Positions 1 to 64,000 of a DNA stretch of 64,000 bases are shown here, in pieces. Origin of the DNA: Bacteroidaceae bacterium. Its GTDB lineage: Bacteria; Bacteroidota; Bacteroidia; Bacteroidales; Bacteroidaceae. The stretch is from contig JAFRTL010000022.1 of NCBI GenBank assembly GCA_017427065.1, positions 1 through 64,000 of the forward strand. The letters are read 5' to 3'. The notes beneath the pieces are model-generated. The model was not told the DNA's origin, did not search any database, and saw only the letters and a program-made list of their open reading frames with translations. Each line of letters starts with the position of its first letter. Position 1 is the first letter of the stretch. The translations under genes were made by a program, and so were the position numbers.

Positions 1-66
1 CCATGCGCCTGCTGCCAAAGGAAAGGCTTTAGCAAAATCTTCGTTAGAAAATAGTTCTATCTTCAT
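1..66 (-). CDS. Partial CDS, N-terminus only, unknown
   Basis: The first 22 codons of a minus-strand gene run off the window edge; the protein starts MKIELFSNEDFAKAF. No signal peptide or recognisable motif is visible in so short a piece. It sits about 100 bases downstream of a good Bacteroidetes -7 box (TACTTTTGC read on the minus strand at 167-174), which supports a real start here. I do not recognise the family. Confidence 0.45.
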   Translation of the reverse strand, partial: MKIELFSNEDFAKAFPLAAGAW

Positions 67-166
67 TTCAGTATTATTATTTTAATAGCGGAGTAATTTC
101 AATCACTGCTGAAAGCATTATGATATTGGTTCTGCAAATTCCGATTTATCTGTCTATTTATTTCTG

Positions 167-174
167 CAAAAGTA
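167..174 (-). promoter_or_regulatory. Candidate -7 box for the gene at 1-66
   Basis: Read on the minus strand this is TACTTTTG followed by C, a match to the Bacteroidetes TAnnTTTG consensus. It lies just past the stop codon of the truncated ACT-domain ORF and about 100 bases before the start of the edge gene. Confidence 0.4.
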
Positions 175-181
175 GAAAAAA

Positions 182-361
182 TCACAACTCATACAAGTCT
201 ATGGGGATAAATAAAGTTAATGCACTAACCCGAATGGGGCAAACTAACGACTTTTCTTCATCTGTTGAACCCGTGAAAATAAAAGGAGATGCCAAGTCCA
301 TACCCTTGTAGTCAGCAACCTTGCAGATGCTGAAAACCTCATCGATAATCTTAAGTGTCAT
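182..361 (-). pseudogene. Truncated ACT-domain protein
   Basis: A 59-codon ORF starts ATG at 361 and overlaps the stop of the upstream flavoprotein gene by ATGA, so the two are translationally coupled. The protein begins MTLKIIDEVFSICKVADY and contains TDEEKSLVCP near residue 37. I recall both stretches from a Bacteroidetes ACT-domain family of roughly 120-135 residues, in which this is the N-terminal half. After VCP the sequence changes to IRVSALTLF and stops. The expected second half, with the ligand-binding ACT fold, is missing, and promoter-like DNA for the next gene starts straight away. I read it as the remnant of a 3' deletion. The family call is from memory of the motif; the shortness is seen directly. 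Confidence 0.6.
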
Positions 362-855
362 GTCGCCCTCCTCCTTACAAGTTCTATAGCCTCCTTGCCC
401 GTCAGGTGTTCTATATCAAACCTTATCATCAACAGTCTGGCCAAGCCCTTTTCCAGTTCCTGGCTCAGACCATCCTCGTCATTGGGGTTGTACCTGGCGC
501 CAAGCATACGAGCAGTAGCCCGTTTCTCATTCTCATCCTCAATGACATGGATGCGGCCAAAGGCAATCACGCTTCTGTAGAAGGTGGTGAACTTCTTTGG
601 CTGCACATCATCCTGTTCGATGACACAGAAAGAAGCCTTGTCACATCTACGTATGGCATCCACCTTGTGACCTTCCAGTGCGCTGTGAAAATACAGGTGT
701 CCATCAGAATACACATAACTGATGGGAACAGCATAAGGATACCCACCATCGCCAAGCAATGCCAGTGTGCCAGATGTGGATTTCTGCAAAATGGCCACAG
801 TCTCCTCTTGCGAGAGTAACTGCCTTTTCCGTCTCATGTCTCTGAACTGCTCCAT
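358..855 (-). CDS. Pyridoxamine 5'-phosphate oxidase family flavoprotein (NimA-like)
   Basis: Predicted FMN-binding split-barrel protein of 165 residues. The typical core is visible: GTLALLGDGGYPYAVPISYV, then LYFHSALEGHKVDAI at about residues 55-70, as in the 5-nitroimidazole reductase (Nim) and related PPOX proteins. It is probably a cytoplasmic flavin reductase or flavin-dependent oxidoreductase; the substrate cannot be read from sequence. I chose the ATG at 855 (MEQFRDMRRKRQ) because an upstream in-frame start would add 20 atypical residues; 837 is also possible. Its TGA overlaps the ATG of the truncated ACT-domain gene, giving a two-gene operon. Most NimA-like proteins are chromosomal housekeeping proteins, so this is not evidence of metronidazole resistance. 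Confidence 0.85.
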   Translation of the reverse strand: MEQFRDMRRKRQLLSQEETVAILQKSTSGTLALLGDGGYPYAVPISYVYSDGHLYFHSALEGHKVDAIRRCDKASFCVIEQDDVQPKKFTTFYRSVIAFGRIHVIEDENEKRATARMLGARYNPNDEDGLSQELEKGLARLLMIRFDIEHLTGKEAIELVRRRAT

Positions 856-950
856 ATCATGATATTGTTTAAAGAGTTGGTTCAAAAGTACAAAACAATG
901 TCGGAAAAACCGCACCTTTCACCAAATAATTATACCACTTTTTGCACATT

Positions 951-975
951 GCTGCAACGCGCAACGCTGCAACGC
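951..975. repeat. Short copy of the GCAACGC intergenic repeat
   Basis: This block of GCAACGC units is the same as the left part of the longer repeats at 2505-2574 and 3127-3194, but lacks their terminator part. Like them it lies just 3' of a minus-strand gene (stop at 982). Confidence 0.7.
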
Positions 976-981
976 CCTCCT

Positions 982-2403
982 TTAATATTGGTAACTGAAA
1001 CCGTCTTGTTGAGGATTGATTTGAAGATTATCTATACCTTCCAACCAGGCAGAGATGGCAGAAGATGCACGACCATTCAATCTATTATAGCTCAACAACA
1101 ATGTGGTACATTTGCTCAGATTAACAAACGATTCTGGAATGCCGCCCGTCAGGTTATTATCGTTCAGAGAGATGTCCCAGAGGTCAAGGTTCCCCAACTC
1201 TTCAGGCAGTTCCCCAGAGAGTTCATTGTCGCCCAATGACAACACATGCAAGTGCTTCAGATTACCCAAGCTGGCAGGAATTTCGCCCGAAAGACTACAA
1301 TAATTAAGGTCAAGTACCTCCAAGTCCGTCAGCTCCCCAAGGCTCTCAGGCAAGGACCCCGTGATGCCATCCTTATTACCAGCCAGGCAAAGCTTCTTCA
1401 GATGCTTCAGTTTACTGATACTTGGTGGCAGTTCACCTTTCAGATTATTCATAGACAAATCCAATTCTGTCACCACACCATTCTTCATCTTGACACCATG
1501 CCAGTGGCTCATAGATCTTTCACTACCCCACATATACTTATTCACCCACTGGTCACCACCCATACGCTCGTAGATATCCATCAGCGCCTCTCGCTGAGGG
1601 TCATCAGCCTTTTGGGTAATGGTGATGGTATGCGTCACTCCCATACGTGAAAAAGTCACTGTACCAGTGCGTTCCACTCCAGTCTCATTTGTATTGATAA
1701 CTATTCTAAGGAAACCATTCTCAGAGCCTTCATCTATAGGGGTAGCATTCGTCTCCATCCCCTTCATTGCAGAACGTGTGGCAGCAAGAAGAGCCGATGG
1801 CGGATATATCCACGAAGAGGCTTCTTTAGAAATAGTAACATCGTAAGGATTGGAACGAACAGCCACATCTATTTCCAGATACACGGGCGATGCCCCCACT
1901 ACATAGGTGTCTGCACCGCGCAGATCACTGTATGGAGCCTGTGCAACATCCACCACATACGTCCCTCTGAATACTCCACTAGTCTTCGGAAAGTGCTCCA
2001 CAACCTCTGTATTAGTTGGTATGGAAAGCTCATTAATAACATTCTCCACCTGTGTGGCTTCACCAATTACCAGTTGAGTGCTGCGCCAGTCTTCCAACAC
2101 ACTCTTTGAGGCATGGATGGTCACGGTTTGCAATCCCGGTCCTCCCGAGGCAGGTTCCACACTAATCCACTCATCATCTACAAAAATACTTTTGGGCCGT
2201 TGGTGAATCCTTTGCTGGGTAGTCTTCGCCACCCATTCACCCACAGCGTCGAACTTCACAGTATATGAACCACCCTCTGAGGCAAACTCCGGTTCGCACA
2301 CACTTCCTGAAATGATAACCTCCTGATTAACCACTTCGTCGTCGCTGCACCCCACCCCTATCAGTGAGATGAACAGCAATAGTAATAGCATTCTAGATTT
2401 CAT
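982..2403 (-). CDS. BACON / leucine-rich-repeat surface lipoprotein
   Basis: A 473-residue lipoprotein: hydrophobic signal at 1-18 and a lipobox LIGVGC with the lipidated cysteine at 19, followed by acidic SDDE. Acidic residues after the cysteine fit surface export in Bacteroidetes. Residues about 35-110 and 170-265 look like BACON-type beta-sandwiches (WISVEPASGG, then FSRMGVTHTITITQKA, a very typical BACON end strand). Residues about 305-450 hold around six leucine-rich repeats of the type LxxLxxLxLxxNxLxGxIPxxL, the form best known in plant receptor LRRs and also found in Bacteroidetes surface proteins. It probably binds host, plant or microbial ligands at the cell surface; no catalytic motif is visible. 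It stands alone, with a copy of the intergenic repeat after it. Confidence 0.85.
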   Translation of the reverse strand: MKSRMLLLLLFISLIGVGCSDDEVVNQEVIISGSVCEPEFASEGGSYTVKFDAVGEWVAKTTQQRIHQRPKSIFVDDEWISVEPASGGPGLQTVTIHASKSVLEDWRSTQLVIGEATQVENVINELSIPTNTEVVEHFPKTSGVFRGTYVVDVAQAPYSDLRGADTYVVGASPVYLEIDVAVRSNPYDVTISKEASSWIYPPSALLAATRSAMKGMETNATPIDEGSENGFLRIVINTNETGVERTGTVTFSRMGVTHTITITQKADDPQREALMDIYERMGGDQWVNKYMWGSERSMSHWHGVKMKNGVVTELDLSMNNLKGELPPSISKLKHLKKLCLAGNKDGITGSLPESLGELTDLEVLDLNYCSLSGEIPASLGNLKHLHVLSLGDNELSGELPEELGNLDLWDISLNDNNLTGGIPESFVNLSKCTTLLLSYNRLNGRASSAISAWLEGIDNLQINPQQDGFSYQY

Positions 2404-2504
2404 AATCTTCAGTCATTAACGCGTTAAAGATACTACTTTTTTTCATTAAATGCAAAAAATCAAAAACCTTGCATGCAATTAATATAAAAATAACAAGAAA
2501 TCCA

Positions 2505-2574
2505 CTGCAACGCGCAACGCTGCAACGCTAAGTGTAAAAAAAAAGTCCCCTCTATGGTGGGGACACTTTCAAGG
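2505..2574. repeat. Intergenic repeat with terminator, copy 2
   Basis: About 70 bases that recur almost unchanged at 3127-3194. The order is GCAACGC units, AAGTGT, an A-run, the hairpin GTCCCC/GGGGAC and ACTTTCAAGG. Differences from the other copy are a few bases in the A-run and one in the hairpin loop. Confidence 0.85.
2545..2564 (-). terminator. Intrinsic terminator of the Ser/Asp-rich protein gene
   Basis: The hairpin has arms GTCCCC (2545-2550) and GGGGAC (2559-2564). On the minus strand it is followed by nine T residues, which gives a standard intrinsic terminator about 35 bases after the stop at 2598. Confidence 0.75.
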
Positions 2575-2597
2575 AAGTATGAAGCTTCATAGCATCA

Positions 2598-3035
2598 CTA
2601 ATTTCTCAACCAGCTTATTAAGAAATCCAAGAGTATAAAAACTAAATCCAAGCAGAGGATAATAATAACTAAAGCCACCAACAACGCATGCTTATCAACA
2701 AACTCTTTCAGCTTACTCTTAGGCTTTATCTCAGTCTTTGGTTCCTCATGATTAGCCTCTTTGGCAGGGACTTCTTCCTTGGCAGTTTCCGTCTCCGGCT
2801 TATTCTCTATCTTTTCAGACTTCTTCTTGTAGAGATAATAATTAGACCCGCTATAAGACGACGATGAAGAAGAATCACCTTCAGATGATGATGAACTATC
2901 ATAATCATAGCCAGAAGAAGAGGAAGACGAATCGCTATCCGACGACTGCGAATGGCTGTCGCTCTTCTTCTTGCCATCATCCAGAAAATCTTCAAAGATG
3001 ACAGAATCCCGAAACAGATCATCTATTTCATACAT
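2598..3035 (-). CDS. Ser/Asp-rich protein with a C-terminal membrane anchor
   Basis: A 145-residue protein of unknown function. Residues about 1-25 are acidic (MYEIDDLFRDSVIFEDF). Residues about 26-65 are a run of Ser, Asp, Gly and Tyr dominated by blocks of five or six serines. Residues 70-110 are Lys/Glu/Pro-rich. A single hydrophobic helix (ALLVALVIIILCLDLVFILL) at about 117-138 is followed by a short tail ending WLRN. There is no signal peptide, so it would be tail-anchored with the serine stretch in the cytoplasm. The polar composition suggests a disordered, possibly phosphorylated region; that is inference. A terminator-containing repeat follows it. Confidence 0.7.
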   Translation of the reverse strand: MYEIDDLFRDSVIFEDFLDDGKKKSDSHSQSSDSDSSSSSSGYDYDSSSSSEGDSSSSSSYSGSNYYLYKKKSEKIENKPETETAKEEVPAKEANHEEPKTEIKPKSKLKEFVDKHALLVALVIIILCLDLVFILLDFLISWLRN

Positions 3036-3126
3036 ATCTGATTATCCTCCTATCGTTTGGGCAAAGATAAGAAAAAGTTTGCATGAAGAAACACCTGGCC
3101 ACCCTATAAATAATATCCTAAATCCT

Positions 3127-3194
3127 TTGCAACGCGCAACGCTGCAACGCTAAGTGTTAAAAAAGTCCCCTCTATGGCGGGGACACTTTCAAGG
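3127..3194. repeat. Intergenic repeat with terminator, copy 3
   Basis: Near-identical to 2505-2574, including the GCAACGC units, the A-run and the GTCCCC/GGGGAC hairpin. The ACTTTCAAGG end contains the TGA stop of the Vsr remnant (3189-3191). Confidence 0.85.
3165..3184 (-). terminator. Intrinsic terminator after the vsr remnant
   Basis: Hairpin arms GTCCCC (3165-3170) and GGGGAC (3179-3184) are followed on the minus strand by a T-run. It begins four bases after the stop codon at 3189. Confidence 0.7.
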
Positions 3195-3462
3195 CTCTGC
3201 AGCGATCATGGTTTGTTCTTCTTGCTCGTTATAAGGCTTTATTCTGCGGTCTTGCAGGAAGATGGAGTTAAGCGTATAAGCCAATGACTGCAAGGTACTT
3301 TCCCGCTTCTGAGGCTTCAGCTCACACTCCCAGATGGTGATGTAGTGCCACCCCATCTTAGCCAGCTCCAGAGCCACCCTGTGGTCACGCTCCTGATTAC
3401 GCTTCACCTTGTTCACCCAGAACTCCGTGTTAGTCTTCGGCACAGTGTAGTACTTGCTCTAG
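3189..3462 (-). pseudogene. C-terminal remnant of a Vsr DNA mismatch endonuclease
   Basis: The open frame reads SKYYTVPKTNTEFWVNKVKR and then ERDHRVALELAKMGWHYITI followed by WECELK. PKTxTEFW, the ERD motif and the final xxWECEL strand are the hallmark C-terminal half of very-short-patch-repair endonucleases, which nick at T:G mismatches made by cytosine-5 methylase deamination. The N-terminal half is absent, including the catalytic aspartate and the HGCxWH zinc region. An in-frame TAG lies five codons before the PKTN motif. The first possible start is a GTG at 3443. It must be non-functional. No cytosine methylase is present nearby. Confidence 0.8.
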
Positions 3463-3750
3463 CCTTAGTTGCTTCATGGAATGGTCTACTGTGCGCAGGG
3501 TTTCTTCCCTGGTATAGCATGAATCACAGATCTTGGTCGTGATGAAAAGCTCTTCGCGAGGAACAGCGCTTTTCCTAACGGCATCCCCCACTCCTTTTTC
3601 ATTATAATACATGGCTGCGGTGTCGATGCTGCGATAGCCAACGGATATGGCGTCTTCTACAACTCTCTGCGTCTCTCTTTCTGAGATATTATAGACTCCC
3701 AAACCAACCATCGGCATTTTCAGGCCATTATTTAATGTCTTGTATTCCAT
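3463..3750 (-). pseudogene. N-terminal fragment of an aldo/keto reductase
   Basis: The first about 96 residues of an aldo/keto reductase: MEYKTLNNGLKMPMVGLGVY, then VGYRSIDTAAMYYNEKGVG (catalytic Asp and Tyr) and ELFITTKI (catalytic Lys). The usual next segment, DYLDLYLIH, should follow LRLE; instead the frame runs through vsr DNA as QVLHCAED and stops at 3430. About two thirds of the TIM barrel, including the NADPH-binding C-terminal part, is gone. A promoter-like TACCTTTG (minus strand, 3778-3785) is still present upstream, so the fragment may be transcribed. Confidence 0.85.
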
Positions 3751-3777
3751 ATGTGCTTTCTTTTTAGTGATGCACTA

Positions 3778-3785
3778 CAAAGGTA
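3778..3785 (-). promoter_or_regulatory. -7 box upstream of the aldo/keto reductase fragment
   Basis: TACCTTTG on the minus strand matches the Bacteroidetes TAnnTTTG -7 consensus, 28 bases before the ATG at 3750. Confidence 0.5.
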
Positions 3786-3834
3786 TAAGTTTTTCTGTGA
3801 AAATCAAAAGTGGTGATGGAGGGAGGTATCCCAA

Positions 3835-3965
3835 TCAATCCCTCTCCCTCTGGGAGAGGTAAGGTGAGGGCGATCCCTCTCCTAACCTCCCCCTGAGGGG
3901 GAGGAATTTAAAAGGGGCTCCCCCATCTTGGGGGAGGGAATTATGGGGTTTTGGGGGAGGGAATT
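3835..3965. repeat. C/G-tract intergenic repeat
   Basis: This stretch is made of short palindromes built from CCCTCTCC, CTCCCCC and GGGGGAGG units, for example TCCCCCTGAGGGGGAGGA. It lies between the aldo/keto reductase fragment and the CMD/cupin gene. A similar unit set occurs at 33771-33886. I see no gene in it. Confidence 0.6.
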
Positions 3966-3970
3966 AAAGT

Positions 3971-5059
3971 TTATGGTAATTGGTTGTAATCGGTGTCGGA
4001 GACTTCTTCCAGCCACTCGTTGCTGTGGATCTTCTGGACATCGGTCTCGTAGCCTACATGCTGGAACCAGGAATCCTTGGCGGCTCCGTGCCAATGCTTC
4101 ACGCCTTCGGGGATGGTGATCACGGTACCTGGGGTCATAGGAACGGCTTCCTTGCCCCACTCTTGATACCAGCCACGGCCTCCCACGCACATGAGCACCT
4201 GAACAGCGCCGTGGTGGATGTGCCAGAAGTTGCGACAACCTGGTTCGAAGGTCACGTTGTAGGCTCCACTCTCGCCCAGCATGGTGAGGTAGCTGTTGCC
4301 TGTGAAGTATTTGTTGTATGGATTAAGTTCGCCCTTTGGCCATACGGAGAAATCGACGGTCTGCACAGTGGTGGTCTCCTGTCCGAAGAACTTTGCCACG
4401 GACTTGGCGCAACGCTGGCCTACGTCCTCTCCTACGCGCTCACTGAGTACGGCTGGTATCTGACAGAGTTGTTCTTCTGTGACGCCTGTCTTATGGGCAG
4501 CAAACACATGGGCATCGAGCTGTGGTTCGCAACCTGGAAGGGCGGAGATGGCGCTCACGGTGACGATCTCACGGTCGATGTGTGAGAGGTTGTTGCGCAC
4601 GAAGATATCGCCAAAGAGGTGGGCCTTGAGGAAGTAGTCTATCTGCGGAGCAAAGGTGTTGTTGACTGGTCCGAAGAGGCCTGTCTGTACCTCTGTGCCG
4701 TACTTCACAGCATCGTAATCGGCTGGCAATGGGTCGGCGTCCTTGCCTGCCTCAGTCTTCAGTCCTTGCTGCTGGCGCTCAGTAATCACTTGCTGGAGGG
4801 CCGTGAGGGCATTGAGTGAACGTGGGAATCCTGCATAGGCATAGAGCTGTGCGAGGGCTTCCTTAATCTCACTGATGGTGAGTCCCTGCTCGAAACCGTC
4901 GTTGACTGCGGCCTTCAGGCCATTGATATCTCCCTTGGCTTCCGTGGCTGAAATCACCACCAAAGCCTGTTGCTTTTTACTTAGTTCCATATTCTCTTGT
5001 GCTTTTAACGTTACAACTGCCAGCATACACATGGCCAGCATGACTAATGATTTTCTCAT
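3971..5059 (-). CDS. Secreted carboxymuconolactone decarboxylase / cupin fusion
   Basis: A 362-residue protein with a cleavable signal peptide (MRKSLVMLAMCMLAVVTLKA then QEN). Residues about 30-105 and 125-225 are two carboxymuconolactone decarboxylase-like (AhpD fold) units; the second has SHIDREIVTVSAISALPGCE. Residues about 235-350 are a cupin with metal-type ligands FWHIHHG and KHWHG. CMD family members act on aromatic-pathway lactones or as peroxiredoxin-like proteins; cupin fusions of this type are common in gut Bacteroidetes but unassigned. I took the start at 5059 because it gives a proper signal peptide; the upstream ATG at 5080 would add seven residues. A -7 box lies at 5078-5085. 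It follows the hydrolase gene at 5135-7240 in the same direction. Confidence 0.85.
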   Translation of the reverse strand: MRKSLVMLAMCMLAVVTLKAQENMELSKKQQALVVISATEAKGDINGLKAAVNDGFEQGLTISEIKEALAQLYAYAGFPRSLNALTALQQVITERQQQGLKTEAGKDADPLPADYDAVKYGTEVQTGLFGPVNNTFAPQIDYFLKAHLFGDIFVRNNLSHIDREIVTVSAISALPGCEPQLDAHVFAAHKTGVTEEQLCQIPAVLSERVGEDVGQRCAKSVAKFFGQETTTVQTVDFSVWPKGELNPYNKYFTGNSYLTMLGESGAYNVTFEPGCRNFWHIHHGAVQVLMCVGGRGWYQEWGKEAVPMTPGTVITIPEGVKHWHGAAKDSWFQHVGYETDVQKIHSNEWLEEVSDTDYNQLP

Positions 5060-5071
5060 AGATAAAAACAA

Positions 5072-5112
5072 TTTTGGCAAAGATAGGAATTTTCACCTAA
5101 TCTTTGCCAAAA
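5072..5112. promoter_or_regulatory. Palindromic promoter region of the CMD/cupin gene
   Basis: TTTTGGCAAAGATAGG (5072-5087) faces CCTAATCTTTGCCAAAA (5096-5112), the same sequence inverted except for one inserted base. The left arm contains TATCTTTG on the minus strand (5078-5085), the -7 box of the CMD/cupin gene. The dyad could be an operator or a hairpin at the 3' end of the upstream transcript. Confidence 0.45.
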
Positions 5113-5134
5113 ACTTACTTAAAATAGAAAAACG

Positions 5135-7240
5135 TCACTTTACGACGATTCTGACTTTTCCTAAGTTGGGGATGAAGGTCTGTGTGGCATTGGCATCACC
5201 ATGGCGCTCGGAGTGTACCAAGACGGTGGCGAAATAGGTGCCAGGCTTGTCGTAACTGAGGGTGGTATCGAACTCCAGATGCTCACCGTTGGCACTGCTG
5301 GTAGCCTTACTCAGATCGACAGGCAGGGTGAATTCCTTGGAATCATCCAGACACCAGTCGGCTTTCACCACTCGTCCTGTGCCCTTTGGTACATCTACGG
5401 TGACATGTACTTTCACCTGTTGCCCCACAGCCACATCGGCACGTTCCTTGCCATCGATGAGGGCTTTCACCACGGGCTGCACACCTCCACGGGTGTTGCC
5501 ATCGGGGCTCAACATCACTTGGGCGTCGTTGATCTCGTAGTCGGAAGTCTTGGAAGGTGCGATGCCACGCTCTACCCAATCACTGAGGTCGAGCAGGGCT
5601 TGGAACAATGTGCTCTGATAGCTCACCACTTCGGTAGGATCGTCTGTTTCGCCATGGGTAGCACGATCGGTGTACCAAAGGCGGAAGTTGTCGTCTGTGG
5701 CATTGCCCAGATGTTCTTTCACACGGTTGCGATACCAGTCGCCTTGCCATGCAAAGGCCTCACGATCCCATACAGAACAGCAGAGGATCATCTTGCCATG
5801 AATGGTACCTGTAGGCAGACAGCCAGCAGCACTTCTGGTAAACAGAGGGCCTAGCAGCATGGGGCGCTGTGGATAGATGGGGAGGTTATCATAGCCACGG
5901 AACTGGTTCCAGGCATAGAAATCGGGCGTAGGCATCTGGTGACGATAGTAGGTCTCACAGGCCAGCCAGTCGCTGTTATCTACCTGGACACGGTCGCCTA
6001 CTTTCAAGTAAGTGAGCGACTGCACGGTATTCACATTGGCCAATACCACGTAGCGGCCTTTGGTTTCTGTGATCTGCAGGCGCTGTCCCTCGCCTGTTCC
6101 TGAAAGGATGAGGAGATCGCCACCCATGGTGTGCATCTCCACCTCTTGGTCGATCTCATAGGCCACAGGCTTGTCCTTGATCTCGGTTCCCATGCTGGCC
6201 CAAGCACGGTCGGCTGTACCACGATCGGCCTCGTTCATAGGCTCTACCAGTCCTAATTGCTCGGCTTCCAACTGTCCAATGACACGGACTACCTGAGCAG
6301 GTATCTGCACATGATCACGTGCCAGTGAGGCGGGATTATCGTATCCCAGATAACCAGGCTTGTTCCAGAAGTCCTCACGGAAATAGGTTGGATCTGCTCC
6401 CACCACACTGCGATAGAGCACTAAGAAACCGTGGGCATCCATAGTCTTCCATCCGTACCATGCCTTGATGGGGAATCCCATGGCTGTGGCTTCTTGCAGC
6501 ACTTGGCGCTGCTCTGCATTCAATGTGGCGTAAGGATCTCCGCTGCCACCTGGTTCGAGGGCATCGACGATGTCGGCCATCTTGTCGCGCAGCACTCGCA
6601 GGGCGTTCATACGCACACCAAAGACATTGGGAATGGCATGAGGGCTACCCAGTACGAAAGGCGCAGAGCCGTCCCACACGCCTTCGGTGCTCTCCACACC
6701 ACCTGTGGTGCGATAGGCGCCACCACTGCCACCATAGCAGTAGCCATAGGGGCGCTCACAGTCGTAGATGGCTTTGGCCACCACACGTGAGAATTCGGCA
6801 CATGCGGCATTGGCACGGTAAGCGCCAATGGTGGCATCACGTCCATCGTTAGGATTGCTGAGGTCTATGGCGCCTCCTTCATTGGTCTCCACGAAGTAAG
6901 ACCCATGCTCTATGCTGAAGATGATGGGACTGAGGTAATCGGGCGAAGCCTGCGCGGAGGTTTCGCTATCTGGGAACGGCGTGATGTACTGAAAGAAGCG
7001 TCCCTTGAAATCGGCTTTCTCTATAGGGAAGTAGAAAGAGAAGCGGGTGCCATCGTCGAAGCCTCCATGGATGTAGCGACAGAGGATGGGCGACTTGATG
7101 GTCTTGTCCACATCGATAAAGGGGTTCTTGAACTGGGTGTCGCTGTACTCGAAGGGCAGCTTGGCTCCTTTCAGATTCTTGGCTGGCAGACTGAGGCAGC
7201 ACAGGCATGCCAGCAGCGTAAGGATGATTGCTTTTCTCAT
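5135..7240 (-). CDS. Large secreted serine hydrolase, alpha/beta-hydrolase type
   Basis: A 701-residue exported protein with a signal peptide (MRKAIILTLLACLCCLSLPA). A nucleophile elbow YGYCYGGSGGAYRTTG places the likely catalytic serine at residue 172; TEGVWDGSAPFVLGSP follows, as in tannase/feruloyl-esterase-like hydrolases. A candidate catalytic histidine is in DRATHGETDDP, about 150 residues from the C-terminus. The last about 110 residues form beta-rich repeats (GTYFATVLVHSERHGD), probably an Ig-like domain. Substrate is unknown; an ester of plant origin is an inference from the neighbouring tannase-like gene. It starts 18 bases after the SDR stop, so the two are probably one operon. Confidence 0.7.
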   Translation of the reverse strand: MRKAIILTLLACLCCLSLPAKNLKGAKLPFEYSDTQFKNPFIDVDKTIKSPILCRYIHGGFDDGTRFSFYFPIEKADFKGRFFQYITPFPDSETSAQASPDYLSPIIFSIEHGSYFVETNEGGAIDLSNPNDGRDATIGAYRANAACAEFSRVVAKAIYDCERPYGYCYGGSGGAYRTTGGVESTEGVWDGSAPFVLGSPHAIPNVFGVRMNALRVLRDKMADIVDALEPGGSGDPYATLNAEQRQVLQEATAMGFPIKAWYGWKTMDAHGFLVLYRSVVGADPTYFREDFWNKPGYLGYDNPASLARDHVQIPAQVVRVIGQLEAEQLGLVEPMNEADRGTADRAWASMGTEIKDKPVAYEIDQEVEMHTMGGDLLILSGTGEGQRLQITETKGRYVVLANVNTVQSLTYLKVGDRVQVDNSDWLACETYYRHQMPTPDFYAWNQFRGYDNLPIYPQRPMLLGPLFTRSAAGCLPTGTIHGKMILCCSVWDREAFAWQGDWYRNRVKEHLGNATDDNFRLWYTDRATHGETDDPTEVVSYQSTLFQALLDLSDWVERGIAPSKTSDYEINDAQVMLSPDGNTRGGVQPVVKALIDGKERADVAVGQQVKVHVTVDVPKGTGRVVKADWCLDDSKEFTLPVDLSKATSSANGEHLEFDTTLSYDKPGTYFATVLVHSERHGDANATQTFIPNLGKVRIVVK

Positions 7241-7258
7241 ATCATTTAGTTTATTTTA

Positions 7259-8029
7259 TCAATTACACAGGGCTCCACCGTCTATCACGAAATCTTGTCC
7301 TGTGACAAAACGGGCGGCCTCACTGCTGAGATAGAGGGCACAGTAAGCGATGTCCTCTGCCTCACCCAATATGCCCAAGGGGGATTCTGATTCAAAATGG
7401 GCCTTGAGCTCAGGACGCTGCAGCACACCTCGTGTCATCTCTGTGAGCACGAAACCTGGATAGATGACATTCACGCGGACGCCTTCAGGGCCCAAACGCT
7501 TGGCCAGTGTGTGTGAATAACTGCGGATAGCTCCTTTGGCAGCTGTATAGACCAACGGTCCATTGGACTTCAGAGCGGCCAGCGACGCTATATTGATGAT
7601 GCTGCCACTGTGCTGCTGCGCCATATAAGGCCAGGCATACTTAGTCATCATGAATACACTGTTGAAGTCCACACGCATCACCTTGTCGAAGTTGGCTGTA
7701 TCCATTTCTTTCTGCAAGTCGCCATGAATGCCTTGGGTACCTGCGCTATTGATGAGCACATCAAGCTTTCCGAAGGCTGCCACACAAGCGTCCACGGCTT
7801 GACGACAATTTTCTTCTACACTGAGATCGGCCACTGCATAGGCACAACTGCCACCTGCAGCTTCTATCTCTTGTTTCACCTGTAAGGCTCGTTCTTCCAC
7901 AATATCTACGATGAAGATCTGAGCCCCCGCCTTGGAAAGGAGCTGTGCGCAACTCTTGCCTATACCTGCACCTCCACCTGTAATAAGGGCTACTTTTCCA
8001 TCTGTTCTAAATACCTCTATACCTTTCAT
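7259..8029 (-). CDS. Short-chain dehydrogenase/reductase
   Basis: A 256-residue classical SDR, cytoplasmic. The cofactor motif TGGGAGIG is at residues 17-24, NSAG at about 95, the catalytic serine at 150 and YTAAK (Tyr162, Lys166) in the expected order. Acidic VDIVEE after beta-2 favours NAD(H) over NADP(H). GQDFVIDGGALCN is the usual C-terminal end of this family. The substrate is not predictable. It is first in a run with the serine hydrolase and the CMD/cupin protein, which suggests oxidation of an alcohol released by these enzymes. Confidence 0.9.
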   Translation of the reverse strand: MKGIEVFRTDGKVALITGGGAGIGKSCAQLLSKAGAQIFIVDIVEERALQVKQEIEAAGGSCAYAVADLSVEENCRQAVDACVAAFGKLDVLINSAGTQGIHGDLQKEMDTANFDKVMRVDFNSVFMMTKYAWPYMAQQHSGSIINIASLAALKSNGPLVYTAAKGAIRSYSHTLAKRLGPEGVRVNVIYPGFVLTEMTRGVLQRPELKAHFESESPLGILGEAEDIAYCALYLSSEAARFVTGQDFVIDGGALCN

Positions 8030-8052
8030 ACGACTAAGTTTTATTCATGTTG

Positions 8053-8060
8053 CAAAATTA
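8053..8060 (-). promoter_or_regulatory. -7 box of the SDR operon
   Basis: TAATTTTG followed by C on the minus strand, 23 bases before the ATG at 8029, matches the Bacteroidetes TAnnTTTG form. Confidence 0.55.
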
Positions 8061-8080
8061 ATACTATTTTGGATAGCGGC

Positions 8081-8111
8081 GTTGTCCTTTTAATTGGAAA
8101 GTTGTCCTTTT
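8081..8111. promoter_or_regulatory. Direct repeats upstream of the SDR promoter
   Basis: GTTGTCCTTTT occurs at 8081-8091 and again at 8101-8111, exactly 20 bases apart. They lie where the -33 element and the region just upstream should be for the promoter at 8053-8060. Two direct repeats spaced by about two helical turns beside the promoter is the layout of many AraC-type activator sites. Confidence 0.4.
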
Positions 8112-8138
8112 GCGGCTTTGACGCTGCAAGCCAACTCA

Positions 8139-9788
8139 TTAAAATGAGGCCTCGCTCACCACTTGCTCTATCCAACGGAAGAGATCATTGAGGTTATAGT
8201 CGCCAGAATGTGGGCGATTGTATGGCAAGGCGAAATCTACATCATAGCCATTGTTGACCAACTTAGTGTAGAGATTCACAGGTACAGGGAAGCTGGTGTC
8301 ACGATCGCGCCCTCCATGACGGATGTACCAATGTGGAGCTGTCTGACTCACGCCATCGCCAATGAAATTCATAGGGTTGTAGATGCGTACGCGCTCTGCC
8401 AATGCAGGATCTATCTCGCTGCTGCCTGTGGCCTTCTGGAGGCTATAGGCGGTAAAGTTGACAGAAGAGCCTGTAGCATCGCCAAAGACATTGTTCTCTG
8501 GAGAAGCGCTGCCACCCTCTACACCCTTCTGGTCGAATGCAGGAGGATTCTTCAGGCGCTGGGCATTGGCCACATAAGTGAGGTAGGTAGGCATGTCGAG
8601 ATCTATCACGAAGTCACCTTGACGAGGTTGTTGGAACTGCACAGCACCACCAGGGCCAAAGGATGGCGCCTGGCGATTATTGGCACCCTGTGGGCCTTGT
8701 CCCTGAGGACCACCTTGACCTTGAGGACCCTGAGGACGCTGTCCTTGTGGGCCACCCTGTCCTCTGCCAGGCATGCCACCACCAAAACCACGGGCTGCTA
8801 CCTCGTTATATTTCACGCCAAGATTGTCTGGAAGGTCCACTCCTTCATCCTTGGCACGCTGCAGAGATGCAATAAGGAACGACTTCAAGTAATCCATGTA
8901 ATTATCTGATGTAATGGCTGTTCCGTCTGCCTTCTTCAATCCAAGGCTATTGAGATAAGCCGGGTATGCAGCAGCTAATTCCTCAGACACTTTCTTCTGT
9001 GCATCCGTCAGTCCACGCTGATCATTCAGGAAGCCATAGAGCCACTCATATGCCATATCAGCATGGTCGAGGTCGATGATAGGGCAATAGCAAACAGCAG
9101 CATAGACATCGTCTGTTGCAGGAGCTGCACCCATGGCTTCCAGGTACTTGTCGTAGGCAGGATTGTTGCCCGTAGCACCCAACAATGAAGACATGGCTCC
9201 ACCTGCGCTGGTACCATCTGTGATGATGAGACGAGAGTCGCCAGGAATCAGATCGTCGTTGTACTTCAGGTAACGAATGGCAGCCTTCAGATCCACTAAT
9301 CCACCAGGCGTGCGACCCGTAAAAACGGTCTCACCAGCGGCATTCTTCACGGTGGAGTTGGAGCCACGTGCCCCTGGGATGCACACCACATAGCCCTCTT
9401 TCAAGGCACGCCCAGAGGCGTCTGTGGCAGAAAGGGTATTGGCAGCAGAGGCCATGTAGCCACCTACATAGTTGCGCAGGAAAATGGGTACGCCTGCCTG
9501 TGCCCCAGCCGACTGCTCTGGCACGTAGATATTCAGAGTCTGGTAGGCAGAGTCCTCTACATTAGTAACATAGAAAATCTTCTCATAAGCCTTGTACTTG
9601 ATGACCTCTCCTGTGGGGAGCGTCAAGGAACCATCTGTTCCACTCTCAGGATGGAAACGGAGTGCAGGAATGACCTGCGAGGGAGGTTCTGCCACATAGC
9701 CCGCAGCAGAGCCCTGTGCCTGTGTGCATGACGAGAAAACGCATGATACTAAACAGGCACCTACAACATAAAGAACGTTCTTTTTCAT
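8139..9788 (-). CDS. Tannase-like (subtype B) lipoprotein hydrolase
   Basis: A 549-residue lipoprotein (MKKNVLYVVGACLVSCVFSSC, lipid cysteine at 21). The body resembles subtype B bacterial tannases, which cleave galloyl esters: nucleophile elbow DGTSAGGAMSSLLGATG (Ser194), IIDLDHADMAYEWLYG, and late YNPMNFIGDG and RHGGRDRDTSFP. The Asp and His of the triad would be in the RDRDTSF and RPHSGDY regions near the C-terminus. An unusual Gly/Pro/Gln-rich block (GGPQGQRPQGPQGQGG and flanks, about residues 340-385) interrupts the domain. I chose the ATG at 9788, giving a clean lipoprotein signal; an upstream ATG at 9812 spoils it. It has its own -7 box (9824-9831) and is followed by the SDR operon. 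Tannase activity is inferred from motifs. Confidence 0.7.
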   Translation of the reverse strand: MKKNVLYVVGACLVSCVFSSCTQAQGSAAGYVAEPPSQVIPALRFHPESGTDGSLTLPTGEVIKYKAYEKIFYVTNVEDSAYQTLNIYVPEQSAGAQAGVPIFLRNYVGGYMASAANTLSATDASGRALKEGYVVCIPGARGSNSTVKNAAGETVFTGRTPGGLVDLKAAIRYLKYNDDLIPGDSRLIITDGTSAGGAMSSLLGATGNNPAYDKYLEAMGAAPATDDVYAAVCYCPIIDLDHADMAYEWLYGFLNDQRGLTDAQKKVSEELAAAYPAYLNSLGLKKADGTAITSDNYMDYLKSFLIASLQRAKDEGVDLPDNLGVKYNEVAARGFGGGMPGRGQGGPQGQRPQGPQGQGGPQGQGPQGANNRQAPSFGPGGAVQFQQPRQGDFVIDLDMPTYLTYVANAQRLKNPPAFDQKGVEGGSASPENNVFGDATGSSVNFTAYSLQKATGSSEIDPALAERVRIYNPMNFIGDGVSQTAPHWYIRHGGRDRDTSFPVPVNLYTKLVNNGYDVDFALPYNRPHSGDYNLNDLFRWIEQVVSEASF

Positions 9789-9823
9789 CTGATTTATTCT
9801 AACTATTATCATATTATCTGTAG

Positions 9824-9831
9824 CAAAGATA
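9824..9831 (-). promoter_or_regulatory. -7 box of the tannase-like gene
   Basis: TATCTTTG on the minus strand, 35 bases before the ATG at 9788. Confidence 0.5.
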
Positions 9832-9839
9832 GAAAAAGT

Positions 9840-9872
9840 TTTGCCAGAATCGAATAAATTTGTTTAAATTTG
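9840..9872 (+). promoter_or_regulatory. Promoter of the NPP phosphodiesterase gene
   Basis: TTTG at 9840-9843 and TAAATTTG at 9865-9872 are separated by 21 bases, as in the Bacteroidetes primary-sigma consensus. A second TAAATTTG copy lies at 9855-9862. Confidence 0.6.
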
Positions 9873-9898
9873 TGGCACATAAATTAATCGGCATTTTT

Positions 9899-11089
9899 AT
9901 GATGAAAAGACCTATTCTCTTACTCTCTCTGCTGCTCGTGGCGCTGACGCTGCAAGCCAAGAAGACTTATACCATCGTGGTCTCACTGGATGGTTTCCGC
10001 TGGGACTATACTCAGAAATATAATGCCCCAAACATCACTAAGATGGGACAGGAAGGTGTGTGGACGAATATGCTCCCCTCCTATCCTGCTTCGACTTTTC
10101 CGAACCACTACGCCATAGCTACGGGACTGGTGCCCGATCATCATGGCATCGTGAACAATACGTTCTGGGATCCTGCCACGCAGACGACCTTCTCGTCGGG
10201 CAATCCGGAGACCAGCAGCAATGGCTACTACTTTGGGGGTGAGCCTATCTGGCTCACGGCTCAGCATCAGGGACTGCATACGTCTGTGGTGTATTGGGTG
10301 GGCTCTGATGTGGCAGTGCATGGCGAATTCCCTGATTCGTATAAGTCGTATCGCGAGCCACCATTGCTAGACTACTACGCCCGTGTGGATACGGCCATGG
10401 CGCATCTGAGTAAGCCTAAGAGTGAGCGTCCACGACTGGTGATGATCTACTTCGATGAACCTGATGCTCAGGGGCATCACCATGGTCCTGATTCGCCAGA
10501 GGTGGCCAAGGCTGTGGAGCGTGTGGACAGTGTGATAGGTTATCTGCGCAGTGAGATCAGCAAGTTGAAGATTGCCAAGCAGGTGAACCTTATCGTGCTG
10601 GCAGACCATGGCATGAGCAGCATCAGCGATGAGCGCTGTGTGCGACCATCTGACTATATCAATCCGGAATGGATAGAACACATAGTGCCGGGTATCCCTG
10701 CCTACATCTTCAGTAAGCCGCAGTATCGCGACTCTATCGCACAGGCATTGGAGCACACGCCACATGTACAGTATTATAAAAAGGAGAATATCCCAGCTCT
10801 GATGCAGTTTGGCACCAATGAGCGTGCAGGGGATATCGTGGTGGTACCCGATCTAGGGTGGCAGTTCAGCGACGTTCCTAAGCATCAGGAAGGCAATCAT
10901 GGGTATGATCCACACGACAAGGAGATGTGGGCGCTCTTCCGTGCGGTGGGACCATCGTTCAAGAAGGGTGGCTACAAGTCCAGCATGTTCCAGAACATCG
11001 ACATCTATCCGCTGCTTTGCCACCTGCTAGGCATCAAGCCTGCCCCTGTGGATGGTAAGTTCGAACGGATCAGGGAAATATTGAAATAA
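9899..11089 (+). CDS. Ectonucleotide pyrophosphatase/phosphodiesterase family protein
   Basis: An exported metalloenzyme of the alkaline phosphatase superfamily (NPP branch), 396 residues from the ATG at 9899. Signal peptide MMKRPILLLSLLLVALTLQA. The zinc ligands and nucleophile are all present: SLDGFRWDY (first Asp), PASTFPNHYAIATGLVPDHH (nucleophile Thr), DEPDAQGHHHGPDS, ADHGMSS and GNHGYDPH. NPPs hydrolyse phosphodiester or pyrophosphate bonds in nucleotides or lipids; the exact substrate is open. Length is normal for the bacterial proteins. It is divergent from the tannase-like gene and ends at a strong bidirectional terminator shared with the LUD gene. Confidence 0.9.
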   Translation: MMKRPILLLSLLLVALTLQAKKTYTIVVSLDGFRWDYTQKYNAPNITKMGQEGVWTNMLPSYPASTFPNHYAIATGLVPDHHGIVNNTFWDPATQTTFSSGNPETSSNGYYFGGEPIWLTAQHQGLHTSVVYWVGSDVAVHGEFPDSYKSYREPPLLDYYARVDTAMAHLSKPKSERPRLVMIYFDEPDAQGHHHGPDSPEVAKAVERVDSVIGYLRSEISKLKIAKQVNLIVLADHGMSSISDERCVRPSDYINPEWIEHIVPGIPAYIFSKPQYRDSIAQALEHTPHVQYYKKENIPALMQFGTNERAGDIVVVPDLGWQFSDVPKHQEGNHGYDPHDKEMWALFRAVGPSFKKGGYKSSMFQNIDIYPLLCHLLGIKPAPVDGKFERIREILK

Positions 11090-11092
11090 AAG

Positions 11093-11123
11093 AAGAGAGG
11101 CTCCCGTTAAGGAGCCTCTCTTT
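11093..11123. terminator. Bidirectional terminator
   Basis: The arms AAGAGAGGCTCC and GGAGCCTCTCTT form a 12-base stem with a six-base loop. T-rich sequence follows on the plus strand and the A-rich left flank gives T residues on the minus strand. It sits between the convergent NPP and LUD genes, inside the last few bases before the LUD stop. Confidence 0.8.
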
Positions 11124-11124
11124 A

Positions 11125-11760
11125 TTAATACCCTAAATCCTCTCCTACCAACACCACGGTGTGGCGACCAGCAGGGAAGCTGTTGCGCACTACTTGCAGC
11201 ACGTTGCAGATGCAGGCGGGCGACAAGCATTCATGGCACACGCCATCAGCGGTACAAGGCGTGGCAGAACCTAAACGGGAGGTGTTGATAGGCGCTGCGG
11301 TATGACGGGCACGGCTGATGGCTTCTTCTACGTTGCGCGCCACCTTATTCAGTCCAATCACATGGATCACACGTTTAGGGCCAAAGGTGATGGCAGCCAC
11401 ACGGTTGCCCCTGCCATCGATGTTCACTATCTGCCCCTCCTCCGTGATGGCATTCGCACTCGTGATGAAAAAGTCGGCTCCCAGTGCCTGATGATACACC
11501 ACATCTGCCTCCTCTGGCGAAGTGGCCAAATCACGATCATACACCACATAGTCGGCAGCTTTGATGGCAGCCGTCAGTCCCATGTCGCGTATGGTCATGG
11601 AACCTCCCCATGACACGGAGCTACCTGCAGGCATCAGTTCCAGCACCTGCTTCACAGCCTCGTCAGCACTTGCGAAGTAGTAAGCTTCGAAATGTCTCTT
11701 CTGTAATGCCTTCACCAGTTTTTCACCCAGCAAGGCGTTTCGTTTTTCTATAGCAGTCAT
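11125..11760 (-). CDS. LUD-domain protein (lactate utilisation LutC/YkgG type)
   Basis: A 211-residue cytoplasmic protein of the LUD (DUF162) family. Typical segments are GSSVSWGGSMTIRDMGL (residues about 46-62), GADFFITSANAITEEGQIVN and FGPKRVIHVIGLNKVA. Family members take part in lactate oxidation, but the partners LutA and LutB are not here; solitary LUD proteins are common in Bacteroidetes and of unknown role. A cysteine cluster near the C-terminus (PCTADGVCHECLSPACIC, about residues 168-185) could bind a metal or an iron-sulfur cluster and is a notable addition. Promoter: TATCTTTG on the minus strand at 11781-11788. Confidence 0.85.
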   Translation of the reverse strand: MTAIEKRNALLGEKLVKALQKRHFEAYYFASADEAVKQVLELMPAGSSVSWGGSMTIRDMGLTAAIKAADYVVYDRDLATSPEEADVVYHQALGADFFITSANAITEEGQIVNIDGRGNRVAAITFGPKRVIHVIGLNKVARNVEEAISRARHTAAPINTSRLGSATPCTADGVCHECLSPACICNVLQVVRNSFPAGRHTVVLVGEDLGY

Positions 11761-11775
11761 AAAATTACGGGTTTA

Positions 11776-11807
11776 TTTGGCAAAGATAAGAAAAATATCT
11801 ACTTTTG
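11776..11807. promoter_or_regulatory. Overlapping divergent promoters
   Basis: On the plus strand TTTG (11776-11779) and TACTTTTG (11800-11807), 20 bases apart, drive the metallo-hydrolase. On the minus strand TATCTTTG (11781-11788) drives the LUD gene. The two promoters overlap, so use of one could exclude the other. Confidence 0.6.
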
Positions 11808-11849
11808 GAGCATCAAAACTAACGAAAAGTAACTTAACAATTAAAAATT

Positions 11850-12593
11850 ATGAAACTGAAAACCCTATTATTATCAGCTATGGCTGCTGTGTCTGTTTGT
11901 GCAACTGCACAGAATTATCGTACGGAGACATTCAAGACTCAGAGTGGTAAGGATGTTGTCATTACCCTCATCAAGCATGCCTCTCTTATCGTGAACTACG
12001 ACAATTTCAACATCGCCATCGACTGCACGCAGCGTTTTGGCGACATGACTGTGGATTATTCTACCATGCCTAAGGCAGACGTGATCCTCGTGACGCATGA
12101 GCATGGCGACCACTTCGACAAGAATGCCATCGCACAGTTGGAGAACGAGAAGACGGTGATCATCCTCAATGGGACTTCTCAGAAGCAACTGGAGCGTGGG
12201 GATGTGATAGCCAACTTCCAGAGCCGCCATCTGCGTGGGGATATCTTGTTGGAAAGTGTACCTGCTTACAACACCACTCCCGACCGTCAGCGCTTCCATC
12301 CACAAGGCAATGGCAATGGCTATGTGCTCACCATCGACGGACTGCGTATCTACATTGCTGGCGATACGGAGGACATTCCTGAAATGGCTAATCTGAAGGA
12401 CATCGATGTGGCTTTCTTGCCAGTGAACCAACCTTACACCATGACCGTGGGACAGGCTTTCCATGCGGCACAGACCATCAAGCCTAAAGTGCTCTTCCCT
12501 TACCACTACAGTCAGACACCTATCGACGAACTGAAGCAGTTGCTCGATAGTGCTAATTCTGGCATCGATGTTCGTATTCGTGACATGCAGTAA
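11850..12593 (+). CDS. Exported metallo-beta-lactamase-fold hydrolase (UlaG-like)
   Basis: A 247-residue MBL-fold protein with a signal peptide (MKLKTLLLSAMAAVSVCATA, then QNYRT). The metal-binding motif THEHGDHFD is at about residues 88-96, with AGDTED (bridging Asp) at about 170 and FPYHYSQTP supplying the last histidine. The arrangement fits the UlaG/YtnP-like branch of small hydrolases rather than true beta-lactamases. Location is probably periplasmic. The reaction is unknown. It is a single gene with its own promoter and a strong terminator after it. Confidence 0.85.
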   Translation: MKLKTLLLSAMAAVSVCATAQNYRTETFKTQSGKDVVITLIKHASLIVNYDNFNIAIDCTQRFGDMTVDYSTMPKADVILVTHEHGDHFDKNAIAQLENEKTVIILNGTSQKQLERGDVIANFQSRHLRGDILLESVPAYNTTPDRQRFHPQGNGNGYVLTIDGLRIYIAGDTEDIPEMANLKDIDVAFLPVNQPYTMTVGQAFHAAQTIKPKVLFPYHYSQTPIDELKQLLDSANSGIDVRIRDMQ

Positions 12594-12615
12594 ATTATAG
12601 AAACCGCTATATGCC

Positions 12616-12651
12616 AATAGTCCGAACCCTTCTGGATTCGGACTATTTTTA
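12616..12651. terminator. Terminator between convergent genes
   Basis: AATAGTCCGAA (12616-12626) and TTCGGACTATT (12637-12647) form an 11-base stem followed by TTT on the plus strand. Confidence 0.8.
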
Positions 12652-12670
12652 TGCTTGGACTCTACGTTTC

Positions 12671-13489
12671 TTAATCCAACTCTATCTTCCCCTTCATGGC
12701 CTTGGTGATGAGCTTACCAGCAAGATTAGGAGCCAAGCGGGTAAGTTTATCCATGGCTTTGCAGTCGTGCCCTATCTTGATGCGCTTCTTGCCACGCTCC
12801 ATGCCACGCACGATGACTTCTGCAGCATCTTCAGGCATGGTAAGCAGCATCCCCTTGTGTTGTTCAATCACTTCACGTGAGATCTCCACATTGGAAGCGC
12901 CAGAGTTCTTCTGGATGTTGGTGGCGATGGAACCAGGGAACACCACAGACACTTGGCACTTGGTATCAGCCAATTCGCACATCAGTCCTTCCGTCATCAG
13001 TTTCACAGCGGCCTTGGAAGCACCATAAGTCACCTGTCCAGGAACAGGCAAGAAAGAGCCCATGCTCGCCACATTCACCACGTGGGCCTCTGGACGCGTG
13101 AGCAGGTATGGCAAGAACGTCTTGAGCACATAGAGTGTGCCATAGAAGTTGATGTTCATCACGCGCTCTATCTCTGAATAAGGGGTATCTGCCAGGGCGC
13201 TGAACTTCTGGATGATGCCCGCATTGTTGATCAGTCCGTCGAGTTGTCCGAACTTCCCTATAATCTCATCCTTCAGACCCTCGATAAGGGCACGGTCGGT
13301 AATATTCGCCACTACAGGAGCCACACGATCCTTCAGTTCGCCAGCCTTCTCCACCGTACCTTCCAAGGCCGTAGGATTGAGATCGAGCGCCACCACACGG
13401 GCACCCTTCTTCAGAAGATTCAACACTAACTCGCGGCCCATGCCACCGCCTGCACCTGTCACTAAAATCACTTTGTCCTTTACTTTCAT
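12671..13489 (-). CDS. Short-chain dehydrogenase/reductase
   Basis: A 272-residue SDR. Motifs in order: VTGAGGGMGREL (cofactor loop), LINNAGIIQKFSAL, VVNVASMGSFLPVPGQ (catalytic Ser) and YGASKAAVK (Tyr, Lys). The C-terminal 60 residues are basic (RGMERGKKRIKIGHDCKAMD) and longer than in the core family, as in lipid- or acyl-processing SDRs that sit on membranes; that link is inference. The start at 13489 (MKVKDKVILVTG) is favoured; a further-upstream start would run into the promoter TACCTTTG (minus strand, 13514-13521). Stand-alone gene. Confidence 0.88.
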   Translation of the reverse strand: MKVKDKVILVTGAGGGMGRELVLNLLKKGARVVALDLNPTALEGTVEKAGELKDRVAPVVANITDRALIEGLKDEIIGKFGQLDGLINNAGIIQKFSALADTPYSEIERVMNINFYGTLYVLKTFLPYLLTRPEAHVVNVASMGSFLPVPGQVTYGASKAAVKLMTEGLMCELADTKCQVSVVFPGSIATNIQKNSGASNVEISREVIEQHKGMLLTMPEDAAEVIVRGMERGKKRIKIGHDCKAMDKLTRLAPNLAGKLITKAMKGKIELD

Positions 13490-13513
13490 AACGCTATCAA
13501 TTTTATTTTTCTG

Positions 13514-13521
13514 CAAAGGTA
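13514..13521 (-). promoter_or_regulatory. -7 box of the SDR gene at 12671-13489
   Basis: TACCTTTGC on the minus strand, 24 bases before the chosen ATG; it decides against the longer reading from 13516. Confidence 0.55.
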
Positions 13522-13661
13522 GGGCCTTTCTGGGAGCCTCAAAAGGTCAATTTCGCCACAGATTTATATCAAATGCAGCTATTTGTTCAAAAAAAAGCGA
13601 TTTTTTGATGCAAGGTTTTCGTAATTTTGCATTTAGTGAGTAAAGAAAAGACGATTTAGTT

Positions 13662-14414
13662 ATGAAAACAATGCGAATAATAACGATGTTGGCAGTGGCT
13701 ACATTAGTGCTGTGTGGCCTCCAAGCTTGCTCTGTGGACAATGAATCTGACGCTATTGAAGAGATCAATCAAAAGTTGAGTGTGGCAGACAATGCGGAAA
13801 ACTTAATTCAGGCATTGGTAACCACCAAGACCACTGCTGATGGCCATTTCTACTTGCAGGAGAGTGAAAAGCGCTTGCTGAATCCTGTGAACATGCCCAC
13901 CTCGCCTTACAACGGCAAGGAGGTTAGAGCCATCGTGTACTACACGGAAGTGGTGCAGACAGCCACTAATCAAGCGGGTATGGTGGATGTGTATGTGAAA
14001 TGGATAGACGAGATACATACTAGAAGTGCCTCATTGCTGGAAGGTGCAGCAGGAACAGATAGCGATGATAAAGATTGGGAAGAGACTTTTACGAAACTTC
14101 CTATAGACATTGTGAATGATTGGGTGAATTCGCTCACGGACGGCTATCTGACGTTGCACTATCATGCGTTGGAAAACAATCTGTGTGACGTCTATCTGCT
14201 CACAGGCCGAAATCCCCATGATCCTTACGAGATGATCTTATATGGCTATCCATGGGTGAGCATCAACAACACCATAATGCCATCAGATGGTCTGGTGGCT
14301 TACAAACTCGATAATCTGCCTCCCACTGGTGGAGACGTGAAGATAGCCACCCTGCGTTGGTTCTCTCCCACAGGATGGAAGCAGGCGCAGTTTTATTACA
14401 AAACGAGAGAGTAA
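13662..14414 (+). CDS. NigD-like lipoprotein
   Basis: A 250-residue lipoprotein (signal to LCGLQAC, lipid cysteine at about 23). The body matches the NigD family known from Bacteroidetes: an N-terminal OB-like barrel with REVRAIVYYTEV-type and DVYVKWIDEIHTR strands, then a C-terminal beta-sandwich with the end DVKIATLRWFSPTGW. NigD proteins are secreted and often belong to operons for nutrient uptake or interbacterial bacteriocin-like loci, but their function is not established. A -7 box TAATTTTG lies at 13622-13629. It is followed by an intergenic inverted-repeat element and the ECF sigma gene. Confidence 0.75.
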   Translation: MKTMRIITMLAVATLVLCGLQACSVDNESDAIEEINQKLSVADNAENLIQALVTTKTTADGHFYLQESEKRLLNPVNMPTSPYNGKEVRAIVYYTEVVQTATNQAGMVDVYVKWIDEIHTRSASLLEGAAGTDSDDKDWEETFTKLPIDIVNDWVNSLTDGYLTLHYHALENNLCDVYLLTGRNPHDPYEMILYGYPWVSINNTIMPSDGLVAYKLDNLPPTGGDVKIATLRWFSPTGWKQAQFYYKTRE

Positions 14415-14421
14415 TATAAAA

Positions 14422-14596
14422 TTGAGGATTGAGAATTGAGAGTTTTGCGATTAAGCGAGAGCAGAGCGATGCTTGCATCAGCTCTGCCGAGCAAGAGCAA
14501 AATCAACGAAGTTAATTGAAAATTGAGAATTGAGAATTTCCATCCGGATGGAGGCATTGCGCAGCATTAATCCTCAATCCTCAATTCTCAATTAAA
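14422..14596. repeat. ATTGAGAATTGA-type inverted-repeat element, copy 1
   Basis: The left end holds direct units of ATTGAGRATTGAG, and the right end their inverted form CCTCAATTCTCAAT. Inside is CCATCCGGATGGAGGCATTG followed by CGCAGC. The same layout and core are seen at 22909-23085, and a decayed form at 41045-41130. It ends directly at the ribosome-binding region of the ECF sigma gene. Confidence 0.75.
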
Positions 14597-14605
14597 AAAG
14601 GAAAG

Positions 14606-15169
14606 TTGGGCAAAGTTTTAAACATATCGGAAGAAAGTCTGGCAAGACGGATGCAGGAGCATGACAGCAATGCCATGAGGCAATTCTATGGCCTTACGGT
14701 GGGATACCTCACGGCCATCTGCTCCCGCTATGTGTTGCAAGAAGACGATGTGAAAGATGTGCTTCAGGAAAGCTATCTGAAGATCTTTGCCTCCATCGAT
14801 CATTTTGCCTATCGTGGAGAAGGCTCGCTTAAAGCTTGGGCGGCTCGGATCACTGTGAATGAGGCACTGATGAGCTTACGCCATACAGCACATCTGGCAG
14901 ACATCACTTATATGGAGAATCTGCCAGAAGTAGCGGAGGAGGATCCCAATGTGGACGATGTGCCTCCAGAGGTGATCCAACAGTTTATCCGCGAATTGCC
15001 TGTGGGCTATCGCACGGTGTTCAACCTCTTTGTGTTCGAGGACCACACCCATCAGGAAATCGCAGAGATGCTGCATATCAAGGAAACCTCATCGGCCTCA
15101 CAACTGTCGAGGGCCAAGAGCATCCTGGCAAAGAAGATAAATGAGTATAAAGCAACTAATAACAAATAG
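14606..15169 (+). CDS. ECF-type RNA polymerase sigma factor
   Basis: A 187-residue sigma-70 family protein of the ECF group. Region 2 is at about residues 15-85 (AICSRYVLQEDDVKDVLQES then YLKIFASIDHFAYRGEGSLK AWA), and region 4 at about 120-180 (LPVGYRTVFNLFVFEDHTHQ EIAEML, followed by a helix-turn-helix). The best start is TTG at 14606, preceded by AAGGAAAG: the codons between this TTG and the first ATG (14651) encode ISEESLARR, which belongs to the conserved N-terminal helix. The next gene starts two bases after its stop and carries the likely anti-sigma part, so the two form a regulatory pair. Confidence 0.85.
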   Translation: MGKVLNISEESLARRMQEHDSNAMRQFYGLTVGYLTAICSRYVLQEDDVKDVLQESYLKIFASIDHFAYRGEGSLKAWAARITVNEALMSLRHTAHLADITYMENLPEVAEEDPNVDDVPPEVIQQFIRELPVGYRTVFNLFVFEDHTHQEIAEMLHIKETSSASQLSRAKSILAKKINEYKATNNK

Positions 15170-15171
15170 CA

Positions 15172-16683
15172 ATGACGGACAAGAATTGGAAGCAGAAACT
15201 GCAAGACAAGATGGCTCACTATGAGGAGCCCGCGCCCGATGGACTTTGGGAGAGCATCGAGCGTGAAATGCCTGCCGTGGCGCCTACGCACACGGACAGA
15301 AAGCATACGGTCTCCCTATGGGTAGGACGACTGGCAGGTGCTGCTGCTGCCATTGCTATCGTCGTACTCTTAGGTAAGGTATGGAGGAACAACTCTACGG
15401 AGGTTACCCTCACGCCTATGGCTGACACGGAGGTCGCCCCCTCTCCCACGATCTCTGCAACTCCTCACACAACGGATATCCTGAGTGAAAAGCCTGCTAC
15501 TACCATCCTCTCAACGAGGATTCCAGAAGCGCCAAGACTGTTGGCCAAAGCGGATGTGCAGCAGGCGATGCCTTTAGAAGAAGCAATGGCTGAAGAAGAT
15601 GTAATAACTGTAGAAAATGCTATAGCTGCAGAAGAAGCTTTGGCTGTAGAAGATGCAATGGCTAAAGCTGAAAGCGTGATTCCTGTGGAAGAAGCCCGTG
15701 AAGAAGCAGACGTTGCCAAGGCTGCCCGAAATGAGACCAAAGCCACTGAAGCCCCTGCACGGACCAACACGTCAAAAGTGCAGCGTACCAACACGTCCTT
15801 GTGGCCAAGTACGCCAGTTGTCAGTCGTCAAACAAAGAACGGACGACTCACGGCCAACCTCTATGCCAGTGGGGCCACAACCGACCGTCGGATACAGCGT
15901 AGCTACGAACTTCCCTATGGCAACATCCGCTATGCCGACTATGAGAAGTATTACGAAGTGGACGGCGATCACGAACATGGCGCAGGCGCCGCTCAAGGAG
16001 GTATCTCCAATGAGATCACAGACCCTGATGTCTCGTATCCTGGTATCAACAATTATCATAAGAACGGCATCGCAGAAAACAGTGCGATGGTACGCTCCAC
16101 ATCCAACAGGGCTTTCATCGAGTCGTCGTATGCCGACTATAAGAGTGAGCTCAAGCATCACCAACCACTTCGTGGAGGTATCAGCCTTCGTTACAGTCTT
16201 TCCGACAGAGTGGCCATTGAGAGTGGTGTGACATACACCCGCATGGAATCTGAAGCCTCGGAAGGAAAAACGGTTGCCACGGATGGCAGACCAGACAACT
16301 ATTACCACACCACACAGACACTGCACTATATAGGTATCCCTGTCAACGTGCTCTATACCGTTTGGGAGCGCAAAGCCTTCGAGGTTTATGTGCTTGGCGG
16401 CGGCATGGTTGAGAAGAACGTGAAAGGCAAGCAGGAAACCACCTACACCGTCAGTGAACAGGAGATTGTGCACCAGAACCACAGCTTCACGGAAAAGCCT
16501 CTGCAATGGTCGGTCAATACTGGCGCAGGCCTGCAGTTCAATCTGAACGATGCTTTTGGCGTCTATGCAGAGCCAGGGGTGAGCTACTACATCGACAATA
16601 ATAGTAAGGTGGACAACTATTACAAGGACAAGCCTTGGAGTTTTAATTTAAAAGTTGGAATTAGATATAGCTTTAACAGATAA
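15172..16683 (+). CDS. Anti-sigma-like / outer-membrane beta-barrel fusion protein
   Basis: A 503-residue protein with a two-ended design. Residues 1-35 are cytoplasmic and anti-sigma-like (WKQKLQDKMAHYEEPAPDGLWESI, split as WKQKLQDKMAHY and EPAPDGLWESIE). A single membrane helix lies at about 51-70 (GRLAGAAAAIAIVVLLGK). Residues about 120-190 are Ala/Glu/Val repeats (EEAMAEED, EEALAVEDAM), a flexible or rod-like spacer. Residues about 310-503 look like an eight-strand outer-membrane beta-barrel ending in LKVGIRYSFNR. It would therefore touch both membranes and carry an outer-membrane signal to the sigma factor. Such proteins often follow ECF genes in Bacteroidetes; their signal is unknown. 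The spacer looks repetitive and may vary in length. Confidence 0.75.
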   Translation: MTDKNWKQKLQDKMAHYEEPAPDGLWESIEREMPAVAPTHTDRKHTVSLWVGRLAGAAAAIAIVVLLGKVWRNNSTEVTLTPMADTEVAPSPTISATPHTTDILSEKPATTILSTRIPEAPRLLAKADVQQAMPLEEAMAEEDVITVENAIAAEEALAVEDAMAKAESVIPVEEAREEADVAKAARNETKATEAPARTNTSKVQRTNTSLWPSTPVVSRQTKNGRLTANLYASGATTDRRIQRSYELPYGNIRYADYEKYYEVDGDHEHGAGAAQGGISNEITDPDVSYPGINNYHKNGIAENSAMVRSTSNRAFIESSYADYKSELKHHQPLRGGISLRYSLSDRVAIESGVTYTRMESEASEGKTVATDGRPDNYYHTTQTLHYIGIPVNVLYTVWERKAFEVYVLGGGMVEKNVKGKQETTYTVSEQEIVHQNHSFTEKPLQWSVNTGAGLQFNLNDAFGVYAEPGVSYYIDNNSKVDNYYKDKPWSFNLKVGIRYSFNR

Positions 16684-16740
16684 AATCAGCCCAATTTGAC
16701 TAAAGTGTGCCTAAAAACAGCTTTTTTAGGGGTATTTTTC

Positions 16741-16771
16741 TTTGCATTTTTAGTTTTTATGAGTAATTTTG
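16741..16771 (+). promoter_or_regulatory. Promoter with no following ORF
   Basis: TTTG at 16741-16744 and TAATTTTG at 16764-16771 are separated by 19 bases, a full Bacteroidetes promoter. No plus-strand reading frame follows before a terminator at 16920-16952. Confidence 0.65.
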
Positions 16772-16775
16772 CAGC

Positions 16776-16952
16776 GTAATAAATGATACTCATTTAGTAA
16801 AAGAATAGTTTTTTAGGTTTTCACTAAGTCTGGAATGCAACGGCTTGTTTGAAAGTAGTTGTATTCACCTCATTAAGAAAAGAAACCTTTCATAGGTTCT
16901 TTATGTTGGATGAGTTAAGAAATGCTTCGCAGTGATTGCGAGGCATTTTTTC
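16776..16952 (+). ncRNA. Small RNA candidate, about 175 nt
   Basis: The stretch between a complete promoter (16741-16771) and an intrinsic terminator (16920-16952) holds no plausible ORF. A long hairpin can be drawn near the 3' end: CTCAT pairs with ATGAG and AAAGAAACCT pairs with AGGTTCTTT around a TTCAT loop (16869-16915). Size and free-standing position would fit a trans-acting sRNA or a 6S-like RNA; I cannot assign a family. Confidence 0.5.
16920..16952 (+). terminator. Terminator of the small RNA candidate
   Basis: AAATGCTTCGCA and TGCGAGGCATTT pair around a short loop and are followed by a T-run on the plus strand. It lies three bases before the stop of the convergent MATE gene. Confidence 0.75.
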
Positions 16953-16954
16953 TT

Positions 16955-18319
16955 TTATAGACTTTGATAGAGACTTTCCTCTTTCTTCAGTTCCAAGAGC
17001 ACGCTCCAAACCAATGGGATGGCCAACAGGAACGACAGCAAATCGGCTACTGCCTGACAGACGATGACACCATTCAGTCCCATCAGTTGCGGGAGGATGA
17101 GGATACAGGGGATGAAGAAGAGTCCCTGACGTGCAGAAGACAGGATGGTGGCACGGATGGGCTTACGGATGGTCTGCATCATCATATTGCTATACATCAC
17201 GATGGCACCCAATGGGAAGGTGAAGAACTGCCATCGCAATGTGGCTGCGCCTACTCTGATCACATCGGGATCATCGGCACGGAAGATGGCAATGATCTGC
17301 TCTGCATACCCATAGCCAAAGAGGGCGATAAGTACCAGGAAAACCGTCCCGATGCGCACACAGAACCAATAGCCTTGTCGTACACGCTGAAAGAGGTGGG
17401 CCCCATAACTGAAGCCACAGAGGGGCTGGAAACCTTGTCCGAAACCTATCAATACAGAGTTGATGAAGAAGGTAAGGCGTGTGACGATGGACATACCAGC
17501 CACAGCAGCATCGCCTCCCCAACGGGCAGCAGCGGTATTGAGCAGAATGGCTGCCACACTGCCCAGCAACTGGCGTGCCAAGGAGGGGGTGCCTCCATTG
17601 ATTATCTCCTTAAAGTAATAAGTGGTAGGTGAGAAAAGACGCAAGTTGATACGCAGATTGCCTCCCTTGAAAGTCAGCGCCAAAATCACCAGGAAGGCAC
17701 AGATCTGTGCCACTACGGTAGCCAGTGCCGCACCACTCACCCCCATGCCGAACACGAAGATGAAAAGCGGATCGAGCAGGATATTGATGATGGCTCCAGA
17801 GAGGATACCCACCATGGCATAAGCCGCATTTCCCTGGTAACGCATCTGATTGTTCATGGTGATCTGTGACGCCATGAACGGAGCGCCTATCAAGATGATG
17901 GAGAGGTACTTTTCTGTATAAGGCAAGATGGTGGGCGTAGAGCCTAAAGCCAAAGAAATAGGCGTGATGAAGCAGTAGCAAACCACTCCTATGAGCAATC
18001 CAGAGATAAACGCCATGACAGCCGCAGTGGCAGCCATACGACTGGCACTTTCCACCTGTTTGGCCCCCAATTGGCGGGAGATGTAATTACCAGAACCTTG
18101 TCCGAAGAAGAACGCCACTGCCTGCACGATGAACTGCACACTGGCCACAATGCCCACAGCAGCCGTGGATTGTGTATCCAGCTGTCCCACAAAATACGTA
18201 TCCGCAATGTTGTAGAAGCTGGTCACCAGCATGCTGATGATGGAAGGCACCGCCAATCGGGAGATGACAAGCGGCACAGAGCCAGTAGTCAGTAGTGTGT
18301 ATCTGTCTTGTGGTTTCAT
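16955..18319 (-). CDS. MATE family efflux transporter
   Basis: An inner-membrane exporter of 454 residues with about twelve hydrophobic helices. The N-terminus PLVISRLAVPSIISMLVTSF followed by YNIADTYFVGQL, and QGSGNYISRQLGA, are characteristic of MATE sodium- or proton-driven multidrug exporters. The start at 18319 (MKPQDRYTLL) is preferred over 18385, because the longer form would overlap the ABC gene by more than 50 bases. It begins eight bases after the stop of the orphan ABC ATPase and is likely cotranscribed with it. Substrate unknown; drug or metabolite export is the family role. Confidence 0.9.
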   Translation of the reverse strand: MKPQDRYTLLTTGSVPLVISRLAVPSIISMLVTSFYNIADTYFVGQLDTQSTAAVGIVASVQFIVQAVAFFFGQGSGNYISRQLGAKQVESASRMAATAAVMAFISGLLIGVVCYCFITPISLALGSTPTILPYTEKYLSIILIGAPFMASQITMNNQMRYQGNAAYAMVGILSGAIINILLDPLFIFVFGMGVSGAALATVVAQICAFLVILALTFKGGNLRINLRLFSPTTYYFKEIINGGTPSLARQLLGSVAAILLNTAAARWGGDAAVAGMSIVTRLTFFINSVLIGFGQGFQPLCGFSYGAHLFQRVRQGYWFCVRIGTVFLVLIALFGYGYAEQIIAIFRADDPDVIRVGAATLRWQFFTFPLGAIVMYSNMMMQTIRKPIRATILSSARQGLFFIPCILILPQLMGLNGVIVCQAVADLLSFLLAIPLVWSVLLELKKEESLYQSL

Positions 18320-18327
18320 AAAGTCTG

Positions 18328-19350
18328 TCAATCGATGCCGTAATACGTTTTCACTGCTTGTAGAAGTGCTTCGATGCTGTGACACTCCTCCACCTTACCA
18401 TCGGCTTGATGGAAGAAGAAACTGCCAGGAGATTCTTTCCTATCTGTCTCTATAACGACATCCGTCTCCATGTCCCTGCTACCTAGTACCCCGATGCGAT
18501 AGAGTGCCTTCGCCACCATCGCCCTTCGGATACCCTTACCCTCGATGCGCAGTTGGTGAAGCACGTCGTTCTGCACTTTAAAGAGGCCTGCCTCTGCATC
18601 GAACACAATGCCCTTACGGGTGAAGAATTTCCCAAGTACCCCTTCCAACGAGAGGTCTTCTGGCGTACCGATACTCACGCCCTTCTCCTTATCCATCAGC
18701 CAAATCTTATCCGCAATCTGCAATGCCAGTTCCAAATCATGGGTAGAAAGGAAGATGGTCTTATCCGTCTTACGACTTAATTGGTGCAGCAGTTGCATCA
18801 TCTCCACCTTACTAGGATAGTCGAGAAAAGCAGTGGGTTCGTCTAGATAAATTACTGGAGTTTCTTGAGCTAATGCTTTGGCTATCATCACTTTCTGTCG
18901 CTCACCATCACTCAGTGTCTGAATCATTCGATCCTTCAGAGCCGTGATGCCAACCAAGCTGATAGACCTATCCACAATCTCCTTATCCTCCTTCTGCAAC
19001 GTGCCCCAGAATCCTGTGTAAGGACTTCTTCCAAGTCCCACCAATTCGGTCACCGTCATGTTGCGCACATCGGGTTTTTCCGTGAGCACCACACTGATCA
19101 GACGTGAGAGTTGCTTATCCGTAAAAGCAGAGATTTCTTTCCCTTCGATGAAGATATTGCCATCCAGTTTGGGTTGGAAGGCCGACAAGGTGCGGAGCAA
19201 CGTACTCTTTCCCACACCATTGGCACCCAACAGACACGTCAGTTCGCCACTGAAAATACTCGCACAGATGTCATGCGCCACTACCTTCACATCCGACTTT
19301 CCTGCATAACCGATGGATAATTTCTCGATGCGTATCGTTTCTTTATTCAT
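18328..19350 (-). CDS. ABC transporter ATP-binding protein, iron-siderophore type, with extra C-terminal domain
   Basis: A 340-residue ATPase of the FecE/BtuD group (iron, heme or cobalamin import). Walker A GANGVGKST, the Q-loop region, signature LSDGERQK, Walker B VIYLDEPTAFLD and the switch STHDLELAL are all intact in residues 1-225. A further about 100 residues (VLHQLRIEGKGIRRAMVAKA then LYRIGVLG) with DVVIETDRKESPG form an extension of unknown role; family members usually end near 255-260. No permease or binding protein is beside it, so its partners must be elsewhere. Promoter TAATTTTG on the minus strand at 19371-19378. Confidence 0.85.
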   Translation of the reverse strand: MNKETIRIEKLSIGYAGKSDVKVVAHDICASIFSGELTCLLGANGVGKSTLLRTLSAFQPKLDGNIFIEGKEISAFTDKQLSRLISVVLTEKPDVRNMTVTELVGLGRSPYTGFWGTLQKEDKEIVDRSISLVGITALKDRMIQTLSDGERQKVMIAKALAQETPVIYLDEPTAFLDYPSKVEMMQLLHQLSRKTDKTIFLSTHDLELALQIADKIWLMDKEKGVSIGTPEDLSLEGVLGKFFTRKGIVFDAEAGLFKVQNDVLHQLRIEGKGIRRAMVAKALYRIGVLGSRDMETDVVIETDRKESPGSFFFHQADGKVEECHSIEALLQAVKTYYGID

Positions 19351-19423
19351 TGTGCTTCAGAATTTGACTACAAAATTAAGGATACTTTTTTATATAAGGT
19401 GCAATAGTGTCAAAAAATTACAT

Positions 19424-19431
19424 TATCTTTG
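19424..19431 (+). promoter_or_regulatory. -7 box of the DHOD-like gene
   Basis: TATCTTTGC, 34 bases before the ATG at 19465. Confidence 0.5.
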
Positions 19432-19464
19432 CACCCAATAATGTCTAAATAATAAGAATGCTAT

Positions 19465-20442
19465 ATGATTGATCTTAAGACACAGTATGCAGGGCTGCAA
19501 TTGAAGAGCCCGATCATCGTGGGAAGTTCAGGACTCACACGAAATCCTAGCAAGAGTAAGGAACTGGAAGACGCTGGTGCAGGAGCCATTGTTTTGAAAT
19601 CACTCTTCGAAGAGCAGATCGAGATACAGGCCAGCCAGATTACCGATCCTAACGACTATAACCCAGAATCAGAGGAGTACCTTCGCCTCTACATGAAGCA
19701 GAATCAGTTGCAAGACTACCTCGAACTTATCAAGCGTACGAAGGAAGTGTGCACCATTCCTGTGATTGCGAGCATCAACTGCTATAAATCTGATGCCTGG
19801 ACAGAGTTTGCCACAGAGATAGAGAAGGCTGGTGCCGATGCTTTGGAGCTCAACCTCTTCTTCCTCTCTACAGACCTCACACACAATGGTCCGCTGATTC
19901 GCGACCTCTACATCGACGTCATCAAGCGTGTACGCCAGGCCATCAAGATTCCTTTCACTGTGAAGATGGGTAGAAACGTGGGTAACGTCACCGCACTGGC
20001 CTATCAGTTGCAGGCCAATGGTGCCAACGGTTTCGTGCTGTTCAATCGCTACTTCCAGCCCGATATCAACCTTAAGACCATCGAGCTGATACCAGGTAGC
20101 ATCTTCAGTCGTCCAGAAGAATTGTACGACACGCTGCGTTGGATTGCTATCCTCAGTGGCAAGATTCCTAACGTGAGCATCGCTGCTTCTACGGGTGTGC
20201 ACGACTGGGAAGCTGTGGCAAAGTGCCTCATTATGGGTGCCGATGCTGTAGAGATGTGTAGTGCCATCTATCAGAAGGGTGCTGGCGTGATCACAGAGTC
20301 GTTGGCAGGACTGTGCACGTGGATGAAAGAGCAGAACTTCCAGAACATCGCCCAGTTCAAGGGCATGCTGAGTGCTTCTAAGCTCACCAATCCTACCATC
20401 TATGAGCGTCACCAGTTCATGAAATACTACTCCAACCGCTAA
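19465..20442 (+). CDS. Dihydroorotate dehydrogenase-like flavoprotein
   Basis: A 325-residue TIM-barrel flavoprotein of the dihydroorotate dehydrogenase family. Visible features: LKSPIIVGSSGLTRNPSK at residues about 13-30, KAGADALELNLFFLSTD, PFTVKMGRNVGNV (FMN contact lysine) and the phosphate-binding GVHDWEAVAKCLIMGADAVE near residue 250. It differs from PyrD in the catalytic loop, lacking the usual Cys/Ser in NxSxPN, and belongs to the DHOD-like group often annotated near fumarate- or iron-sulfur-linked genes. The true substrate is unknown and may not be dihydroorotate. It stands ahead of the DUF1573 gene in the same direction. Confidence 0.82.
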   Translation: MIDLKTQYAGLQLKSPIIVGSSGLTRNPSKSKELEDAGAGAIVLKSLFEEQIEIQASQITDPNDYNPESEEYLRLYMKQNQLQDYLELIKRTKEVCTIPVIASINCYKSDAWTEFATEIEKAGADALELNLFFLSTDLTHNGPLIRDLYIDVIKRVRQAIKIPFTVKMGRNVGNVTALAYQLQANGANGFVLFNRYFQPDINLKTIELIPGSIFSRPEELYDTLRWIAILSGKIPNVSIAASTGVHDWEAVAKCLIMGADAVEMCSAIYQKGAGVITESLAGLCTWMKEQNFQNIAQFKGMLSASKLTNPTIYERHQFMKYYSNR

Positions 20443-20514
20443 GATGCATGCAGTATTCTGCAGTTTTGGGGATTATATAAATAGAAAACAATGTTATTTA
20501 ACTAATAAGTGAAA

Positions 20515-20910
20515 ATGATGAAAAAATTAGCTTTATTCCTGATGACTCTTGTAATGAGCATCTGCTTTGCGGCTGCACAGAACACCGCTAAGATAGAGTT
20601 TGACAAGACCACACACAACTTTGGCACATTCTCAGAGTCGACTCCTATCCAGACGGCTACCTTTACTTTTACCAATACGGGTAACGGTCCGCTGGTGATC
20701 CACCAGGCCGTGGCTTCTTGTGGCTGCACCGTTCCTGATTATACACAGGAGCCTATACAGCCAGGAAAGACTGGTACCATCAAGGTGACTTACAATGGCG
20801 AAGGCAAGTTGCTGGGACATTTCCGTAAGTCTGTGACACTTCGCACCAATGCAGAACCAGAAATCACGCGTCTCTACATTGAGGGCGACATGATGGCCAA
20901 GACTGAATAA
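20515..20910 (+). CDS. DUF1573 periplasmic protein
   Basis: A 132-residue exported protein (signal MMKKLALFLMTLVMSICFA). The DUF1573 Ig-like domain covers nearly all of the rest: FDKTTHNFGTFSE, FTFTNTGNGPLVIHQAVASC then GCTVPDY, and KVTYNGEGKLLGHFRKSVTL. The ASCGC motif is typical and its cysteines may bind copper or form a disulfide. The role is unestablished. I take ATG at 20515; an upstream GTG at 20509 is in frame and also possible. The OPT transporter starts eleven bases after it, so they are likely cotranscribed. Confidence 0.9.
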   Translation: MMKKLALFLMTLVMSICFAAAQNTAKIEFDKTTHNFGTFSESTPIQTATFTFTNTGNGPLVIHQAVASCGCTVPDYTQEPIQPGKTGTIKVTYNGEGKLLGHFRKSVTLRTNAEPEITRLYIEGDMMAKTE

Positions 20911-20921
20911 CACGCGCTGTC

Positions 20922-22913
20922 ATGGATAAAGAAAAGAACGTTTCCTTGCCTGACAACGCGTTTCGCGAACTGAAACCAGGTGAGGTCTATAATCCCCTGA
21001 TGAGTCCCGACAAGACTTATCCGGAAGTCAATCTTTGGTCAGTACTGTGGGGTATAGCCATGGCTATCCTCTTTTCAGCAGCAGCCTCCTACCTCGGCCT
21101 TAAAGTGGGTCAGGTATTCGAGGCCGCCATTCCTATTGCCATCATCGCTGTAGGTGTATCCAGTGCTGCCAAGCGTAAGAATGCCCTTGGTGAGAATGTC
21201 ATCATCCAGTCTATCGGCGCCAGCAGTGGCGTGATTGTGGCTGGTGCCATCTTCACCCTCCCTGCCCTCTACATCCTTCAGGAATCTTATCCAGGAGAAA
21301 TCTCTGTGACCTTCCTGCAGGTATTCATCAGCTCATTGTTGGGTGGTGTCTTGGGCATCTTGTTCCTCATCCCATTCCGCAAGTATTTCGTGAGCGACAT
21401 GCACGGCAAGTATCCTTTCCCAGAAGCTACCGCTACCACACAGGTATTGGTCAGTGGCGAGAAGGGTGGCAGTCAGGCAAAGCCGCTGTTGCTTGCAGGT
21501 TTGGTGGGTGGACTCTATGATTTCATCGTCGCCACTTTCGGATGGTGGAACGAGAACTTCACTTCCCGTGTAGTTGATTTTGGCGCCATGATCGCCGACA
21601 AGGCCAAGTTGGTCTTCAAGATCAATACAGGTGCTGCCGTTCTGGGTTTAGGTTATATCGTAGGTTTACGCTATGCCTCCATCATCACCGCTGGTTCGTT
21701 GGCCGTATGGTTCATCATTGTACCAGGCATGAACCTCCTTTGGGGTGATGTGATACTCAATCAGTGGAACCCTGCCATCAACACGCCTATTGGCATGATG
21801 ACTCCTGAAGAAATCTTTACCAACTATGCCCGTAGCATCGGTATCGGTGGCATCGCCATGGCAGGTATCATTGGCATCATCAAGTCGTGGGGCATCATCA
21901 AGAGTGCTGTGGGACTGGCGGTGAAGGAAATCGGTGGCAAGCAGAATGCTACCAGTGAGGTGAAGCGCACACAGCGCGACCTCTCCATGAAAGTCATCGG
22001 CATTGGCTCCATCATTACCTTGATACTGGTATTGTTGTTCTTCTACTTCGATGTGATGCATGGCAACCTCCTGCATACCATCGTAGGTATTCTGCTGATT
22101 ACCGTGATTGCCTTCCTCTTCACCACTGTGGCCGCTAATGCCATCGCCATCGTGGGTACCAACCCCGTATCAGGCATGACGCTGATGACCTTGATTCTGG
22201 CATCTGTCGTGATGGTGGCCGTTGGTTTGAAGGGTCCTGAAGGTATGGTGGCTGCCCTCGTGATGGGAGGTGTGGTTTGCACAGCCCTCTCCATGGCAGG
22301 CGGTTTCATTACCGACTTGAAGATTGGTTATTGGTTGGGCACTACTCCTGCCAAGCAGGAAACGTGGAAGTTCCTTGGAACCATCGTTTCTGCCGCTACA
22401 GTAGGATTGGTGATGATCGTGCTGAACGAGACTTACGGCTTCACCAGCGGACAGCTTTCCGCTCCTCAAGCCAATGCCATGGCAGCAGTGATAGAACCGC
22501 TGATGAATGGTGTAGGTGCCCCATGGTTGCTTTACGGCATCGGTGCCCTCTTGGCCATCATCCTCAACTTCTGCGGCATCCCTGCCCTCGCCTTTGCGCT
22601 GGGTATGTTCATCCCTCTGCAGCTCAACATTCCGTTGGTTGTAGGTGGCGCCATCAGCTGGTACGTATCTACGCGCAGCAAGGATGAAGAAGTGAACAAA
22701 GCCCGTCAGGAGAAAGGCACGCTGCTGGCCTCTGGCTTCATCGCTGGTGGTGCCCTCATGGGTGTAGTCAGCGCAGCCATGCGTTTTGGTGGTGTGAATC
22801 TGGTGAACGATGCTTGGCTCAACAACACGCTCTCTGAGGTGCTGTCACTCGTAGCTTACATCGTACTGATCATCTTCTTTGTACGCACTGCGATGAGAAT
22901 TAAGAAAAATTGA
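20922..22913 (+). CDS. OPT family oligopeptide transporter
   Basis: An inner-membrane protein of 663 residues with about fifteen hydrophobic helices. The OPT signature parts are present: NLWSVLWGIAMAILFSAAAS followed by YLGLKVGQVFEA, KYPFPEATATTQVLVSGEKG near residue 165, and FCGIPALAFALGMFIPLQLN near 550. OPT proteins import peptides or metal chelates with protons. The downstream gene encodes a murein-amidase-like protein, so uptake of cell-wall peptides is a reasonable inference. It is 11 bases after the DUF1573 gene. A repeat element separates it from the next gene. Confidence 0.92.
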   Translation: MDKEKNVSLPDNAFRELKPGEVYNPLMSPDKTYPEVNLWSVLWGIAMAILFSAAASYLGLKVGQVFEAAIPIAIIAVGVSSAAKRKNALGENVIIQSIGASSGVIVAGAIFTLPALYILQESYPGEISVTFLQVFISSLLGGVLGILFLIPFRKYFVSDMHGKYPFPEATATTQVLVSGEKGGSQAKPLLLAGLVGGLYDFIVATFGWWNENFTSRVVDFGAMIADKAKLVFKINTGAAVLGLGYIVGLRYASIITAGSLAVWFIIVPGMNLLWGDVILNQWNPAINTPIGMMTPEEIFTNYARSIGIGGIAMAGIIGIIKSWGIIKSAVGLAVKEIGGKQNATSEVKRTQRDLSMKVIGIGSIITLILVLLFFYFDVMHGNLLHTIVGILLITVIAFLFTTVAANAIAIVGTNPVSGMTLMTLILASVVMVAVGLKGPEGMVAALVMGGVVCTALSMAGGFITDLKIGYWLGTTPAKQETWKFLGTIVSAATVGLVMIVLNETYGFTSGQLSAPQANAMAAVIEPLMNGVGAPWLLYGIGALLAIILNFCGIPALAFALGMFIPLQLNIPLVVGGAISWYVSTRSKDEEVNKARQEKGTLLASGFIAGGALMGVVSAAMRFGGVNLVNDAWLNNTLSEVLSLVAYIVLIIFFVRTAMRIKKN

Positions 22914-23085
22914 AAATTGAAAATTGAGAATTGAGAATTGAAAATAATCGTGCAAACCGAACGCAAATAAAGCTTGCTTTAATTTGCTGAGGTGCAGCCG
23001 ATAATCAACGAAGTTAATTACCATCCGGATGGAGACATTGCGCAGCCTTAATTCTCAATCCTCAATCCTCAATTCTCAATAAACA
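22909..23085. repeat. ATTGAGAATTGA-type inverted-repeat element, copy 2
   Basis: Left arm units of TGAAAATTGAGAATTGAG, right arm TCTCAATCCTCAAT repeated, core CCATCCGGATGGAGACATTG then CGCAGCC. The core differs from copy 1 by only a few bases, while the middle differs more. It overlaps the last codon of the OPT gene. Confidence 0.75.
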
Positions 23086-23094
23086 AAAATCATT

Positions 23095-23883
23095 ATGAAG
23101 AAAATAATAACTTACTTCGTGGGCGCTTTGCTTTTTGCAGGCACTACGGCTTCTGCTCAGAATCTGGCACGTAACGAGATGCTGCTGAATGCCGTGTCAT
23201 TCATCAACACCCCTTATGGCGTGAAGACACTCGACATGAACAACGAGGAGCAATTGGTACTAAATACAGATGAAGTGGATTGCGTCACGCTGGTAGAGAA
23301 CGTGCTCGCCATGTCCTTGGCTGAGGATTCTCAAACCATGGCAGTCAACGAGCAGGATTTCACCCGTTGGCTTACCAAGATCCGCTATCGCAATGGCGTC
23401 ATCAATGGCTATACCTCTCGTCTGCACTACATGACAGAATGGATTGCTAATGGCATCAACCAGGGTTTCCTGGAAGACATCACCGCCGTTCAGAGCCCTT
23501 ACACGCTGAAGACTGACATCCACTACATGACCTCTCATGTGAACGATTATCCTAAGCTCCAGCTCTCTGCCGACAATGTGAACAGGATGAAGCAGATAGA
23601 GACTGCCATCTCTGGACAGGAAGTACACTACGTACCAAAGGACTACCTCACTGACGAGGGTTTCTTCTGGATTCGCAGTGGTGACATCATCGCCATCACT
23701 ACCAATACCCCTGGATTGGACATCGCACACATGGGTATCGCCATGAACGTCGATGGCACTCTGGCACTTCTTCACGCCTCTACTACCGACATGAAGGTGG
23801 AAGTTTCCAAGGTATCCTTGAAAGAGATGCTCCGTCGCAACAAGTCTTGGACAGGTGTACGCGTCATCCGTATGAAGAAATAA
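23095..23883 (+). CDS. DUF1460 family murein amidase-like protein
   Basis: A 262-residue exported protein (signal MKKIITYFVGALLFAGTTAS A). It matches the DUF1460 family, a papain-like (NlpC/P60-related) fold shown in a few cases to be N-acetylmuramoyl-L-alanine amidase. The nucleophile is the cysteine in EVDCVTLVENVLAM (about residue 62); the histidine is in LDIAHMGIAMN and a further motif is LALLHASTTDMKVEVS. It would trim peptides from murein fragments in the periplasm. Together with the OPT transporter upstream this suggests cell-wall peptide recycling or scavenging. It ends at a strong terminator. Confidence 0.85.
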   Translation: MKKIITYFVGALLFAGTTASAQNLARNEMLLNAVSFINTPYGVKTLDMNNEEQLVLNTDEVDCVTLVENVLAMSLAEDSQTMAVNEQDFTRWLTKIRYRNGVINGYTSRLHYMTEWIANGINQGFLEDITAVQSPYTLKTDIHYMTSHVNDYPKLQLSADNVNRMKQIETAISGQEVHYVPKDYLTDEGFFWIRSGDIIAITTNTPGLDIAHMGIAMNVDGTLALLHASTTDMKVEVSKVSLKEMLRRNKSWTGVRVIRMKK

Positions 23884-23902
23884 CTCCCTCGGGAGACTCC
23901 AT

Positions 23903-23936
23903 AAAAAAAGGTGTGTCGATGTGACACACCTTTTTT
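23903..23936. terminator. Bidirectional terminator
   Basis: GGTGTGTC and GACACACC flank a GATGT loop, with seven A residues on the left and six T residues on the right. It serves both the amidase gene and the convergent GH3 gene. Confidence 0.85.
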
Positions 23937-23956
23937 GTTTGTTTATCTACAGCGCT

Positions 23957-26158
23957 TTACAGCTCTACAGAAGTCTGCAGAGGCAGGTTATCTGATGAAC
24001 CACCTACGTAGATCACAGCCTTACCCTTCTCTACGTTCCATGCATGCTGGAACTCGTTCCAGTGACGCAGCTGCTCCTTAGGAATGCTGATGGTCACCTT
24101 GGTGGTCTGACCAGCTTGTACGGCTACGCGCTTGAAGCCCTTGAGCTCGTACTTAGGACGCTCTACCTTTGAATCTGGACGGGCGATGTACACCTGTGCC
24201 ACTTCATCGGCTTCCTGCTGACCACGGTTGGAGAGGTCGAAGGTCACCTCGATGGTCTCATCCTCTACGCTGGCATTCAGATTGGCGTACTGGAATGGCA
24301 CGTATGACAAGCCATATCCGAAGGCGTACATAGGCTTCACATTCTTGGTGGTGTACCAGCGATAGCCCACGAAGATGCCCTCTGAATACTCAGCATCGGC
24401 ACGACGGGCAGCCTGACGGTCGCGATTGTTCACCAGATTGACGAACACGTCGCCACCACCTTGCTCTGTCTGTGGATATACACCCAGAGCGTAAGCAGGA
24501 GAATCCTCCAACTTCACTGGCAGGGTGAAAGGCAGTTTGCCAGAAGGAGAGATCTTGCCTGTCAGCACATCAGCCAAGGCATTACCACCCTCGGTACCAT
24601 TGAACCAACTATATACCAAACCTTTGGCAATAGGATTCACCGTGCGGAGATCGACAGGAGCACCTGCTACCATGACTGCTACGATGTTAGGATTTACCTC
24701 GGCAATGGCCTTCAGCAGTTCGTCCTGCTGGAATGGCAACTGGATGGTCGTACGATCGGAGCCCTCAGTCTCCACTTCACGGTTGTCACCACCAATGAAG
24801 AGCACCACATCAGCGCCCTTGGCAGCCTTCAGGGCCTCTTTCTTCAGTTTCTCCATACGCTTAGCATACTCTTCCATCGCATTGGCAGGAAGCTGCTGTC
24901 CCCAACGTGCCTGTGGAGCAGGCTCATAGCCACGAGCGTAGCGAATCTTAGCCTTACCCTTCAGTGCATTCTGCAGACCTTCCAATGGAGTCACCTCATA
25001 GAGAGTCTTCACACCAGCACCTACACCACCAAGTCCCATGGTACGGGTAGCATTGTCGCCGATCACGGCAACGGTCTTCACGTTCTTCAGAGGCAGCAGG
25101 CCATCGTTCTTCAGCAGCACGATGCTCTTAGAAGCCACCTTATAGGCAATGGCCTGAGTCTCTGGCTGAGAGGTCACCTTGGTATTGGCCACATCCTTTG
25201 GCACAGGAGTGATGGCAAAGCGCACGCGCAGGATGTTGCGTACGTGAGAGTCGATCACCTCCATTGGCACGGCACCAGATCTCACAGAATCTGCCAAAGC
25301 CTCGCCCATGTAGGTATGTCCTGGCATCTCGACATCGAGGCCACCCACAGCAGCACCGATGGTAGAGTGAGTGCCACCCCAGTCGCTGATGATCAGGCCC
25401 TTGAAGCCCCACTCATTGCGCAGGATGGTGTTCTGCAACAGGAAGTTCTCTGAGCACCAGGTGCCCCATACCTTATTATAAGCAGCCATCACACCCATGG
25501 CATTGGCCTTCTTCACAGCCATCTCAAATGGTGTAAGATAGATCTCGCGGAGGGCACGCTCAGAAATCTGTGCGTTGATGAAGCCACGCATGTTCTCCTG
25601 ACTGTTGACAGCGAAGTGCTTCAGACACACGGCCTCGTTCATGTCTTGTGAACCGAGGGTATAGCCCACTGCCAGTTCGCCACTCAGGATAGGATCCTCG
25701 CTCAGATACTCGTAGGTACGTCCGCCAGTAGGGAGACGCTGGATGTTCATGGCAGGTCCCAAAATCATGTCCTTACCACGAAGCTTGGCCTCTATGGCCA
25801 TACCCTTACCATACTCGTAGGCAATTTCAGGACTCCAAGTAGCAGCCAATGCAGAGCCTGTAGGGAAGAATGTCGCACGGTCGGTTTCCCATCCCAGAGG
25901 GGCCCAAGAATGAGGTTCCATCTCCTCACGAATACCGAATGGGCCATCGGCATACTCCATGTCGGCGATGCCCAACCTCTCAATACCAGCAGAAGAGAAC
26001 ATGTTCTTACCATGCAGCATATTCACTTTCTCTTCCAACGTCATACTCTTGATGATTTCCGTAATCTCGGCTTCATGTTGCAGAAGCGGATTCGTCTGTT
26101 GTGCATAGGCTGCCCCACCGATAAAGAGTGCAGCCAGCAAAAAGATTGTTTTTCTCAT
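23957..26158 (-). CDS. Glycoside hydrolase family 3 beta-glucosidase
   Basis: A 733-residue exported enzyme (signal MRKTIFLLAALFIGGAAYA). GH3 N-terminal barrel: GILMxxGIERLGIADMEYAD-like region (IERLGIADMEYADGP), CLKHFAVNSQE, and the nucleophile aspartate in LIISDWGGTHS (about residue 255). The C-terminal alpha/beta domain has VAVIGDNATRTMGLGGVG and the fibronectin-III-like end (VTISIPKEQLRHWNE). GH3 enzymes of this type usually cleave beta-glucosides or beta-xylosides in the periplasm. It is monocistronic here, with no SusCD pair in view. Confidence 0.93.
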   Translation of the reverse strand: MRKTIFLLAALFIGGAAYAQQTNPLLQHEAEITEIIKSMTLEEKVNMLHGKNMFSSAGIERLGIADMEYADGPFGIREEMEPHSWAPLGWETDRATFFPTGSALAATWSPEIAYEYGKGMAIEAKLRGKDMILGPAMNIQRLPTGGRTYEYLSEDPILSGELAVGYTLGSQDMNEAVCLKHFAVNSQENMRGFINAQISERALREIYLTPFEMAVKKANAMGVMAAYNKVWGTWCSENFLLQNTILRNEWGFKGLIISDWGGTHSTIGAAVGGLDVEMPGHTYMGEALADSVRSGAVPMEVIDSHVRNILRVRFAITPVPKDVANTKVTSQPETQAIAYKVASKSIVLLKNDGLLPLKNVKTVAVIGDNATRTMGLGGVGAGVKTLYEVTPLEGLQNALKGKAKIRYARGYEPAPQARWGQQLPANAMEEYAKRMEKLKKEALKAAKGADVVLFIGGDNREVETEGSDRTTIQLPFQQDELLKAIAEVNPNIVAVMVAGAPVDLRTVNPIAKGLVYSWFNGTEGGNALADVLTGKISPSGKLPFTLPVKLEDSPAYALGVYPQTEQGGGDVFVNLVNNRDRQAARRADAEYSEGIFVGYRWYTTKNVKPMYAFGYGLSYVPFQYANLNASVEDETIEVTFDLSNRGQQEADEVAQVYIARPDSKVERPKYELKGFKRVAVQAGQTTKVTISIPKEQLRHWNEFQHAWNVEKGKAVIYVGGSSDNLPLQTSVEL

Positions 26159-26279
26159 TTTATAAACAATTAGTGTTAGATTTAAGTTTCACCATCACAA
26201 AGGTGAGAAAGATTCACGAGATATCAAACATTTTACGGTTTTTTCTCTCAATTATCTCATTTAATATACTAAAAAATCA

Positions 26280-26287
26280 TACATTTG
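26280..26287 (+). promoter_or_regulatory. -7 box of the PP2C operon
   Basis: TACATTTGC, 20 bases before the ATG at 26307. Confidence 0.55.
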
Positions 26288-26306
26288 CATTAAAAAACCA
26301 GTAGTC

Positions 26307-27299
26307 ATGAAGATTCAGATATATCCGCCGATATACATCCACCAGATAGGACGCCGTTTCACACAGGAAGACGCCCTCACACAGTGGGACAATCGCCTAT
26401 TTGTTCTATGCGATGGCATGGGAGGGCATGAGAAAGGCGAAGTAGCCAGTCAGACAGTATGCCAAGCGCTGGAAGCATGGTTCCAAGCGCATGTAAAACC
26501 AGAACTCCCTTTCACTGATGACCAATTGAAGGAAGCCCTGTCATACGCCTACCAAGCCCTTGATCAGCGTGCAGACGATGCCTCTAAACAGATGTGCACC
26601 ACCCTCACCTTGTTATATTTAGGAAACAATGGAGTCACCGCTGCCCATATTGGCGACAGTCGCATCTATCATATCCGTCCGAAAGAAGGCGTGCTCTACC
26701 AGTCGCGCGACCACTCACTCGTGTTTGACCTCCTTGAAGCAGGCGAAATCACACTGAAAGAGATGAACAACCATCCGCAGAAGAACATCGTCACCCGAGC
26801 CATGACACCAGGCGTAGATAAACGTACCAATGCCGACATCATCCACATCACCGATGTCCAGCCAGACGACTATTTCTTCCTTTGTTCTGACGGCATGCTG
26901 GAGCAGATGGACAACGACGAGCTCGTTTCTTTGCTCACCTATAAGCGCACAGATGCCGAGAAGCACGAACAACTCATGGCCATCACCTCCACCAACACCG
27001 ACAACCATTCGGCATGGATCATTCACGTGAAGGAAGTGACCAAAGAATCGGGCGACGAAGCCTTGGTAAATGAAGAAAGTACAGCTGCCTTCAATGCCAT
27101 CAACGTTATTCGGAAAGCGCAGGAGCTGGAAGCTGACAAAACTGCTGAAAGAGCCCGTCAAAAGGCCGAAGAAGTTGAAAGAGCTAAGGCCACACCTCCA
27201 CCACCAGCGAAGAAGAAAAGCCTCTACAAGGCCTTTATCTTCCTGTTTTTCGCAATACTAATCTTTCTATTGGCATTATGGATGTTGGAACAACTATGA
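26307..27299 (+). CDS. PP2C-type serine/threonine phosphatase with membrane anchor
   Basis: A 330-residue protein. The PP2C domain fills residues 1-245, with LFVLCDGMGGHEKGEVAS (metal-binding DGMGG), AAHIGDSRIYHIRPKEG, DYFFLCSDGMLEQMDNDEL and DNHSAW. It has the metal aspartates and so is probably an active phosphoserine/threonine phosphatase. Residues about 255-300 are a charged coiled coil (ELEADKTAERARQKAEEVER), followed by proline-rich TPPPPAKKK and one helix at 308-328. The enzyme would face the cytoplasm, tethered by its C-terminus. No partner kinase lies nearby. The next gene overlaps its stop by ATGA. Confidence 0.9.
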   Translation: MKIQIYPPIYIHQIGRRFTQEDALTQWDNRLFVLCDGMGGHEKGEVASQTVCQALEAWFQAHVKPELPFTDDQLKEALSYAYQALDQRADDASKQMCTTLTLLYLGNNGVTAAHIGDSRIYHIRPKEGVLYQSRDHSLVFDLLEAGEITLKEMNNHPQKNIVTRAMTPGVDKRTNADIIHITDVQPDDYFFLCSDGMLEQMDNDELVSLLTYKRTDAEKHEQLMAITSTNTDNHSAWIIHVKEVTKESGDEALVNEESTAAFNAINVIRKAQELEADKTAERARQKAEEVERAKATPPPPAKKKSLYKAFIFLFFAILIFLLALWMLEQL

Positions 27300-28462
27300 G
27301 CATTGCCATTTATACCCTCACCTCCGAGCTTCACGACGAGCAGTCTGTGAGCTCAGTGACCAAAGCGTTTTTGGACAGCCTACATGTGGCACACACCTTA
27401 CGAGGCGCCGATTATGCCGACTATGGCAGTCATGCCCTTGACCTCATCTATGTGCGTACGGGAGGCACAGAATGTATTTTCAAGCAGCTGCTTCCTGAAC
27501 TATTGGCCAAGTCCTCTCGCCCCTTCTATCTTCTGACCTCTGGCAAGAGCAACTCGTTGGCAGCATCCATGGAGATCCTCTCCTACCTCCATCAGCACCA
27601 TCTCAAGGGAGAGATCCTGCATGGCCATCCCACCTATATCTCACAACGAATTAACTTGCTGGCAAAGGCAGGCGAAGCAAAGCGGCTACTGCAAGGCAGC
27701 AGATTGGGTATCATTGGCGAACCCTCCGACTGGCTGATTTCAAGCACCGTTGATAAAGAGACAGTCAAGACACACCTAGGCATCGAGCTAGTGGACATCC
27801 CCATGACAGAGTTGCTGGACATTCTGGCAAACATCCCACAAGAAGCCACACAGAGCGCGCTGCAAGGCGCCGATCACATCTACGAAGCGTTGAAGGTAGT
27901 GGTAAAAAAGTACCAATTGCAAGGCTTCACCATCCGTTGTTTCGACCTGCTAACAGCCGTTAGAAATACAGGCTGTCTAGCCTTAGCGAAGCTCAACTCT
28001 GAAGGCATCATTGCCGGATGCGAGGGCGATGTACCCACCATGCTCACCATGAAGATGGTGCAAGCCATCGTAGGCGTCAGTGGTTTCCAAGCCAATCCCG
28101 CCAGCATCGATCCCGAGACAGGCGAGATGCTTTTTGCCCACTGCACCATCCCATTCAACATGGTAGAGCGCTATGAATACGACACCCATTTTGAGTCAGG
28201 CATTGGCATAGGCATCCGTGGGTACATGAAAGAAGGCCCCGTCACCATCTTCAAGGTCTCAGGCGACCTCACGCGCCATTTCATCGAAGAAGGCGAATTG
28301 GTACGCAACCAATCCAAGCCCGACCTTTGCAGGACACAACAAGTCATCCGTCTCTCAGATCCCGCTAAGACCTCCTACTTCCTCACGGCCCCCATCGGGA
28401 ATCACCACATCATCCTTCCTGGGCATCACAAAGACGTTTTAGAGGAGCTGCTGAAAATGTAA
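27296..28462 (+). CDS. L-fucose/L-arabinose isomerase-like protein
   Basis: A 388-residue cytoplasmic protein. It looks like a short relative of the fucose/arabinose isomerase fold: an N-terminal Rossmann-like half (LIYVRTGGTECIFKQLLPEL, LLTSGKSNSLAASMEILSYL), LGIIGEPSDWLISS in the middle, and a C-terminal part with CEGDVPTMLTMKMVQAIVG and GDLTRHFIEEGELVRNQ. CEGDxxxxLTM is the segment typical of the isomerase-like family. It may isomerise or bind a sugar; the metal-binding residues are not obviously those of FucI. The ATG at 27296 overlaps the PP2C stop, so the two are translationally coupled. Confidence 0.7.
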   Translation: MSIAIYTLTSELHDEQSVSSVTKAFLDSLHVAHTLRGADYADYGSHALDLIYVRTGGTECIFKQLLPELLAKSSRPFYLLTSGKSNSLAASMEILSYLHQHHLKGEILHGHPTYISQRINLLAKAGEAKRLLQGSRLGIIGEPSDWLISSTVDKETVKTHLGIELVDIPMTELLDILANIPQEATQSALQGADHIYEALKVVVKKYQLQGFTIRCFDLLTAVRNTGCLALAKLNSEGIIAGCEGDVPTMLTMKMVQAIVGVSGFQANPASIDPETGEMLFAHCTIPFNMVERYEYDTHFESGIGIGIRGYMKEGPVTIFKVSGDLTRHFIEEGELVRNQSKPDLCRTQQVIRLSDPAKTSYFLTAPIGNHHIILPGHHKDVLEELLKM

Positions 28463-28494
28463 GCTGCTGATATTCAAATAATGAATGAATCATT

Positions 28495-28959
28495 ATGGAC
28501 TGGGAAAAAGAAGAAAATCTAAAGAAGGGTATTGTCCGTACACTGAATACTATTATTGGAGAACTGGAAGAGATTAATAATCGTTTTTCTATAGATTTGT
28601 ATACTGCTAAAGCAGAAACCGATAGTATTCCTTTTTTCTTATCTTTCTTAAGGGAAGAAAAAGAAGAATTTGAACATTCTATTGAATCCAAACAAATGGA
28701 TGTTGATGAAATATTGTACTCACTTGGAGAAGTTCAGGATTGCTTAAGCGAAGATATCATTGACATCATTGATGATTATGAACCTTCTGATAAGTATGAC
28801 CTTATCGATGAGTTTGAATTAAGTGAGGCTCTGCAAAAACTTTCAAAAAAGACATACGCTATAGCTAAATCACTGAGGCAATTAGATGGTTATGAGATGG
28901 AGGCAAATGACGTATATGACTGCGCCATTTCTATAGCCATGTTAGCAGAGCATCCATAA
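28495..28959 (+). CDS. Hypothetical acidic helical protein
   Basis: A 154-residue protein that I do not recognise. It is strongly acidic and predicted mostly helical (EEIDDYEPSDKYDLIDEFEL-type segments, split here as DIIDDYEPSDKYDLIDEF). No signal peptide, membrane helix or known motif is visible. Its codons are clearly more AT-rich than those of the genes before it, which fits horizontal acquisition. It begins 32 bases after the isomerase-like gene and may be cotranscribed or may have its own promoter. Small acidic proteins of this kind include immunity proteins, but nothing here proves it. Confidence 0.65.
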   Translation: MDWEKEENLKKGIVRTLNTIIGELEEINNRFSIDLYTAKAETDSIPFFLSFLREEKEEFEHSIESKQMDVDEILYSLGEVQDCLSEDIIDIIDDYEPSDKYDLIDEFELSEALQKLSKKTYAIAKSLRQLDGYEMEANDVYDCAISIAMLAEHP

Positions 28960-29118
28960 TTTGAGCAAAGTATATTTAGTTCATTGGCTGATAATCCAAC
29001 ATTCGCTTGTTCGTTTATCATATCTTTGAATTTTAATCAAAGATATTAGTCAAATTGACTACGATAAAAGACAAAAAAAGGCAACTCACTTGAGTTGCCT
29101 TCACATATATGAATGGAT
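28960..29118. other. Intergenic stretch with a terminator
   Basis: No reading frame of note. It holds the hairpin at 29078-29101 described separately. The base composition is AT-rich like the gene before it. Confidence 0.6.
29078..29101 (-). terminator. Terminator of the 36-residue membrane protein gene
   Basis: AAGGCAACTCA and TGAGTTGCCTT pair around a two-base loop; on the minus strand the stem is followed by a run of T residues. It lies 18 bases after the stop at 29119. Confidence 0.75.
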
Positions 29119-29229
29119 TCAATGTTCGTCTTTGCCACCAAGATATGGAGGTATATGTATATTGCTATTATAGCCACCTGCAGCTTTATACATAATCCAC
29201 AGAATCAATATGATAATTACGCTTGTCAT
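29119..29229 (-). CDS. 36-residue membrane protein
   Basis: An ORF of 36 codons, too small for most gene finders. The protein starts MTSVIIILILWIMYKAAGG (one hydrophobic helix of about 13-15 residues) and ends YNSNIHIPPYLGGKDEH. A complete minus-strand promoter lies right upstream (TTTG 29279-29282, 20 bases, TATATTTG 29251-29258), leaving a leader of about 15 bases, and an intrinsic terminator sits 18 bases after the stop. The whole transcription unit is therefore about 170 bases. I do not know the family; a small single-pass protein in the inner membrane is likely. Confidence 0.6.
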   Translation of the reverse strand: MTSVIIILILWIMYKAAGGYNSNIHIPPYLGGKDEH

Positions 29230-29250
29230 AACTCTTATCTTTTTGTTATA

Positions 29251-29282
29251 CAAATATAAGGACAATAAATATCATATCCAAA
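29251..29282 (-). promoter_or_regulatory. Promoter of the 36-residue protein
   Basis: On the minus strand TTTG (29279-29282) and TATATTTG (29251-29258) are separated by exactly 20 bases. Confidence 0.65.
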
Positions 29283-29394
29283 CATTTTCGAATATTTTTA
29301 TCTTAAACAATTGCGACTGTGTGTATGGGCAAATCGTCAAGCTAGCCTTAAATTTTACCAAAAGTCAGGCGGTTTTTCAGAAACACAAGGAGTT
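29283..29394. other. Intergenic stretch without recognised content
   Basis: AT-rich, no convincing reading frame, no palindrome. It leads into the repeat block that begins at 29395. Confidence 0.5.
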
Positions 29395-29467
29395 GTCGCG
29401 GAAATATCCAGCATTACCATAGGTATTATTGAAGCATTTTTGTGATAACACTGGACATTTCCGCGAT
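29395..29467. repeat. Inverted repeat, CGCGGAAATRTCCAG arms
   Basis: CGCGGAAATATCCAG at 29397-29411 faces CTGGACATTTCCGCG at 29451-29465. The arms match in 14 of 15 bases and enclose 39 bases. Confidence 0.75.
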
Positions 29468-29530
29468 AATTGCCTGCATTTTTTGGATCATACTTGATGT
29501 ATTGACTATTGATACGTTATCTCTCCGCTC

Positions 29531-29618
29531 AGTCAACGGTAGGACTTAGCTCTGTCATCGTTGGGATTTAGCTAAGTCAAGGTTAGGACTTAACTCAGTC
29601 ATCAGTGTGACAGAGCAT
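29531..29618. repeat. 22-base tandem repeat, three and a half units
   Basis: Units at 29531-29552, 29553-29574 and 29575-29596, then a decayed unit at 29597-29618. The shared form is WGTCAWSGKTRGGAYTTARC followed by T and M. Each unit junction forms a small palindrome such as TTTAGCTAAG. Confidence 0.75.
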
Positions 29619-29673
29619 GAAGGTATTAATACTAATTATTGCAAGATCCCTATTCTTCAAACGAAAAATGCCA

Positions 29674-29890
29674 AAAACACCTCACACCTCACCTTTTCCG
29701 AATTAACCAATAATTTACATACATTCCTAAGGGTGAGGTGTTGAAATGACACCTCACCACACATCACCTTTGTCCGATGTAGATATTCTCTTGAGGGTGA
29801 GGAGTGGTGAGGAGTGCTCTAAACACCTCACCGCTACATCATATTGATAATCAGCGTTTTGAATGCCAAAGATGAGGTGTGAGGTGTTTT
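29674..29890. repeat. Nested inverted repeats built of CCTCAC units
   Basis: Outer arms AAAACACCTCACACCTCACC (29674-29693) and its inverse (29871-29890) match in 19 of 20 bases. Inside is a perfect hairpin GGTGAGGTGT (29732-29741) and ACACCTCACC (29749-29758), plus GGTGAGGAGTGGTGAGGAG near 29796-29815 facing ACACCTCACC at 29823-29832. No gene is inside. Confidence 0.8.
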
Positions 29891-29912
29891 CTTGAAAATT
29901 CATTTAAAAAAA

Positions 29913-30204
29913 TAGACTTCACATTTCACGCTAATTATGAAAGTATATGTTCTGTATGATATTTCTAAAACAAATCCAAAACAGAGACTTCACGAGACTT
30001 CACACAGACTTCACACGTGAAAAGGTGAAATCTACATATCAGTCAGATATCTATTTTGAAGTATATTAATTTATGATTATCAAATTGTTCCATTAAGAAA
30101 AGCGTGAAGTCTGTGTGAAGTCTTGTGAAGTCTCATTAGCAGAAAACCTGTCTTAACCAATTATTACTCAGACGCTTTCGAAAAGCCTGTGAAGTGTGAA
30201 GACT
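29913..30204. repeat. Nested inverted repeats built of GACTTCAC units
   Basis: Long arms at 29984-30014 and 30104-30134 (units GAGACTTCAC, GAGACTTCACACAGACTTCAC inverted on the right) match in about 30 of 31 bases. Weaker outer units are at 29913-29930 and 30187-30204. The central 89 bases are AT-rich and hold no ORF. Confidence 0.8.
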
Positions 30205-30232
30205 AAAATAAACTTACTTTATAAGTTAAGAG

Positions 30233-30270
30233 ATTGAATAAGAGCATCCTTCTGGATGCTCTTATTCAAT
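30233..30270. terminator. Perfect 17-base hairpin containing a stop codon
   Basis: ATTGAATAAGAGCATCC (30233-30249), loop TTCT, and the exact inverse (30254-30270). The TGA of the next minus-strand gene (30266-30268) lies in the right arm. It probably ends that transcript, although only a weak T-run follows. Confidence 0.65.
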
Positions 30271-30541
30271 CATCAGCTTCATTAATGATGCGTTTGGTTT
30301 CTTTCTTAAAGGCTAACCTATTATAAGTTTCGCCCTTGCACATCCAGCAACTACAAGGTGTTCCAGTAGTTTTATAAACCTTACTCCACTTCATTTTTGC
30401 TAAGTCAAACCAATGAGGATGTTGAATTCTATTACCCTCATCATCGATTGCTTCGCTCATAAATGGAGCATGATAAACCATGCGAGACTTAAACACTCGC
30501 TTTTGCTGGGCTCTACGCCAGCCTTTGTTTCTTGTTTCCAT
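30266..30541 (-). CDS. Small basic protein with a CxCxxC motif
   Basis: A 91-residue protein, unknown function. The N-terminal half is basic (RNKGWRRAQQKRVFKSRMVY). The C-terminal half has TGTPCSCWMCKGETYNR, a cysteine knuckle that with a nearby histidine could bind zinc. Small proteins with this TPCSCxMC pattern are seen in Bacteroidetes and in phage- or element-like neighbourhoods, so nucleic-acid binding is a guess. The ATG at 30541 is preferred; TTG at 30553 would add four residues. It is flanked on its 3' side by the repeat block. Confidence 0.7.
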   Translation of the reverse strand: METRNKGWRRAQQKRVFKSRMVYHAPFMSEAIDDEGNRIQHPHWFDLAKMKWSKVYKTTGTPCSCWMCKGETYNRLAFKKETKRIINEADD

Positions 30542-30897
30542 CGTCTCTATCAATTAAAAGGATTAGGTGAGACGATGTTACCTTATTCAAAATAAATACT
30601 TTCTTTTCCATACTATTACTATCTTTTAATCTTCAATTCTAAACATTTCACTTCTAAAGGCTACATAATATAAATCCAAAACAATATAAACCCAACAACT
30701 GGACATTTGTTTCTTCTATGATAGATGACTTGCAATTAGGGCAAATCATCTGCTTTGTCTTTTTTGCAAAAATCGATAAGTTGTAGCAAATCGTGGCACA
30801 AGGTAAGAATATTTTATGAGTTAATCAAAATAATGATGGATTATTCTTATCTTCGCAAAAAGAATGTCAATAATTGATCATTATAAAAGAACAAGAT
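30542..30897. other. Intergenic stretch, only promoter-like sequence
   Basis: AT-rich, no reading frame worth calling. TATCTTCGC just before 30860 resembles a -7 box for the macro-like gene on the plus strand. I see no palindromes or repeats. Confidence 0.5.
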
Positions 30898-31269
30898 ATG
30901 GAAAAGAGAACTACTCCAGATTTTATTACAGAACTACAGCCCAATGAGATTTTTGTATTTGGAAGCAATCTGGAAGGGATGCATGGCGGTGGTGCGGCAT
31001 ACATCGCCTATCGGAAGTTTGGAGCTATCATGGGACAAGGCGTGGGCCTGCAAGGACAGAGTTATGGAATTCCTACCATGCAAGGGGGTGTGGAAACCAT
31101 CCGTCCATATGTGGATGAGTTCATAACATTTGCTAAGGAGCATCCCGAACTTACCTTCTTGGTCACTCGGATTGGCTGTGGCATCGCTGGTTTCACAGAC
31201 GAGGAGATCACCCCTCTTTTTGAGGAAGCACATGATGTAGATAACATCGTGCTTCCTGAGGGATGGTAA
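30898..31269 (+). CDS. A1S_2505-type phage-related small protein (macro-like)
   Basis: A 123-residue protein. The sequence NEIFVFGSNLEGMHGGGAAY, then FGAIMGQGVGLQGQSYGIPT and VTRIGCGIAGFTDEEITPLF matches the A1S_2505 / phage nonstructural protein family, which is distantly macro-domain-like and may bind ADP-ribose or nucleotides. Function is unknown. I chose ATG at 30898 (MEKRTTPDFI) over 30874. Its TAA at 31267-31269 abuts the stop of the convergent dnaB gene with no bases between them. The family is common in phages and in bacterial accessory regions. Confidence 0.8.
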   Translation: MEKRTTPDFITELQPNEIFVFGSNLEGMHGGGAAYIAYRKFGAIMGQGVGLQGQSYGIPTMQGGVETIRPYVDEFITFAKEHPELTFLVTRIGCGIAGFTDEEITPLFEEAHDVDNIVLPEGW

Positions 31270-32805
31270 TCAGAACGGGACGCTCTGCTCTGGATAAAAG
31301 CCTGGCTCTGGAGGTGGAGGCGTAGCGGTGCTTCCTATAGGTGACGGACCGTTCATGCGTGATGGAATGACATCGGGAATCTGGTCGTCGTCGAGGTTCT
31401 GGAAGCGGGTGTACTGTCCTATAAAGCGCAGGTTCACATCGGCAATGGCACCGTTGCGGTGCTTGGCAATGATAATCTGCGCAATGCCACGAAGGTCGTT
31501 CCCCTGATCGTCAGTATAAATCTTGTAGTATTCCGGACGGTGGATGAAGCAGACCATATCGGCATCTTGCTCGATGGCTCCTGATTCACGCAAGTCGCTC
31601 AACTGTGGGCGACGGCTATCGGCTCCACTGGTACTCCTATCGCCTGTACGGCTCTCTACGTTACGATTCAACTGAGACAATGCGATGATAGGAATGCCCA
31701 ACTCCTTGGCGAGTCCCTTTAACGAACGGGAGATGACACTCACCTCTTCCTGACGACTGTAGAATGACATGCCACTGGCATTCATGAGCTGCAGGTAGTC
31801 GATAATGATGATCTTCACGCCATGTTCCTTAACTAATCGGCGAGCTTTGGTACGAAGTTCAAACACGGAGAGTGAAGGGGTGTCGTCGATATAGAGCGGT
31901 GCATCGAGCAGGTCGCGCAATTTATAGTCCAACTGCTGCCATTCGTAATCAGCCAACTGTCCTGTGCGAATCTTGTCGCTTGGAATCTCACAGGTATTGG
32001 CAATGAGACGGTTTACCAACTGGAGGTTGCTCATCTCCAATGAGAAGAAGGCTACTGGGATATGTAGATTCACGGCCATGTTCTTAGCCATAGAGAGCAT
32101 GAAGGCGGTCTTACCCATGGCAGGACGGGCAGCAATGATGATGAGGTCGCTCTTCTGCCATCCTGCCGTAATCTTGTCGAGCTCTGGGAATCCACTCTGC
32201 AATCCACTCAAGCCATCGGGACGGGCCGCTGCTGCCTGAATATTCTTATAGGCTTCCTCAATCACGGGATTGATCTGCGTATAGTCTTTCTTCACGTTCT
32301 GCTGAGAGATCTCAAACAGGCGTCCTTCTGTTTCCTGCATCAAGTCGTCCACATCGATGGTCTCATCGAAGGCCTTGGAGAGCACGTTGTTGGAGAAGGT
32401 AATCAGTTCACGCGACAGGGCTTTCTGGGCGATGATGCGGGCATGATACACCACATGCGCAGCAGAGGCCACCATACTGGTGAGCTGTGTAAGGTAGAAA
32501 GGCCCTCCCACCTCATCGAGTTCACCACGCTTCTCCAGTTGGTCCTTCACAGTGAGCAGGTCGATGGGACGCTGCGTCATGGCCAGATCGGTGATGGCGG
32601 AGAAAATGAGTTGGTGCCGATGCTCGTAGAATGATTCAGGCTTCAGCAGTTCGCTGACTTGCGAAAAGGCATCGCGCTCTATCATCATGGCAGCCAATAC
32701 AGCTTTTTCCAACTCGGGTGCCTGTGGAGGAATGCGTCCGTAATCCGACACGGGTGTTGGGTCATTTTTCTTGGTAGTTCGAGATCTTCTTATTGTTTCT
32801 GGCAT
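31270..32805 (-). CDS. dnaB: Replicative DNA helicase DnaB
   Basis: A 511-residue hexameric 5'-3' helicase for the replication fork. The N-terminal domain starts RIPPQAPELEKAVLAAMMIE. The RecA-like half has Walker A ARPAMGKTAFMLSMAKN, LIIIAARP before it, LSxLEMSxxQLxxR (FFSLEMSNLQLVNRL), Walker B IIIIDYLQLMN, and the arginine finger region SQLNRNVESR, followed by AIEQDADMVCFIHRPEYY. The C-terminus carries a short proline-rich tail (PSPIGSTATPPPPEPG). Promoter TACCTTTG on the minus strand at 32829-32836. It is the only copy in the window. Confidence 0.97.
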   Translation of the reverse strand: MPETIRRSRTTKKNDPTPVSDYGRIPPQAPELEKAVLAAMMIERDAFSQVSELLKPESFYEHRHQLIFSAITDLAMTQRPIDLLTVKDQLEKRGELDEVGGPFYLTQLTSMVASAAHVVYHARIIAQKALSRELITFSNNVLSKAFDETIDVDDLMQETEGRLFEISQQNVKKDYTQINPVIEEAYKNIQAAAARPDGLSGLQSGFPELDKITAGWQKSDLIIIAARPAMGKTAFMLSMAKNMAVNLHIPVAFFSLEMSNLQLVNRLIANTCEIPSDKIRTGQLADYEWQQLDYKLRDLLDAPLYIDDTPSLSVFELRTKARRLVKEHGVKIIIIDYLQLMNASGMSFYSRQEEVSVISRSLKGLAKELGIPIIALSQLNRNVESRTGDRSTSGADSRRPQLSDLRESGAIEQDADMVCFIHRPEYYKIYTDDQGNDLRGIAQIIIAKHRNGAIADVNLRFIGQYTRFQNLDDDQIPDVIPSRMNGPSPIGSTATPPPPEPGFYPEQSVPF

Positions 32806-32828
32806 ACGTTCTTATTTTTTTGCAGGGA

Positions 32829-32888
32829 CAAAGGTAAAATAAAAAAACAGATTTCGCCTTGCGCTTACAGAAGAAGTTATTAACTTTG
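32829..32888. promoter_or_regulatory. Divergent promoters for dnaB and ispE
   Basis: TACCTTTG on the minus strand at 32829-32836 for dnaB, and TAACTTTG on the plus strand at 32881-32888 for ispE. The second lies inside an apparent upstream extension of the ispE frame, which supports the later ATG at 32922. Confidence 0.55.
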
Positions 32889-32921
32889 TATCAACAACCT
32901 GTTGATAACTTTTTTCTGACA

Positions 32922-33749
32922 ATGCTGACATTTCCTTGCTGTAAGATAAACTTAGGACTGAACGTGACTGAGCGCCGCCCTGATGTTTACCATAATCTGG
33001 AGACTGTGTTCTACCCTATTCCACTGAATGATGCACTGGAGGTAGTGCTTCTCACGGAACCGTCGGAGGTGCCTTACCGACTTTCGCAGTATGGCACGGT
33101 GATCGATGGGGCTGTGGAAAAGAATCTGGTGGTGCGGGCGTATCTGATGTTGGCAGCAGACTTTCAGTTGCCTCCTGTGGACATTTATCTTTATAAGCAC
33201 ATTCCATCAGGTGCCGGACTAGGTGGTGGCTCTGCTGATGCGGCATATATGCTGTGTCTGCTGAATGATTTCTTCCATCTGCATCTTTCCGAAGAAACGC
33301 TGATAAGCTATGCCAGTCGTCTAGGAGCCGACTGTGCCTTCTTCGTGCATCGTCATCCGACCTTTGCCACGGGTATCGGGGATATCTTCACACCTATCGG
33401 CCTGGACTTAAAGGATTGGCAGATCGTCATCATCAAGCCTGATATCTTTGTCTCTACTGCGGAAGCTTTCAGGGGCATTACGCCACAGCATCCTAAGCGC
33501 TCGTTGCTTGATATTGTGAAGGAGCCAGTGGAGAATTGGCGCTATGGCATGGTAAATGATTTTGAAGAGAGTATTTTCCCGCATCATCCACGCATCGCAG
33601 AGATCAAGCAGCAGCTTTATGACATGGGGGCTGTGTATGCTGCCATGAGTGGTAGTGGCAGTTCTGTCTTCGGACTTTTCCAAAAAGAAAGTCCTGTTCC
33701 AAAGAAACAGGACTTCCCAGAGGATTTTTATTTCAGCTGTACGCTTTAG
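32922..33749 (+). CDS. ispE: 4-diphosphocytidyl-2-C-methyl-D-erythritol kinase IspE
   Basis: A 275-residue GHMP kinase that phosphorylates CDP-methylerythritol in the MEP isoprenoid pathway. Motifs: CCKINLGLNVTERRPDVYHN at the start (substrate-binding Lys, His), the GHMP loop HIPSGAGLGGGSADAAYM near residue 95, GADCAFFV, and late YAAMSGSGSSVFGLF. ATG at 32922 is chosen because the promoter -7 box ends at 32888. It is divergent from dnaB. The MEP pathway is the usual isoprenoid route in this group. Confidence 0.95.
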   Translation: MLTFPCCKINLGLNVTERRPDVYHNLETVFYPIPLNDALEVVLLTEPSEVPYRLSQYGTVIDGAVEKNLVVRAYLMLAADFQLPPVDIYLYKHIPSGAGLGGGSADAAYMLCLLNDFFHLHLSEETLISYASRLGADCAFFVHRHPTFATGIGDIFTPIGLDLKDWQIVIIKPDIFVSTAEAFRGITPQHPKRSLLDIVKEPVENWRYGMVNDFEESIFPHHPRIAEIKQQLYDMGAVYAAMSGSGSSVFGLFQKESPVPKKQDFPEDFYFSCTL

Positions 33750-33770
33750 CTAAGTTTTCAGACCTTAAAC

Positions 33771-33886
33771 TCCCCCTCTAAGATAGAGGGGGTGTCACAT
33801 AGTGACAGGGGCGTATGATATCGACGTTTGATGATCATACTCCCTCCCAGCTTCGCCGTACTCCCCCTATAGGGGGAGAGTTTTTT
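33771..33886. repeat. C/G-tract intergenic repeat, second copy set
   Basis: CTCCCCCTCTAAGATAGAGG followed by GGG, and ACTCCCCCTATAGGGGGAG, are palindromes of the same type as at 3835-3965. They separate the ispE and DUF1593 genes and could terminate both. Confidence 0.6.
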
Positions 33887-33892
33887 GAAATA

Positions 33893-35410
33893 TTATTTTA
33901 CTGTGACTACGGTGCGGAGGTACTTCTTCAGTACGGGGGTACCATTGTCTTGTGCTTCCAGAATAAGATGGATGGTCTGTCCACTCTGTGCATCGGCAGG
34001 AACGGTGAAAGTGGTTTTTGCCGTAGCAGGACTGTCCACATTGACGGTACCTTCATAAGTACCTACCTTCCATTGCCACCACTTCAGTGTGAGTTGGTCG
34101 CCATCAGGATCCGTAGCCTTGGCATTCAATGTCACTTTCTCGCCAGGAGCTGCCATGATGCTCAGCGGACCAGTGACCACTGGATTATGATTGGCATCAG
34201 CATAGTTGGGAGTAACTGCCCATTGGAATCGCGCAGCAAAGTCGTTCATCACTTCCGGGAAGAAGTATGGCATCTCTGTATCAGGGGCCCTCATTGCGGC
34301 ATACTGTGCCTCCATCGATGCATTGGGGTCGATCTTCACTTCACGCATACGACCGCTCCAGCCGCCCCATGTCTGGTCTTGCCAACCACGTAGACCGTTG
34401 TCTATCATCTGGAGGTAACAGAAGGTATCTCCTTCGCCTAAGAAAGAGCCCTTGGGCTGGATGTTGCGCAACCACAGACGATAGCCCTCTGCTTCGAGTT
34501 CTTCGGCCGTCTTACCACTCTCACCAAAGTAGTCGTACACATCACCCTTCACCATCTGCTTACCATCGCCCCACACGCGGTAGAGTTCGCCCAAAGGACC
34601 TTTGGAACGGATGTTATCTTGCACCCATTCGGGAGAAAGGTAGTACTGGTATTCGGGCTTTACAGACATGAATGCCATGTACGACAAAGGTACGGTGCTA
34701 CCACGCAGGCTTTGTGTCTGAATGTCGGGCCATGCCTTGCCGATATAATTGGGATAGGTACCGTCCTGATCGCCCGACATGCACATCACGGCTTTCTCGG
34801 ACACTTTCTTATAGATGGCATCCCACTGAGCAGTTCCCTTATACTCATCTTCGATACTGCGCAGAGCGGCTGCCACTGAACTGGCACCACCCCATGTCTG
34901 CAGGAACACAGGACCAGGTTTATCGTCCAACAGTACCTGCTTGATGAGGTTGGAACCCTCCGTATCCTTGGAATAGTCGCCCTCGAACTCCACGTTGCCC
35001 CATTTCACGAGGCTGCGTACTTGCTCTGGTATGGGATAGTCGGCATTGTGTACCTTCAGATTGGGATAAGCCTCGGAGTAGGCATCTACCACATCGTCAA
35101 TGAAACGTTCTCCAGGGGCCCAGCGCCAAGAGGTCTGAGGGCCCAATCCGATGTTGGCATACTCGCTGCCTTCACGGAACTTGGTAGTGCCCTGTCCATC
35201 GCCCTTCCAATGGAACTGACTGCTGGTATAGATGATACCCTCTGTCTGGAAATCGGTTAGATAGAGGATGTAGCGAATCAGGGAATTGTTGTCGTCCAAC
35301 TCGGGATCGCACGTCACGATGATGCGAGGCTTAGGTACTTGCTGCGTTGCTTCTTGAGCACACCCCACTAGGAGCCACGCGGCTGCGAATGCAAATAAAT
35401 ATTTCTTCAT
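33893..35410 (-). CDS. DUF1593 nucleoside-hydrolase-like lipoprotein
   Basis: A 505-residue lipoprotein (MKKYLFAFAAAWLLVGC, lipid cysteine at 17). The main domain (about residues 25-370) is of the DUF1593 family, related to inosine-uridine nucleoside hydrolases: KPRIIVTCDPELDDNNSLIR keeps the acidic DxDxDD-like calcium site at the N-terminus and QTWGGASSVAAALRSIED follows. The C-terminal about 110 residues (MAAPGEKVTLNAKATDPDGD then QLTLKWWQW) form an Ig-like domain. Family members occur in polysaccharide degradation loci, some labelled cellulose-binding. Substrate unknown. It starts six bases after the stop of the nucleoside hydrolase gene, so the pair is one operon. Confidence 0.82.
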   Translation of the reverse strand: MKKYLFAFAAAWLLVGCAQEATQQVPKPRIIVTCDPELDDNNSLIRYILYLTDFQTEGIIYTSSQFHWKGDGQGTTKFREGSEYANIGLGPQTSWRWAPGERFIDDVVDAYSEAYPNLKVHNADYPIPEQVRSLVKWGNVEFEGDYSKDTEGSNLIKQVLLDDKPGPVFLQTWGGASSVAAALRSIEDEYKGTAQWDAIYKKVSEKAVMCMSGDQDGTYPNYIGKAWPDIQTQSLRGSTVPLSYMAFMSVKPEYQYYLSPEWVQDNIRSKGPLGELYRVWGDGKQMVKGDVYDYFGESGKTAEELEAEGYRLWLRNIQPKGSFLGEGDTFCYLQMIDNGLRGWQDQTWGGWSGRMREVKIDPNASMEAQYAAMRAPDTEMPYFFPEVMNDFAARFQWAVTPNYADANHNPVVTGPLSIMAAPGEKVTLNAKATDPDGDQLTLKWWQWKVGTYEGTVNVDSPATAKTTFTVPADAQSGQTIHLILEAQDNGTPVLKKYLRTVVTVK

Positions 35411-35416
35411 ACTATT

Positions 35417-36454
35417 TTATTTTTGTTTTTTGGCAAATGCTTCTATTTTGGCTTCCATGTCACTGAACATCAGTCGGGTGTCGATGCGGTCATAAACGCG
35501 GATCTGACGCCCATTATGAGTGTAGCGATAGCTGCCATCCTCAGCTATCGTAGGAATGGTAACATATTGGTAGTGGGAAGACGAAGGATCGGTCTCAAAG
35601 TTGCTCTGAAGCGCTGTCATCAGCACCAAGGGACTATCGCCCAAGATGTAGGTCTCTCCCATCGAACGGCCATTGCGTCCCACCATCATTGCTGCCAAAG
35701 AGTCGTAGAGATAGGCACCCAACTTACCTAAGGGGCGCACCTTCACATCAAGCTCCGTCATACTGTACATACACTGGCGATAAACATCGCGTGGAATCTG
35801 CCAGATGCGGATATCACTCTGATTAAAAATGGTGCGTGCCGCTGCGATGCTCAGATTCAAATTATATTCTGGCATGGAATAACCAGGAGGCACGATGGCG
35901 CCTGTTTCCTGATATTCCTGTCCGCCAATCCAAATGAGGATGATGTTCTTCCCGATTTCTGGATTCATCAGCCATGCGGAAGCGATGTCAGTGAGTGGCC
36001 CCCCAACACAGACATACAGCGGACGCTGTGGCGTAGCTTTCAAAGCTTCCTCCACAATGAGGCGGGCACCCTCCGACTCCACGGGTTTAGTAGAATCCGT
36101 CATCTTCACTGGCGCTCCAGGCACCACCTTGAATTGGCCCTGCACGCCCATGACTTCCAGAAATTCATTGACCTTATTGACGGACATCTCGGCTTCGTCC
36201 TTGCCTTGAAGGTTGGCGAAGAATCCACGTCCGTTGCCATTCAGATGGGCACCAATGATGCCCTTGATGTCGCAGGAAGGTGAAAGGACATGATGTGCCA
36301 ATTGGAATAATCCGTCGGGATCACCCATGAAATCATTGTCGATGATGACACTGTAACGCTTGCCTGTAGTGAAAGGTTCGCCAACTGTCTGTGCATTGAG
36401 CAGGCTTCCCATCCAAAGAAAAGCTAAAACGATAACTATAAAATGCTTTTTCAT
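35417..36454 (-). CDS. Exported nucleoside hydrolase family protein
   Basis: A 345-residue protein with a signal peptide (MKKHFIVIVLAFLWMGSLLN A). The nucleoside hydrolase hallmark is YSVIIDNDFMGDPDGLFQLA, with clustered aspartates that bind calcium; YVCVGGPLTDIASAWLMNPE is also typical. It should split an N-ribosyl bond or a related sugar linkage outside the cytoplasm, which is unusual for salvage enzymes and suggests a polysaccharide- or nucleoside-scavenging role. The start at 36454 gives the signal peptide; the longer form from 36550 would begin upstream of its own promoter (minus strand TAAGTTTG, 36487-36494). Confidence 0.85.
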   Translation of the reverse strand: MKKHFIVIVLAFLWMGSLLNAQTVGEPFTTGKRYSVIIDNDFMGDPDGLFQLAHHVLSPSCDIKGIIGAHLNGNGRGFFANLQGKDEAEMSVNKVNEFLEVMGVQGQFKVVPGAPVKMTDSTKPVESEGARLIVEEALKATPQRPLYVCVGGPLTDIASAWLMNPEIGKNIILIWIGGQEYQETGAIVPPGYSMPEYNLNLSIAAARTIFNQSDIRIWQIPRDVYRQCMYSMTELDVKVRPLGKLGAYLYDSLAAMMVGRNGRSMGETYILGDSPLVLMTALQSNFETDPSSSHYQYVTIPTIAEDGSYRYTHNGRQIRVYDRIDTRLMFSDMEAKIEAFAKKQK

Positions 36455-36486
36455 TATATGAATGTTTTCTTTGATTATTACGTTTA

Positions 36487-36536
36487 CAAACTTAAGCATT
36501 ATTATTGGATTATTTATCGTAAATTCGCTATTTTTG
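36487..36536. promoter_or_regulatory. Divergent promoters
   Basis: TAAGTTTG on the minus strand (36487-36494) for the nucleoside hydrolase operon and TATTTTTGC on the plus strand (36529-36537) for the VanX-type gene. Confidence 0.55.
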
Positions 36537-36577
36537 CAACTAGAAACCAATATGTAACCTTAGTTTGATATTCAACA

Positions 36578-37342
36578 ATGAAACGTTTTAATCACTGGCT
36601 GCTTATCCCTTTGATCTTGTTCATCGGCTTCATCGTCCTCTCCAGATGTGTGAAAACCCGTCCGGAGGCTGCTATGCCAAGTGATGGTTCTGAAAACTTT
36701 GTGACGCTGACCGATGCGGTGCCTGATGCGATTCTGGAGATCCGCTATTTCAGTACGTACAACTTTGTGGGGAAGCGTATCGATGGTTATCTGGAACCAA
36801 CGGCCTTGATGACCAAAGTAGCAGCCGACAGTCTTCGTGCCGTAAGTGATGACGTAAAGGCACAGGGTTACCGTCTGAAGATCTACGATGCCTACCGTCC
36901 GCAAATGGCAGTGGATCACTTTGTCCGTTGGGCTAAAAATATTTCTGACACGTTGATGAAAAGATATTTCTATCCCGATGTGGACAAGTCGTTACTCTTC
37001 GAGCAAGAATACATTGCAGCGAAGAGTGGTCATACTCGTGGATCAACCGTAGACCTGACGCTGTTTGACATGCAAACGGAGAAAGAGCTTGATATGGGTG
37101 GTACGTTCGACTGGTTCGGACATGAGAGTCATCCTGTCTTTGGGGGAAATCCAGAGACCGCTACATACCTTCCAAACGATACGATAACGGCAGAGCAGTT
37201 CGCTCATCGCATGATTCTCCGCCAAGCGATGTTACGCCATGGATTTCGTCCTTTATCTTCAGAATGGTGGCATTTCACATTGGATAATGAGCCATTCCCC
37301 GACACGTATTTCAATTTCCCTGTAAAACTGTTGAACAGATAA
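36578..37342 (+). CDS. D-alanyl-D-alanine dipeptidase (VanX/DdpX type)
   Basis: A 254-residue protein with an N-terminal membrane or signal segment (HWLLIPLILFIGFIVLSRC). The zinc peptidase motifs of family M15D are intact: AKSGHTRGSTVDLTL (SxHxxGxxxD) and SSEWWHFTLDNEP (Glu-x-x-His). DAYRPQMAVDHFVRWA is also typical. Such enzymes cleave D-Ala-D-Ala, here most likely from murein turnover; there is no VanA/VanH ligase set, so glycopeptide resistance is not implied. The following gene starts seven bases after its stop. Confidence 0.88.
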   Translation: MKRFNHWLLIPLILFIGFIVLSRCVKTRPEAAMPSDGSENFVTLTDAVPDAILEIRYFSTYNFVGKRIDGYLEPTALMTKVAADSLRAVSDDVKAQGYRLKIYDAYRPQMAVDHFVRWAKNISDTLMKRYFYPDVDKSLLFEQEYIAAKSGHTRGSTVDLTLFDMQTEKELDMGGTFDWFGHESHPVFGGNPETATYLPNDTITAEQFAHRMILRQAMLRHGFRPLSSEWWHFTLDNEPFPDTYFNFPVKLLNR

Positions 37343-37349
37343 TTCCTTT

Positions 37350-38975
37350 ATGCATAACGTACTTGTGAAAATCTTGAAAACCTTAGGCATCATTGCTGCC
37401 ATTCTGGTGGTGCTTTTCGTCATTGCCATCTTCATCGTAGAATCGCCTACTATACAGAACAAGGTGATGAAGAGAGCCACGGCCATGCTCACGGAGAAAC
37501 TAGGACGACGCGTGGAAGTGGAAAAAGTAAACATCAGTCTTATCAGACAAAGTGTCGGTCTCTATGGCGTGGAAATCGGAGATAAGGAAACTCCTCCTGT
37601 ACTGCAATTGGAACGATTGGAATTCGGATTCGAACTGCTGCCACTGTTGCACAAGCGCATCGTGGTGGAGGACGCCAAGATCGAAGGAGTTGAAGCGTCT
37701 TGGATCTCTCAGACGAAAAAGGGACCGATGGACAATCAGGCCATCATACGTAAGGTAATTGCCAGCATCGACGGAGAGCAAAGCGACGTCAACATCCAAG
37801 GGTTTCATTATCGCACGGACAATCACCTGCCTCGCAAAAACGAAAATAAGCCCAAACATGGAGCATTTGATCCGGGGCATTTCGACATCATGGCCAATAT
37901 GAAGCTTCGCATCGACACCATCAGCAAGGATACGCTTGTGGGCCAACTGCTGGAATGTAAGGCGCAAGATACGTTGATGGGCTTTGACATTCGGGACCTC
38001 CATGCCAAGATTCAAACCAATTACAAAAAGGCCGATATACAAGACCTGACGTTGCAGCAAGGCAATACCGTACTCAATGTGTTAGAAGCAGAGCTCACAC
38101 TGCCCAGTAAGAAAGAAGAACGGACATTGGCCTTTACCACGGGTACTATCACTGCACGTACACAGTTACGTGACATTGCACGGACTTTTGCGCCTCCATT
38201 GGAGTACTTTGAGCTGTCGTTGAATCTGACTCTCCACATGAGCATGGCCAACAAGCAGATGGCCTTCCGCGACATACATGTCACCACGGATGATGGAAAA
38301 CTGCAAATTGATGCCAATGGTGATCTGTTGAAGACACAGCCAAAAGATTCCCTCGATCTCCGTTTCCATATCGACCACATGACAGCCAAGAGTGGCATCG
38401 CCGAAGAGATCATCAATCAGTTCTCCGTAAAGAAACTGATGATGAAACAGCTCCGTGTGCTTGGTGCCATCAGCTATGTGGGCAATCTCAATATTCTTTA
38501 CAAGAAGGAACGGTTTAATGGTGTGATCCAAACCAACACCGGAGCCATCAATGCAAATATCACCCATGATGGTATGGACAAATGGATGAGCGGACGGGTG
38601 GTTACCAAAGGGTTCGATCTGGGAAAGACCATGGACATTAAAGTCCTGAGAACCATCGATTGTACAGCCGATTTCAAGATCGACATCTCCAAGCCCCGCA
38701 CCGCGGAGAAAAGAAGACTGAAAGGTGGCAAACTACCAATCTGTACCGTGAATGCAACGGTGGATGACTGTATCTTCGAAGGTTTGCACTTCAGACACCT
38801 CACGGCCGATATCGACAGTGACTGCGCAGAAGCCATCGGACACCTCCGTAAGAACGGAAGAATCCGCGACCTCTACTGTACCTTTACATTCACGGATACG
38901 GATGATATGCACAAGATGAAGATTAGCAAACCTGGAATCAAGTTCCACCTTCCTGTCAAGAGAAGCAAGAAGTAG
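37350..38975 (+). CDS. AsmA-like envelope protein
   Basis: A 541-residue protein with one N-terminal membrane helix (residues about 10-30) and then a long beta-rich periplasmic region. The N-terminal part LGRRVEVEKVNISLIRQSVG LYGVEI matches the start of AsmA/TamB family repeats, in which beta-taco grooves carry lipids between membranes. It is short compared with TamB (over 1000 residues) and has no recognised C-terminal domain. The role in lipid or outer-membrane protein transport is inferred from family. It is coupled to the dipeptidase gene by a seven-base gap and its TAG ends one base before the convergent fructokinase stop. Confidence 0.65.
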   Translation: MHNVLVKILKTLGIIAAILVVLFVIAIFIVESPTIQNKVMKRATAMLTEKLGRRVEVEKVNISLIRQSVGLYGVEIGDKETPPVLQLERLEFGFELLPLLHKRIVVEDAKIEGVEASWISQTKKGPMDNQAIIRKVIASIDGEQSDVNIQGFHYRTDNHLPRKNENKPKHGAFDPGHFDIMANMKLRIDTISKDTLVGQLLECKAQDTLMGFDIRDLHAKIQTNYKKADIQDLTLQQGNTVLNVLEAELTLPSKKEERTLAFTTGTITARTQLRDIARTFAPPLEYFELSLNLTLHMSMANKQMAFRDIHVTTDDGKLQIDANGDLLKTQPKDSLDLRFHIDHMTAKSGIAEEIINQFSVKKLMMKQLRVLGAISYVGNLNILYKKERFNGVIQTNTGAINANITHDGMDKWMSGRVVTKGFDLGKTMDIKVLRTIDCTADFKIDISKPRTAEKRRLKGGKLPICTVNATVDDCIFEGLHFRHLTADIDSDCAEAIGHLRKNGRIRDLYCTFTFTDTDDMHKMKISKPGIKFHLPVKRSKK

Positions 38976-38976
38976 T

Positions 38977-39867
38977 TCAGATCCTGTTTAGCAACTCCTT
39001 TGGTAAAGTCGGCATGGCACCATTCTGTGTGCAAACGTAAGCACTGACTTCCACGGCCAACTTATGGGCTTCTTCCATTGGCAATCCTTTCAAGATCGCT
39101 GCACAGAAGGCGCCTGTAAAGCTATCGCCTGCTCCTACGGTATCAGCTACCTCTACTTTCGGAGTAGCTTGGAAGGAGAGCTTTCCTGGCGTGAATACGT
39201 AGCTGCCCTTTGTCCCACAAGTAAGTACCACCATCTGAAGACCATACTTGCCAAGCAACAGCCACGCGATGTTCTCCATGTTCAAGCCGGAATAGCCAAA
39301 CATACGGGCAACTGTCTCTATTTCTTCGTCATTGATTTTAAGGATATCGCACCGAGTGAGAGATTCCTGTATCACTTCCTTGGTATAGAATTGCTGACGC
39401 AGATTTATGTCGAAGATCTTCAGACAATCATCTGGCGTAGCATCCAAGAAGCGATAGATGTTCCTTCGTGACACCGCATTGCGTTGTGCCAAAGAGCCGA
39501 AACACACAGCACGACAATGACGAGCCACTTCTTCCATCTCAGGTGTGAATGGGATATTGTCCCATGCCACCTTCTCCATAATATCATACGTAGGTACCCC
39601 TTTGGAATCAAGCTGTACTTGCACGGTACCTGTATCATAAGGCACCCGTGGCATCAAGTAATGCAAACCATGTTCTTCTAATGAAGCAATAGTCTCATCA
39701 CCCAATTTATCTTCTCCCAACGCACTCACTGCCAAGGCATTCTCCTGTCCCAGGAACAAGCCAGCATGATAGGCAAAATTTGCTGGAGCACCCCCCAGTT
39801 TCTTTCCTTCTGGAAGCACATCCCACAGTGCCTCTCCCAGTCCTACAACGTATCTTTTTTCTTCCAT
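38977..39867 (-). CDS. PfkB-family carbohydrate kinase, likely fructokinase
   Basis: A 296-residue cytoplasmic sugar kinase. PfkB signatures: VGLGEALWDVLPEGKKLGGA then PANFAYHAGLF at the N-terminus and ADTVGAGDSFTGAF with the catalytic Asp near residue 252. DVLPEGKKLGGAP is typical of bacterial fructokinases. As the last gene of an operon with a fructan hydrolase and a sugar permease, it would phosphorylate the fructose released. It begins 12 bases after the MFS stop. Confidence 0.9.
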   Translation of the reverse strand: MEEKRYVVGLGEALWDVLPEGKKLGGAPANFAYHAGLFLGQENALAVSALGEDKLGDETIASLEEHGLHYLMPRVPYDTGTVQVQLDSKGVPTYDIMEKVAWDNIPFTPEMEEVARHCRAVCFGSLAQRNAVSRRNIYRFLDATPDDCLKIFDINLRQQFYTKEVIQESLTRCDILKINDEEIETVARMFGYSGLNMENIAWLLLGKYGLQMVVLTCGTKGSYVFTPGKLSFQATPKVEVADTVGAGDSFTGAFCAAILKGLPMEEAHKLAVEVSAYVCTQNGAMPTLPKELLNRI

Positions 39868-39879
39868 AAATCTAAGCTC

Positions 39880-41037
39880 TTAACCCTTAACTCTATTAAT
39901 GTACGTAAACAGATAAATCACTCCGATAGCCATGACGATGACGGCTCCAGCTTGTCCAATGGCATCACTGGCAAAGCCCATGATCAACGGGAACACCGTA
40001 CCTCCGAAAAGGCCCATGATCATCAGTCCGCTCACTTCGTTCTGCTTCAGAGGCATGGCGGTGATAGCTTGTGTAAAGATCAATGGGAAGATGTTGGAGT
40101 TGCCGTATCCCACCAGTGCAATGGCGGTGTAAAGCACTGCCTTGGATGAACCAAAAAATAGTCCGCACATGGCGAGGGCCATCATCACTACAGAAATGAT
40201 GAAGAATACCCGATTATTCATCACTCGCAGGAAGTAAGAACCCGTCAGACAGCCGATAGTACGGAAGATGAAATAGAGCGACGTGGCGAAGGCAGCATCG
40301 TTCAGAGTCATACCTAAACGTTCCATCAAAATCTTCGGAGCCGTGGTATTGGTACCAACATCGATACCCACATGGCACATGATGCCAAGGAAAGAGAGCA
40401 ACACAATGGGTGTACCAAGTAACTTAAAGCATTCCACGAAAGTTGAAGGCTTACCTTCGATAGGCTCCTCTTCAATCGAGGTGATGCCCAACCATGACGT
40501 TGCCAACAGACCCACTACAAAGTAGATGGCAAACAATGCCCTCCAATCCAGTCCGAAGGATGGTATCACCTGTGTGGCGCCCCACATGGCCAAATAAGGT
40601 GCAAGGAAGGAAGCGATGGCCTTCACAAACTGTCCGAAAGTCAGCGTAGAAGCCAAATTCTTTCCACCTATTACACTGGAAACCAACGGATTGAGTGATG
40701 TCTGCATCAAGGCATTACCAATGCCCAACAGCGAGAACGACACCAGCATCACGCCAAAGGAATTACCGAAAAGCGGAATGAACAAGGACAGCACCGTGAC
40801 TGCCAAAGAGAGCAACACCGTCTTCTTACGTCCGATCTTATTCATCAGCATGCCCGTAGGCACGGAGAAGATGAGGAACCAGAAGAACACCAATGAAGGG
40901 AATATATTGGCCGTACTGTCGTTCAGCGCCAAATCTTCTTTTACATAATTGGACGCAATGCCCACCAAATCCACGAAGCCCATGCAGAAGAAGCAGAGCA
41001 TCAATGGTATTAAAGCCGTTTTATTACTTTTACTCAT
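39880..41037 (-). CDS. MFS sugar permease (FHS-like)
   Basis: A 385-residue inner-membrane protein with about twelve helices. N-terminal LMLCFFCMGFVDLVGIASNY and the loop GMLMNKIGRKKTVLLSLAVT (MFS motif A) place it in the fucose/glucose/hexose-symporter branch. In this operon it should import fructose or short fructans that the hydrolase produces. It follows the GH32 gene after an 81-base gap holding an intergenic repeat, and precedes the kinase by 12 bases. Confidence 0.88.
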   Translation of the reverse strand: MSKSNKTALIPLMLCFFCMGFVDLVGIASNYVKEDLALNDSTANIFPSLVFFWFLIFSVPTGMLMNKIGRKKTVLLSLAVTVLSLFIPLFGNSFGVMLVSFSLLGIGNALMQTSLNPLVSSVIGGKNLASTLTFGQFVKAIASFLAPYLAMWGATQVIPSFGLDWRALFAIYFVVGLLATSWLGITSIEEEPIEGKPSTFVECFKLLGTPIVLLSFLGIMCHVGIDVGTNTTAPKILMERLGMTLNDAAFATSLYFIFRTIGCLTGSYFLRVMNNRVFFIISVVMMALAMCGLFFGSSKAVLYTAIALVGYGNSNIFPLIFTQAITAMPLKQNEVSGLMIMGLFGGTVFPLIMGFASDAIGQAGAVIVMAIGVIYLFTYINRVKG

Positions 41038-41044
41038 GTCGTAA

Positions 41045-41130
41045 TTTATTATTGAGAATTGAAAATTGAAAATTGAGAATTACTATCCAGAGGGGTTTAC
41101 CCTGCGCAGCTATAATTGTCAATTGTTAAT
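41045..41130. repeat. ATTGAGAATTGA-type element, decayed copy 3
   Basis: Left units TATTGAGAATTGAAAATTGA, core CTATCCAGAGGGGTTTACCC then TGCGCAGC, and a right arm AATTGTCAATTG. It keeps the layout of copies 1 and 2 but has more changes. It sits inside the fructan operon between GH32 and MFS, and reaches the last codons of the GH32 gene. Confidence 0.65.
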
Positions 41131-42813
41131 TTCATAAATCGTCGCCTTACCACCCTTCACAGTGAGTGTATTGTAAGGCTCCGAAGGAAAGACAAGGTTT
41201 GTCATCGCTAATCTGCCATCAGTATCCAGCACCTCGATACTGCATTTGTCGATGAAGAGACGCAGCTGCTTCAACGGTCCATACACTGGAGCTACCGTTT
41301 CGCAAGGGAATGCCTCACTAAAGCCCACTGCCCCACTCTTTGTACGATCCATCGTGAAGGTTTGCTTCGCAGCATCATACGTCATCGTTACCTCTTCGCC
41401 TTTAGCGTTAGAGAGCACCAGTTGTGTGTTCTTGCGCACATCTACCACGATCTCACAAGTTTCTGTAGGCGCTTTTACCTTCGCTCCACGCAAGGCCAAA
41501 AGCTCTTTCGATGGTGTCACACCTACGTATGTCTCACCATTGTACGTAAACAAATCCAGATCACGAGGCACACTGTTCGCAGAGCGGAACTGCATCGTAG
41601 GAACTTGATTGGCATACTGCCAGTTGCTCATCCATGCCAACGCTATCACACGATTATCAGGCGCATTAGAGAAAGTCACTGTGGCATAATGGTCCTTACC
41701 ATAATCCATCCACTTCGATACTTCAGGCGCACTCTCACACGTGAAACGATGGCCATCAAACTGTCCTACAAAGTATTGTGTAGCGCTGCCACCAAAAGGA
41801 CCACCTGGATTGATGTTGCATACCAGCATCCATTTAGATTGTCCTGTTCCACGTACAGGAAGCTTTACAAGATCGGGGCATTCCCACACGCCACCATGAC
41901 TGCCATACCCTTCGCCAAAGCTGCTTTCATACGTCCACTCCTTCAAATTTGCTGAAGAGTAGATACGCATCTGCTGACCAGCTGCCAGGATAAGATTCCA
42001 CTTCTTGATATCCTCATTCCAGAACACCTTCGGATCACGGAAATCGGGCACATTCAACGTCAACACCGGATTGCCAGCATACTTAGTGAATGTCTTACCA
42101 CCATCTGTACTATAAGCGATCGACTGCATCTGTGAGGCTCCTGCCGACGTATAGAACGCCACTACCGCTCCAGCTCCAAAGCCAGCGGTATTGTCCTTAT
42201 CAACCACAGCAGAACCACTGAAGACAGACCCCAAGCCATCGCTCCATATCACGGGCGACTGAGCTTCCCAATGAATAAGGTCACGACTTGTGGAGTGTCC
42301 CCATGTCATGTTTCCCCACATGGAGCCATAAGGATTCCACTGGAAGCTGAGGTGGTAAACCCCATCTTTATAATACATGCCGTTAGGATCGTTCATCCAT
42401 CCATAAGCAGGGGTATGATGGTAAACTGGACGGAATGCTTCACGATTAGTCGTATCGAATGTATTGCTGAACTTCAGTTCCTTCCAACAGGAGAGATCCG
42501 CAATGGTACGCTCGCCATTTTGGCCGAATCTTACGCTGAAATCCAGCGAGTTAGCACCATTTAATTCAAGTGGTACATAATAATCAATTCTATCAGTTGC
42601 CAACCTTACAGAGAATGTCTGTACTACTTTGTGATCTGTTCCCAGCACGTTAACTGTAGCATTTATGCCCTGTTCCTGCACAGGGATAAGCAGGTACTTA
42701 GAAGTCTGATTAACACGCACCAATGCACGCTGTCTGCTCACGATCTCGGGGGTCTGTGCCCATGTCCATGTGCCTATCAGCAACAGGACAAACATAAAAA
42801 GTGTTTTTCTCAT
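41119..42813 (-). CDS. Glycoside hydrolase family 32 (levanase/inulinase type)
   Basis: A 564-residue exported enzyme (signal MRKTLFMFVLLLIGTWTWA). An N-terminal about 110-residue beta-sandwich (DUF4980 type, LVRVNQTSKYLLIPVQEQG) precedes the five-blade propeller. The three catalytic parts are present: YGWMNDPNGMYY (nucleophile Asp near residue 140), FRDPKVFW and WECPDLVKLP (acid/base Glu). The C-terminal sandwich follows from about residue 430. It splits beta-fructose from fructans or sucrose. It is the first gene of a three-gene fructan operon with its own promoter. Confidence 0.95.
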   Translation of the reverse strand: MRKTLFMFVLLLIGTWTWAQTPEIVSRQRALVRVNQTSKYLLIPVQEQGINATVNVLGTDHKVVQTFSVRLATDRIDYYVPLELNGANSLDFSVRFGQNGERTIADLSCWKELKFSNTFDTTNREAFRPVYHHTPAYGWMNDPNGMYYKDGVYHLSFQWNPYGSMWGNMTWGHSTSRDLIHWEAQSPVIWSDGLGSVFSGSAVVDKDNTAGFGAGAVVAFYTSAGASQMQSIAYSTDGGKTFTKYAGNPVLTLNVPDFRDPKVFWNEDIKKWNLILAAGQQMRIYSSANLKEWTYESSFGEGYGSHGGVWECPDLVKLPVRGTGQSKWMLVCNINPGGPFGGSATQYFVGQFDGHRFTCESAPEVSKWMDYGKDHYATVTFSNAPDNRVIALAWMSNWQYANQVPTMQFRSANSVPRDLDLFTYNGETYVGVTPSKELLALRGAKVKAPTETCEIVVDVRKNTQLVLSNAKGEEVTMTYDAAKQTFTMDRTKSGAVGFSEAFPCETVAPVYGPLKQLRLFIDKCSIEVLDTDGRLAMTNLVFPSEPYNTLTVKGGKATIYEINN

Positions 42814-42824
42814 TTCTTAGTTTT

Positions 42825-42847
42825 TTAGTTAACTAACTGCAAACATA
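42825..42847 (-). promoter_or_regulatory. Promoter and candidate operator of the fructan operon
   Basis: TATGTTTG on the minus strand (42840-42847) is the -7 box. TTAGTTAACTAA (42825-42836), a perfect 12-base palindrome, lies between it and the ATG at 42813, at the expected transcription start, a good place for a repressor. Confidence 0.5.
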
Positions 42848-42850
42848 AAA

Positions 42851-42890
42851 AAATATTTTGAGACATTCGTAGGAACGTCCCAAAATATTT
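42851..42890 (-). terminator. Terminator of the porin/ars operon
   Basis: Arms of 18 bases (42851-42868 and 42873-42890, about 16 matches) around a GTAG loop. Read on the minus strand the second arm is followed by a T-rich run, so it ends the operon transcribed from 47224. Confidence 0.8.
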
Positions 42891-42920
42891 ATGAGAGATG
42901 CGGCTTTTAGGTGCAGAGGA

Positions 42921-44135
42921 TCAGAAGATGTACTGGGTAGTTATCATCAGTCGATGATTGTCAACCGAATGCGTTTGCTTTACACGAGCTTTAGCATCAG
43001 GAATTCCATACCAAGCAGTGGTCCAGTTATATTCTGCTCCAAACTTAAAATGGGACAGATTGTAGCTAAGTCCAAGCACCACAGTTGCAAGTTGGTCTAT
43101 ATTGATTCCTGTGCCTACCAAGGAAGTCACATTCTTTGTAGCCCCTAAGTTCTTGGAATAGCCACCTAAGAAATTGAATCGCCATTGGCTTCCGTATGCA
43201 AAGTTCAACCATGAATGAGAGATGCGCAAAGGAGCATATTCCAATTCACCTGTTCGGGCATCCACACTACTCACACCATAGCCACCTAAGGTATTAATCA
43301 TGGTCATATTACTAGTGAGATAGCTCTTGGCAGCCAACAACATCTTACTATCCTTATAGCGAAGGTGAACCTCTGGAGAAATGGTTGTAAGACGTTCATT
43401 CACCTTATAACCCAAATCGCTTTGGTCACGGAATTTCAATGACATCAGTTCGGCTCCAATACCAGCACTGACATATTGGTCATGATAGTCGAATCCTACA
43501 AATAGTTCAGGAATTCCACTTTTGCGGAGATAGTCGGAACTTGCTCCATTAGGACCAGTACTCTTATTCTGTGCCTGCCAAGCGGCTGCAACTGTGAACA
43601 TGAAGCCATTAGTATCATATCTATAGCGAATCTGTGGCGCTCGGTCGTCGGGATTGTAGGGAGCTCCAGAATTAATATCAAGTATTTCTGGAGTTACTGT
43701 GCCATATAGGGGATGCCATGTTTGACCAAGCAAAAGAGATGAAGTTCCCCAGTCTAAATTGAAATAGGCATGGCGCACACGTAAGATACCAACATTGGAG
43801 CCATTGCCACGAAAGTCCATTTCTACATTAGCAGAAGTCTTCGCGGAACCCAAATCAGGACCAGTCACGTTCACTCCCAGACGTGTACGCATATTATAGA
43901 GGTTGAGGTCGCCAGAGGCATTGATATCCTTACCGACTGTATCATACTTCTTATTCAAAGGGAAGAGGTAGAAAGAACCCTCCTCTGATGTCTGGCTCTG
44001 ACGGGTACTATAAAACACGTCATTGCGCACAGAACCATAAAAATTGTAACTAAAACCTGCCTTTTGAGCATTAGCAGCCTGTGCAGCAAGTAAAATTAAA
44101 GAAACGCTTGCAAATAATATATTTTTACTTTTCAT
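42921..44135 (-). CDS. Outer-membrane porin-like beta-barrel
   Basis: A 404-residue protein with a signal peptide (MKSKNILFASVSLILLAAQA ANA). The rest is a series of amphipathic beta-strands (AGFSYNFYGSVRNDVFYST, LNLYNMRTRLGVNVTGPD) ending LMITTQYIF, the terminal aromatic residue expected for an outer-membrane barrel. It resembles the DcaP-like / 16-strand porins. A transport substrate cannot be read. It is last in the ArsR-headed run, but a strong hairpin (44161-44185) sits between it and arsC, so it may be partly independent. Start at 44135 chosen for the signal peptide. Confidence 0.75.
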   Translation of the reverse strand: MKSKNILFASVSLILLAAQAANAQKAGFSYNFYGSVRNDVFYSTRQSQTSEEGSFYLFPLNKKYDTVGKDINASGDLNLYNMRTRLGVNVTGPDLGSAKTSANVEMDFRGNGSNVGILRVRHAYFNLDWGTSSLLLGQTWHPLYGTVTPEILDINSGAPYNPDDRAPQIRYRYDTNGFMFTVAAAWQAQNKSTGPNGASSDYLRKSGIPELFVGFDYHDQYVSAGIGAELMSLKFRDQSDLGYKVNERLTTISPEVHLRYKDSKMLLAAKSYLTSNMTMINTLGGYGVSSVDARTGELEYAPLRISHSWLNFAYGSQWRFNFLGGYSKNLGATKNVTSLVGTGINIDQLATVVLGLSYNLSHFKFGAEYNWTTAWYGIPDAKARVKQTHSVDNHRLMITTQYIF

Positions 44136-44160
44136 ATATGCTAAATTTTGAACAAAATAA

Positions 44161-44185
44161 GGGCCGACACAGTGAGTGCCGGCCC
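44161..44185 (-). terminator. Hairpin between arsC and the porin gene
   Basis: GGGCCGACAC and GTGCCGGCCC form a ten-base stem with one mismatch around AGTGA; on the minus strand TTATTTTGTT follows. It probably attenuates transcription into the porin gene. Confidence 0.7.
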
Positions 44186-44219
44186 TCACCTCTCTATTAA
44201 ACCAATCTGCTATGAAAAT

Positions 44220-44741
44220 TTATTTATTATTCTGATCCGTTAAGATAAACTGATAGAGGGCATACATGCGCGCACCTATTTCATCACGCACACGATGGTA
44301 CTCACTATCAATGAACTCAGGCGTACCTACAGCCTCGGAAGGATCATCGAAGCCCACGTGCATGCGACACTTCACTTCCCCATCAAAATCTGGACAAGTC
44401 TTGTAAGCATTGTCGCAAACTGTAATCACGTAGTCCCAACTTTGGTCCACATACTCACTTACATTGTGAGGGGTATGATCACTGATATCGATACCCAGTT
44501 CTGCCATCACACGCACGGCATTAGGATTGATGGCCTTAGATGGATTCACACCACCAGAATAGATTTGGATGTTTTTGTCATAAGAAGCGAAGAAACCATG
44601 GGCCATCTGGCTGCGGCAGGTGTTTCCTGTGCAGAGCACCAGAATTTTCACTGGTTTCTTCAGCTGATTCTTAATCTGAGCTTGGGCGCCCGTCATGCAA
44701 AATAATGCCATCAACAGGCTGAGGATGAATACTTTCTTCAT
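44220..44741 (-). CDS. ArsC-like reductase (LMW phosphatase fold) with a signal peptide
   Basis: A 173-residue protein. Residues 1-22 form a clear signal peptide (MKKVFILSLLMALFCMTGAQ AQ), and the rest is the arsenate reductase fold of the thioredoxin-linked type: ILVLCTGNTCRSQMAHGFFA is the CX5R phosphate loop, and VCDNAYKTCP carries the second and third catalytic cysteines. A further conserved part is IDISDHTPHNVSEYV. Normal ArsC is cytoplasmic because thioredoxin recycles it; export is unusual. It might act with a periplasmic thioredoxin, or be a phosphatase. Its place in an ArsR-led operon favours an arsenic role. Confidence 0.8.
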   Translation of the reverse strand: MKKVFILSLLMALFCMTGAQAQIKNQLKKPVKILVLCTGNTCRSQMAHGFFASYDKNIQIYSGGVNPSKAINPNAVRVMAELGIDISDHTPHNVSEYVDQSWDYVITVCDNAYKTCPDFDGEVKCRMHVGFDDPSEAVGTPEFIDSEYHRVRDEIGARMYALYQFILTDQNNK

Positions 44742-44775
44742 TGTTCTTCTATTTAAATGTTTATTTATATGTGGA

Positions 44776-45861
44776 TTATACTATTTCTACAAAGCGGTGA
44801 GTAGGATTAGGACGACCTGGTTGCAAGAACTTCCATGCCAATTCTGTCTGTTCGAACTTATCTGCAAGCAGGTGTTTCAATGCTGCACGAACCAATTCAT
44901 CCAGATGCTCTGGTGTAGTTTCCACACGGGCATTGATGACGATGGTGGCTTCTGTGCCCTTACCTGCATCCCCACGCAGTGTCACTGTGCGACTATCTTG
45001 TGTCAAGTTGCTTACAACAAAGGCATTGCCATTCTCTACGATGGCTTTCACATGTCCTATAGGCAGCCCTTCTTTCTCGAAGGTCTTAGCAAGGCCTTGG
45101 ATAAATGTTTCTGCCAACTGGTTCCAATCTGTAATTTCAGTACTCAAGAGTTTCACTGTACCATTGAGCCATCCCAGCACTGCTTCTCCATGAGCGTAGC
45201 GATCATAATCTATACGAAGCAGCTTCTTACCAACATCTGTGCGAGACATGACTTCCTCTATCCATGCTTCCATGCCATCACCCTTCAAAGCGCTCACTGC
45301 CATTACTGTAGAGGTAGGATATTTCTCTGCCAACTTCTGCATTAGTTCTACCTTCTGTGCTGGTTCCAATACATCCGTCTTTGTCAGTACTAGGATATCG
45401 CTTTCTTCCAGCTGCTTACCAAAGATATATGCCGCATCTGGATGAAGTCCGCCATTGCCACCTTCGAGGATAGAAGGCAAACGGTTTGGATCGGCCAATA
45501 CGGTAAATGGAGCCAATTCCAGATCTGCACCATGAAACTTCTTCAATGGCTGAAGAATGGTGGCAGAGAGGTCGGCACAGCTACCTACAGGCTCTGCGAT
45601 AATGACATCAGGTGCGCCGTTCTTCAGTTTTTCTATCGCTTCCGTGAATCCGTTGAAATTACAGCAGAAACAACTTCCACTTACCTCTGCTACTGAGAGT
45701 CCTGAGAGTTTCAGAATGGCACTATCGACCAATTCTGGTGCTTGGTCATTGGTAATCAAACCAACTTTCATTCCTTTGTTGATAAAATGCTTAGCAGTTT
45801 CCCAAAGCAAAGTGGTCTTTCCAGCACCGAGGAAACCACCTACGATAATTAATCTAGTCAT
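44776..45861 (-). CDS. CobW/COG0523-type GTPase
   Basis: A 361-residue G3E GTPase. P-loop IVGGFLGAGKTTL at residues 5-17, GSCFCCNF (the CxCC-type metal site) near 62, EPVGSCADL and LVLTKTDVLEP. The C-terminal half (about 235-361) is a less usual extension with HGEAVLGWLNGTVK. COG0523 proteins are metallochaperones for zinc, cobalt or other metals, and members are found with metal-stress operons. It lies between aquaporin and arsC in the ArsR operon; its cargo is unknown. Confidence 0.85.
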   Translation of the reverse strand: MTRLIIVGGFLGAGKTTLLWETAKHFINKGMKVGLITNDQAPELVDSAILKLSGLSVAEVSGSCFCCNFNGFTEAIEKLKNGAPDVIIAEPVGSCADLSATILQPLKKFHGADLELAPFTVLADPNRLPSILEGGNGGLHPDAAYIFGKQLEESDILVLTKTDVLEPAQKVELMQKLAEKYPTSTVMAVSALKGDGMEAWIEEVMSRTDVGKKLLRIDYDRYAHGEAVLGWLNGTVKLLSTEITDWNQLAETFIQGLAKTFEKEGLPIGHVKAIVENGNAFVVSNLTQDSRTVTLRGDAGKGTEATIVINARVETTPEHLDELVRAALKHLLADKFEQTELAWKFLQPGRPNPTHRFVEIV

Positions 45862-45891
45862 GTGTATGAATTATGAATTAAAAATTATGTA

Positions 45892-46680
45892 TTATTTCTT
45901 CTTCATGGCTGGCTCCAACACCTTCGTAAAGAAATAAGTAGCTACCGCACCTCCAAGAATAGGGCCTAAGATATAAACCCAGAAGAAGCCACCCACACTG
46001 TCGGGGAAGGCAGCACTACCCCATCCTGCTATCCATGCCACTACACGAGGTCCAAAGTCACGTGCAGGATTGAATCCTGCTTGTGTGAGTGGAGCAATCA
46101 GTGTAATACAGATAGATACGGTAAGTCCAATGAAAAGCGGAGCGATGTTGCTGTCTGGACGTCCCACATTGCAATCTTCCGTGAAGCAGAAGATAAACAG
46201 TACTAATACAAAAGTTCCCACAGCCTCTGCGGCGATAGCCAATGGCATAGAAACCGTTGATACGAGCGCATCGCCAGGATTAGGATAGAATTCGCCAAAC
46301 ATACGTGCAGTATCCACAGAAGCAGCTGTGCCACGCTCAATGCCATGTGCCAATTCGTAAGTTTCAATCGAAGGATTGAACAACCAGAAAATCATAGCGC
46401 CAGCAAGCAATGCACCAACAAATTGAGCCAACAAATAGCCAGGCAATTTGGCAGCAGGCATACGCTTTCCCAAAACCATAGATACAGAGACTGCAGGATT
46501 AAGATGAGCTGGACACAGATGACGAGTGACATAGATAGCTAGTGCGACAGCCAAACCCCACACGATAGCTATCTGAAAAATGCTGGTGTACTCACCAAAC
46601 AACACAGCTACAGCGACTGAGCCGCAGCCAAACAAAGTCAGGATGAAAGTTCCTAAAGCTTCTCCAAGAATTTCTTTCAT
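45892..46680 (-). CDS. Aquaporin / glycerol facilitator family channel
   Basis: A 262-residue MIP channel with six helices. Two NPA motifs are intact, HLNPAVSVSM near residue 60 and FNPARDFGPR near 200, and the D after NPAR is typical of the aquaglyceroporin branch (GlpF). GlpF-type channels conduct As(OH)3, and in some bacteria (AqpS of Sinorhizobium) one replaces the arsenite pump. That is my reading here from position. It may have its own promoter; a dyad lies at 46691-46716. Confidence 0.88.
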   Translation of the reverse strand: MKEILGEALGTFILTLFGCGSVAVAVLFGEYTSIFQIAIVWGLAVALAIYVTRHLCPAHLNPAVSVSMVLGKRMPAAKLPGYLLAQFVGALLAGAMIFWLFNPSIETYELAHGIERGTAASVDTARMFGEFYPNPGDALVSTVSMPLAIAAEAVGTFVLVLFIFCFTEDCNVGRPDSNIAPLFIGLTVSICITLIAPLTQAGFNPARDFGPRVVAWIAGWGSAAFPDSVGGFFWVYILGPILGGAVATYFFTKVLEPAMKKK

Positions 46681-46690
46681 AAAATAATTG

Positions 46691-46716
46691 TTATCAGAAT
46701 ATAGTTTTTCTGATAC
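46691..46716. promoter_or_regulatory. Dyad upstream of the aquaporin gene
   Basis: GTTATCAGAA and TTCTGATAC face each other across eight bases, directly upstream of the start at 46680. TATTTTTG on the minus strand overlaps the region. It could be an operator for the ArsR-type regulator or an attenuator hairpin. Confidence 0.4.
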
Positions 46717-46867
46717 AAAAATAATAGGAAAGTCTTTCCGAAGCTTACGTCTTTACTTCAATGGGATGAAATGCTATATCGAAAACGAAAACGAAGGATT
46801 ATTTGCCATTTTGCGAACTACGAATAGAGGGGAGGTCATATCACGTTCTTGCTTTATTGGAACTTAT

Positions 46868-47224
46868 TTATCCGCAAGATTCACCTTCTTTTTTCACACA
46901 ATTGGCAAAGAAAGTAGAAAACATGTGACGGGCGATCTCCCAATTGCCACGATTGATGCAGTACTTCACTTTTGGACCTTCTATTTCTCCTTGTATCAAA
47001 CCAGCATCCTTCAATTCTTTCAAATGCTGTGAAACGGTAGCCTTAGCAATAGGAAGTTCCTCATGAATCTGACCAAAATAGCAACACTTCATCTGAGCCA
47101 GAAAGTTGAGGATGGCAATACGTGTGGGATGTCCCATGGCTTTGGCAAAGCGTGCCAACTTTTCCTCACGTGCTTTCTGCTCTTGTGGAGTCAGTTCCCT
47201 GTTGTAGTAGAATGTCTTATCCAT
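46868..47224 (-). CDS. ArsR/SmtB family transcriptional repressor
   Basis: A 118-residue winged-helix repressor. GHPTRIAILNFLAQMKCCYF and ELPIAKATVSQHLKELKDAG (recognition helix) are typical. Two adjacent cysteines (KCCYF) stand close to the place where E. coli ArsR has ELCVC, and two more occur near the C-terminus (ANCVKKEGESCG), so thiol binding of As(III) or another soft metal is plausible. The ATG at 47224 is set by the promoter 47243-47274. It heads a four- or five-gene operon with aquaporin, GTPase, ArsC and porin. Confidence 0.85.
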   Translation of the reverse strand: MDKTFYYNRELTPQEQKAREEKLARFAKAMGHPTRIAILNFLAQMKCCYFGQIHEELPIAKATVSQHLKELKDAGLIQGEIEGPKVKYCINRGNWEIARHMFSTFFANCVKKEGESCG

Positions 47225-47242
47225 TTTCGTAGTTTCTATTTG

Positions 47243-47274
47243 CAAAGGTAGTGAAAAGGAGGCACAATGACAAA
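47243..47274 (-). promoter_or_regulatory. Promoter of the ArsR operon
   Basis: On the minus strand TTTG (47271-47274), 20 bases, TACCTTTG (47243-47250): a full match to the Bacteroidetes consensus, 18 bases before the ATG at 47224. Confidence 0.75.
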
Positions 47275-47280
47275 TATTTA

Positions 47281-47312
47281 CCCAGTTAGGGAGTAAAACT
47301 TTCCTAACTGGG
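47281..47312 (-). terminator. Hairpin ending the propeller operon
   Basis: CCCAGTTAGG (47281-47290) and CCTAACTGGG (47303-47312) form a perfect ten-base stem 28 bases after the stop at 47340. The T-run is weak, and the position just upstream of the ArsR promoter means an operator role is also possible. Confidence 0.55.
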
Positions 47313-47339
47313 CAAAAAGATTTTGGTAACTAAAAAAAT

Positions 47340-48677
47340 TTATTTCACTTTATAGGCAGCCAAGTATTCCCCATGACGCACATACATGATGCCATTGCTG
47401 ACAACGATGTGAGCCCAATTAGGACCAGATCCCTTAGTAATGCGGAACTCGCTCACCACATCAAACTTATCTTTCGTAGGACGAACTAAGCCCACGAAAC
47501 CTCTACGCTCATCGTAGGTGTAGAGCATGCCATCAGCATAGACCGTTGACCCCTTGCCCTTACCTCCACTCCAAGCCTCGTTGTAGAGGGTTTTACCTGT
47601 AGCGAAGTCTACTGCGACCCAGTTTCCGCTGGTGTTGTTCACCCAGTTGGATCCATAAACCACACCGTCAACGAGCACATAGCCACCATGATGGGTGCTA
47701 AGGTCGTCGTTTTTCCATGCCACGCTGACGCTCTTCAGGTCGTCTGCCAACTTGAAGGCTGTAGTATTGATGCCATAGCCCTGTGAGAAGACCAGGATAC
47801 CGTCCTTGAAAATAGGACCATTAGGGCAGATGTTCTCCCAAGGTGAAGATGGATACCATCCAGTGGCTGTCCACTGAATCTCACCAGTTTCCACATCGGC
47901 ACCATAATAGAAAGTATTTGTGCCACCTACAATCTGGCGTTTGCCATTCCATGTGATAAGGGTCGGCTGCACATAGTTGCGAGATTCGCCTAAAGAACGC
48001 GACTTCCAGATTTCTGCGCCCGTTTCTTTGTCGAGAGCTACAATGGTGGTTTGGTTGCCTCCAGGACTGTAAATCACCTTATTGTCGACCACCAGAGGAC
48101 ATTCGGCAGTTCCCCAATTTCCTGTGGTGCTGCCATACTTGGCAGTTCCATCTACCGTCCACACGATGCTGCCATCAGCAATGTTGATGCAAGCTATCTC
48201 ACCCATGCCACTAATGACATAGGCCTTACCGTCAACGATGGTCGGTGTAGTACGCGTTTCAGGATAGCTGTCTTTCCAAGGCTTTCCATAAGAGGTTTGA
48301 TAGAGGGTCTTGCCAGTGCTGTCAATGGCGAAGAACACTTCCTGAGTCTTGTCTTCGTTCATGCCAGTAATATAGACAGTACCACTTAATACGGCTGGAC
48401 TTGAATAGCCCTGCACCAAATCCGAATTTTCCCAAATCAGCTGAGGTCCGCCTTCTGGCCATTGTTTCAACAATCCGCTTTCAGCACTATAGATGCCATC
48501 GCGATTAGGACCACGGAACTGTGTCACATCCTGATCAGACGAGAAGCTGATAGCTACAGTCTGCATTTCATTACCAGAGTTCTCCACGACGTTGGCTTTG
48601 GCATTGTTGCCACAACCAGTGGTAATGCCCGAACATGCAATTGTCATGCTAAGGCAGAAAAACTTAAAAATACGCAT
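47340..48677 (-). CDS. PQQ-like beta-propeller lipoprotein, paralogue 3
   Basis: A 445-residue exported protein; ITTGC near residue 22 makes it a probable lipoprotein. TQFRGPNRDGIYSAESGLLK then QWPEGGPQLIWE opens the propeller; blade motifs such as IVALDKETGAEIWKSRSLGE and VAVDFATGKTLYNEAWSGG are PQQ-type tryptophan-docking repeats. The last blades (TYDERRGFVGLVRPTKDKFD) are nearly the same as in the two paralogues upstream. True quinone binding is not shown by sequence. It is the last gene of the long minus-strand run. Confidence 0.85.
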   Translation of the reverse strand: MRIFKFFCLSMTIACSGITTGCGNNAKANVVENSGNEMQTVAISFSSDQDVTQFRGPNRDGIYSAESGLLKQWPEGGPQLIWENSDLVQGYSSPAVLSGTVYITGMNEDKTQEVFFAIDSTGKTLYQTSYGKPWKDSYPETRTTPTIVDGKAYVISGMGEIACINIADGSIVWTVDGTAKYGSTTGNWGTAECPLVVDNKVIYSPGGNQTTIVALDKETGAEIWKSRSLGESRNYVQPTLITWNGKRQIVGGTNTFYYGADVETGEIQWTATGWYPSSPWENICPNGPIFKDGILVFSQGYGINTTAFKLADDLKSVSVAWKNDDLSTHHGGYVLVDGVVYGSNWVNNTSGNWVAVDFATGKTLYNEAWSGGKGKGSTVYADGMLYTYDERRGFVGLVRPTKDKFDVVSEFRITKGSGPNWAHIVVSNGIMYVRHGEYLAAYKVK

Positions 48678-48698
48678 AGTAAGAATATTAGTTGTTTG

Positions 48699-49961
48699 TT
48701 ACTTCACTTTAAATGCCGCCATATATTCACCATGACGCACGTACATCACACCTCTATTAATAACGATGTGAGCCCAACTTGGACCGGAACCTTTGCTCAC
48801 GCGGAATTCACTTACCACATCGAACTTATCTTTTGATGGGCGCACTAACCCCACGAATCCTCTGCGCTCATCGTATGTATAGAGCATGCCATCAGCTGCA
48901 ACTACAGATCCCTTGCCTTTACCTCCACTCCAAGCAGTGTTGTAAAGCGTCTTGCCTGTATTCCAATCTATAGCCACCCAGTTGCCAGAGTTGTTGTTTA
49001 TCCAATTGGAACCATAGACTACGCCATCTATCAGCACATATCCACCATGATGTGTGTCTAAGTCATTAGTCTTCCACACTTTTGATGCTGCAGTCATAGA
49101 GTCATTGAGTTTCACCAAATAGCCACCAGTGTCATAGCCTTCAGAGAAGAACAGTTGGCCATCCTTAAATAGCGGAGCATTCGGAGCTATGTTCTCGTAG
49201 GTGTTCGGACTTGGCCAATCAGTAAAAGTCCATTCAATGTCTCCATTGTCTGGATTAATACCAAACAATACCTGTTCGAGGCCTCCGATGATCTGACGCT
49301 TCCCGTTCCACGTCACGAGTATAGGGGAAATATAGGCACTACCGGCACGAAGTGACTTGGCTTTCCAAATCTCCTTGCCCGTTTCTTTGTCAAGAGCTAC
49401 CATCGCCGTCTGGCTTCCACCAGGAGTATAGATGACCTTGTTGTCATACACCAGCGGACACTCTGCAGTACCCCAATGACCTGTCTTGCCTCCATAGGTA
49501 CTTAGTCCATCGACCTTCCACACGATCTTACCATCGGCTATGTTGATGCAAACCACTTCACCACTACCACTTACCACATAAGCCTTGCCATCAACGATGG
49601 TAGGTGTGGTGCGCGTCTCTGGATAGGCCTGGTTCCAAGGCTTACCGTAAGCCACCGTATATACCTTTTTACCATCAAGCGAATAGGCATTAAATGTCTC
49701 TGCCGACTCATTCTCATTCATTCCAGTGACGTAGAGTTTGTCACCTACTATCACAGGAGTGGAATAACCCTTACCTACATCGTTGGTTTCCCACAGCATC
49801 TCAGGACCATCTGCAGGCCACTGTTTCAACAATCCTGTTTCTGCATACTGACCGTCACGTGCGGGACCACGGAAGGTATTCATGTCTTGTGCTGAAATAC
49901 CCAGCACGCAAAAGTTCAAGACTACGATACCTAAAACTTTCTTTTTAATTAAGTCATTCAT
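48699..49961 (-). CDS. PQQ-like beta-propeller exported protein, paralogue 2
   Basis: A 420-residue protein with a signal peptide (IVVLNFCVLGISA, then QDMNTFRGPARDGQYAETGL). Blade motifs: MVALDKETGKEIWKAKSL, FGINPDDG-like FGINPDNGDIEWTFTDW and VAIDWNTGKTLYNTAWSGG. It lacks a lipobox, unlike paralogue 3, so it is soluble in the periplasm or released. The C-terminal quarter is almost the same as in its neighbours, which indicates recent duplication or gene conversion. Starts 19 bases after the paralogue upstream. Confidence 0.85.
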   Translation of the reverse strand: MNDLIKKKVLGIVVLNFCVLGISAQDMNTFRGPARDGQYAETGLLKQWPADGPEMLWETNDVGKGYSTPVIVGDKLYVTGMNENESAETFNAYSLDGKKVYTVAYGKPWNQAYPETRTTPTIVDGKAYVVSGSGEVVCINIADGKIVWKVDGLSTYGGKTGHWGTAECPLVYDNKVIYTPGGSQTAMVALDKETGKEIWKAKSLRAGSAYISPILVTWNGKRQIIGGLEQVLFGINPDNGDIEWTFTDWPSPNTYENIAPNAPLFKDGQLFFSEGYDTGGYLVKLNDSMTAASKVWKTNDLDTHHGGYVLIDGVVYGSNWINNNSGNWVAIDWNTGKTLYNTAWSGGKGKGSVVAADGMLYTYDERRGFVGLVRPSKDKFDVVSEFRVSKGSGPSWAHIVINRGVMYVRHGEYMAAFKVK

Positions 49962-49980
49962 TTATTTATAAATTTAGTTG

Positions 49981-51267
49981 TTATTTAATTGAAAAGGCGG
50001 CAAAATACTCACCATGCCGAATGTACAATACTCCGTTATTGATAACAGGATGAGCCCAGCTGGGACCAGAACCTTTGGTGATACGGAATTCGCTAACTAC
50101 ATCGAATTTCTCACGACTAGGTTTAACAAGTCCTACGAAACCACGACGTTCATCGTAAGTGTAGAGCATGCCATCACAGTAGATGATAGAGCCTTTGCTC
50201 TTGCCACCACTCCAAGCGTTTTCCCACAACGTCTGTCCTGTATTCCAATCAATAGCTACCCAGTTTCCGCTAGTATTGTTTATCCAGTTAGAACCATAGA
50301 TCACACCATCAAGTAGAATCTGATGGCCATGATGCGTGTCAAGATCTTCATTTTTCCATACAAGTGACACTGCCGTAGCATCATCATTAAGCTTCAGCTT
50401 CATAGCTCCCATATCATAGCCATTGGAAATGAAAATCTCACCTTCATTATATATAGGAGTATTAGGAGCTATAGACTCAAATCCTCTGGAACGATCTTCG
50501 GAATTGCGTCCCCAGTCGTTATATTTCCAAACGATATGTCCATCGTCAGGATTCACACCGATCACTGTGTTTTGCGTTACACTGACTATCTGTCTATGTC
50601 CATTGTGCGTCAGCAGTAAAGGAGATGTATAATTACTCTGCTCATGCAATGACTCAGACTTCCACAGCACAGAGCCATCAGCCTTGCTTAAAGCGACCAT
50701 GGTGGTCTCATCGCCTCCAGGCATGAAAACTACCTTGTCATCATAGATAAGTGGGCATTCTGCAGTGCCCCAATTACCAGTCTTACGTCCAAACAATTTA
50801 TCGCCCTCAACTTTCCAAACGATGCTGCCATCATTGGTCTGAATACATACCACATCGCCTGAACCGCTGATGACATAGGCCTTGCCGTTTTCAATGGCAG
50901 GTGTAGTTCTGGTTTCTGGATAGGACTTTGTCCATGGCGTACTATAGACGGTAGCGTAAATCTTTTGACCATCAAGAGTGAATGCATAAAACACCTCATG
51001 GCTTTCATCCTCATCCATACCAGTAATGTAGAGTCTATCGCCTACAATAACTGGACTAGAATAGCCCTTACCTATTTCTAAAGTCTCCCATAAAAGCTGT
51101 GGTCCATCTTGAGGCCATTGCTTCAATAGCCCTGTTTCATCGTATTTGCCATCTCGATGTGGGCCTCGCCAGCCATAAATGGTTTGAGCAGTCATACTCT
51201 GAACTCCGATGAGCAAGAATGCGAGTAAACTTAAATACTTTGTCATTTCTTTCATAACCATTTTCAT
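49981..51267 (-). CDS. PQQ-like beta-propeller exported protein, paralogue 1
   Basis: A 428-residue protein with a signal peptide (LSLLAFLLIGVQSMTA then QTIYGWRGPHRDGKYDETGL). WRGPxRDGxxxETGLLKxWP is the entry motif of a propeller family widespread in Planctomycetes, Verrucomicrobia and Bacteroidetes. Blade motifs: MVALSKADGSVLWKSESLHE and VAIDWNTGQTLWENAWSGG. Its ATG overlaps the TAA of the glycosyltransferase gene by one base (TAATG), so translation is coupled. It may bind a redox cofactor or act as a scaffold. Confidence 0.85.
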   Translation of the reverse strand: MKMVMKEMTKYLSLLAFLLIGVQSMTAQTIYGWRGPHRDGKYDETGLLKQWPQDGPQLLWETLEIGKGYSSPVIVGDRLYITGMDEDESHEVFYAFTLDGQKIYATVYSTPWTKSYPETRTTPAIENGKAYVISGSGDVVCIQTNDGSIVWKVEGDKLFGRKTGNWGTAECPLIYDDKVVFMPGGDETTMVALSKADGSVLWKSESLHEQSNYTSPLLLTHNGHRQIVSVTQNTVIGVNPDDGHIVWKYNDWGRNSEDRSRGFESIAPNTPIYNEGEIFISNGYDMGAMKLKLNDDATAVSLVWKNEDLDTHHGHQILLDGVIYGSNWINNTSGNWVAIDWNTGQTLWENAWSGGKSKGSIIYCDGMLYTYDERRGFVGLVKPSREKFDVVSEFRITKGSGPSWAHPVINNGVLYIRHGEYFAAFSIK

Positions 51268-52550
51268 TATGTTAAATCATTGATAATTGTTTCTAACTTG
51301 CTTGCTGCCACATCTATATTATAGCGCTCAGCTGCTAGTTTCTTTGCAGAATGGCTGCATTGCTCCCACAAACCATTTGTAAGGAACAGGTTCTCTAATG
51401 TCTTTGCAAGCGTTTCTGCATCATTAGGCTCATAAATCAAGCCTGCCGTATCCACTATTTCATTGAAAGAACCAATGTAAGGTTCTACTGCTGGAACGCC
51501 TGCTGCGAAAGCCTCAAGCAGATACAGCCCTACACTTTCTTCAAATTGAAGAGGTACTGCTATGACAGAAATCTGTTTATAAAAAGCAGCATGGTGCTCC
51601 CAATTATATGTCTCCTCTATAGTTACATCGCTTTTGTAAGGTGCCAACAGTTTGCGGATTTTGCTTAAAAACGCCTTGTCCTGAGAAGTGTATCCTCCGC
51701 CAATGCGCAACTTCAGTCTTGGAATGGTATTCCATGTCTTCAATAAAACAAAAGCCTCTGCTAAAACTTCTAATCCATCTGACTGATTCATACGATAGAA
51801 AAAACCTATCGTTGGATCTTCTGGATGAGTGTCAATAGAATATTTCTCTATATCTACTCCAGGATAGACTACATGGACAGGTGGCGTATTATTTCCATGC
51901 GGACTCCTGTTTAATAGTGCTATCACCTTTTCTTTATAATACCGACTCGTAGTGATCACTGCATCCGTATATTTCAGATTTTCAGAAATGCCTTGCCAAG
52001 CCAATGCGGCATCCTCCTTGCGAAGTCCGTCTATCCACACTTCTTCATCTTGTGCCAGACACAAAATCTTAAGAGACGGAGCCTTTTCCTTCAATGCCTT
52101 GGCAATGCCAACCAACATAGAAGAGGATATATAAACAGCATCTGGTTGCTCTTTATTTACAATCCAATCAATCATTTCCTGCACCATATTGCCAAAAGTC
52201 ATGCCTTCTCCAGTAATCATAGATAGCGTCATATCTTCCATGCCATCACTGGTAGTGGTACCAGCCATCGACATGGCGATATCAAGCAATGGTTGAGCGC
52301 CAAGAAGTTTATTTAGCCATGCAGGCATAAGTTTGTCCTTAAAGAACTTCTGTCCCACATAATAAGAGGTGGCAGGGAAAAACAGCGGTGTATCCGCTTG
52401 AAATTCCTTCTGTCTCAGTGGGAGATAAATAGGCATGATGACCACCTGATGACCTGCACGTTTCATGGCTTGTGCCATGAGGTTGTCACGGAAGCAATTA
52501 CCACAGTAATAGGCATCTCCTGAACTCGTTATGACGAAAACTATTTTCAT
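51267..52550 (-). CDS. GT4 family glycosyltransferase with an N-terminal CGNC motif
   Basis: A 427-residue GT-B fold enzyme, cytoplasmic. The N-terminus SSGDAYYCGNCFRDNLMAQA MKRAGHQVV is a variant of the UDP-sugar glycosyltransferase start in which a CxxC pair sits in the first loop. The C-terminal half is GT4-like (PTIGFFYRMNQSDGLEVLAE, RLKLRIGGG, and the EX7E-type FEESVGLYLLEAFAAGVPAV). I recall this CGxCxxDN form mostly beside ABC/FtsX genes in other phyla. The donor and acceptor are unknown. It lies between the FtsX permease and the propeller trio. Confidence 0.85.
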   Translation of the reverse strand: MKIVFVITSSGDAYYCGNCFRDNLMAQAMKRAGHQVVIMPIYLPLRQKEFQADTPLFFPATSYYVGQKFFKDKLMPAWLNKLLGAQPLLDIAMSMAGTTTSDGMEDMTLSMITGEGMTFGNMVQEMIDWIVNKEQPDAVYISSSMLVGIAKALKEKAPSLKILCLAQDEEVWIDGLRKEDAALAWQGISENLKYTDAVITTSRYYKEKVIALLNRSPHGNNTPPVHVVYPGVDIEKYSIDTHPEDPTIGFFYRMNQSDGLEVLAEAFVLLKTWNTIPRLKLRIGGGYTSQDKAFLSKIRKLLAPYKSDVTIEETYNWEHHAAFYKQISVIAVPLQFEESVGLYLLEAFAAGVPAVEPYIGSFNEIVDTAGLIYEPNDAETLAKTLENLFLTNGLWEQCSHSAKKLAAERYNIDVAASKLETIINDLT

Positions 52551-52563
52551 GTCATTCTACATT

Positions 52564-55500
52564 CTAGTTTGAAGATTCTCTAACAGCATTGTGACAATTC
52601 CGTTTAACGAACCACCAAATAAGTCCAATAAACAATGCCATGAAAGCCAAACTTTGCAACCATGTGATCCAGTTATTATGGCTGAAGTTATTACAAGTAC
52701 TCAATAACGCCGATACAGTTCCGCTGCAAACGGCATATAGCGGAAGCAAAACATTCTCACGGAAAAGCAATCCTTCCATACGATCCGGTGCATAACCAAT
52801 ACTTTGATATAATCGGATATCCGACTTACGTGCCAATAGGTTTTTACGGATGACTATGATGAAACTCAGGATGCCAAGCAAGATGCCAATACCTCCTAAT
52901 GAAAGAAAAATGCTCAAATAGGTATTGACCAGTTCATTGAAAGTATTCAATCGCTGCGCAGTTGTCACCACACGTATACCATACTCATTGAGAGCTTGTG
53001 AAAGCAATGTGCTTACTTCCTGAGATTGCTCTGTTTGGATAAGCATAATCTCCGATCCAGAAATTTCTGGCCATACTTCTTTGAATAGTTGCTTGTCCAT
53101 CAGTGCATAGCCCTGGAAGATACCCGTTGCTAATGCTCCAGCTATTAACAGATTCACAGGCTTACCATTATCTTTCTGATAATGCAAGGTATCCCCAACC
53201 GTCATTCCTAAACTCCACATTAAGGATTCTTGATCTACAAGCACAGGATAGACATCACCATTTGCTTTTGTATATTCAGTGAATTCTATAGGTCCTTGGA
53301 CGATTTCAAACGTACTACTTTGTAATTCCTCCATATCTACACCTAAAATGGTTGGTTGTGAGACCTTGTTTAGGTTTAGACAACTGGCATCATCAGCCCC
53401 TAAGCGAAGGGTCTGCATGATAGAAATTCCTGAAGGCAAGGCGTCAAGCGACAACTGATGGCGTCCTTCAGCAGTGTTCAAATCATAATAGACAGGCACG
53501 GTAGTTTCAGCCCATAATGAATAACCACCAGTAGCATTGGTCGGTTTTTGAGAATCCGTCACTTGTTGGCGATTCAGTCCCACAGCAAAAATAGTAAAGA
53601 CACCAAAAGCAAGGGCATAATATGCTCCTCTTTGTTGTTTCATGTGGTAGAAAAGCGTCGCAAAGGTTTGTTTCTCAAGCGTAAAAGCATGGGGTTCAGG
53701 TTTGCTTTTACGAGTGATGTAATATTCTCCCCATAACCCTGCAAGAACAACCAACAGAATACCTAGCAACACAAAAAGATAGAGTGAGTTTACTGAAAGA
53801 ATATTCACTATGAAGACGACAATAGAGAGAATGGTAAAACCTATAGCAGACACCCAAATCCGCTTTCCGCGATGATGCTCTGTTTGTCCTGCTTGTCCAT
53901 CCGTATGAACCGCTTTAGCTATCTGATACCAGAGTAGTCCCAATATGACTATGATACTTACGACAATTCCTGCAATGACAGAAATCCCATCAATATATAT
54001 GCCTAAACTCGATGTCTGTGTTGCTCCTTGCCAAATATTGCCCAGCAACCACATAATAATAGCAGTATACAATATACCAACAATAACCCCCAATATGGTG
54101 GCTATGCAAACAACGGGCAATGCTTCTCTCCAAAGATTCTTTATGATACGCTTGTCTGTATATCCCAATGCTTTGAAAAGTTGTAACTCTCCCCTCCGTT
54201 GCCAAAGCATTTCGCTAAGCGGACTCACAAATAAAAGCAATGCTGAAATGATGATGAAAAAGCCTAATGCAAGGAAGAGACTGGCAAAGTCTATTCCATT
54301 TTTAGCGGCATATAATCCACTCTCACGAGGTTGAATGATTTGTACATCAAACATAGAGAGTTGCAAACCTTCGACCTTTGTGGGATGATCAGAAACACGC
54401 AATGCAGTGGCCGTACCATAATCATTGCTCCAAATATCTTTCATCAAACTGTAGGGCAACAAGGCTTTGGGAGTGCTCCGATAGAGGTTCCAGTACTCTT
54501 CATCCTCGTCGCTAATCAGTGTCATATCCAATGGAAGGTCACTGTCCCAATCCGTACAACGCTCCACATCCGACAATCCTGGAAACTCGGCACTCAATCT
54601 TCCATCTTCAACCAATTGACTTAATGGAACGATACTACGCACTTGTAAACTAACGGAATCTGTCTTAAGGTCTTTCAACCCTTTGGACACATAATAACTT
54701 ACCGTAACTCTGTCGCCCACTGAAGCATGGAGTCTCTGTGCGGTATAATCCGAGAGAATCAGTTCATCGTTTTGAAGGGTATGGCCATCAAACTCCTTAA
54801 TAGCTGTCACAAAAGAATATGGCACAGAGGCGTCTCCTAAACGAATACCATTAGCAAGATAAGTAAAAAGTGGATTGACATGATTATTCTCATGCTCAAT
54901 GTAATCTACCACTGAAGATTGCAAGAAAACACGATCAGTTGTGATTTCGGCATATTCATTCATTTGATGTATTTGGAGTCCAGAATAGGAAGGATTCCAG
55001 GCCTCAGAAAAATCAGTTTCAGAAATAGTTTTTTCCGAAAGTATCAGATTGATTTTACCTTCAACCTCCATGATCTCTGCTATTTCATCACGGCTGACAA
55101 ATATATTTAAAGGTGTGGTTTGTTCATTTTTGAGACTAAGATTGCCACCTTCATCTATGGGTTTTATACCTGTCTGTTCTAATCGTAAGCTGGTGGTATA
55201 ATTATCTGTGACAAATAGAGAACCAGATGGTACCAAACCTCCCTTTGGTAAACGAAGCACAATAGCTTCTGCTGGTGAAAGGTGAAGTTCATCTGCCAAA
55301 GCTTGATTAAGCAATGCACGTCCATACATGTCTTCTCCTTCCAATCCCCATACCATTACTGGAAGTAATTGTCCATTACGTGAGATGAAACCATCCGTTA
55401 GCAAGACGCCTTTCGCTCCTTCTCTAAAGAGCTGTTCCTGCAAGATACTTTCTGATAAGAAAGAGTTTCTTGAGAATATAACAGATTCAACTTTCCCCAA

Positions 55501-55665
55501 GCGTTCTGTCACTCGAAGAATCAAAGTTTGGCGTACGGAATGACCTATGAGCAAACTGCCCACAATGACTGCTACCGTAATCAGTACAGCCAATGAGATC
55601 AGACGGTAATAGCGCTTGTAAAACCGCACTGAATCATTATTCCCTATGCCAAACACTTTCCGCAT
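52564..55665 (-). CDS. Large FtsX-type ABC permease
   Basis: A 1033-residue inner-membrane protein with about eight to ten helices in two FtsX-like sets: one near residues 465-600 (SLFLALGFFIIISALLLFVS, then RRGELQLFKALGYTDKRIIK), further helices at about 640-700, and a last set near 925-1020 (FLSLGGIGILLGILSFIIVI and LARKSDIRLYQSIGYAPDRM). Long extracytoplasmic regions separate them. The repeated RxxxLxLxxxLGYxxxR loops are those of MacB/LolC-type transporters, which move substrates between membrane and periplasm rather than through a pore. It pairs with the ATPase 8 bases upstream. It is about twice the usual length of LolC. Confidence 0.85.
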   Translation of the reverse strand: MRKVFGIGNNDSVRFYKRYYRLISLAVLITVAVIVGSLLIGHSVRQTLILRVTERLGKVESVIFSRNSFLSESILQEQLFREGAKGVLLTDGFISRNGQLLPVMVWGLEGEDMYGRALLNQALADELHLSPAEAIVLRLPKGGLVPSGSLFVTDNYTTSLRLEQTGIKPIDEGGNLSLKNEQTTPLNIFVSRDEIAEIMEVEGKINLILSEKTISETDFSEAWNPSYSGLQIHQMNEYAEITTDRVFLQSSVVDYIEHENNHVNPLFTYLANGIRLGDASVPYSFVTAIKEFDGHTLQNDELILSDYTAQRLHASVGDRVTVSYYVSKGLKDLKTDSVSLQVRSIVPLSQLVEDGRLSAEFPGLSDVERCTDWDSDLPLDMTLISDEDEEYWNLYRSTPKALLPYSLMKDIWSNDYGTATALRVSDHPTKVEGLQLSMFDVQIIQPRESGLYAAKNGIDFASLFLALGFFIIISALLLFVSPLSEMLWQRRGELQLFKALGYTDKRIIKNLWREALPVVCIATILGVIVGILYTAIIMWLLGNIWQGATQTSSLGIYIDGISVIAGIVVSIIVILGLLWYQIAKAVHTDGQAGQTEHHRGKRIWVSAIGFTILSIVVFIVNILSVNSLYLFVLLGILLVVLAGLWGEYYITRKSKPEPHAFTLEKQTFATLFYHMKQQRGAYYALAFGVFTIFAVGLNRQQVTDSQKPTNATGGYSLWAETTVPVYYDLNTAEGRHQLSLDALPSGISIMQTLRLGADDASCLNLNKVSQPTILGVDMEELQSSTFEIVQGPIEFTEYTKANGDVYPVLVDQESLMWSLGMTVGDTLHYQKDNGKPVNLLIAGALATGIFQGYALMDKQLFKEVWPEISGSEIMLIQTEQSQEVSTLLSQALNEYGIRVVTTAQRLNTFNELVNTYLSIFLSLGGIGILLGILSFIIVIRKNLLARKSDIRLYQSIGYAPDRMEGLLFRENVLLPLYAVCSGTVSALLSTCNNFSHNNWITWLQSLAFMALFIGLIWWFVKRNCHNAVRESSN

Positions 55666-55673
55666 TGATTATA

Positions 55674-56351
55674 TTATTCTCTTACTAATACCCCATCTAT
55701 CAATGTGACTATCCTTTTAGCTGCATGTGCCGTTTGATCGGAATGCGTCACCATGATGATTGTAGTTTGCAATTTTTTATTTACTAGTTGAAACAATGAA
55801 GCTATATGCTGAGCATTGTCTTTATCCAATTGTCCTGTGGGTTCATCGGCCAAGAGTACAACAGGTTTATTAATCAAAGCCCTACAAACAGCCACACGGC
55901 AAGCCTCTCCTCCCGATAAGGTCAGTGGGAATTGGTTTTCCAACGATGCAATGTTTGTCAACTCCATCAATTGTCTGGCCCAATTGATTTGTTCTTCTGA
56001 AACTTCATTCGCTGAAGCCATTAGTGGTAGAAGGATATTTTGTAACACATTGTATTGTGGCAACAAGCGGTGGTCTTGGAATACAAAACCTATTTTCTTA
56101 TTGCGCACAGAAGCTAAATCTACATTTCCATCCAACAGCGACTGCCCTTCTAGCAGATAAGATCCAGAATCTGGTAAAAGCAAAGTACCTAAGACATTTA
56201 ATAAGGTAGTTTTTCCCGCTCCCGACTGTCCTCTAACGGCAACAAAATCCCCTTGCTCCACTTCGAAACAAAGTTGGCGGAGCACATGATTCATTCGTGC
56301 ATTTCCGTCTTTAAAAGACTTACTGATATTTTTGAGTTCAAGCAGTGCCAT
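55674..56351 (-). CDS. ABC ATP-binding protein, LolD/MacB type
   Basis: A 225-residue ATPase. Walker A GQSGAGKTTLLNVLGTLLLP, Q-loop FVFQDHRLLPQYNVLQNILL, signature LSGGEACRVAVCRALINKP, Walker B VVLLADEPTGQLD and VTHSDQTAHAAKR. The ADEPTGQLD and the LLPQYNV segment place it with LolD/MacB/FtsE transporters. It is the energy source for the 1033-residue permease downstream. It sits 23 bases after the propeller lipoprotein gene. Confidence 0.95.
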   Translation of the reverse strand: MALLELKNISKSFKDGNARMNHVLRQLCFEVEQGDFVAVRGQSGAGKTTLLNVLGTLLLPDSGSYLLEGQSLLDGNVDLASVRNKKIGFVFQDHRLLPQYNVLQNILLPLMASANEVSEEQINWARQLMELTNIASLENQFPLTLSGGEACRVAVCRALINKPVVLLADEPTGQLDKDNAQHIASLFQLVNKKLQTTIIMVTHSDQTAHAAKRIVTLIDGVLVRE

Positions 56352-56374
56352 AATACGGTATTAAACGTTAAACA

Positions 56375-57517
56375 TTAAGATGCTCCAAAGCAAAGCAGCG
56401 TACCGCGTGTCGTCAGTATGAAGAAATGGTCTTTGATTACTGCAGGAGAACCTAAAATCTGCTCACCTGTATCGTATTCCCATTTCAGAGAACCATTTTT
56501 CGCATCAAGGATGGAGACGATACCCGTACTAGTACAAACAATGACCTTATCATCACATACTAAGGGAGAACTATCACCTGTATCGCCTTTCAGCATATAT
56601 TTCCAAAGCACATCTCCAGTTTTCCTACTGATAGCGACTAAGTGCCGACTATCAGGAAGTACATACACGGCATCATCAGACACGGCAGGGACAGAGGTTA
56701 AAGATCCATCGGCATCAGTGGCTTCTACAAGCATCTTATGAGTATTGATCTTCCCATTCTTCAATTCAAGTTCATAGACATCCCCTGCATAATCGGCCAC
56801 ATAAGCATGCCCATCTTTTATGGCAGGTGAAGCAGGAATATAGGCTTGCACTTCCAAAGAGTCTGTCTGGATGCCTGTCTGACAATCTATCAGACGTAAC
56901 CAAGCATCGCATCCACCAAACAACACATGGTTCTGCCATATAGCTACTGCACCATTGATGTAGTATCCCGATTCAAAATGATTAAGTTCATTGCCATGCT
57001 CTTGATCGACCACATACATATAGTTGTCGTAGCTTCCGAAAACCACAGCTTTTTGTCCTTTATAATCTACTAGATTAGGAGTCGCAGAGATTTGCCCCAA
57101 AGTTTCAAATGTCCATAAAGTATCGGCACGCTGCAAATCGATAGCCTCTAAAATTCCATCTATTCGTCCGATATAAAGCACACCATCACGGATGATAGGC
57201 GTAGCTTCTACACTGGTCTTCATGTCATAATCAAAAACAAGTTCTCCCGAAAGGTTCACGCCGAACACATGGCCCCGCCGATTGACCCAATAGGTGACCT
57301 CATTATATACAATAGGCGACGAAACGGTACGTATACCATCTTTATAACTCCATAGTAATGTAGGAGATTCTGGTAAATTCAGAGATGTATAACCACTCAT
57401 AGCCGCATCTGCGCGATAAAAAGGCCAATCGGTCGTAAAATTATAGCCAACTGGTTCTCTTCCGCTGCATGCCACAAGGGTTAAGAGCAACAAACTATAT
57501 ATAATGTATTGTTTCAT
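56375..57517 (-). CDS. PQQ-like beta-propeller lipoprotein
   Basis: A 380-residue lipoprotein (MKQYIIYSLLLLTLVAC, lipid cysteine at 17). The propeller starts WPFYRADAAMSGYTS and has repeats such as LEAIDLQRADTLWTFETLGQ, VAISRKTGDVLWKYMLKGD and SILDAKNGSLKWEYDTGEQI. It belongs to the BamB/PQQ-like class but is not close to the three downstream paralogues. The start at 57517 is set two bases after the upstream stop. Being just before the ABC pair, it could be its periplasmic partner; it may equally be an electron carrier. Confidence 0.85.
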   Translation of the reverse strand: MKQYIIYSLLLLTLVACSGREPVGYNFTTDWPFYRADAAMSGYTSLNLPESPTLLWSYKDGIRTVSSPIVYNEVTYWVNRRGHVFGVNLSGELVFDYDMKTSVEATPIIRDGVLYIGRIDGILEAIDLQRADTLWTFETLGQISATPNLVDYKGQKAVVFGSYDNYMYVVDQEHGNELNHFESGYYINGAVAIWQNHVLFGGCDAWLRLIDCQTGIQTDSLEVQAYIPASPAIKDGHAYVADYAGDVYELELKNGKINTHKMLVEATDADGSLTSVPAVSDDAVYVLPDSRHLVAISRKTGDVLWKYMLKGDTGDSSPLVCDDKVIVCTSTGIVSILDAKNGSLKWEYDTGEQILGSPAVIKDHFFILTTRGTLLCFGAS

Positions 57518-57519
57518 AT

Positions 57520-58485
57520 TCAATCTTCTAAATACAAAGCACCAGTAGGACAAAGCTTGGCGATGTCTTCACTGACATGTGCGCGGCTCTCATCGGGAAT
57601 AACCACTTGCATGCCAAAACCTCGCCCTTTGAATGTAAAACCATCCTTGGTATTATAGACACACAACCCGCAACGAATGCACTTAGCCGGTTCAAACCAC
57701 AAACGTCCCACCACGTGTTTCTTCACTTTAAAAGGAAGGTCGGATGACACTCCATAACGCGGAGACTTGATACCGCATTCATCAGCCAACTTCCTAAGCT
57801 TACATGCTTCCTGAGCCGCACAAGCGCAATGAAGGCAATTGGATGGTACGTCTGTACTGACTTTCAGCCACTCTTTCTCCTTTGGAGAAAAATGTCCGAG
57901 CTTTGAAGTGAACATTTTGGCTTTCCCTTTTGGTAAAGGATTGGTATTAGGATCTGGATCTGGTGCCTGGCTCATCTCTCGGATAATCTCTCGAATCTCT
58001 ACATGCTTATCAACCATGCCACGACGGCAAACCTTTTCACAAGGGGTTTTGGGACAGTCGTCACATCCAAGTGTTGGCAAATCAAAGGCTGTGGCTATAT
58101 ACCTCTTGGCTTCTGAATAACGATTGGTATCATAATACCACAGCACGCGCTCCACATTCAGTCCCTTCGGACAAACCGTCGTACAAGGTGCCTCACAGTC
58201 GGCTCGATGGTCACTGAGCAACAATTCCAATGCTATCCGTCGCAGTCCCAAGACATCCTCCGTATCTGTGACAATCTGCATCCCTTCTACAGGATGTGTG
58301 GAACAGGATGGAATCATCTGTCCATTGGCAGCATTTTTAACCATACACACCATGCAAGATGCCATATGCTCCTTCCCTTCAGCATAGCACATGGAAGGGA
58401 TTCGCTTACCTAAACGGTTAGCTATCTGCCACAAGGTTTCTTGTTCTTGTACCTCTACCTCAATATTGTCTATCGTAATCTTCAT
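57520..58485 (-). CDS. Iron-sulfur electron-transfer subunit (NuoG-N-terminus/Fer4_20-like)
   Basis: A 321-residue cytoplasmic protein with several iron-sulfur sites. Residues 1-80 are a plant-type [2Fe-2S] domain (PSMCYAEGKEHMASCMVCMV). Residues about 85-165 have SDHRADCEAPCTTVCPKGLN and LGCDDCPKTPCEKVCRRGMV, the 4Fe-4S arrangement of GltD/dihydropyrimidine dehydrogenase-type electron subunits rather than of NuoG. Near 220, NCLHCACAAQEACKLR is a further Cys cluster, and the end is a ferredoxin-like KCIRCGLCVYN and KLCPTGALYLED. It starts two bases after the NuoEF-like gene and should take electrons from it. There is no H-cluster or molybdopterin domain. Confidence 0.85.
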   Translation of the reverse strand: MKITIDNIEVEVQEQETLWQIANRLGKRIPSMCYAEGKEHMASCMVCMVKNAANGQMIPSCSTHPVEGMQIVTDTEDVLGLRRIALELLLSDHRADCEAPCTTVCPKGLNVERVLWYYDTNRYSEAKRYIATAFDLPTLGCDDCPKTPCEKVCRRGMVDKHVEIREIIREMSQAPDPDPNTNPLPKGKAKMFTSKLGHFSPKEKEWLKVSTDVPSNCLHCACAAQEACKLRKLADECGIKSPRYGVSSDLPFKVKKHVVGRLWFEPAKCIRCGLCVYNTKDGFTFKGRGFGMQVVIPDESRAHVSEDIAKLCPTGALYLED

Positions 58486-58487
58486 GT

Positions 58488-60875
58488 TCAATTCTTTATA
58501 GGAACTTTCTTTATCGCATTGAAGCTGCATTCATTGATGCAAAGCCCACACTTCACACATTTATCCACATCAATGGTATGCTGCTCATAAGGTGTATAAG
58601 CAATCGCATCGGAAGGACAAGCCTTAGCACACTTGGTACATCCCATGCAGTCCTCTGTAATCACATAGTTGATCATATCCTTGCAAGTACCTGTACGGCA
58701 AATACCTTCGATATGCTCATCATACTCGTCACGGAAATACTTCAACGTGGACAAAACTGGATTTGGAGCCGTCTTGCCGAGTCCGCAGAGTGCTGATTTC
58801 TGTACACTCTTTGCCAGTTCTTCCAATTTGACAATATCTTCGGGCTTACCCTTTCCTGTACAAATCTTGTCCAGCAAATCGAGCATGCGTTTCACACCCA
58901 CACGGCAGAAGGTACACTTTCCACAGCTCTCATTCGATGTAAATGTGGTGAAGTAACGAGCCACATCGACCATGCAACTGCTTTCTCCAAGTACCACCAA
59001 TCCACCGGAACCCATAATGGCATCCAGTCTCTTTAACGCTTCATAATCCACTTTCACATCACATTCGCTGGCAGGAATACAACCACCAGATGGACCACCT
59101 GTCTGCACAGCTTTCAGTTTTTCTCCTCCTTCTACGCCACCACCGATGTTCTCGATAATCTGATTCAATGTGGTGCCCATGGGGACCTCAATCAAACCTC
59201 CGTGGTTCACTTTGCCAACTAAGGCAAAGACTTTGGTTCCCTTACTGCTCTCTGTGCCATACTTGGCATACTCAGCTGCTCCATGATGAAGAATATAAGG
59301 AATCTGACTGTATGTTTCCACATTATTGATCAATGTAGGACATCCATATAAACCCGAAACGGCTGGGTATGGTGGACGTAGTTTGGGGAAGCCGCGTTTT
59401 CCTTCAATTGAAGAAATCAAAGCTGTTTCTTCACCACAGACGAATGCACCGGCACCTTCAAATAAACGTATGTCGAAAGAGAAATCTGTACCTAAAATAT
59501 GATCTCCGATAAACCCTTTCTCTCTACACATCTCCAATGCTTTTCGGATGCGGATGACAGCTTGTGGATATTCTGCACGGATGTAGAAGATACCATTCGG
59601 CGCCCCTACTGCATAGCCGGCAATTACCAGTCCTTCTATCACACGCAGCGGATAAGATTCCAGCAGAATACGATCCATGAAAGCCCCTGGATCGCCCTCG
59701 TCACCATTACAGATGACATACTTCTTAGGATTGTTTTGCAACGCCACCATCTGCCACTTACGTCCCGTAGGAAAACCTCCACCACCACGTCCACGAATCC
59801 CACTTTGAAGCACCGTGTTTATAACTTCCTCACGCCCCATTTTCGTAACGGCTTTCTTCAATGAATCAAAACCACCACGAGCCATATACTCCTCGATATC
59901 CAGAGGATTCATCTTACCATAGCCTTCGGTAGAGATGCGCAACTGTTCCTCAAAGAAATTATTAATGGTACGTGTGCGATGATCCTCATTTAGGAACGCA
60001 CTACTTTCCCAAGCCTCATCCGTCTGGAATTGATTCACTTGATGGAACAGCATGTTCTTCCACTGACGCAGTTTACTCTTTGGCTTGAAATGTTTCATCA
60101 GAATCTCACGCACATCGGTAGGCTTCACATTCGGATAGCGGAAAATTTGTCCATCAGACATAGCTACATCAATCAAAGGTACTTGGTTGCATGCTCCGAC
60201 ACAACTGACTGGTTTAATTCTCACATCTAAACCCAAAGTTTGTGCTTCGGAAGTCACTTTCTGATAGATTTCAGCGGTACCACTGGCCTGACAACAATTT
60301 TCCATGCCCAAACGAATCTCGCCCTCGGCTTGATCCTCTCCTTCTTCAGCATGTCGCTTCTCTTGTTGTTCAGCATAGATACGGAAAGCATCAATCACTT
60401 CCTTCACCCTACCCGGTTGTACATGTCCATAAATCTTTTCATCTATCTGTACTACAGGTGCCAATGCACAGACACCCAAACAGGCAATCTTCTCAATAGA
60501 GAACTCTCCATCAGCAGTGGTTATGCTCTCTCCGTCCATATGCAATTCACGTCTGAAGGCATCATAGACATTATCCGAACCTTTCACATGGCATGCAGTA
60601 CCATTACAGATCTTGATGACGTGCTTGCCGTAAGGAATATGTCGGAAAAGCGAATAGAATGTCGAAACACTAATGAGTTGGGCACGATCAATTTCCGTTC
60701 GTTCATAGACTCGTTCCAACACATCAGAGCGCAGATAGTTAAACTCCTCTTGCAATGCCTGCAATAGTGGTATCACAAGCTCGCGAGTGGTCCCAATCCT
60801 GTCGATGATAGCATCTGTACGTGCCATCAAAGCAGCTTTCTCTTCTGCAACTTTCGTCTTACAATTATCACACAT
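58488..60875 (-). CDS. NuoE-NuoF fusion, HydC-HydB type NADH-oxidising subunit
   Basis: A 795-residue cytoplasmic flavoprotein that fuses parts normally split over two genes. Residues about 1-165 are a NuoE-like [2Fe-2S] domain (CNGTACHVKGS, ACLGVCALAP). Residues about 185-275 are a second thioredoxin-like [2Fe-2S] domain (ENCCQASG, SCVGACNQVPLI). Residues about 320-690 are NuoF-like, with GRGGGGFPTGRKW for FMN, NGDEGDPGAFMDR for NADH, AGAFVCGEETALISS and 4Fe-4S ligands ESCGKCTFCRVGV. The tail holds two ferredoxin sites, CMGCTKCAKACPSD and CVKCGLCINECSFN. This is the layout of HydB plus HydC in electron-bifurcating enzymes. It starts two bases after the membrane propeller gene. Confidence 0.92.
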   Translation of the reverse strand: MCDNCKTKVAEEKAALMARTDAIIDRIGTTRELVIPLLQALQEEFNYLRSDVLERVYERTEIDRAQLISVSTFYSLFRHIPYGKHVIKICNGTACHVKGSDNVYDAFRRELHMDGESITTADGEFSIEKIACLGVCALAPVVQIDEKIYGHVQPGRVKEVIDAFRIYAEQQEKRHAEEGEDQAEGEIRLGMENCCQASGTAEIYQKVTSEAQTLGLDVRIKPVSCVGACNQVPLIDVAMSDGQIFRYPNVKPTDVREILMKHFKPKSKLRQWKNMLFHQVNQFQTDEAWESSAFLNEDHRTRTINNFFEEQLRISTEGYGKMNPLDIEEYMARGGFDSLKKAVTKMGREEVINTVLQSGIRGRGGGGFPTGRKWQMVALQNNPKKYVICNGDEGDPGAFMDRILLESYPLRVIEGLVIAGYAVGAPNGIFYIRAEYPQAVIRIRKALEMCREKGFIGDHILGTDFSFDIRLFEGAGAFVCGEETALISSIEGKRGFPKLRPPYPAVSGLYGCPTLINNVETYSQIPYILHHGAAEYAKYGTESSKGTKVFALVGKVNHGGLIEVPMGTTLNQIIENIGGGVEGGEKLKAVQTGGPSGGCIPASECDVKVDYEALKRLDAIMGSGGLVVLGESSCMVDVARYFTTFTSNESCGKCTFCRVGVKRMLDLLDKICTGKGKPEDIVKLEELAKSVQKSALCGLGKTAPNPVLSTLKYFRDEYDEHIEGICRTGTCKDMINYVITEDCMGCTKCAKACPSDAIAYTPYEQHTIDVDKCVKCGLCINECSFNAIKKVPIKN

Positions 60876-60877
60876 AA

Positions 60878-62686
60878 TCAGTTGGCAGCTACACAATAAA
60901 TACTCTCGTTGGTTCTAATAACCATCTTCCCATCGGTAAAGGCCGGCGTGGCAAATGTCTTTTCTCCCGTATCAATGGTATTGATGAGTGTGGCATCTTT
61001 GTTTGCCGAGAAAATATAGACCTTCCCTTCTACACTGGCCAGATAAACTTTGCCTTCCACAATCATTGGAGAGGAATAGAACTGTACCCCTAAATCATGC
61101 TCAGCAAGCAATTCCCCTGTCTTTGTATCAAATGTGGCCAATACCCCATAACTGGTAGCTATAAACAACACATCCTTCGTAGCCGCAGGGCTGGATACTT
61201 CGGGCAGATATTCGTTCGATTCCCAAACCAGCTGACCGTCTGTGGCATTGATGGCCACCATCTTGGCGTTCTCACTGGCACCGAAGACGATGCCGTCCGA
61301 TGCACAAGCACTTGCCCCCACCTCACCACTCATGCAGCTGACCTGCCAAAGTTGTTCTCCATTACCAGGATTGTATGCCGTAATGTTCGGATTACCCATT
61401 ATAATAAGTTGTGGTTTATTATCTATGTAAGCAATCATCGGAGATGCCCATGTGGCTCTCTCTGAACGGTTTTTCGTCCATACGGTATTTCCATTAGCCA
61501 AGCTTAAAGCCATCAGTTTCGGAGAAGAATCATTATCGTATTGCACGATAACAATATTGCCATAGATCAACAAGGAAGAAGCAAAGCCATAATGATTGTC
61601 GGGCACACCTAGATTCTTTGCCCAAAGCCGATTGCCCTCCATGTCGGCACAGATAATGTCACCCGTTGCAAAGATGGCACATACTTGATTCCCATTCGTA
61701 GCCACTGTCGAGGCTGCCAAACCAGTATCGTCATTCACACGAGGCATGGCAGATGGAGAACCCGAAATGCCCGATGCATCGAGTTTCCATTTTTGCTCAC
61801 CAGTATTGATGTCATAACAATACAGTTCACGGGAATTATTGTCCGCTCCTGTGAAGAACACATTACGACCGTTGATTACTGGAGAATTGTAACCAGCTTT
61901 AGGAACTGCCGTCTTCCACAAAATGTTGGTGCCAGCCTGTAAGTTCCAAGAAGTAGGAATGCCACGTGCAGAGGATTGTCCGTTCGACGTATTGCCGCGG
62001 AAAGCGTTTTGAGTCACTTTGGAAACAGGCACTTCTTCCAGAGCAGTTTCAGCATCAGAAGCATCCTCTGCGTTTTCCTCAGTCGCATCATTGGCATCCG
62101 TTTCTTCCGTAGTTTCAGCATCAGCCAATATATCACCTGGTAGTCTGTCGGTAGTGATGTCATCTGGATCTGACATATCCTCTACGACGAAATCGCCAGA
62201 TCCACCATCGTCTGCTTTCTCTGTCAACGACTTATAATAAGGTGAAGAGAAGAAAGCAAATCCTAAGGCTACCGCTGCCAATCCCACGATTCCCCAATTA
62301 ATGTATTTACGGGATTTCGATTTTAAGAGCCAGTCGTCTATTGGATCAATCTCCTTGTCGGGTATTTCTTTGGTATTCTCAAAATAGAATCGAAGGCATA
62401 CCATCAATATACCGATCAATCCCAACAAGATATAGATACCTGCTTTCAAGTGTCCAGACTGTACGAAATAGGCTTTACGGGCCAACAGATCAAGTTGTCG
62501 GATTTGTTCCTGCAGTTCCACGTTCTCCGAATTAGCATCATTCAAAGACTTAAGGGTTTCCACTACCTCTGTTTGTAATGGAGTTACATCCCTTACTTGA
62601 AAGTAATTGATGATCAGCATTGCCGAAAGTAACAAAATGAAGACAGAAGTTACAATGGCAATATTTCTAAACACGTCTTTTTTCAT
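60878..62686 (-). CDS. Membrane-anchored PQQ-like beta-propeller with coiled coil
   Basis: A 602-residue protein. Three hydrophobic helices lie at about 9-28, 83-102 and 131-150; between the first two is a coiled coil (LKSLNDANSENVELQEQIRQ LDLLA). Residues about 158-215 are an acidic, Ser/Thr/Glu-rich linker (ETTEETDANDATEENAEDAS). The propeller (about 235-602) has PQQ-type blades such as LYCYDINTGEQKWKLDASGI and LMALSLANGNTVWTKNRSER. The topology should place the propeller in the periplasm. It overlaps the polyferredoxin gene by ATGA, so the two proteins are probably made in equal amounts and act together. Confidence 0.85.
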   Translation of the reverse strand: MKKDVFRNIAIVTSVFILLLSAMLIINYFQVRDVTPLQTEVVETLKSLNDANSENVELQEQIRQLDLLARKAYFVQSGHLKAGIYILLGLIGILMVCLRFYFENTKEIPDKEIDPIDDWLLKSKSRKYINWGIVGLAAVALGFAFFSSPYYKSLTEKADDGGSGDFVVEDMSDPDDITTDRLPGDILADAETTEETDANDATEENAEDASDAETALEEVPVSKVTQNAFRGNTSNGQSSARGIPTSWNLQAGTNILWKTAVPKAGYNSPVINGRNVFFTGADNNSRELYCYDINTGEQKWKLDASGISGSPSAMPRVNDDTGLAASTVATNGNQVCAIFATGDIICADMEGNRLWAKNLGVPDNHYGFASSLLIYGNIVIVQYDNDSSPKLMALSLANGNTVWTKNRSERATWASPMIAYIDNKPQLIIMGNPNITAYNPGNGEQLWQVSCMSGEVGASACASDGIVFGASENAKMVAINATDGQLVWESNEYLPEVSSPAATKDVLFIATSYGVLATFDTKTGELLAEHDLGVQFYSSPMIVEGKVYLASVEGKVYIFSANKDATLINTIDTGEKTFATPAFTDGKMVIRTNESIYCVAAN

Positions 62687-63939
62687 ACTGTCTGAACTTT
62701 TTTTCTTTGTATAATTACTCCTTTATTCTGTGGACAATAACTGAAACATTTACCACACGACACACAATTCTTGTGGTCTATTTCATATTCTTTGCGCGTA
62801 CGTCGCACAGAAAGATTTATCAACTTCAATCCTATTACCAGACCGATCAGCGCCCCTACGATGGTTCCATAAAACCTGAAATCTGCCTGAACGGCATCAT
62901 TACTTTGCTGCAACTCTTCCACGGTTCTTCCTTGCGCATAGAAGGCTTCTACTTCTGGCAGCATCTCATTGTCGGGATGGGCTTCCTGTATCTGCACTAA
63001 TTCATACAGACGGACTTCTTTATTGGCATAACTCAGATTGGCAGAGGACATGCGCAACAGCAAGGCTCCCAATACCATCAGCAGAGGCAAGCCTACGGCA
63101 TATTTCAAAACACGGATAACACCATCGTAACGTGCTTCTGTATTATTATTCTGATAAGGAGGAAGGACGGCATCTACCGGACAAGAATTGTGGCAAAGCT
63201 GACAATTCACACAGGTCTTTTCCGTAATCTTTATCTTCCATATAGAGACAGATGAGAAGAGACTCAACAATGCGCCATAAGGACAAAGGAAACGGCAGAA
63301 AGGACGGCCAGTGAAAATAGACATAACCAACAAGATTCCTCCGAAGGTAATAAGGCCAAAATCTCCTCCTAAACGGAAGATCCCTATAAAAGGATCAAAC
63401 TGGCAGATGATGAATCTACTGCGTGTAAGCGCATACAGCAAAGCAAAGAACAAGTAAATCCAAGGAATCACGCTCAATGCTGTACAAACTGACTTCGATA
63501 TACGATAGTTCTTGACATTCAGCAACTCTTGCAAAGCTCCAAATGGACAGACACCTGCGCAGAATACCCTACCAAACAAAAAGGCAAAGATAATAGGCAA
63601 AAGGAAGAACAACAGCACCACTAATGGCAGGTGATACGTGTTGTCCACCATCGCTAAAGCAATATTCTGAATAGAGCCGATGCTACATACACACCCCTCA
63701 CGGAAAAAGCCAAAATAAGCGACGGAAATCAGAGAGGTGATAATGATAGGACCACGTGTGCGTTTCTTATAAGCAGCCCACGTGATAAGGCTCATCAGTG
63801 CGACTAGCAGCACGATGTCCAACACATTCCAGAAGGTCTCGTAAGGCACAAAATAATCGCGCTCCGGATACTGATATCCAGATTCGAATTCTGGCCTTGG
63901 AAAACGGCTGACAATGATCATTAACAAATTCTTCATCAT
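62683..63939 (-). CDS. NapH/NosR-type membrane polyferredoxin
   Basis: A 418-residue inner-membrane iron-sulfur protein. Six or so helices; loop motifs FGRVFCAGVCPFGALQELL and RPFCRFLCPYGALLSLFSS (CxxxCP pairs) are the NapH/NosR hallmark, with further Cys-rich loops FFREGCVCSIGSIQN. Two ferredoxin-type sites are present: CVNCQLCHNSCPVDAV near residue 240 and CVSCGKCFSYCPQNKGV near the C-terminus. NapH-like proteins carry electrons from quinol or ferredoxin to periplasmic enzymes. It is coupled by ATGA overlap to the genes on both sides. ATG at 63939 or 63936 is the start. Confidence 0.88.
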   Translation of the reverse strand: MMKNLLMIIVSRFPRPEFESGYQYPERDYFVPYETFWNVLDIVLLVALMSLITWAAYKKRTRGPIIITSLISVAYFGFFREGCVCSIGSIQNIALAMVDNTYHLPLVVLLFFLLPIIFAFLFGRVFCAGVCPFGALQELLNVKNYRISKSVCTALSVIPWIYLFFALLYALTRSRFIICQFDPFIGIFRLGGDFGLITFGGILLVMSIFTGRPFCRFLCPYGALLSLFSSVSIWKIKITEKTCVNCQLCHNSCPVDAVLPPYQNNNTEARYDGVIRVLKYAVGLPLLMVLGALLLRMSSANLSYANKEVRLYELVQIQEAHPDNEMLPEVEAFYAQGRTVEELQQSNDAVQADFRFYGTIVGALIGLVIGLKLINLSVRRTRKEYEIDHKNCVSCGKCFSYCPQNKGVIIQRKKVQTV

Positions 63940-64000
63940 GCGTGATCCTTTAGTTTATAAGCCGTACCATAAGGGACACGTTGGATGGCTCCCGAAGCAC
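63936..64000 (-). CDS. Partial CDS, C-terminus only, unknown
   Basis: The last 20 residues of a minus-strand protein (ASGAIQRVPYGTAYKLKDHA), then TGA at 63936-63938, overlapping the ATG of the polyferredoxin gene as GCATGATG. The coupling shows it is part of the same operon. The stretch is too short to name a family. Confidence 0.5.
   Translation of the reverse strand, partial: ASGAIQRVPYGTAYKLKDHA

Follow-up and report, generated by a model that had tools for sequence, protein, structure and literature searches.

Members of the electron-bifurcating Bfu family (HydABC, Stn/Nfn-Bfu) share, according to the available text of the papers that describe them, an FMN/NADH core, a thioredoxin-like 2Fe-2S domain, a HydC-type 2Fe-2S domain, a 2x4Fe-4S domain at the C-terminus and a Zn/B2 Cys-His site (PMC9304861, PMC10482914, PMC9499530), and the His plus Cys of that site are described there as absent from non-bifurcating homologues (PMC9304861, PMC9499530). 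In the part of their paper available to us, Schut et al. (2022) recorded 17 BfuB clades without function and predicted undiscovered third substrates (PMC9304861); the words NapH, polyferredoxin and propeller are absent from its main text. NapGH/NosR-type membrane polyferredoxins are a second point of reference: the operon encodes a NapH-like protein of similar build, and the gene before it specifies a Tat-type multi-cluster ferredoxin. The hopanoid operon, whose general plan includes a squalene-hopene cyclase and the radical SAM protein HpnH, is a third. Our literature search found no description of the operon reported here, which resembles all three in part.

The operon lies on a contig (C20; JAFRTL010000022.1) of a Bacteroidaceae bacterium, the first 64,000 nucleotides of which form the window that was analyzed. 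Between 47340 and 63939, eleven complete genes follow one another on the minus strand, overlapping or with gaps of ≤23 bp, as a sequence-only reading of the window had described. The families it had named were all confirmed (NapH-like protein, membrane propeller, NuoE/NuoF fusion, iron-sulfur partner, propeller lipoprotein, ABC ATPase, FtsX permease, GT4 glycosyltransferase, and three exported propellers). The window end does not mark the start of the operon, which extends further on the same contig to C20:76106; in all, 22 genes run in one direction, none separated by more than 23 bp, with a histidine kinase (C20:75078-76106) and a LytTR regulator (C20:74313-75071) at their head. The "unknown C-terminus" noted at the window end is real (63936..64000, minus strand) and belongs to a 193-aa NapG-like ferredoxin with a Tat (RR) signal (TatFer; C20:63936-64517). 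The window edge had kept this ferredoxin and the terpenoid module out of view; the genes beyond it include those for a radical-SAM protein, a fusion of DUF116 with a polyprenyl synthase, and two squalene-cyclase-like proteins. Downstream, an ArsR-family gene (46868..47245, minus strand) is separated from the operon by 94 bp and perhaps starts a separate transcription unit.

Gene order and its conservation were observed directly in 60 related regions, and two modules, redox/export and terpenoid, are apparent across Bacteroidales relatives. Where loci were readable (0 to 3 extra loci per pair stop at a contig or region edge), the terpenoid pairs were kept throughout: Fer242-rSAM in 37/37, rSAM-DUF116/PPS in 38/38, PPS-CycA in 40/40, and CycA-CycB in 39/39. 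The redox pairs behaved similarly (Prop473-NHL 38/39, NHL-TatFer 37/37, TatFer-NapH 37/38, NapH-MemProp 37/37, MemProp-NuoEF 34/36, NuoEF-NuoGN 33/34, NuoGN-LipProp 31/31), so that each successive pair in the two runs, Fer242 to CycB and Prop473 to LipProp, recurs in between 31 and 40 of the 60 regions. The exporter pairs were LipProp-ABC in 22/24 loci and ABC-FtsX in 24/25. Looser joints are CycB then Prop473 (30/35 loci) and FtsX then a propeller, in only 15/23. Among 344 Bacteroidales genomes, 58 carry the redox marker (55 of them with E ≤6e-55), 16 the terpenoid marker, and 14 both, a co-occurrence (Fisher 3e-10) that also holds where the modules occupy different sites, although the test ignores phylogeny, the regions and alignment rows are non-independent, and the named relatives are MAGs. 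Some of the relatives are recorded as coming from the rumen and horse gut. Some genomes have the modules at distinct loci, which could suggest two or three unrelated units merely adjacent in the source genome; this is very improbable, since joint occurrence persists at those separate sites and pairs are kept in nearly every region where they are readable, which shows that the adjacency is not due to chance. The synteny check proposed by the earlier reading also came out in favor of one conserved system: in many families of Bacteroidales, the NuoEF fusion is syntenic with propellers, NapH, ABC, and FtsX. We have almost no doubt that the operon is one system.

The "NuoE-NuoF fusion" (802 aa; 58488..60896, minus strand) is, judging from its residues, very probably a BfuC-BfuB (HydC-HydB) fusion, the core of a Bfu-type enzyme. 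Its NADH/FMN core exceeds the cut-offs of PF01512 and PF10589, and it matches nine solved chains (E 3e-206 to 2e-162), five of which are named HydB or hydrogenase B/beta subunits. The B1 4Fe-4S ligands (C658, C661, C664, C704) are present in 33/33 sequences, as are the B2/Zn residues C641, H728, C733, and C738, assigned by alignment to solved enzymes and the spacing given in PMC9304861; at the position published as variable, 14 of the 33 have C, 14 have T, and 5 have other residues. The C-terminal 2x4Fe-4S set (C750-C790), the thioredoxin-like 2Fe-2S ligands (C201/C202/C232/C236), and the BfuC 2Fe-2S ligands (C97/C102/C139/C143) are likewise found in 33/33. The earlier assignment to HydBC-type subunits was thus right, and stronger than claimed: because the fusion carries the electron-bifurcating ligand set, ferredoxin, which that reading did not mention, is expected as a second carrier. 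As in the Bfu family, there is also a BfuA-like partner (NuoGN, a NuoG-N-like 2Fe-2S/4Fe-4S protein; 57520..58530, minus strand), of 336 aa here but reaching some 515-545 aa in several further families. Unlike the described enzymes, BfuB and BfuC are fused, no catalytic domain was found in NuoGN, and no described type of third-substrate partner (hydrogenase, Nfn, Fdh, Wor, Por, Bam, Nuo etc.) is present; the outlet would instead be the NapH-like membrane protein and the Tat-type ferredoxin, accompanied by propellers. The passages of PMC9304861 consulted here mention no outlet of this kind.

The NapH-like protein (418 aa; 62683..63939, minus strand) has two 4Fe-4S motifs, a pair of CX3C motifs, and six transmembrane-like stretches. 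It scored 68.5 bits against the NapH/MauN model (family cut-off 213), and TatFer 23.6 bits against the NapG model (cut-off 269), so that both differ from NapGH/NosR-type proteins in falling below curated cut-offs. The operon, moreover, links them to a soluble NADH module and to propellers and has no nitrate or N2O reductase gene. The NapGH-like architecture is nevertheless present, in that the membrane protein is polytopic, carries 4Fe-4S and CX3C motifs, and has a partner with a Tat signal and several clusters. In TatFer, the RR pair is invariant, as are 17 cysteines in 39 sequences, and TatC was found in 13/13 cyclase-positive genomes versus 10/15 others. CxxCH occurs once in NapH and once in Fer242, each time inside a 4Fe-4S-type Cys motif. 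A conduit to the periplasm is likely in our view, and the earlier proposal that NADH electrons reach the periplasm gains support from this architecture of a soluble FeS/FMN module, NapH-like membrane protein, and Tat-type ferredoxin.

Propellers are numerous at the locus. MemProp (602 aa; 60878..62686) is membrane-anchored with three transmembrane-like stretches and is syntenic in relatives; LipProp (392 aa; 56375..57553) is a lipoprotein; and the exported propellers are A (WRGP-type, 428 aa; 49981..51267), B (FRGP-type, 420 aa; 48699..49961), and C (FRGP-type, 445 aa; 47340..48677), of which only C has a lipobox, all on the minus strand. Off the window, an NHL propeller (C20:64527-65582) and two others (C20:65602-67023 and C20:67020-68228) precede TatFer. 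If the exported propellers were dehydrogenases oxidizing a periplasmic substrate, the conduit would feed the Bfu core, which would bifurcate to NAD+ and ferredoxin. Bfu enzymes are described as reversible in the part of PMC9304861 that we cite, and the Prop473 profile has weak matches (E 4e-4 to 7e-4) among quinoprotein dehydrogenases for ethanol and methanol; however, the same profile matches tetrathionate hydrolase better (E 5e-5), and those propellers that match the PQQ alcohol dehydrogenase model do so at only 30 to 64 bits (cut-off 480). A PqqC search of the source genome gave no match, but neither did the controls. Sugar-fermenting anaerobes, moreover, usually must get rid of electrons. 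Inward flow is thus rather unlikely, and we consider outward flow probable. No support was found for the earlier suggestion that the propellers store electrons.

The terpenoid module consists of the ferredoxin Fer242 (C20:73603-74331), the radical SAM protein (rSAM; C20:72381-73598), the DUF116-polyprenyl synthase fusion (PPS; C20:70811-72397), the cyclase-like CycA (C20:69948-70814), and the cyclase CycB (C20:68221-69951). With hopanoid operons it shares a class II cyclase with DxDDT (40/40 CycB rows, one contig being present twice), a radical-SAM protein, a glycosyltransferase, and an envelope exporter in one operon. In contrast to them, the cyclase scored 66 bits against the curated SHC model (cut-off 431) and the radical SAM protein 45 bits against HpnH (cut-off 225), and the operon supplies a polyprenyl synthase itself, as a fusion with DUF116. 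A search of the source genome (83% complete) for a squalene/phytoene synthase gave nothing over cut-off; one was found in 7/13 terpenoid-positive genomes and was absent from the other 6, each at least 96% complete. In several genomes the product is apparently a cyclized polyprenyl lipid not derived from squalene. The exporter comprises a LolD/MacB-type ABC ATPase (225 aa; 55674..56351) and an FtsX-domain permease (1033 aa; 52564..55665), next to a GT4 glycosyltransferase (427 aa; 51267..52550) with a conserved YCxNC motif near its N-terminus, all on the minus strand. The earlier idea that the ABC/GT4 part builds or exports a lipid is consistent with the off-window prenyl synthase and class II cyclase, but GT4 was seen in only 10/24 related loci showing LipProp and ABC, and not in 14/24.

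Functional coupling of this lipid to the electrons is, in our judgment, slightly favored. It cannot be the sole partner of the redox module, because 44/58 genomes with the redox marker have no terpenoid marker; G950 and G952 are terpenoid-positive without the redox marker. The redox module might instead serve isoprenoid lipids in general, which it would reduce or hydrogenate on the periplasmic side, the operon terpenoid being one substrate and carotenoid/squalene products others. The near confinement of the terpenoid marker to redox-positive genomes (14/16) fits this, as does the finding of a squalene/phytoene synthase over cut-off in 23/40 redox-positive versus 11/40 redox-negative genomes (Fisher 0.012), although this enrichment may reflect phylogeny or genome size. 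Against it, nothing over the synthase cut-off was found in 17/40 redox-positive genomes, of which 11 have no terpenoid marker either. In G1095, the synthase gene adjoins the redox operon beside a gene resembling, by eye, a desaturase, but the pair is on the opposite strand. Such lipid finishing seems a doubtful account of the whole.

Beyond the ArsR-family gene lie a MIP channel (45892..46680) and a CobW-family GTPase (44776..45861), both on the minus strand; this link falls outside the coordinates of the earlier reading. The MIP channel was found in 18/399 family genomes, 16 of which have the cyclase; in 16/20 regions showing MIP, it shares the region with operon genes, and CobW adjoins it in 16/20, the other four MIP genes being at contig ends. 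One might consider a system acting on arsenic (or a similar neutral oxyacid), which it would reduce or sequester: As(OH)3 would pass through MIP and be trapped or used by CobW or by the terpenoid part. The order ArsR-MIP-CobW-ArsC here recalls MIP-bearing ars operons (AqpS of Sinorhizobium), where, in the accessible text, ArsR, MIP, and ArsC also occur together (PMC4435449, PMC6205960), and MIPs are the only transporter in all 18 such operons of one survey (PMC4435449). ArsR-MIP follows the propellers in G490, ArsC is beside MIP in L039, and an ArsC-like gene is beside Fer242 in G950. In the distant G1042, the whole system, with CobW inside it, is beside ArsA, Acr3, ArsC, ArsR, and an ArsP_1 permease. 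In a search for Acr3 alone among the arsenite exporters Acr3 and ArsB, it was matched in 0/7 genomes versus 7/14 controls, yet it is also absent from G734, which has no MIP match. Unlike in ars operons, MIP and CobW here travel with the redox/terpenoid operon, mostly without ArsR/ArsC in the regions read: the window's ArsR or ArsC was matched in only 4/60 regions, many of which barely reach beyond the operon, and in none of five terpenoid-only regions (G952, G1052, G982, G887, G898). ArsR scored 63 bits (cut-off 55), but ArsC is below its NCBIfam cut-off (113 vs 174), and MIP just below (170.7 vs 171.25), though well above in Pfam (148 vs 25). Glycerol is also passed by MIP channels, as the same survey notes (PMC4435449). 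Metalloid chemistry is thus an improbable purpose of the system.

One system of two modules, redox/export and terpenoid, is the best explanation as a whole, with a probability of about 0.5. The BfuC-BfuB fusion and its BfuA-like partner would take electrons from NADH and reduced ferredoxin (confurcation) and hand them to the NapH-like polyferredoxin and on to the Tat-exported ferredoxin, from which they would reach beta-propeller proteins of the periplasm or outer membrane, putative reductases of an acceptor, apparently without c-type heme. The DUF116-polyprenyl synthase would make a linear polyprenyl diphosphate, which would be cyclized by the DxDD class II cyclase and modified by the ferredoxin and the radical-SAM protein. 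Together with the propeller lipoprotein and, in loci that have it, GT4, the ABC/FtsX exporter would finish the product and carry it across the envelope. The lipid may join the redox module, either as its partner in the membrane or as one among its substrates. Motifs and co-occurrence, like gene order, were observed, whereas we infer the direction of flow, the order of partners, export, and the meeting of lipid and electrons. More tentatively, this may be a new confurcating enzyme class that exports NADH and ferredoxin electrons via a heme-free iron-sulfur wire to beta-propeller reductases, with, in terpenoid-module lineages, its own cyclized polyprenyl lipid, neither a quinone nor squalene-derived, as membrane-bound carrier or acceptor.

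The operon is a concrete candidate for a third substrate of BfuB clades, namely a transmembrane conduit with periplasmic propellers. Its terpenoid half predicts a new class of cyclic lipid, which would be makeable from five genes and detectable by mass spectrometry. If the proposed mechanism is true, anaerobes would have an outlet for reducing power needing neither hydrogenase nor quinone.

The sequence-only reading had placed an eleven-gene operon between 47340 and the window end at 64000; its gene list proved correct when the genes were re-read within the window, but its extent did not hold, because the window edge cuts the operon. Once the next stretch of the contig (JAFRTL010000022.1; 92,694 bases, in an assembly of 2.5 Mb that is 83% complete) was fetched, a unit stopping at that edge was ruled out: 22 genes lie on one strand from a histidine kinase gene (contig position 76106) to that of propeller C (47340), with gaps of no more than 23 bp or short overlaps. 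Transcription begins with the histidine kinase, a LytTR regulator, a 242-aa ferredoxin (Fer242), a radical SAM protein, a DUF116-polyprenyl synthase, the cyclase-like CycA, and the cyclase CycB. It continues with the propellers Prop402 and Prop473, an NHL propeller, a Tat-type ferredoxin (TatFer193, hereafter TatFer), a NapH-like protein, a membrane propeller (MemProp), and the NuoEF fusion, and ends with a NuoG-N-like protein (NuoGN), a propeller lipoprotein (LipProp), the ABC protein, FtsX, GT4, and propellers A, B, and C. An ArsR-family gene is set off from propeller C by a 94-bp gap. A scan for transcription signals was of no use (34 promoter-like sites vs 41.8 in shuffled sequences; 18 terminator-like sites vs 13.9), and searches for phage families returned generic matches only.

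Synteny was counted over 60 regions, several of which are contigs of one genome and hence not independent. The terpenoid module, Fer242-radical SAM-DUF116-polyprenyl synthase-CycA-CycB, was never split wherever it could be read. The redox/export module is mostly contiguous from Prop473 through NHL, TatFer, NapH, MemProp, NuoEF, and NuoGN to LipProp, followed by ABC-FtsX. Adjacency was kept for Prop473-NHL (38/39), TatFer-NapH (37/38), NuoEF-NuoGN (33/34), LipProp-ABC (22/24), and ABC-FtsX (24/25), as well as for MemProp-NuoEF in 34 of 36 cases, both exceptions resembling extra propeller copies. The joints between CycB and Prop473 (30/35) and between FtsX and the following propeller (15/23) are looser. 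Both modules share one region in 28 cases; 11 regions, some of them reaching a contig edge, show CycB only, and 10 show TatFer only. The two modules lie on different contigs in genomes G1052 and G982. In genome G898, the terpenoid module of region L140 (G898:C23:72000-91999) comes with a kinase and a regulator of its own (47 and 63% identity), another kind of ABC/permease pair, and two propellers of distant similarity; TatFer lies on another contig of this genome. We are nearly certain that these genes form one conserved system.

CycB is rare, being found at E 1e-30 in one of 395 genomes sampled phylum-wide, which is the genome of the window itself, and at E 1e-15 in 20 of 399 genomes of the Bacteroidaceae. 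Nineteen loci with CycB relatives were found in named genome contigs, which are MAG-type records, all labelled Bacteroidales-type. Several are named for yak, sheep, reindeer, or horse; others are labelled Tannerella or Prevotellaceae and are, by their naming, probably of termite-gut origin. Across the Bacteroidales, the radical SAM protein (E 1e-60) was detected in 16 of 344 genomes under twelve family labels, and TatFer (E 1e-20) in 58 of 344 (55 at E 6e-55 or better and three weak, at 41–43% identity). Fourteen of the 16 radical-SAM genomes also encode TatFer, the exceptions being G950 and G952 (Fisher 3e-10, uncorrected for phylogeny), and all twelve family labels with the radical SAM protein include a TatFer-positive genome. 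A p-value at the level of families is no more than indicative, as the number of families sampled was estimated. Coverage beyond the Bacteroidota consisted of a scan for close CycB relatives and plasmid searches, and the redox module was sought within Bacteroidales genomes. On plasmids, the radical SAM protein matched 69 records at 29% identity at best, with no partner genes seen around two of these records (for which the gene table is incomplete); the named cyclase matches, among 15 of 52 records, were SHCs at 22–28%, and TatFer had no match.

In many loci, the operon is bordered on one side or the other by a MIP channel gene and a CobW gene. MIP occurs in 20 of the 60 regions, 16 of them with operon genes; CobW accompanies it in 16, and the other four end at a contig edge. 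At E 1e-60, MIP was present in 18 of 399 family genomes, 16 of which have CycB (Fisher 5e-23); G397 and G505 have MIP without the cyclase, and G734, G444, G455, and G628 the cyclase without MIP. In the window both genes sit inside an ArsR-MIP-CobW-ArsC locus. The distant genome G1042 (regions L132/L133) carries a complete system beside an ars region with ArsA, Acr3, ArsC, ArsR, and an ArsP_1 permease, and a CobW homologue lies inside that system, between cyclase and propellers. These two neighborhoods lead us to keep alive the reading that the system serves metalloid metabolism, although the ArsR or ArsC of the window was matched in only four of the 60 regions. The ArsC-like arsenate reductase (44220-44741) has a signal-peptide-like start, which would place it in the periplasm, and adjoins a gene for an exported protein (42921-44189), porin-like by eye, that has no Pfam match.

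GT4 was found in the region of 10 of the 24 related loci showing LipProp and ABC; it is also present at the locus of the window. These 10 comprise eight redox sites without an adjoining terpenoid module, together with G811 and G687. Twelve of the 14 loci with no GT4 in the region belong to the Bacteroidaceae, and at least two of these twelve (G444 and G463) are cut before the end of FtsX. The N-terminal YCxNC motif of GT4 (51267-52550), which seems unusual for a glycosyltransferase, is kept in all 11 sequences aligned.

In the terpenoid module, both Asp-rich motifs are present in the synthase domain of the DUF116-polyprenyl synthase, and this domain is related to GGPP synthases; the DUF116 part keeps seven Cys in all 39 sequences compared. 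CycB keeps DxDDT in 40 of 40 rows, with distant similarity to SHC (E 9e-7). No squalene/phytoene synthase was found in the 83%-complete assembly of the window. Such a synthase scored over the cut-off in 7/13 genomes with the radical SAM protein, 16/27 with TatFer alone, and 11/40 without TatFer. The remaining six of the 13 radical-SAM genomes, each at least 96% complete, yielded none over the cut-off, the sole weak match (in G1120) falling on the polyprenyl synthase itself. Squalene is therefore an unlikely cyclase substrate in these six genomes, and we regard it as unsupported in several genomes. A squalene/phytoene-synthase gene and a gene desaturase-like by eye were seen at L166 (G1095:C83), 4598-7024, on the opposite strand beside a redox operon without the terpenoid module. 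The radical SAM protein falls far below curated family scores, its nearest solved relatives being SkfB and cytosylglucuronate decarboxylase. Curated scores were also too low for a hopanoid operon as family, which the terpenoid half resembles in plan only. No counterpart of the joined redox and terpenoid system turned up in the literature searched, which includes few subscription papers. Whether a lipid is coupled to the electron system is, in our judgment, about an even question.

The operon propellers match BamB/PQQ-like families, the NHL protein only weakly as a member of another propeller family. Prop473, the most conserved, has weak matches to tetrathionate hydrolase, quinoprotein dehydrogenases, and BamB. 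The propellers may be enzymes, carriers, or scaffolds. Assignment to the PQQ dehydrogenases is not supported by the curated scores, which are too low; a PqqC search of the same genome was silent, as were its controls. A 70–107 aa Tat-leader-like protein with clustered cysteines lies between NHL and TatFer in L173 (G1088), in G859, and in a third redox locus. The Cys cluster at the NHL C-terminus in the Bacteroidaceae may be its fused counterpart.

The best alignments of NuoEF (58488..60896, minus strand) were to nine solved chains, at E values from 3e-206 to 2e-162. Five of these carry the name HydB or Fe- or NiFe-hydrogenase B subunit, and the rest are NfnB, NADH dehydrogenase, HoxF, and 51 kD subunit by name; entries titled formate dehydrogenase or complex I came behind, at 1e-109 or weaker. 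The electron-bifurcating Bfu family is defined by a BfuBC core, and only 8 of 1558 BfuB sequences lack the B2-site His, which non-bifurcating homologues do not have (Schut et al., 2022, PMC9304861); the same site binds zinc through three Cys and one His and is not kept in Nqo1 (Furlan et al., 2022, PMC9499530); and the hallmarks are a thioredoxin-like domain, a C-terminal ferredoxin domain, and a Zn linker (Stn paper, PMC10482914). Located by alignment to the solved chains and by the spacing given in PMC9304861, the matching residues C641, H728, C733, and C738 are kept in 33 of 33 NuoEF sequences, as are the remaining cluster Cys; at the published C-or-T position, C and T occur in 14 sequences each, and the other 5 have a different residue. 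Judged by these residues, the NuoEF core is very likely of Bfu type. NuoGN resembles the N-terminus of the alpha subunits of Bfu-type enzymes, and no catalytic domain was found in it.

NapH lies two genes upstream of NuoEF, with MemProp in between; it shows six TM-like stretches, and 15 of its Cys are invariant (38 sequences). TatFer has RR and 17 invariant Cys (39 sequences). TatC was present in 13/13 family genomes with CycB vs 10/15 of the others tested. The exported proteins contain no CxxCH, and c-type heme wiring was rejected for them on this ground; NapH and Fer242 have one each, within 4Fe-4S-type motifs. An Rnf operon, complete by eye, lies elsewhere in the same genome (L011, G000:C13:44001-62080, at 5733-11383), so that the cell probably already has a link between its pools of NADH and ferredoxin outside the present operon. 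We infer that the simplest path, and its direction, would be from NADH and ferredoxin through FMN, NuoGN, NapH, and TatFer to NHL and the propellers. The redox half is best read as a new form within the Bfu family, with an outlet that was not found in the consulted sections of the family survey (PMC9304861), and it likely exports electrons out of the cytoplasm.
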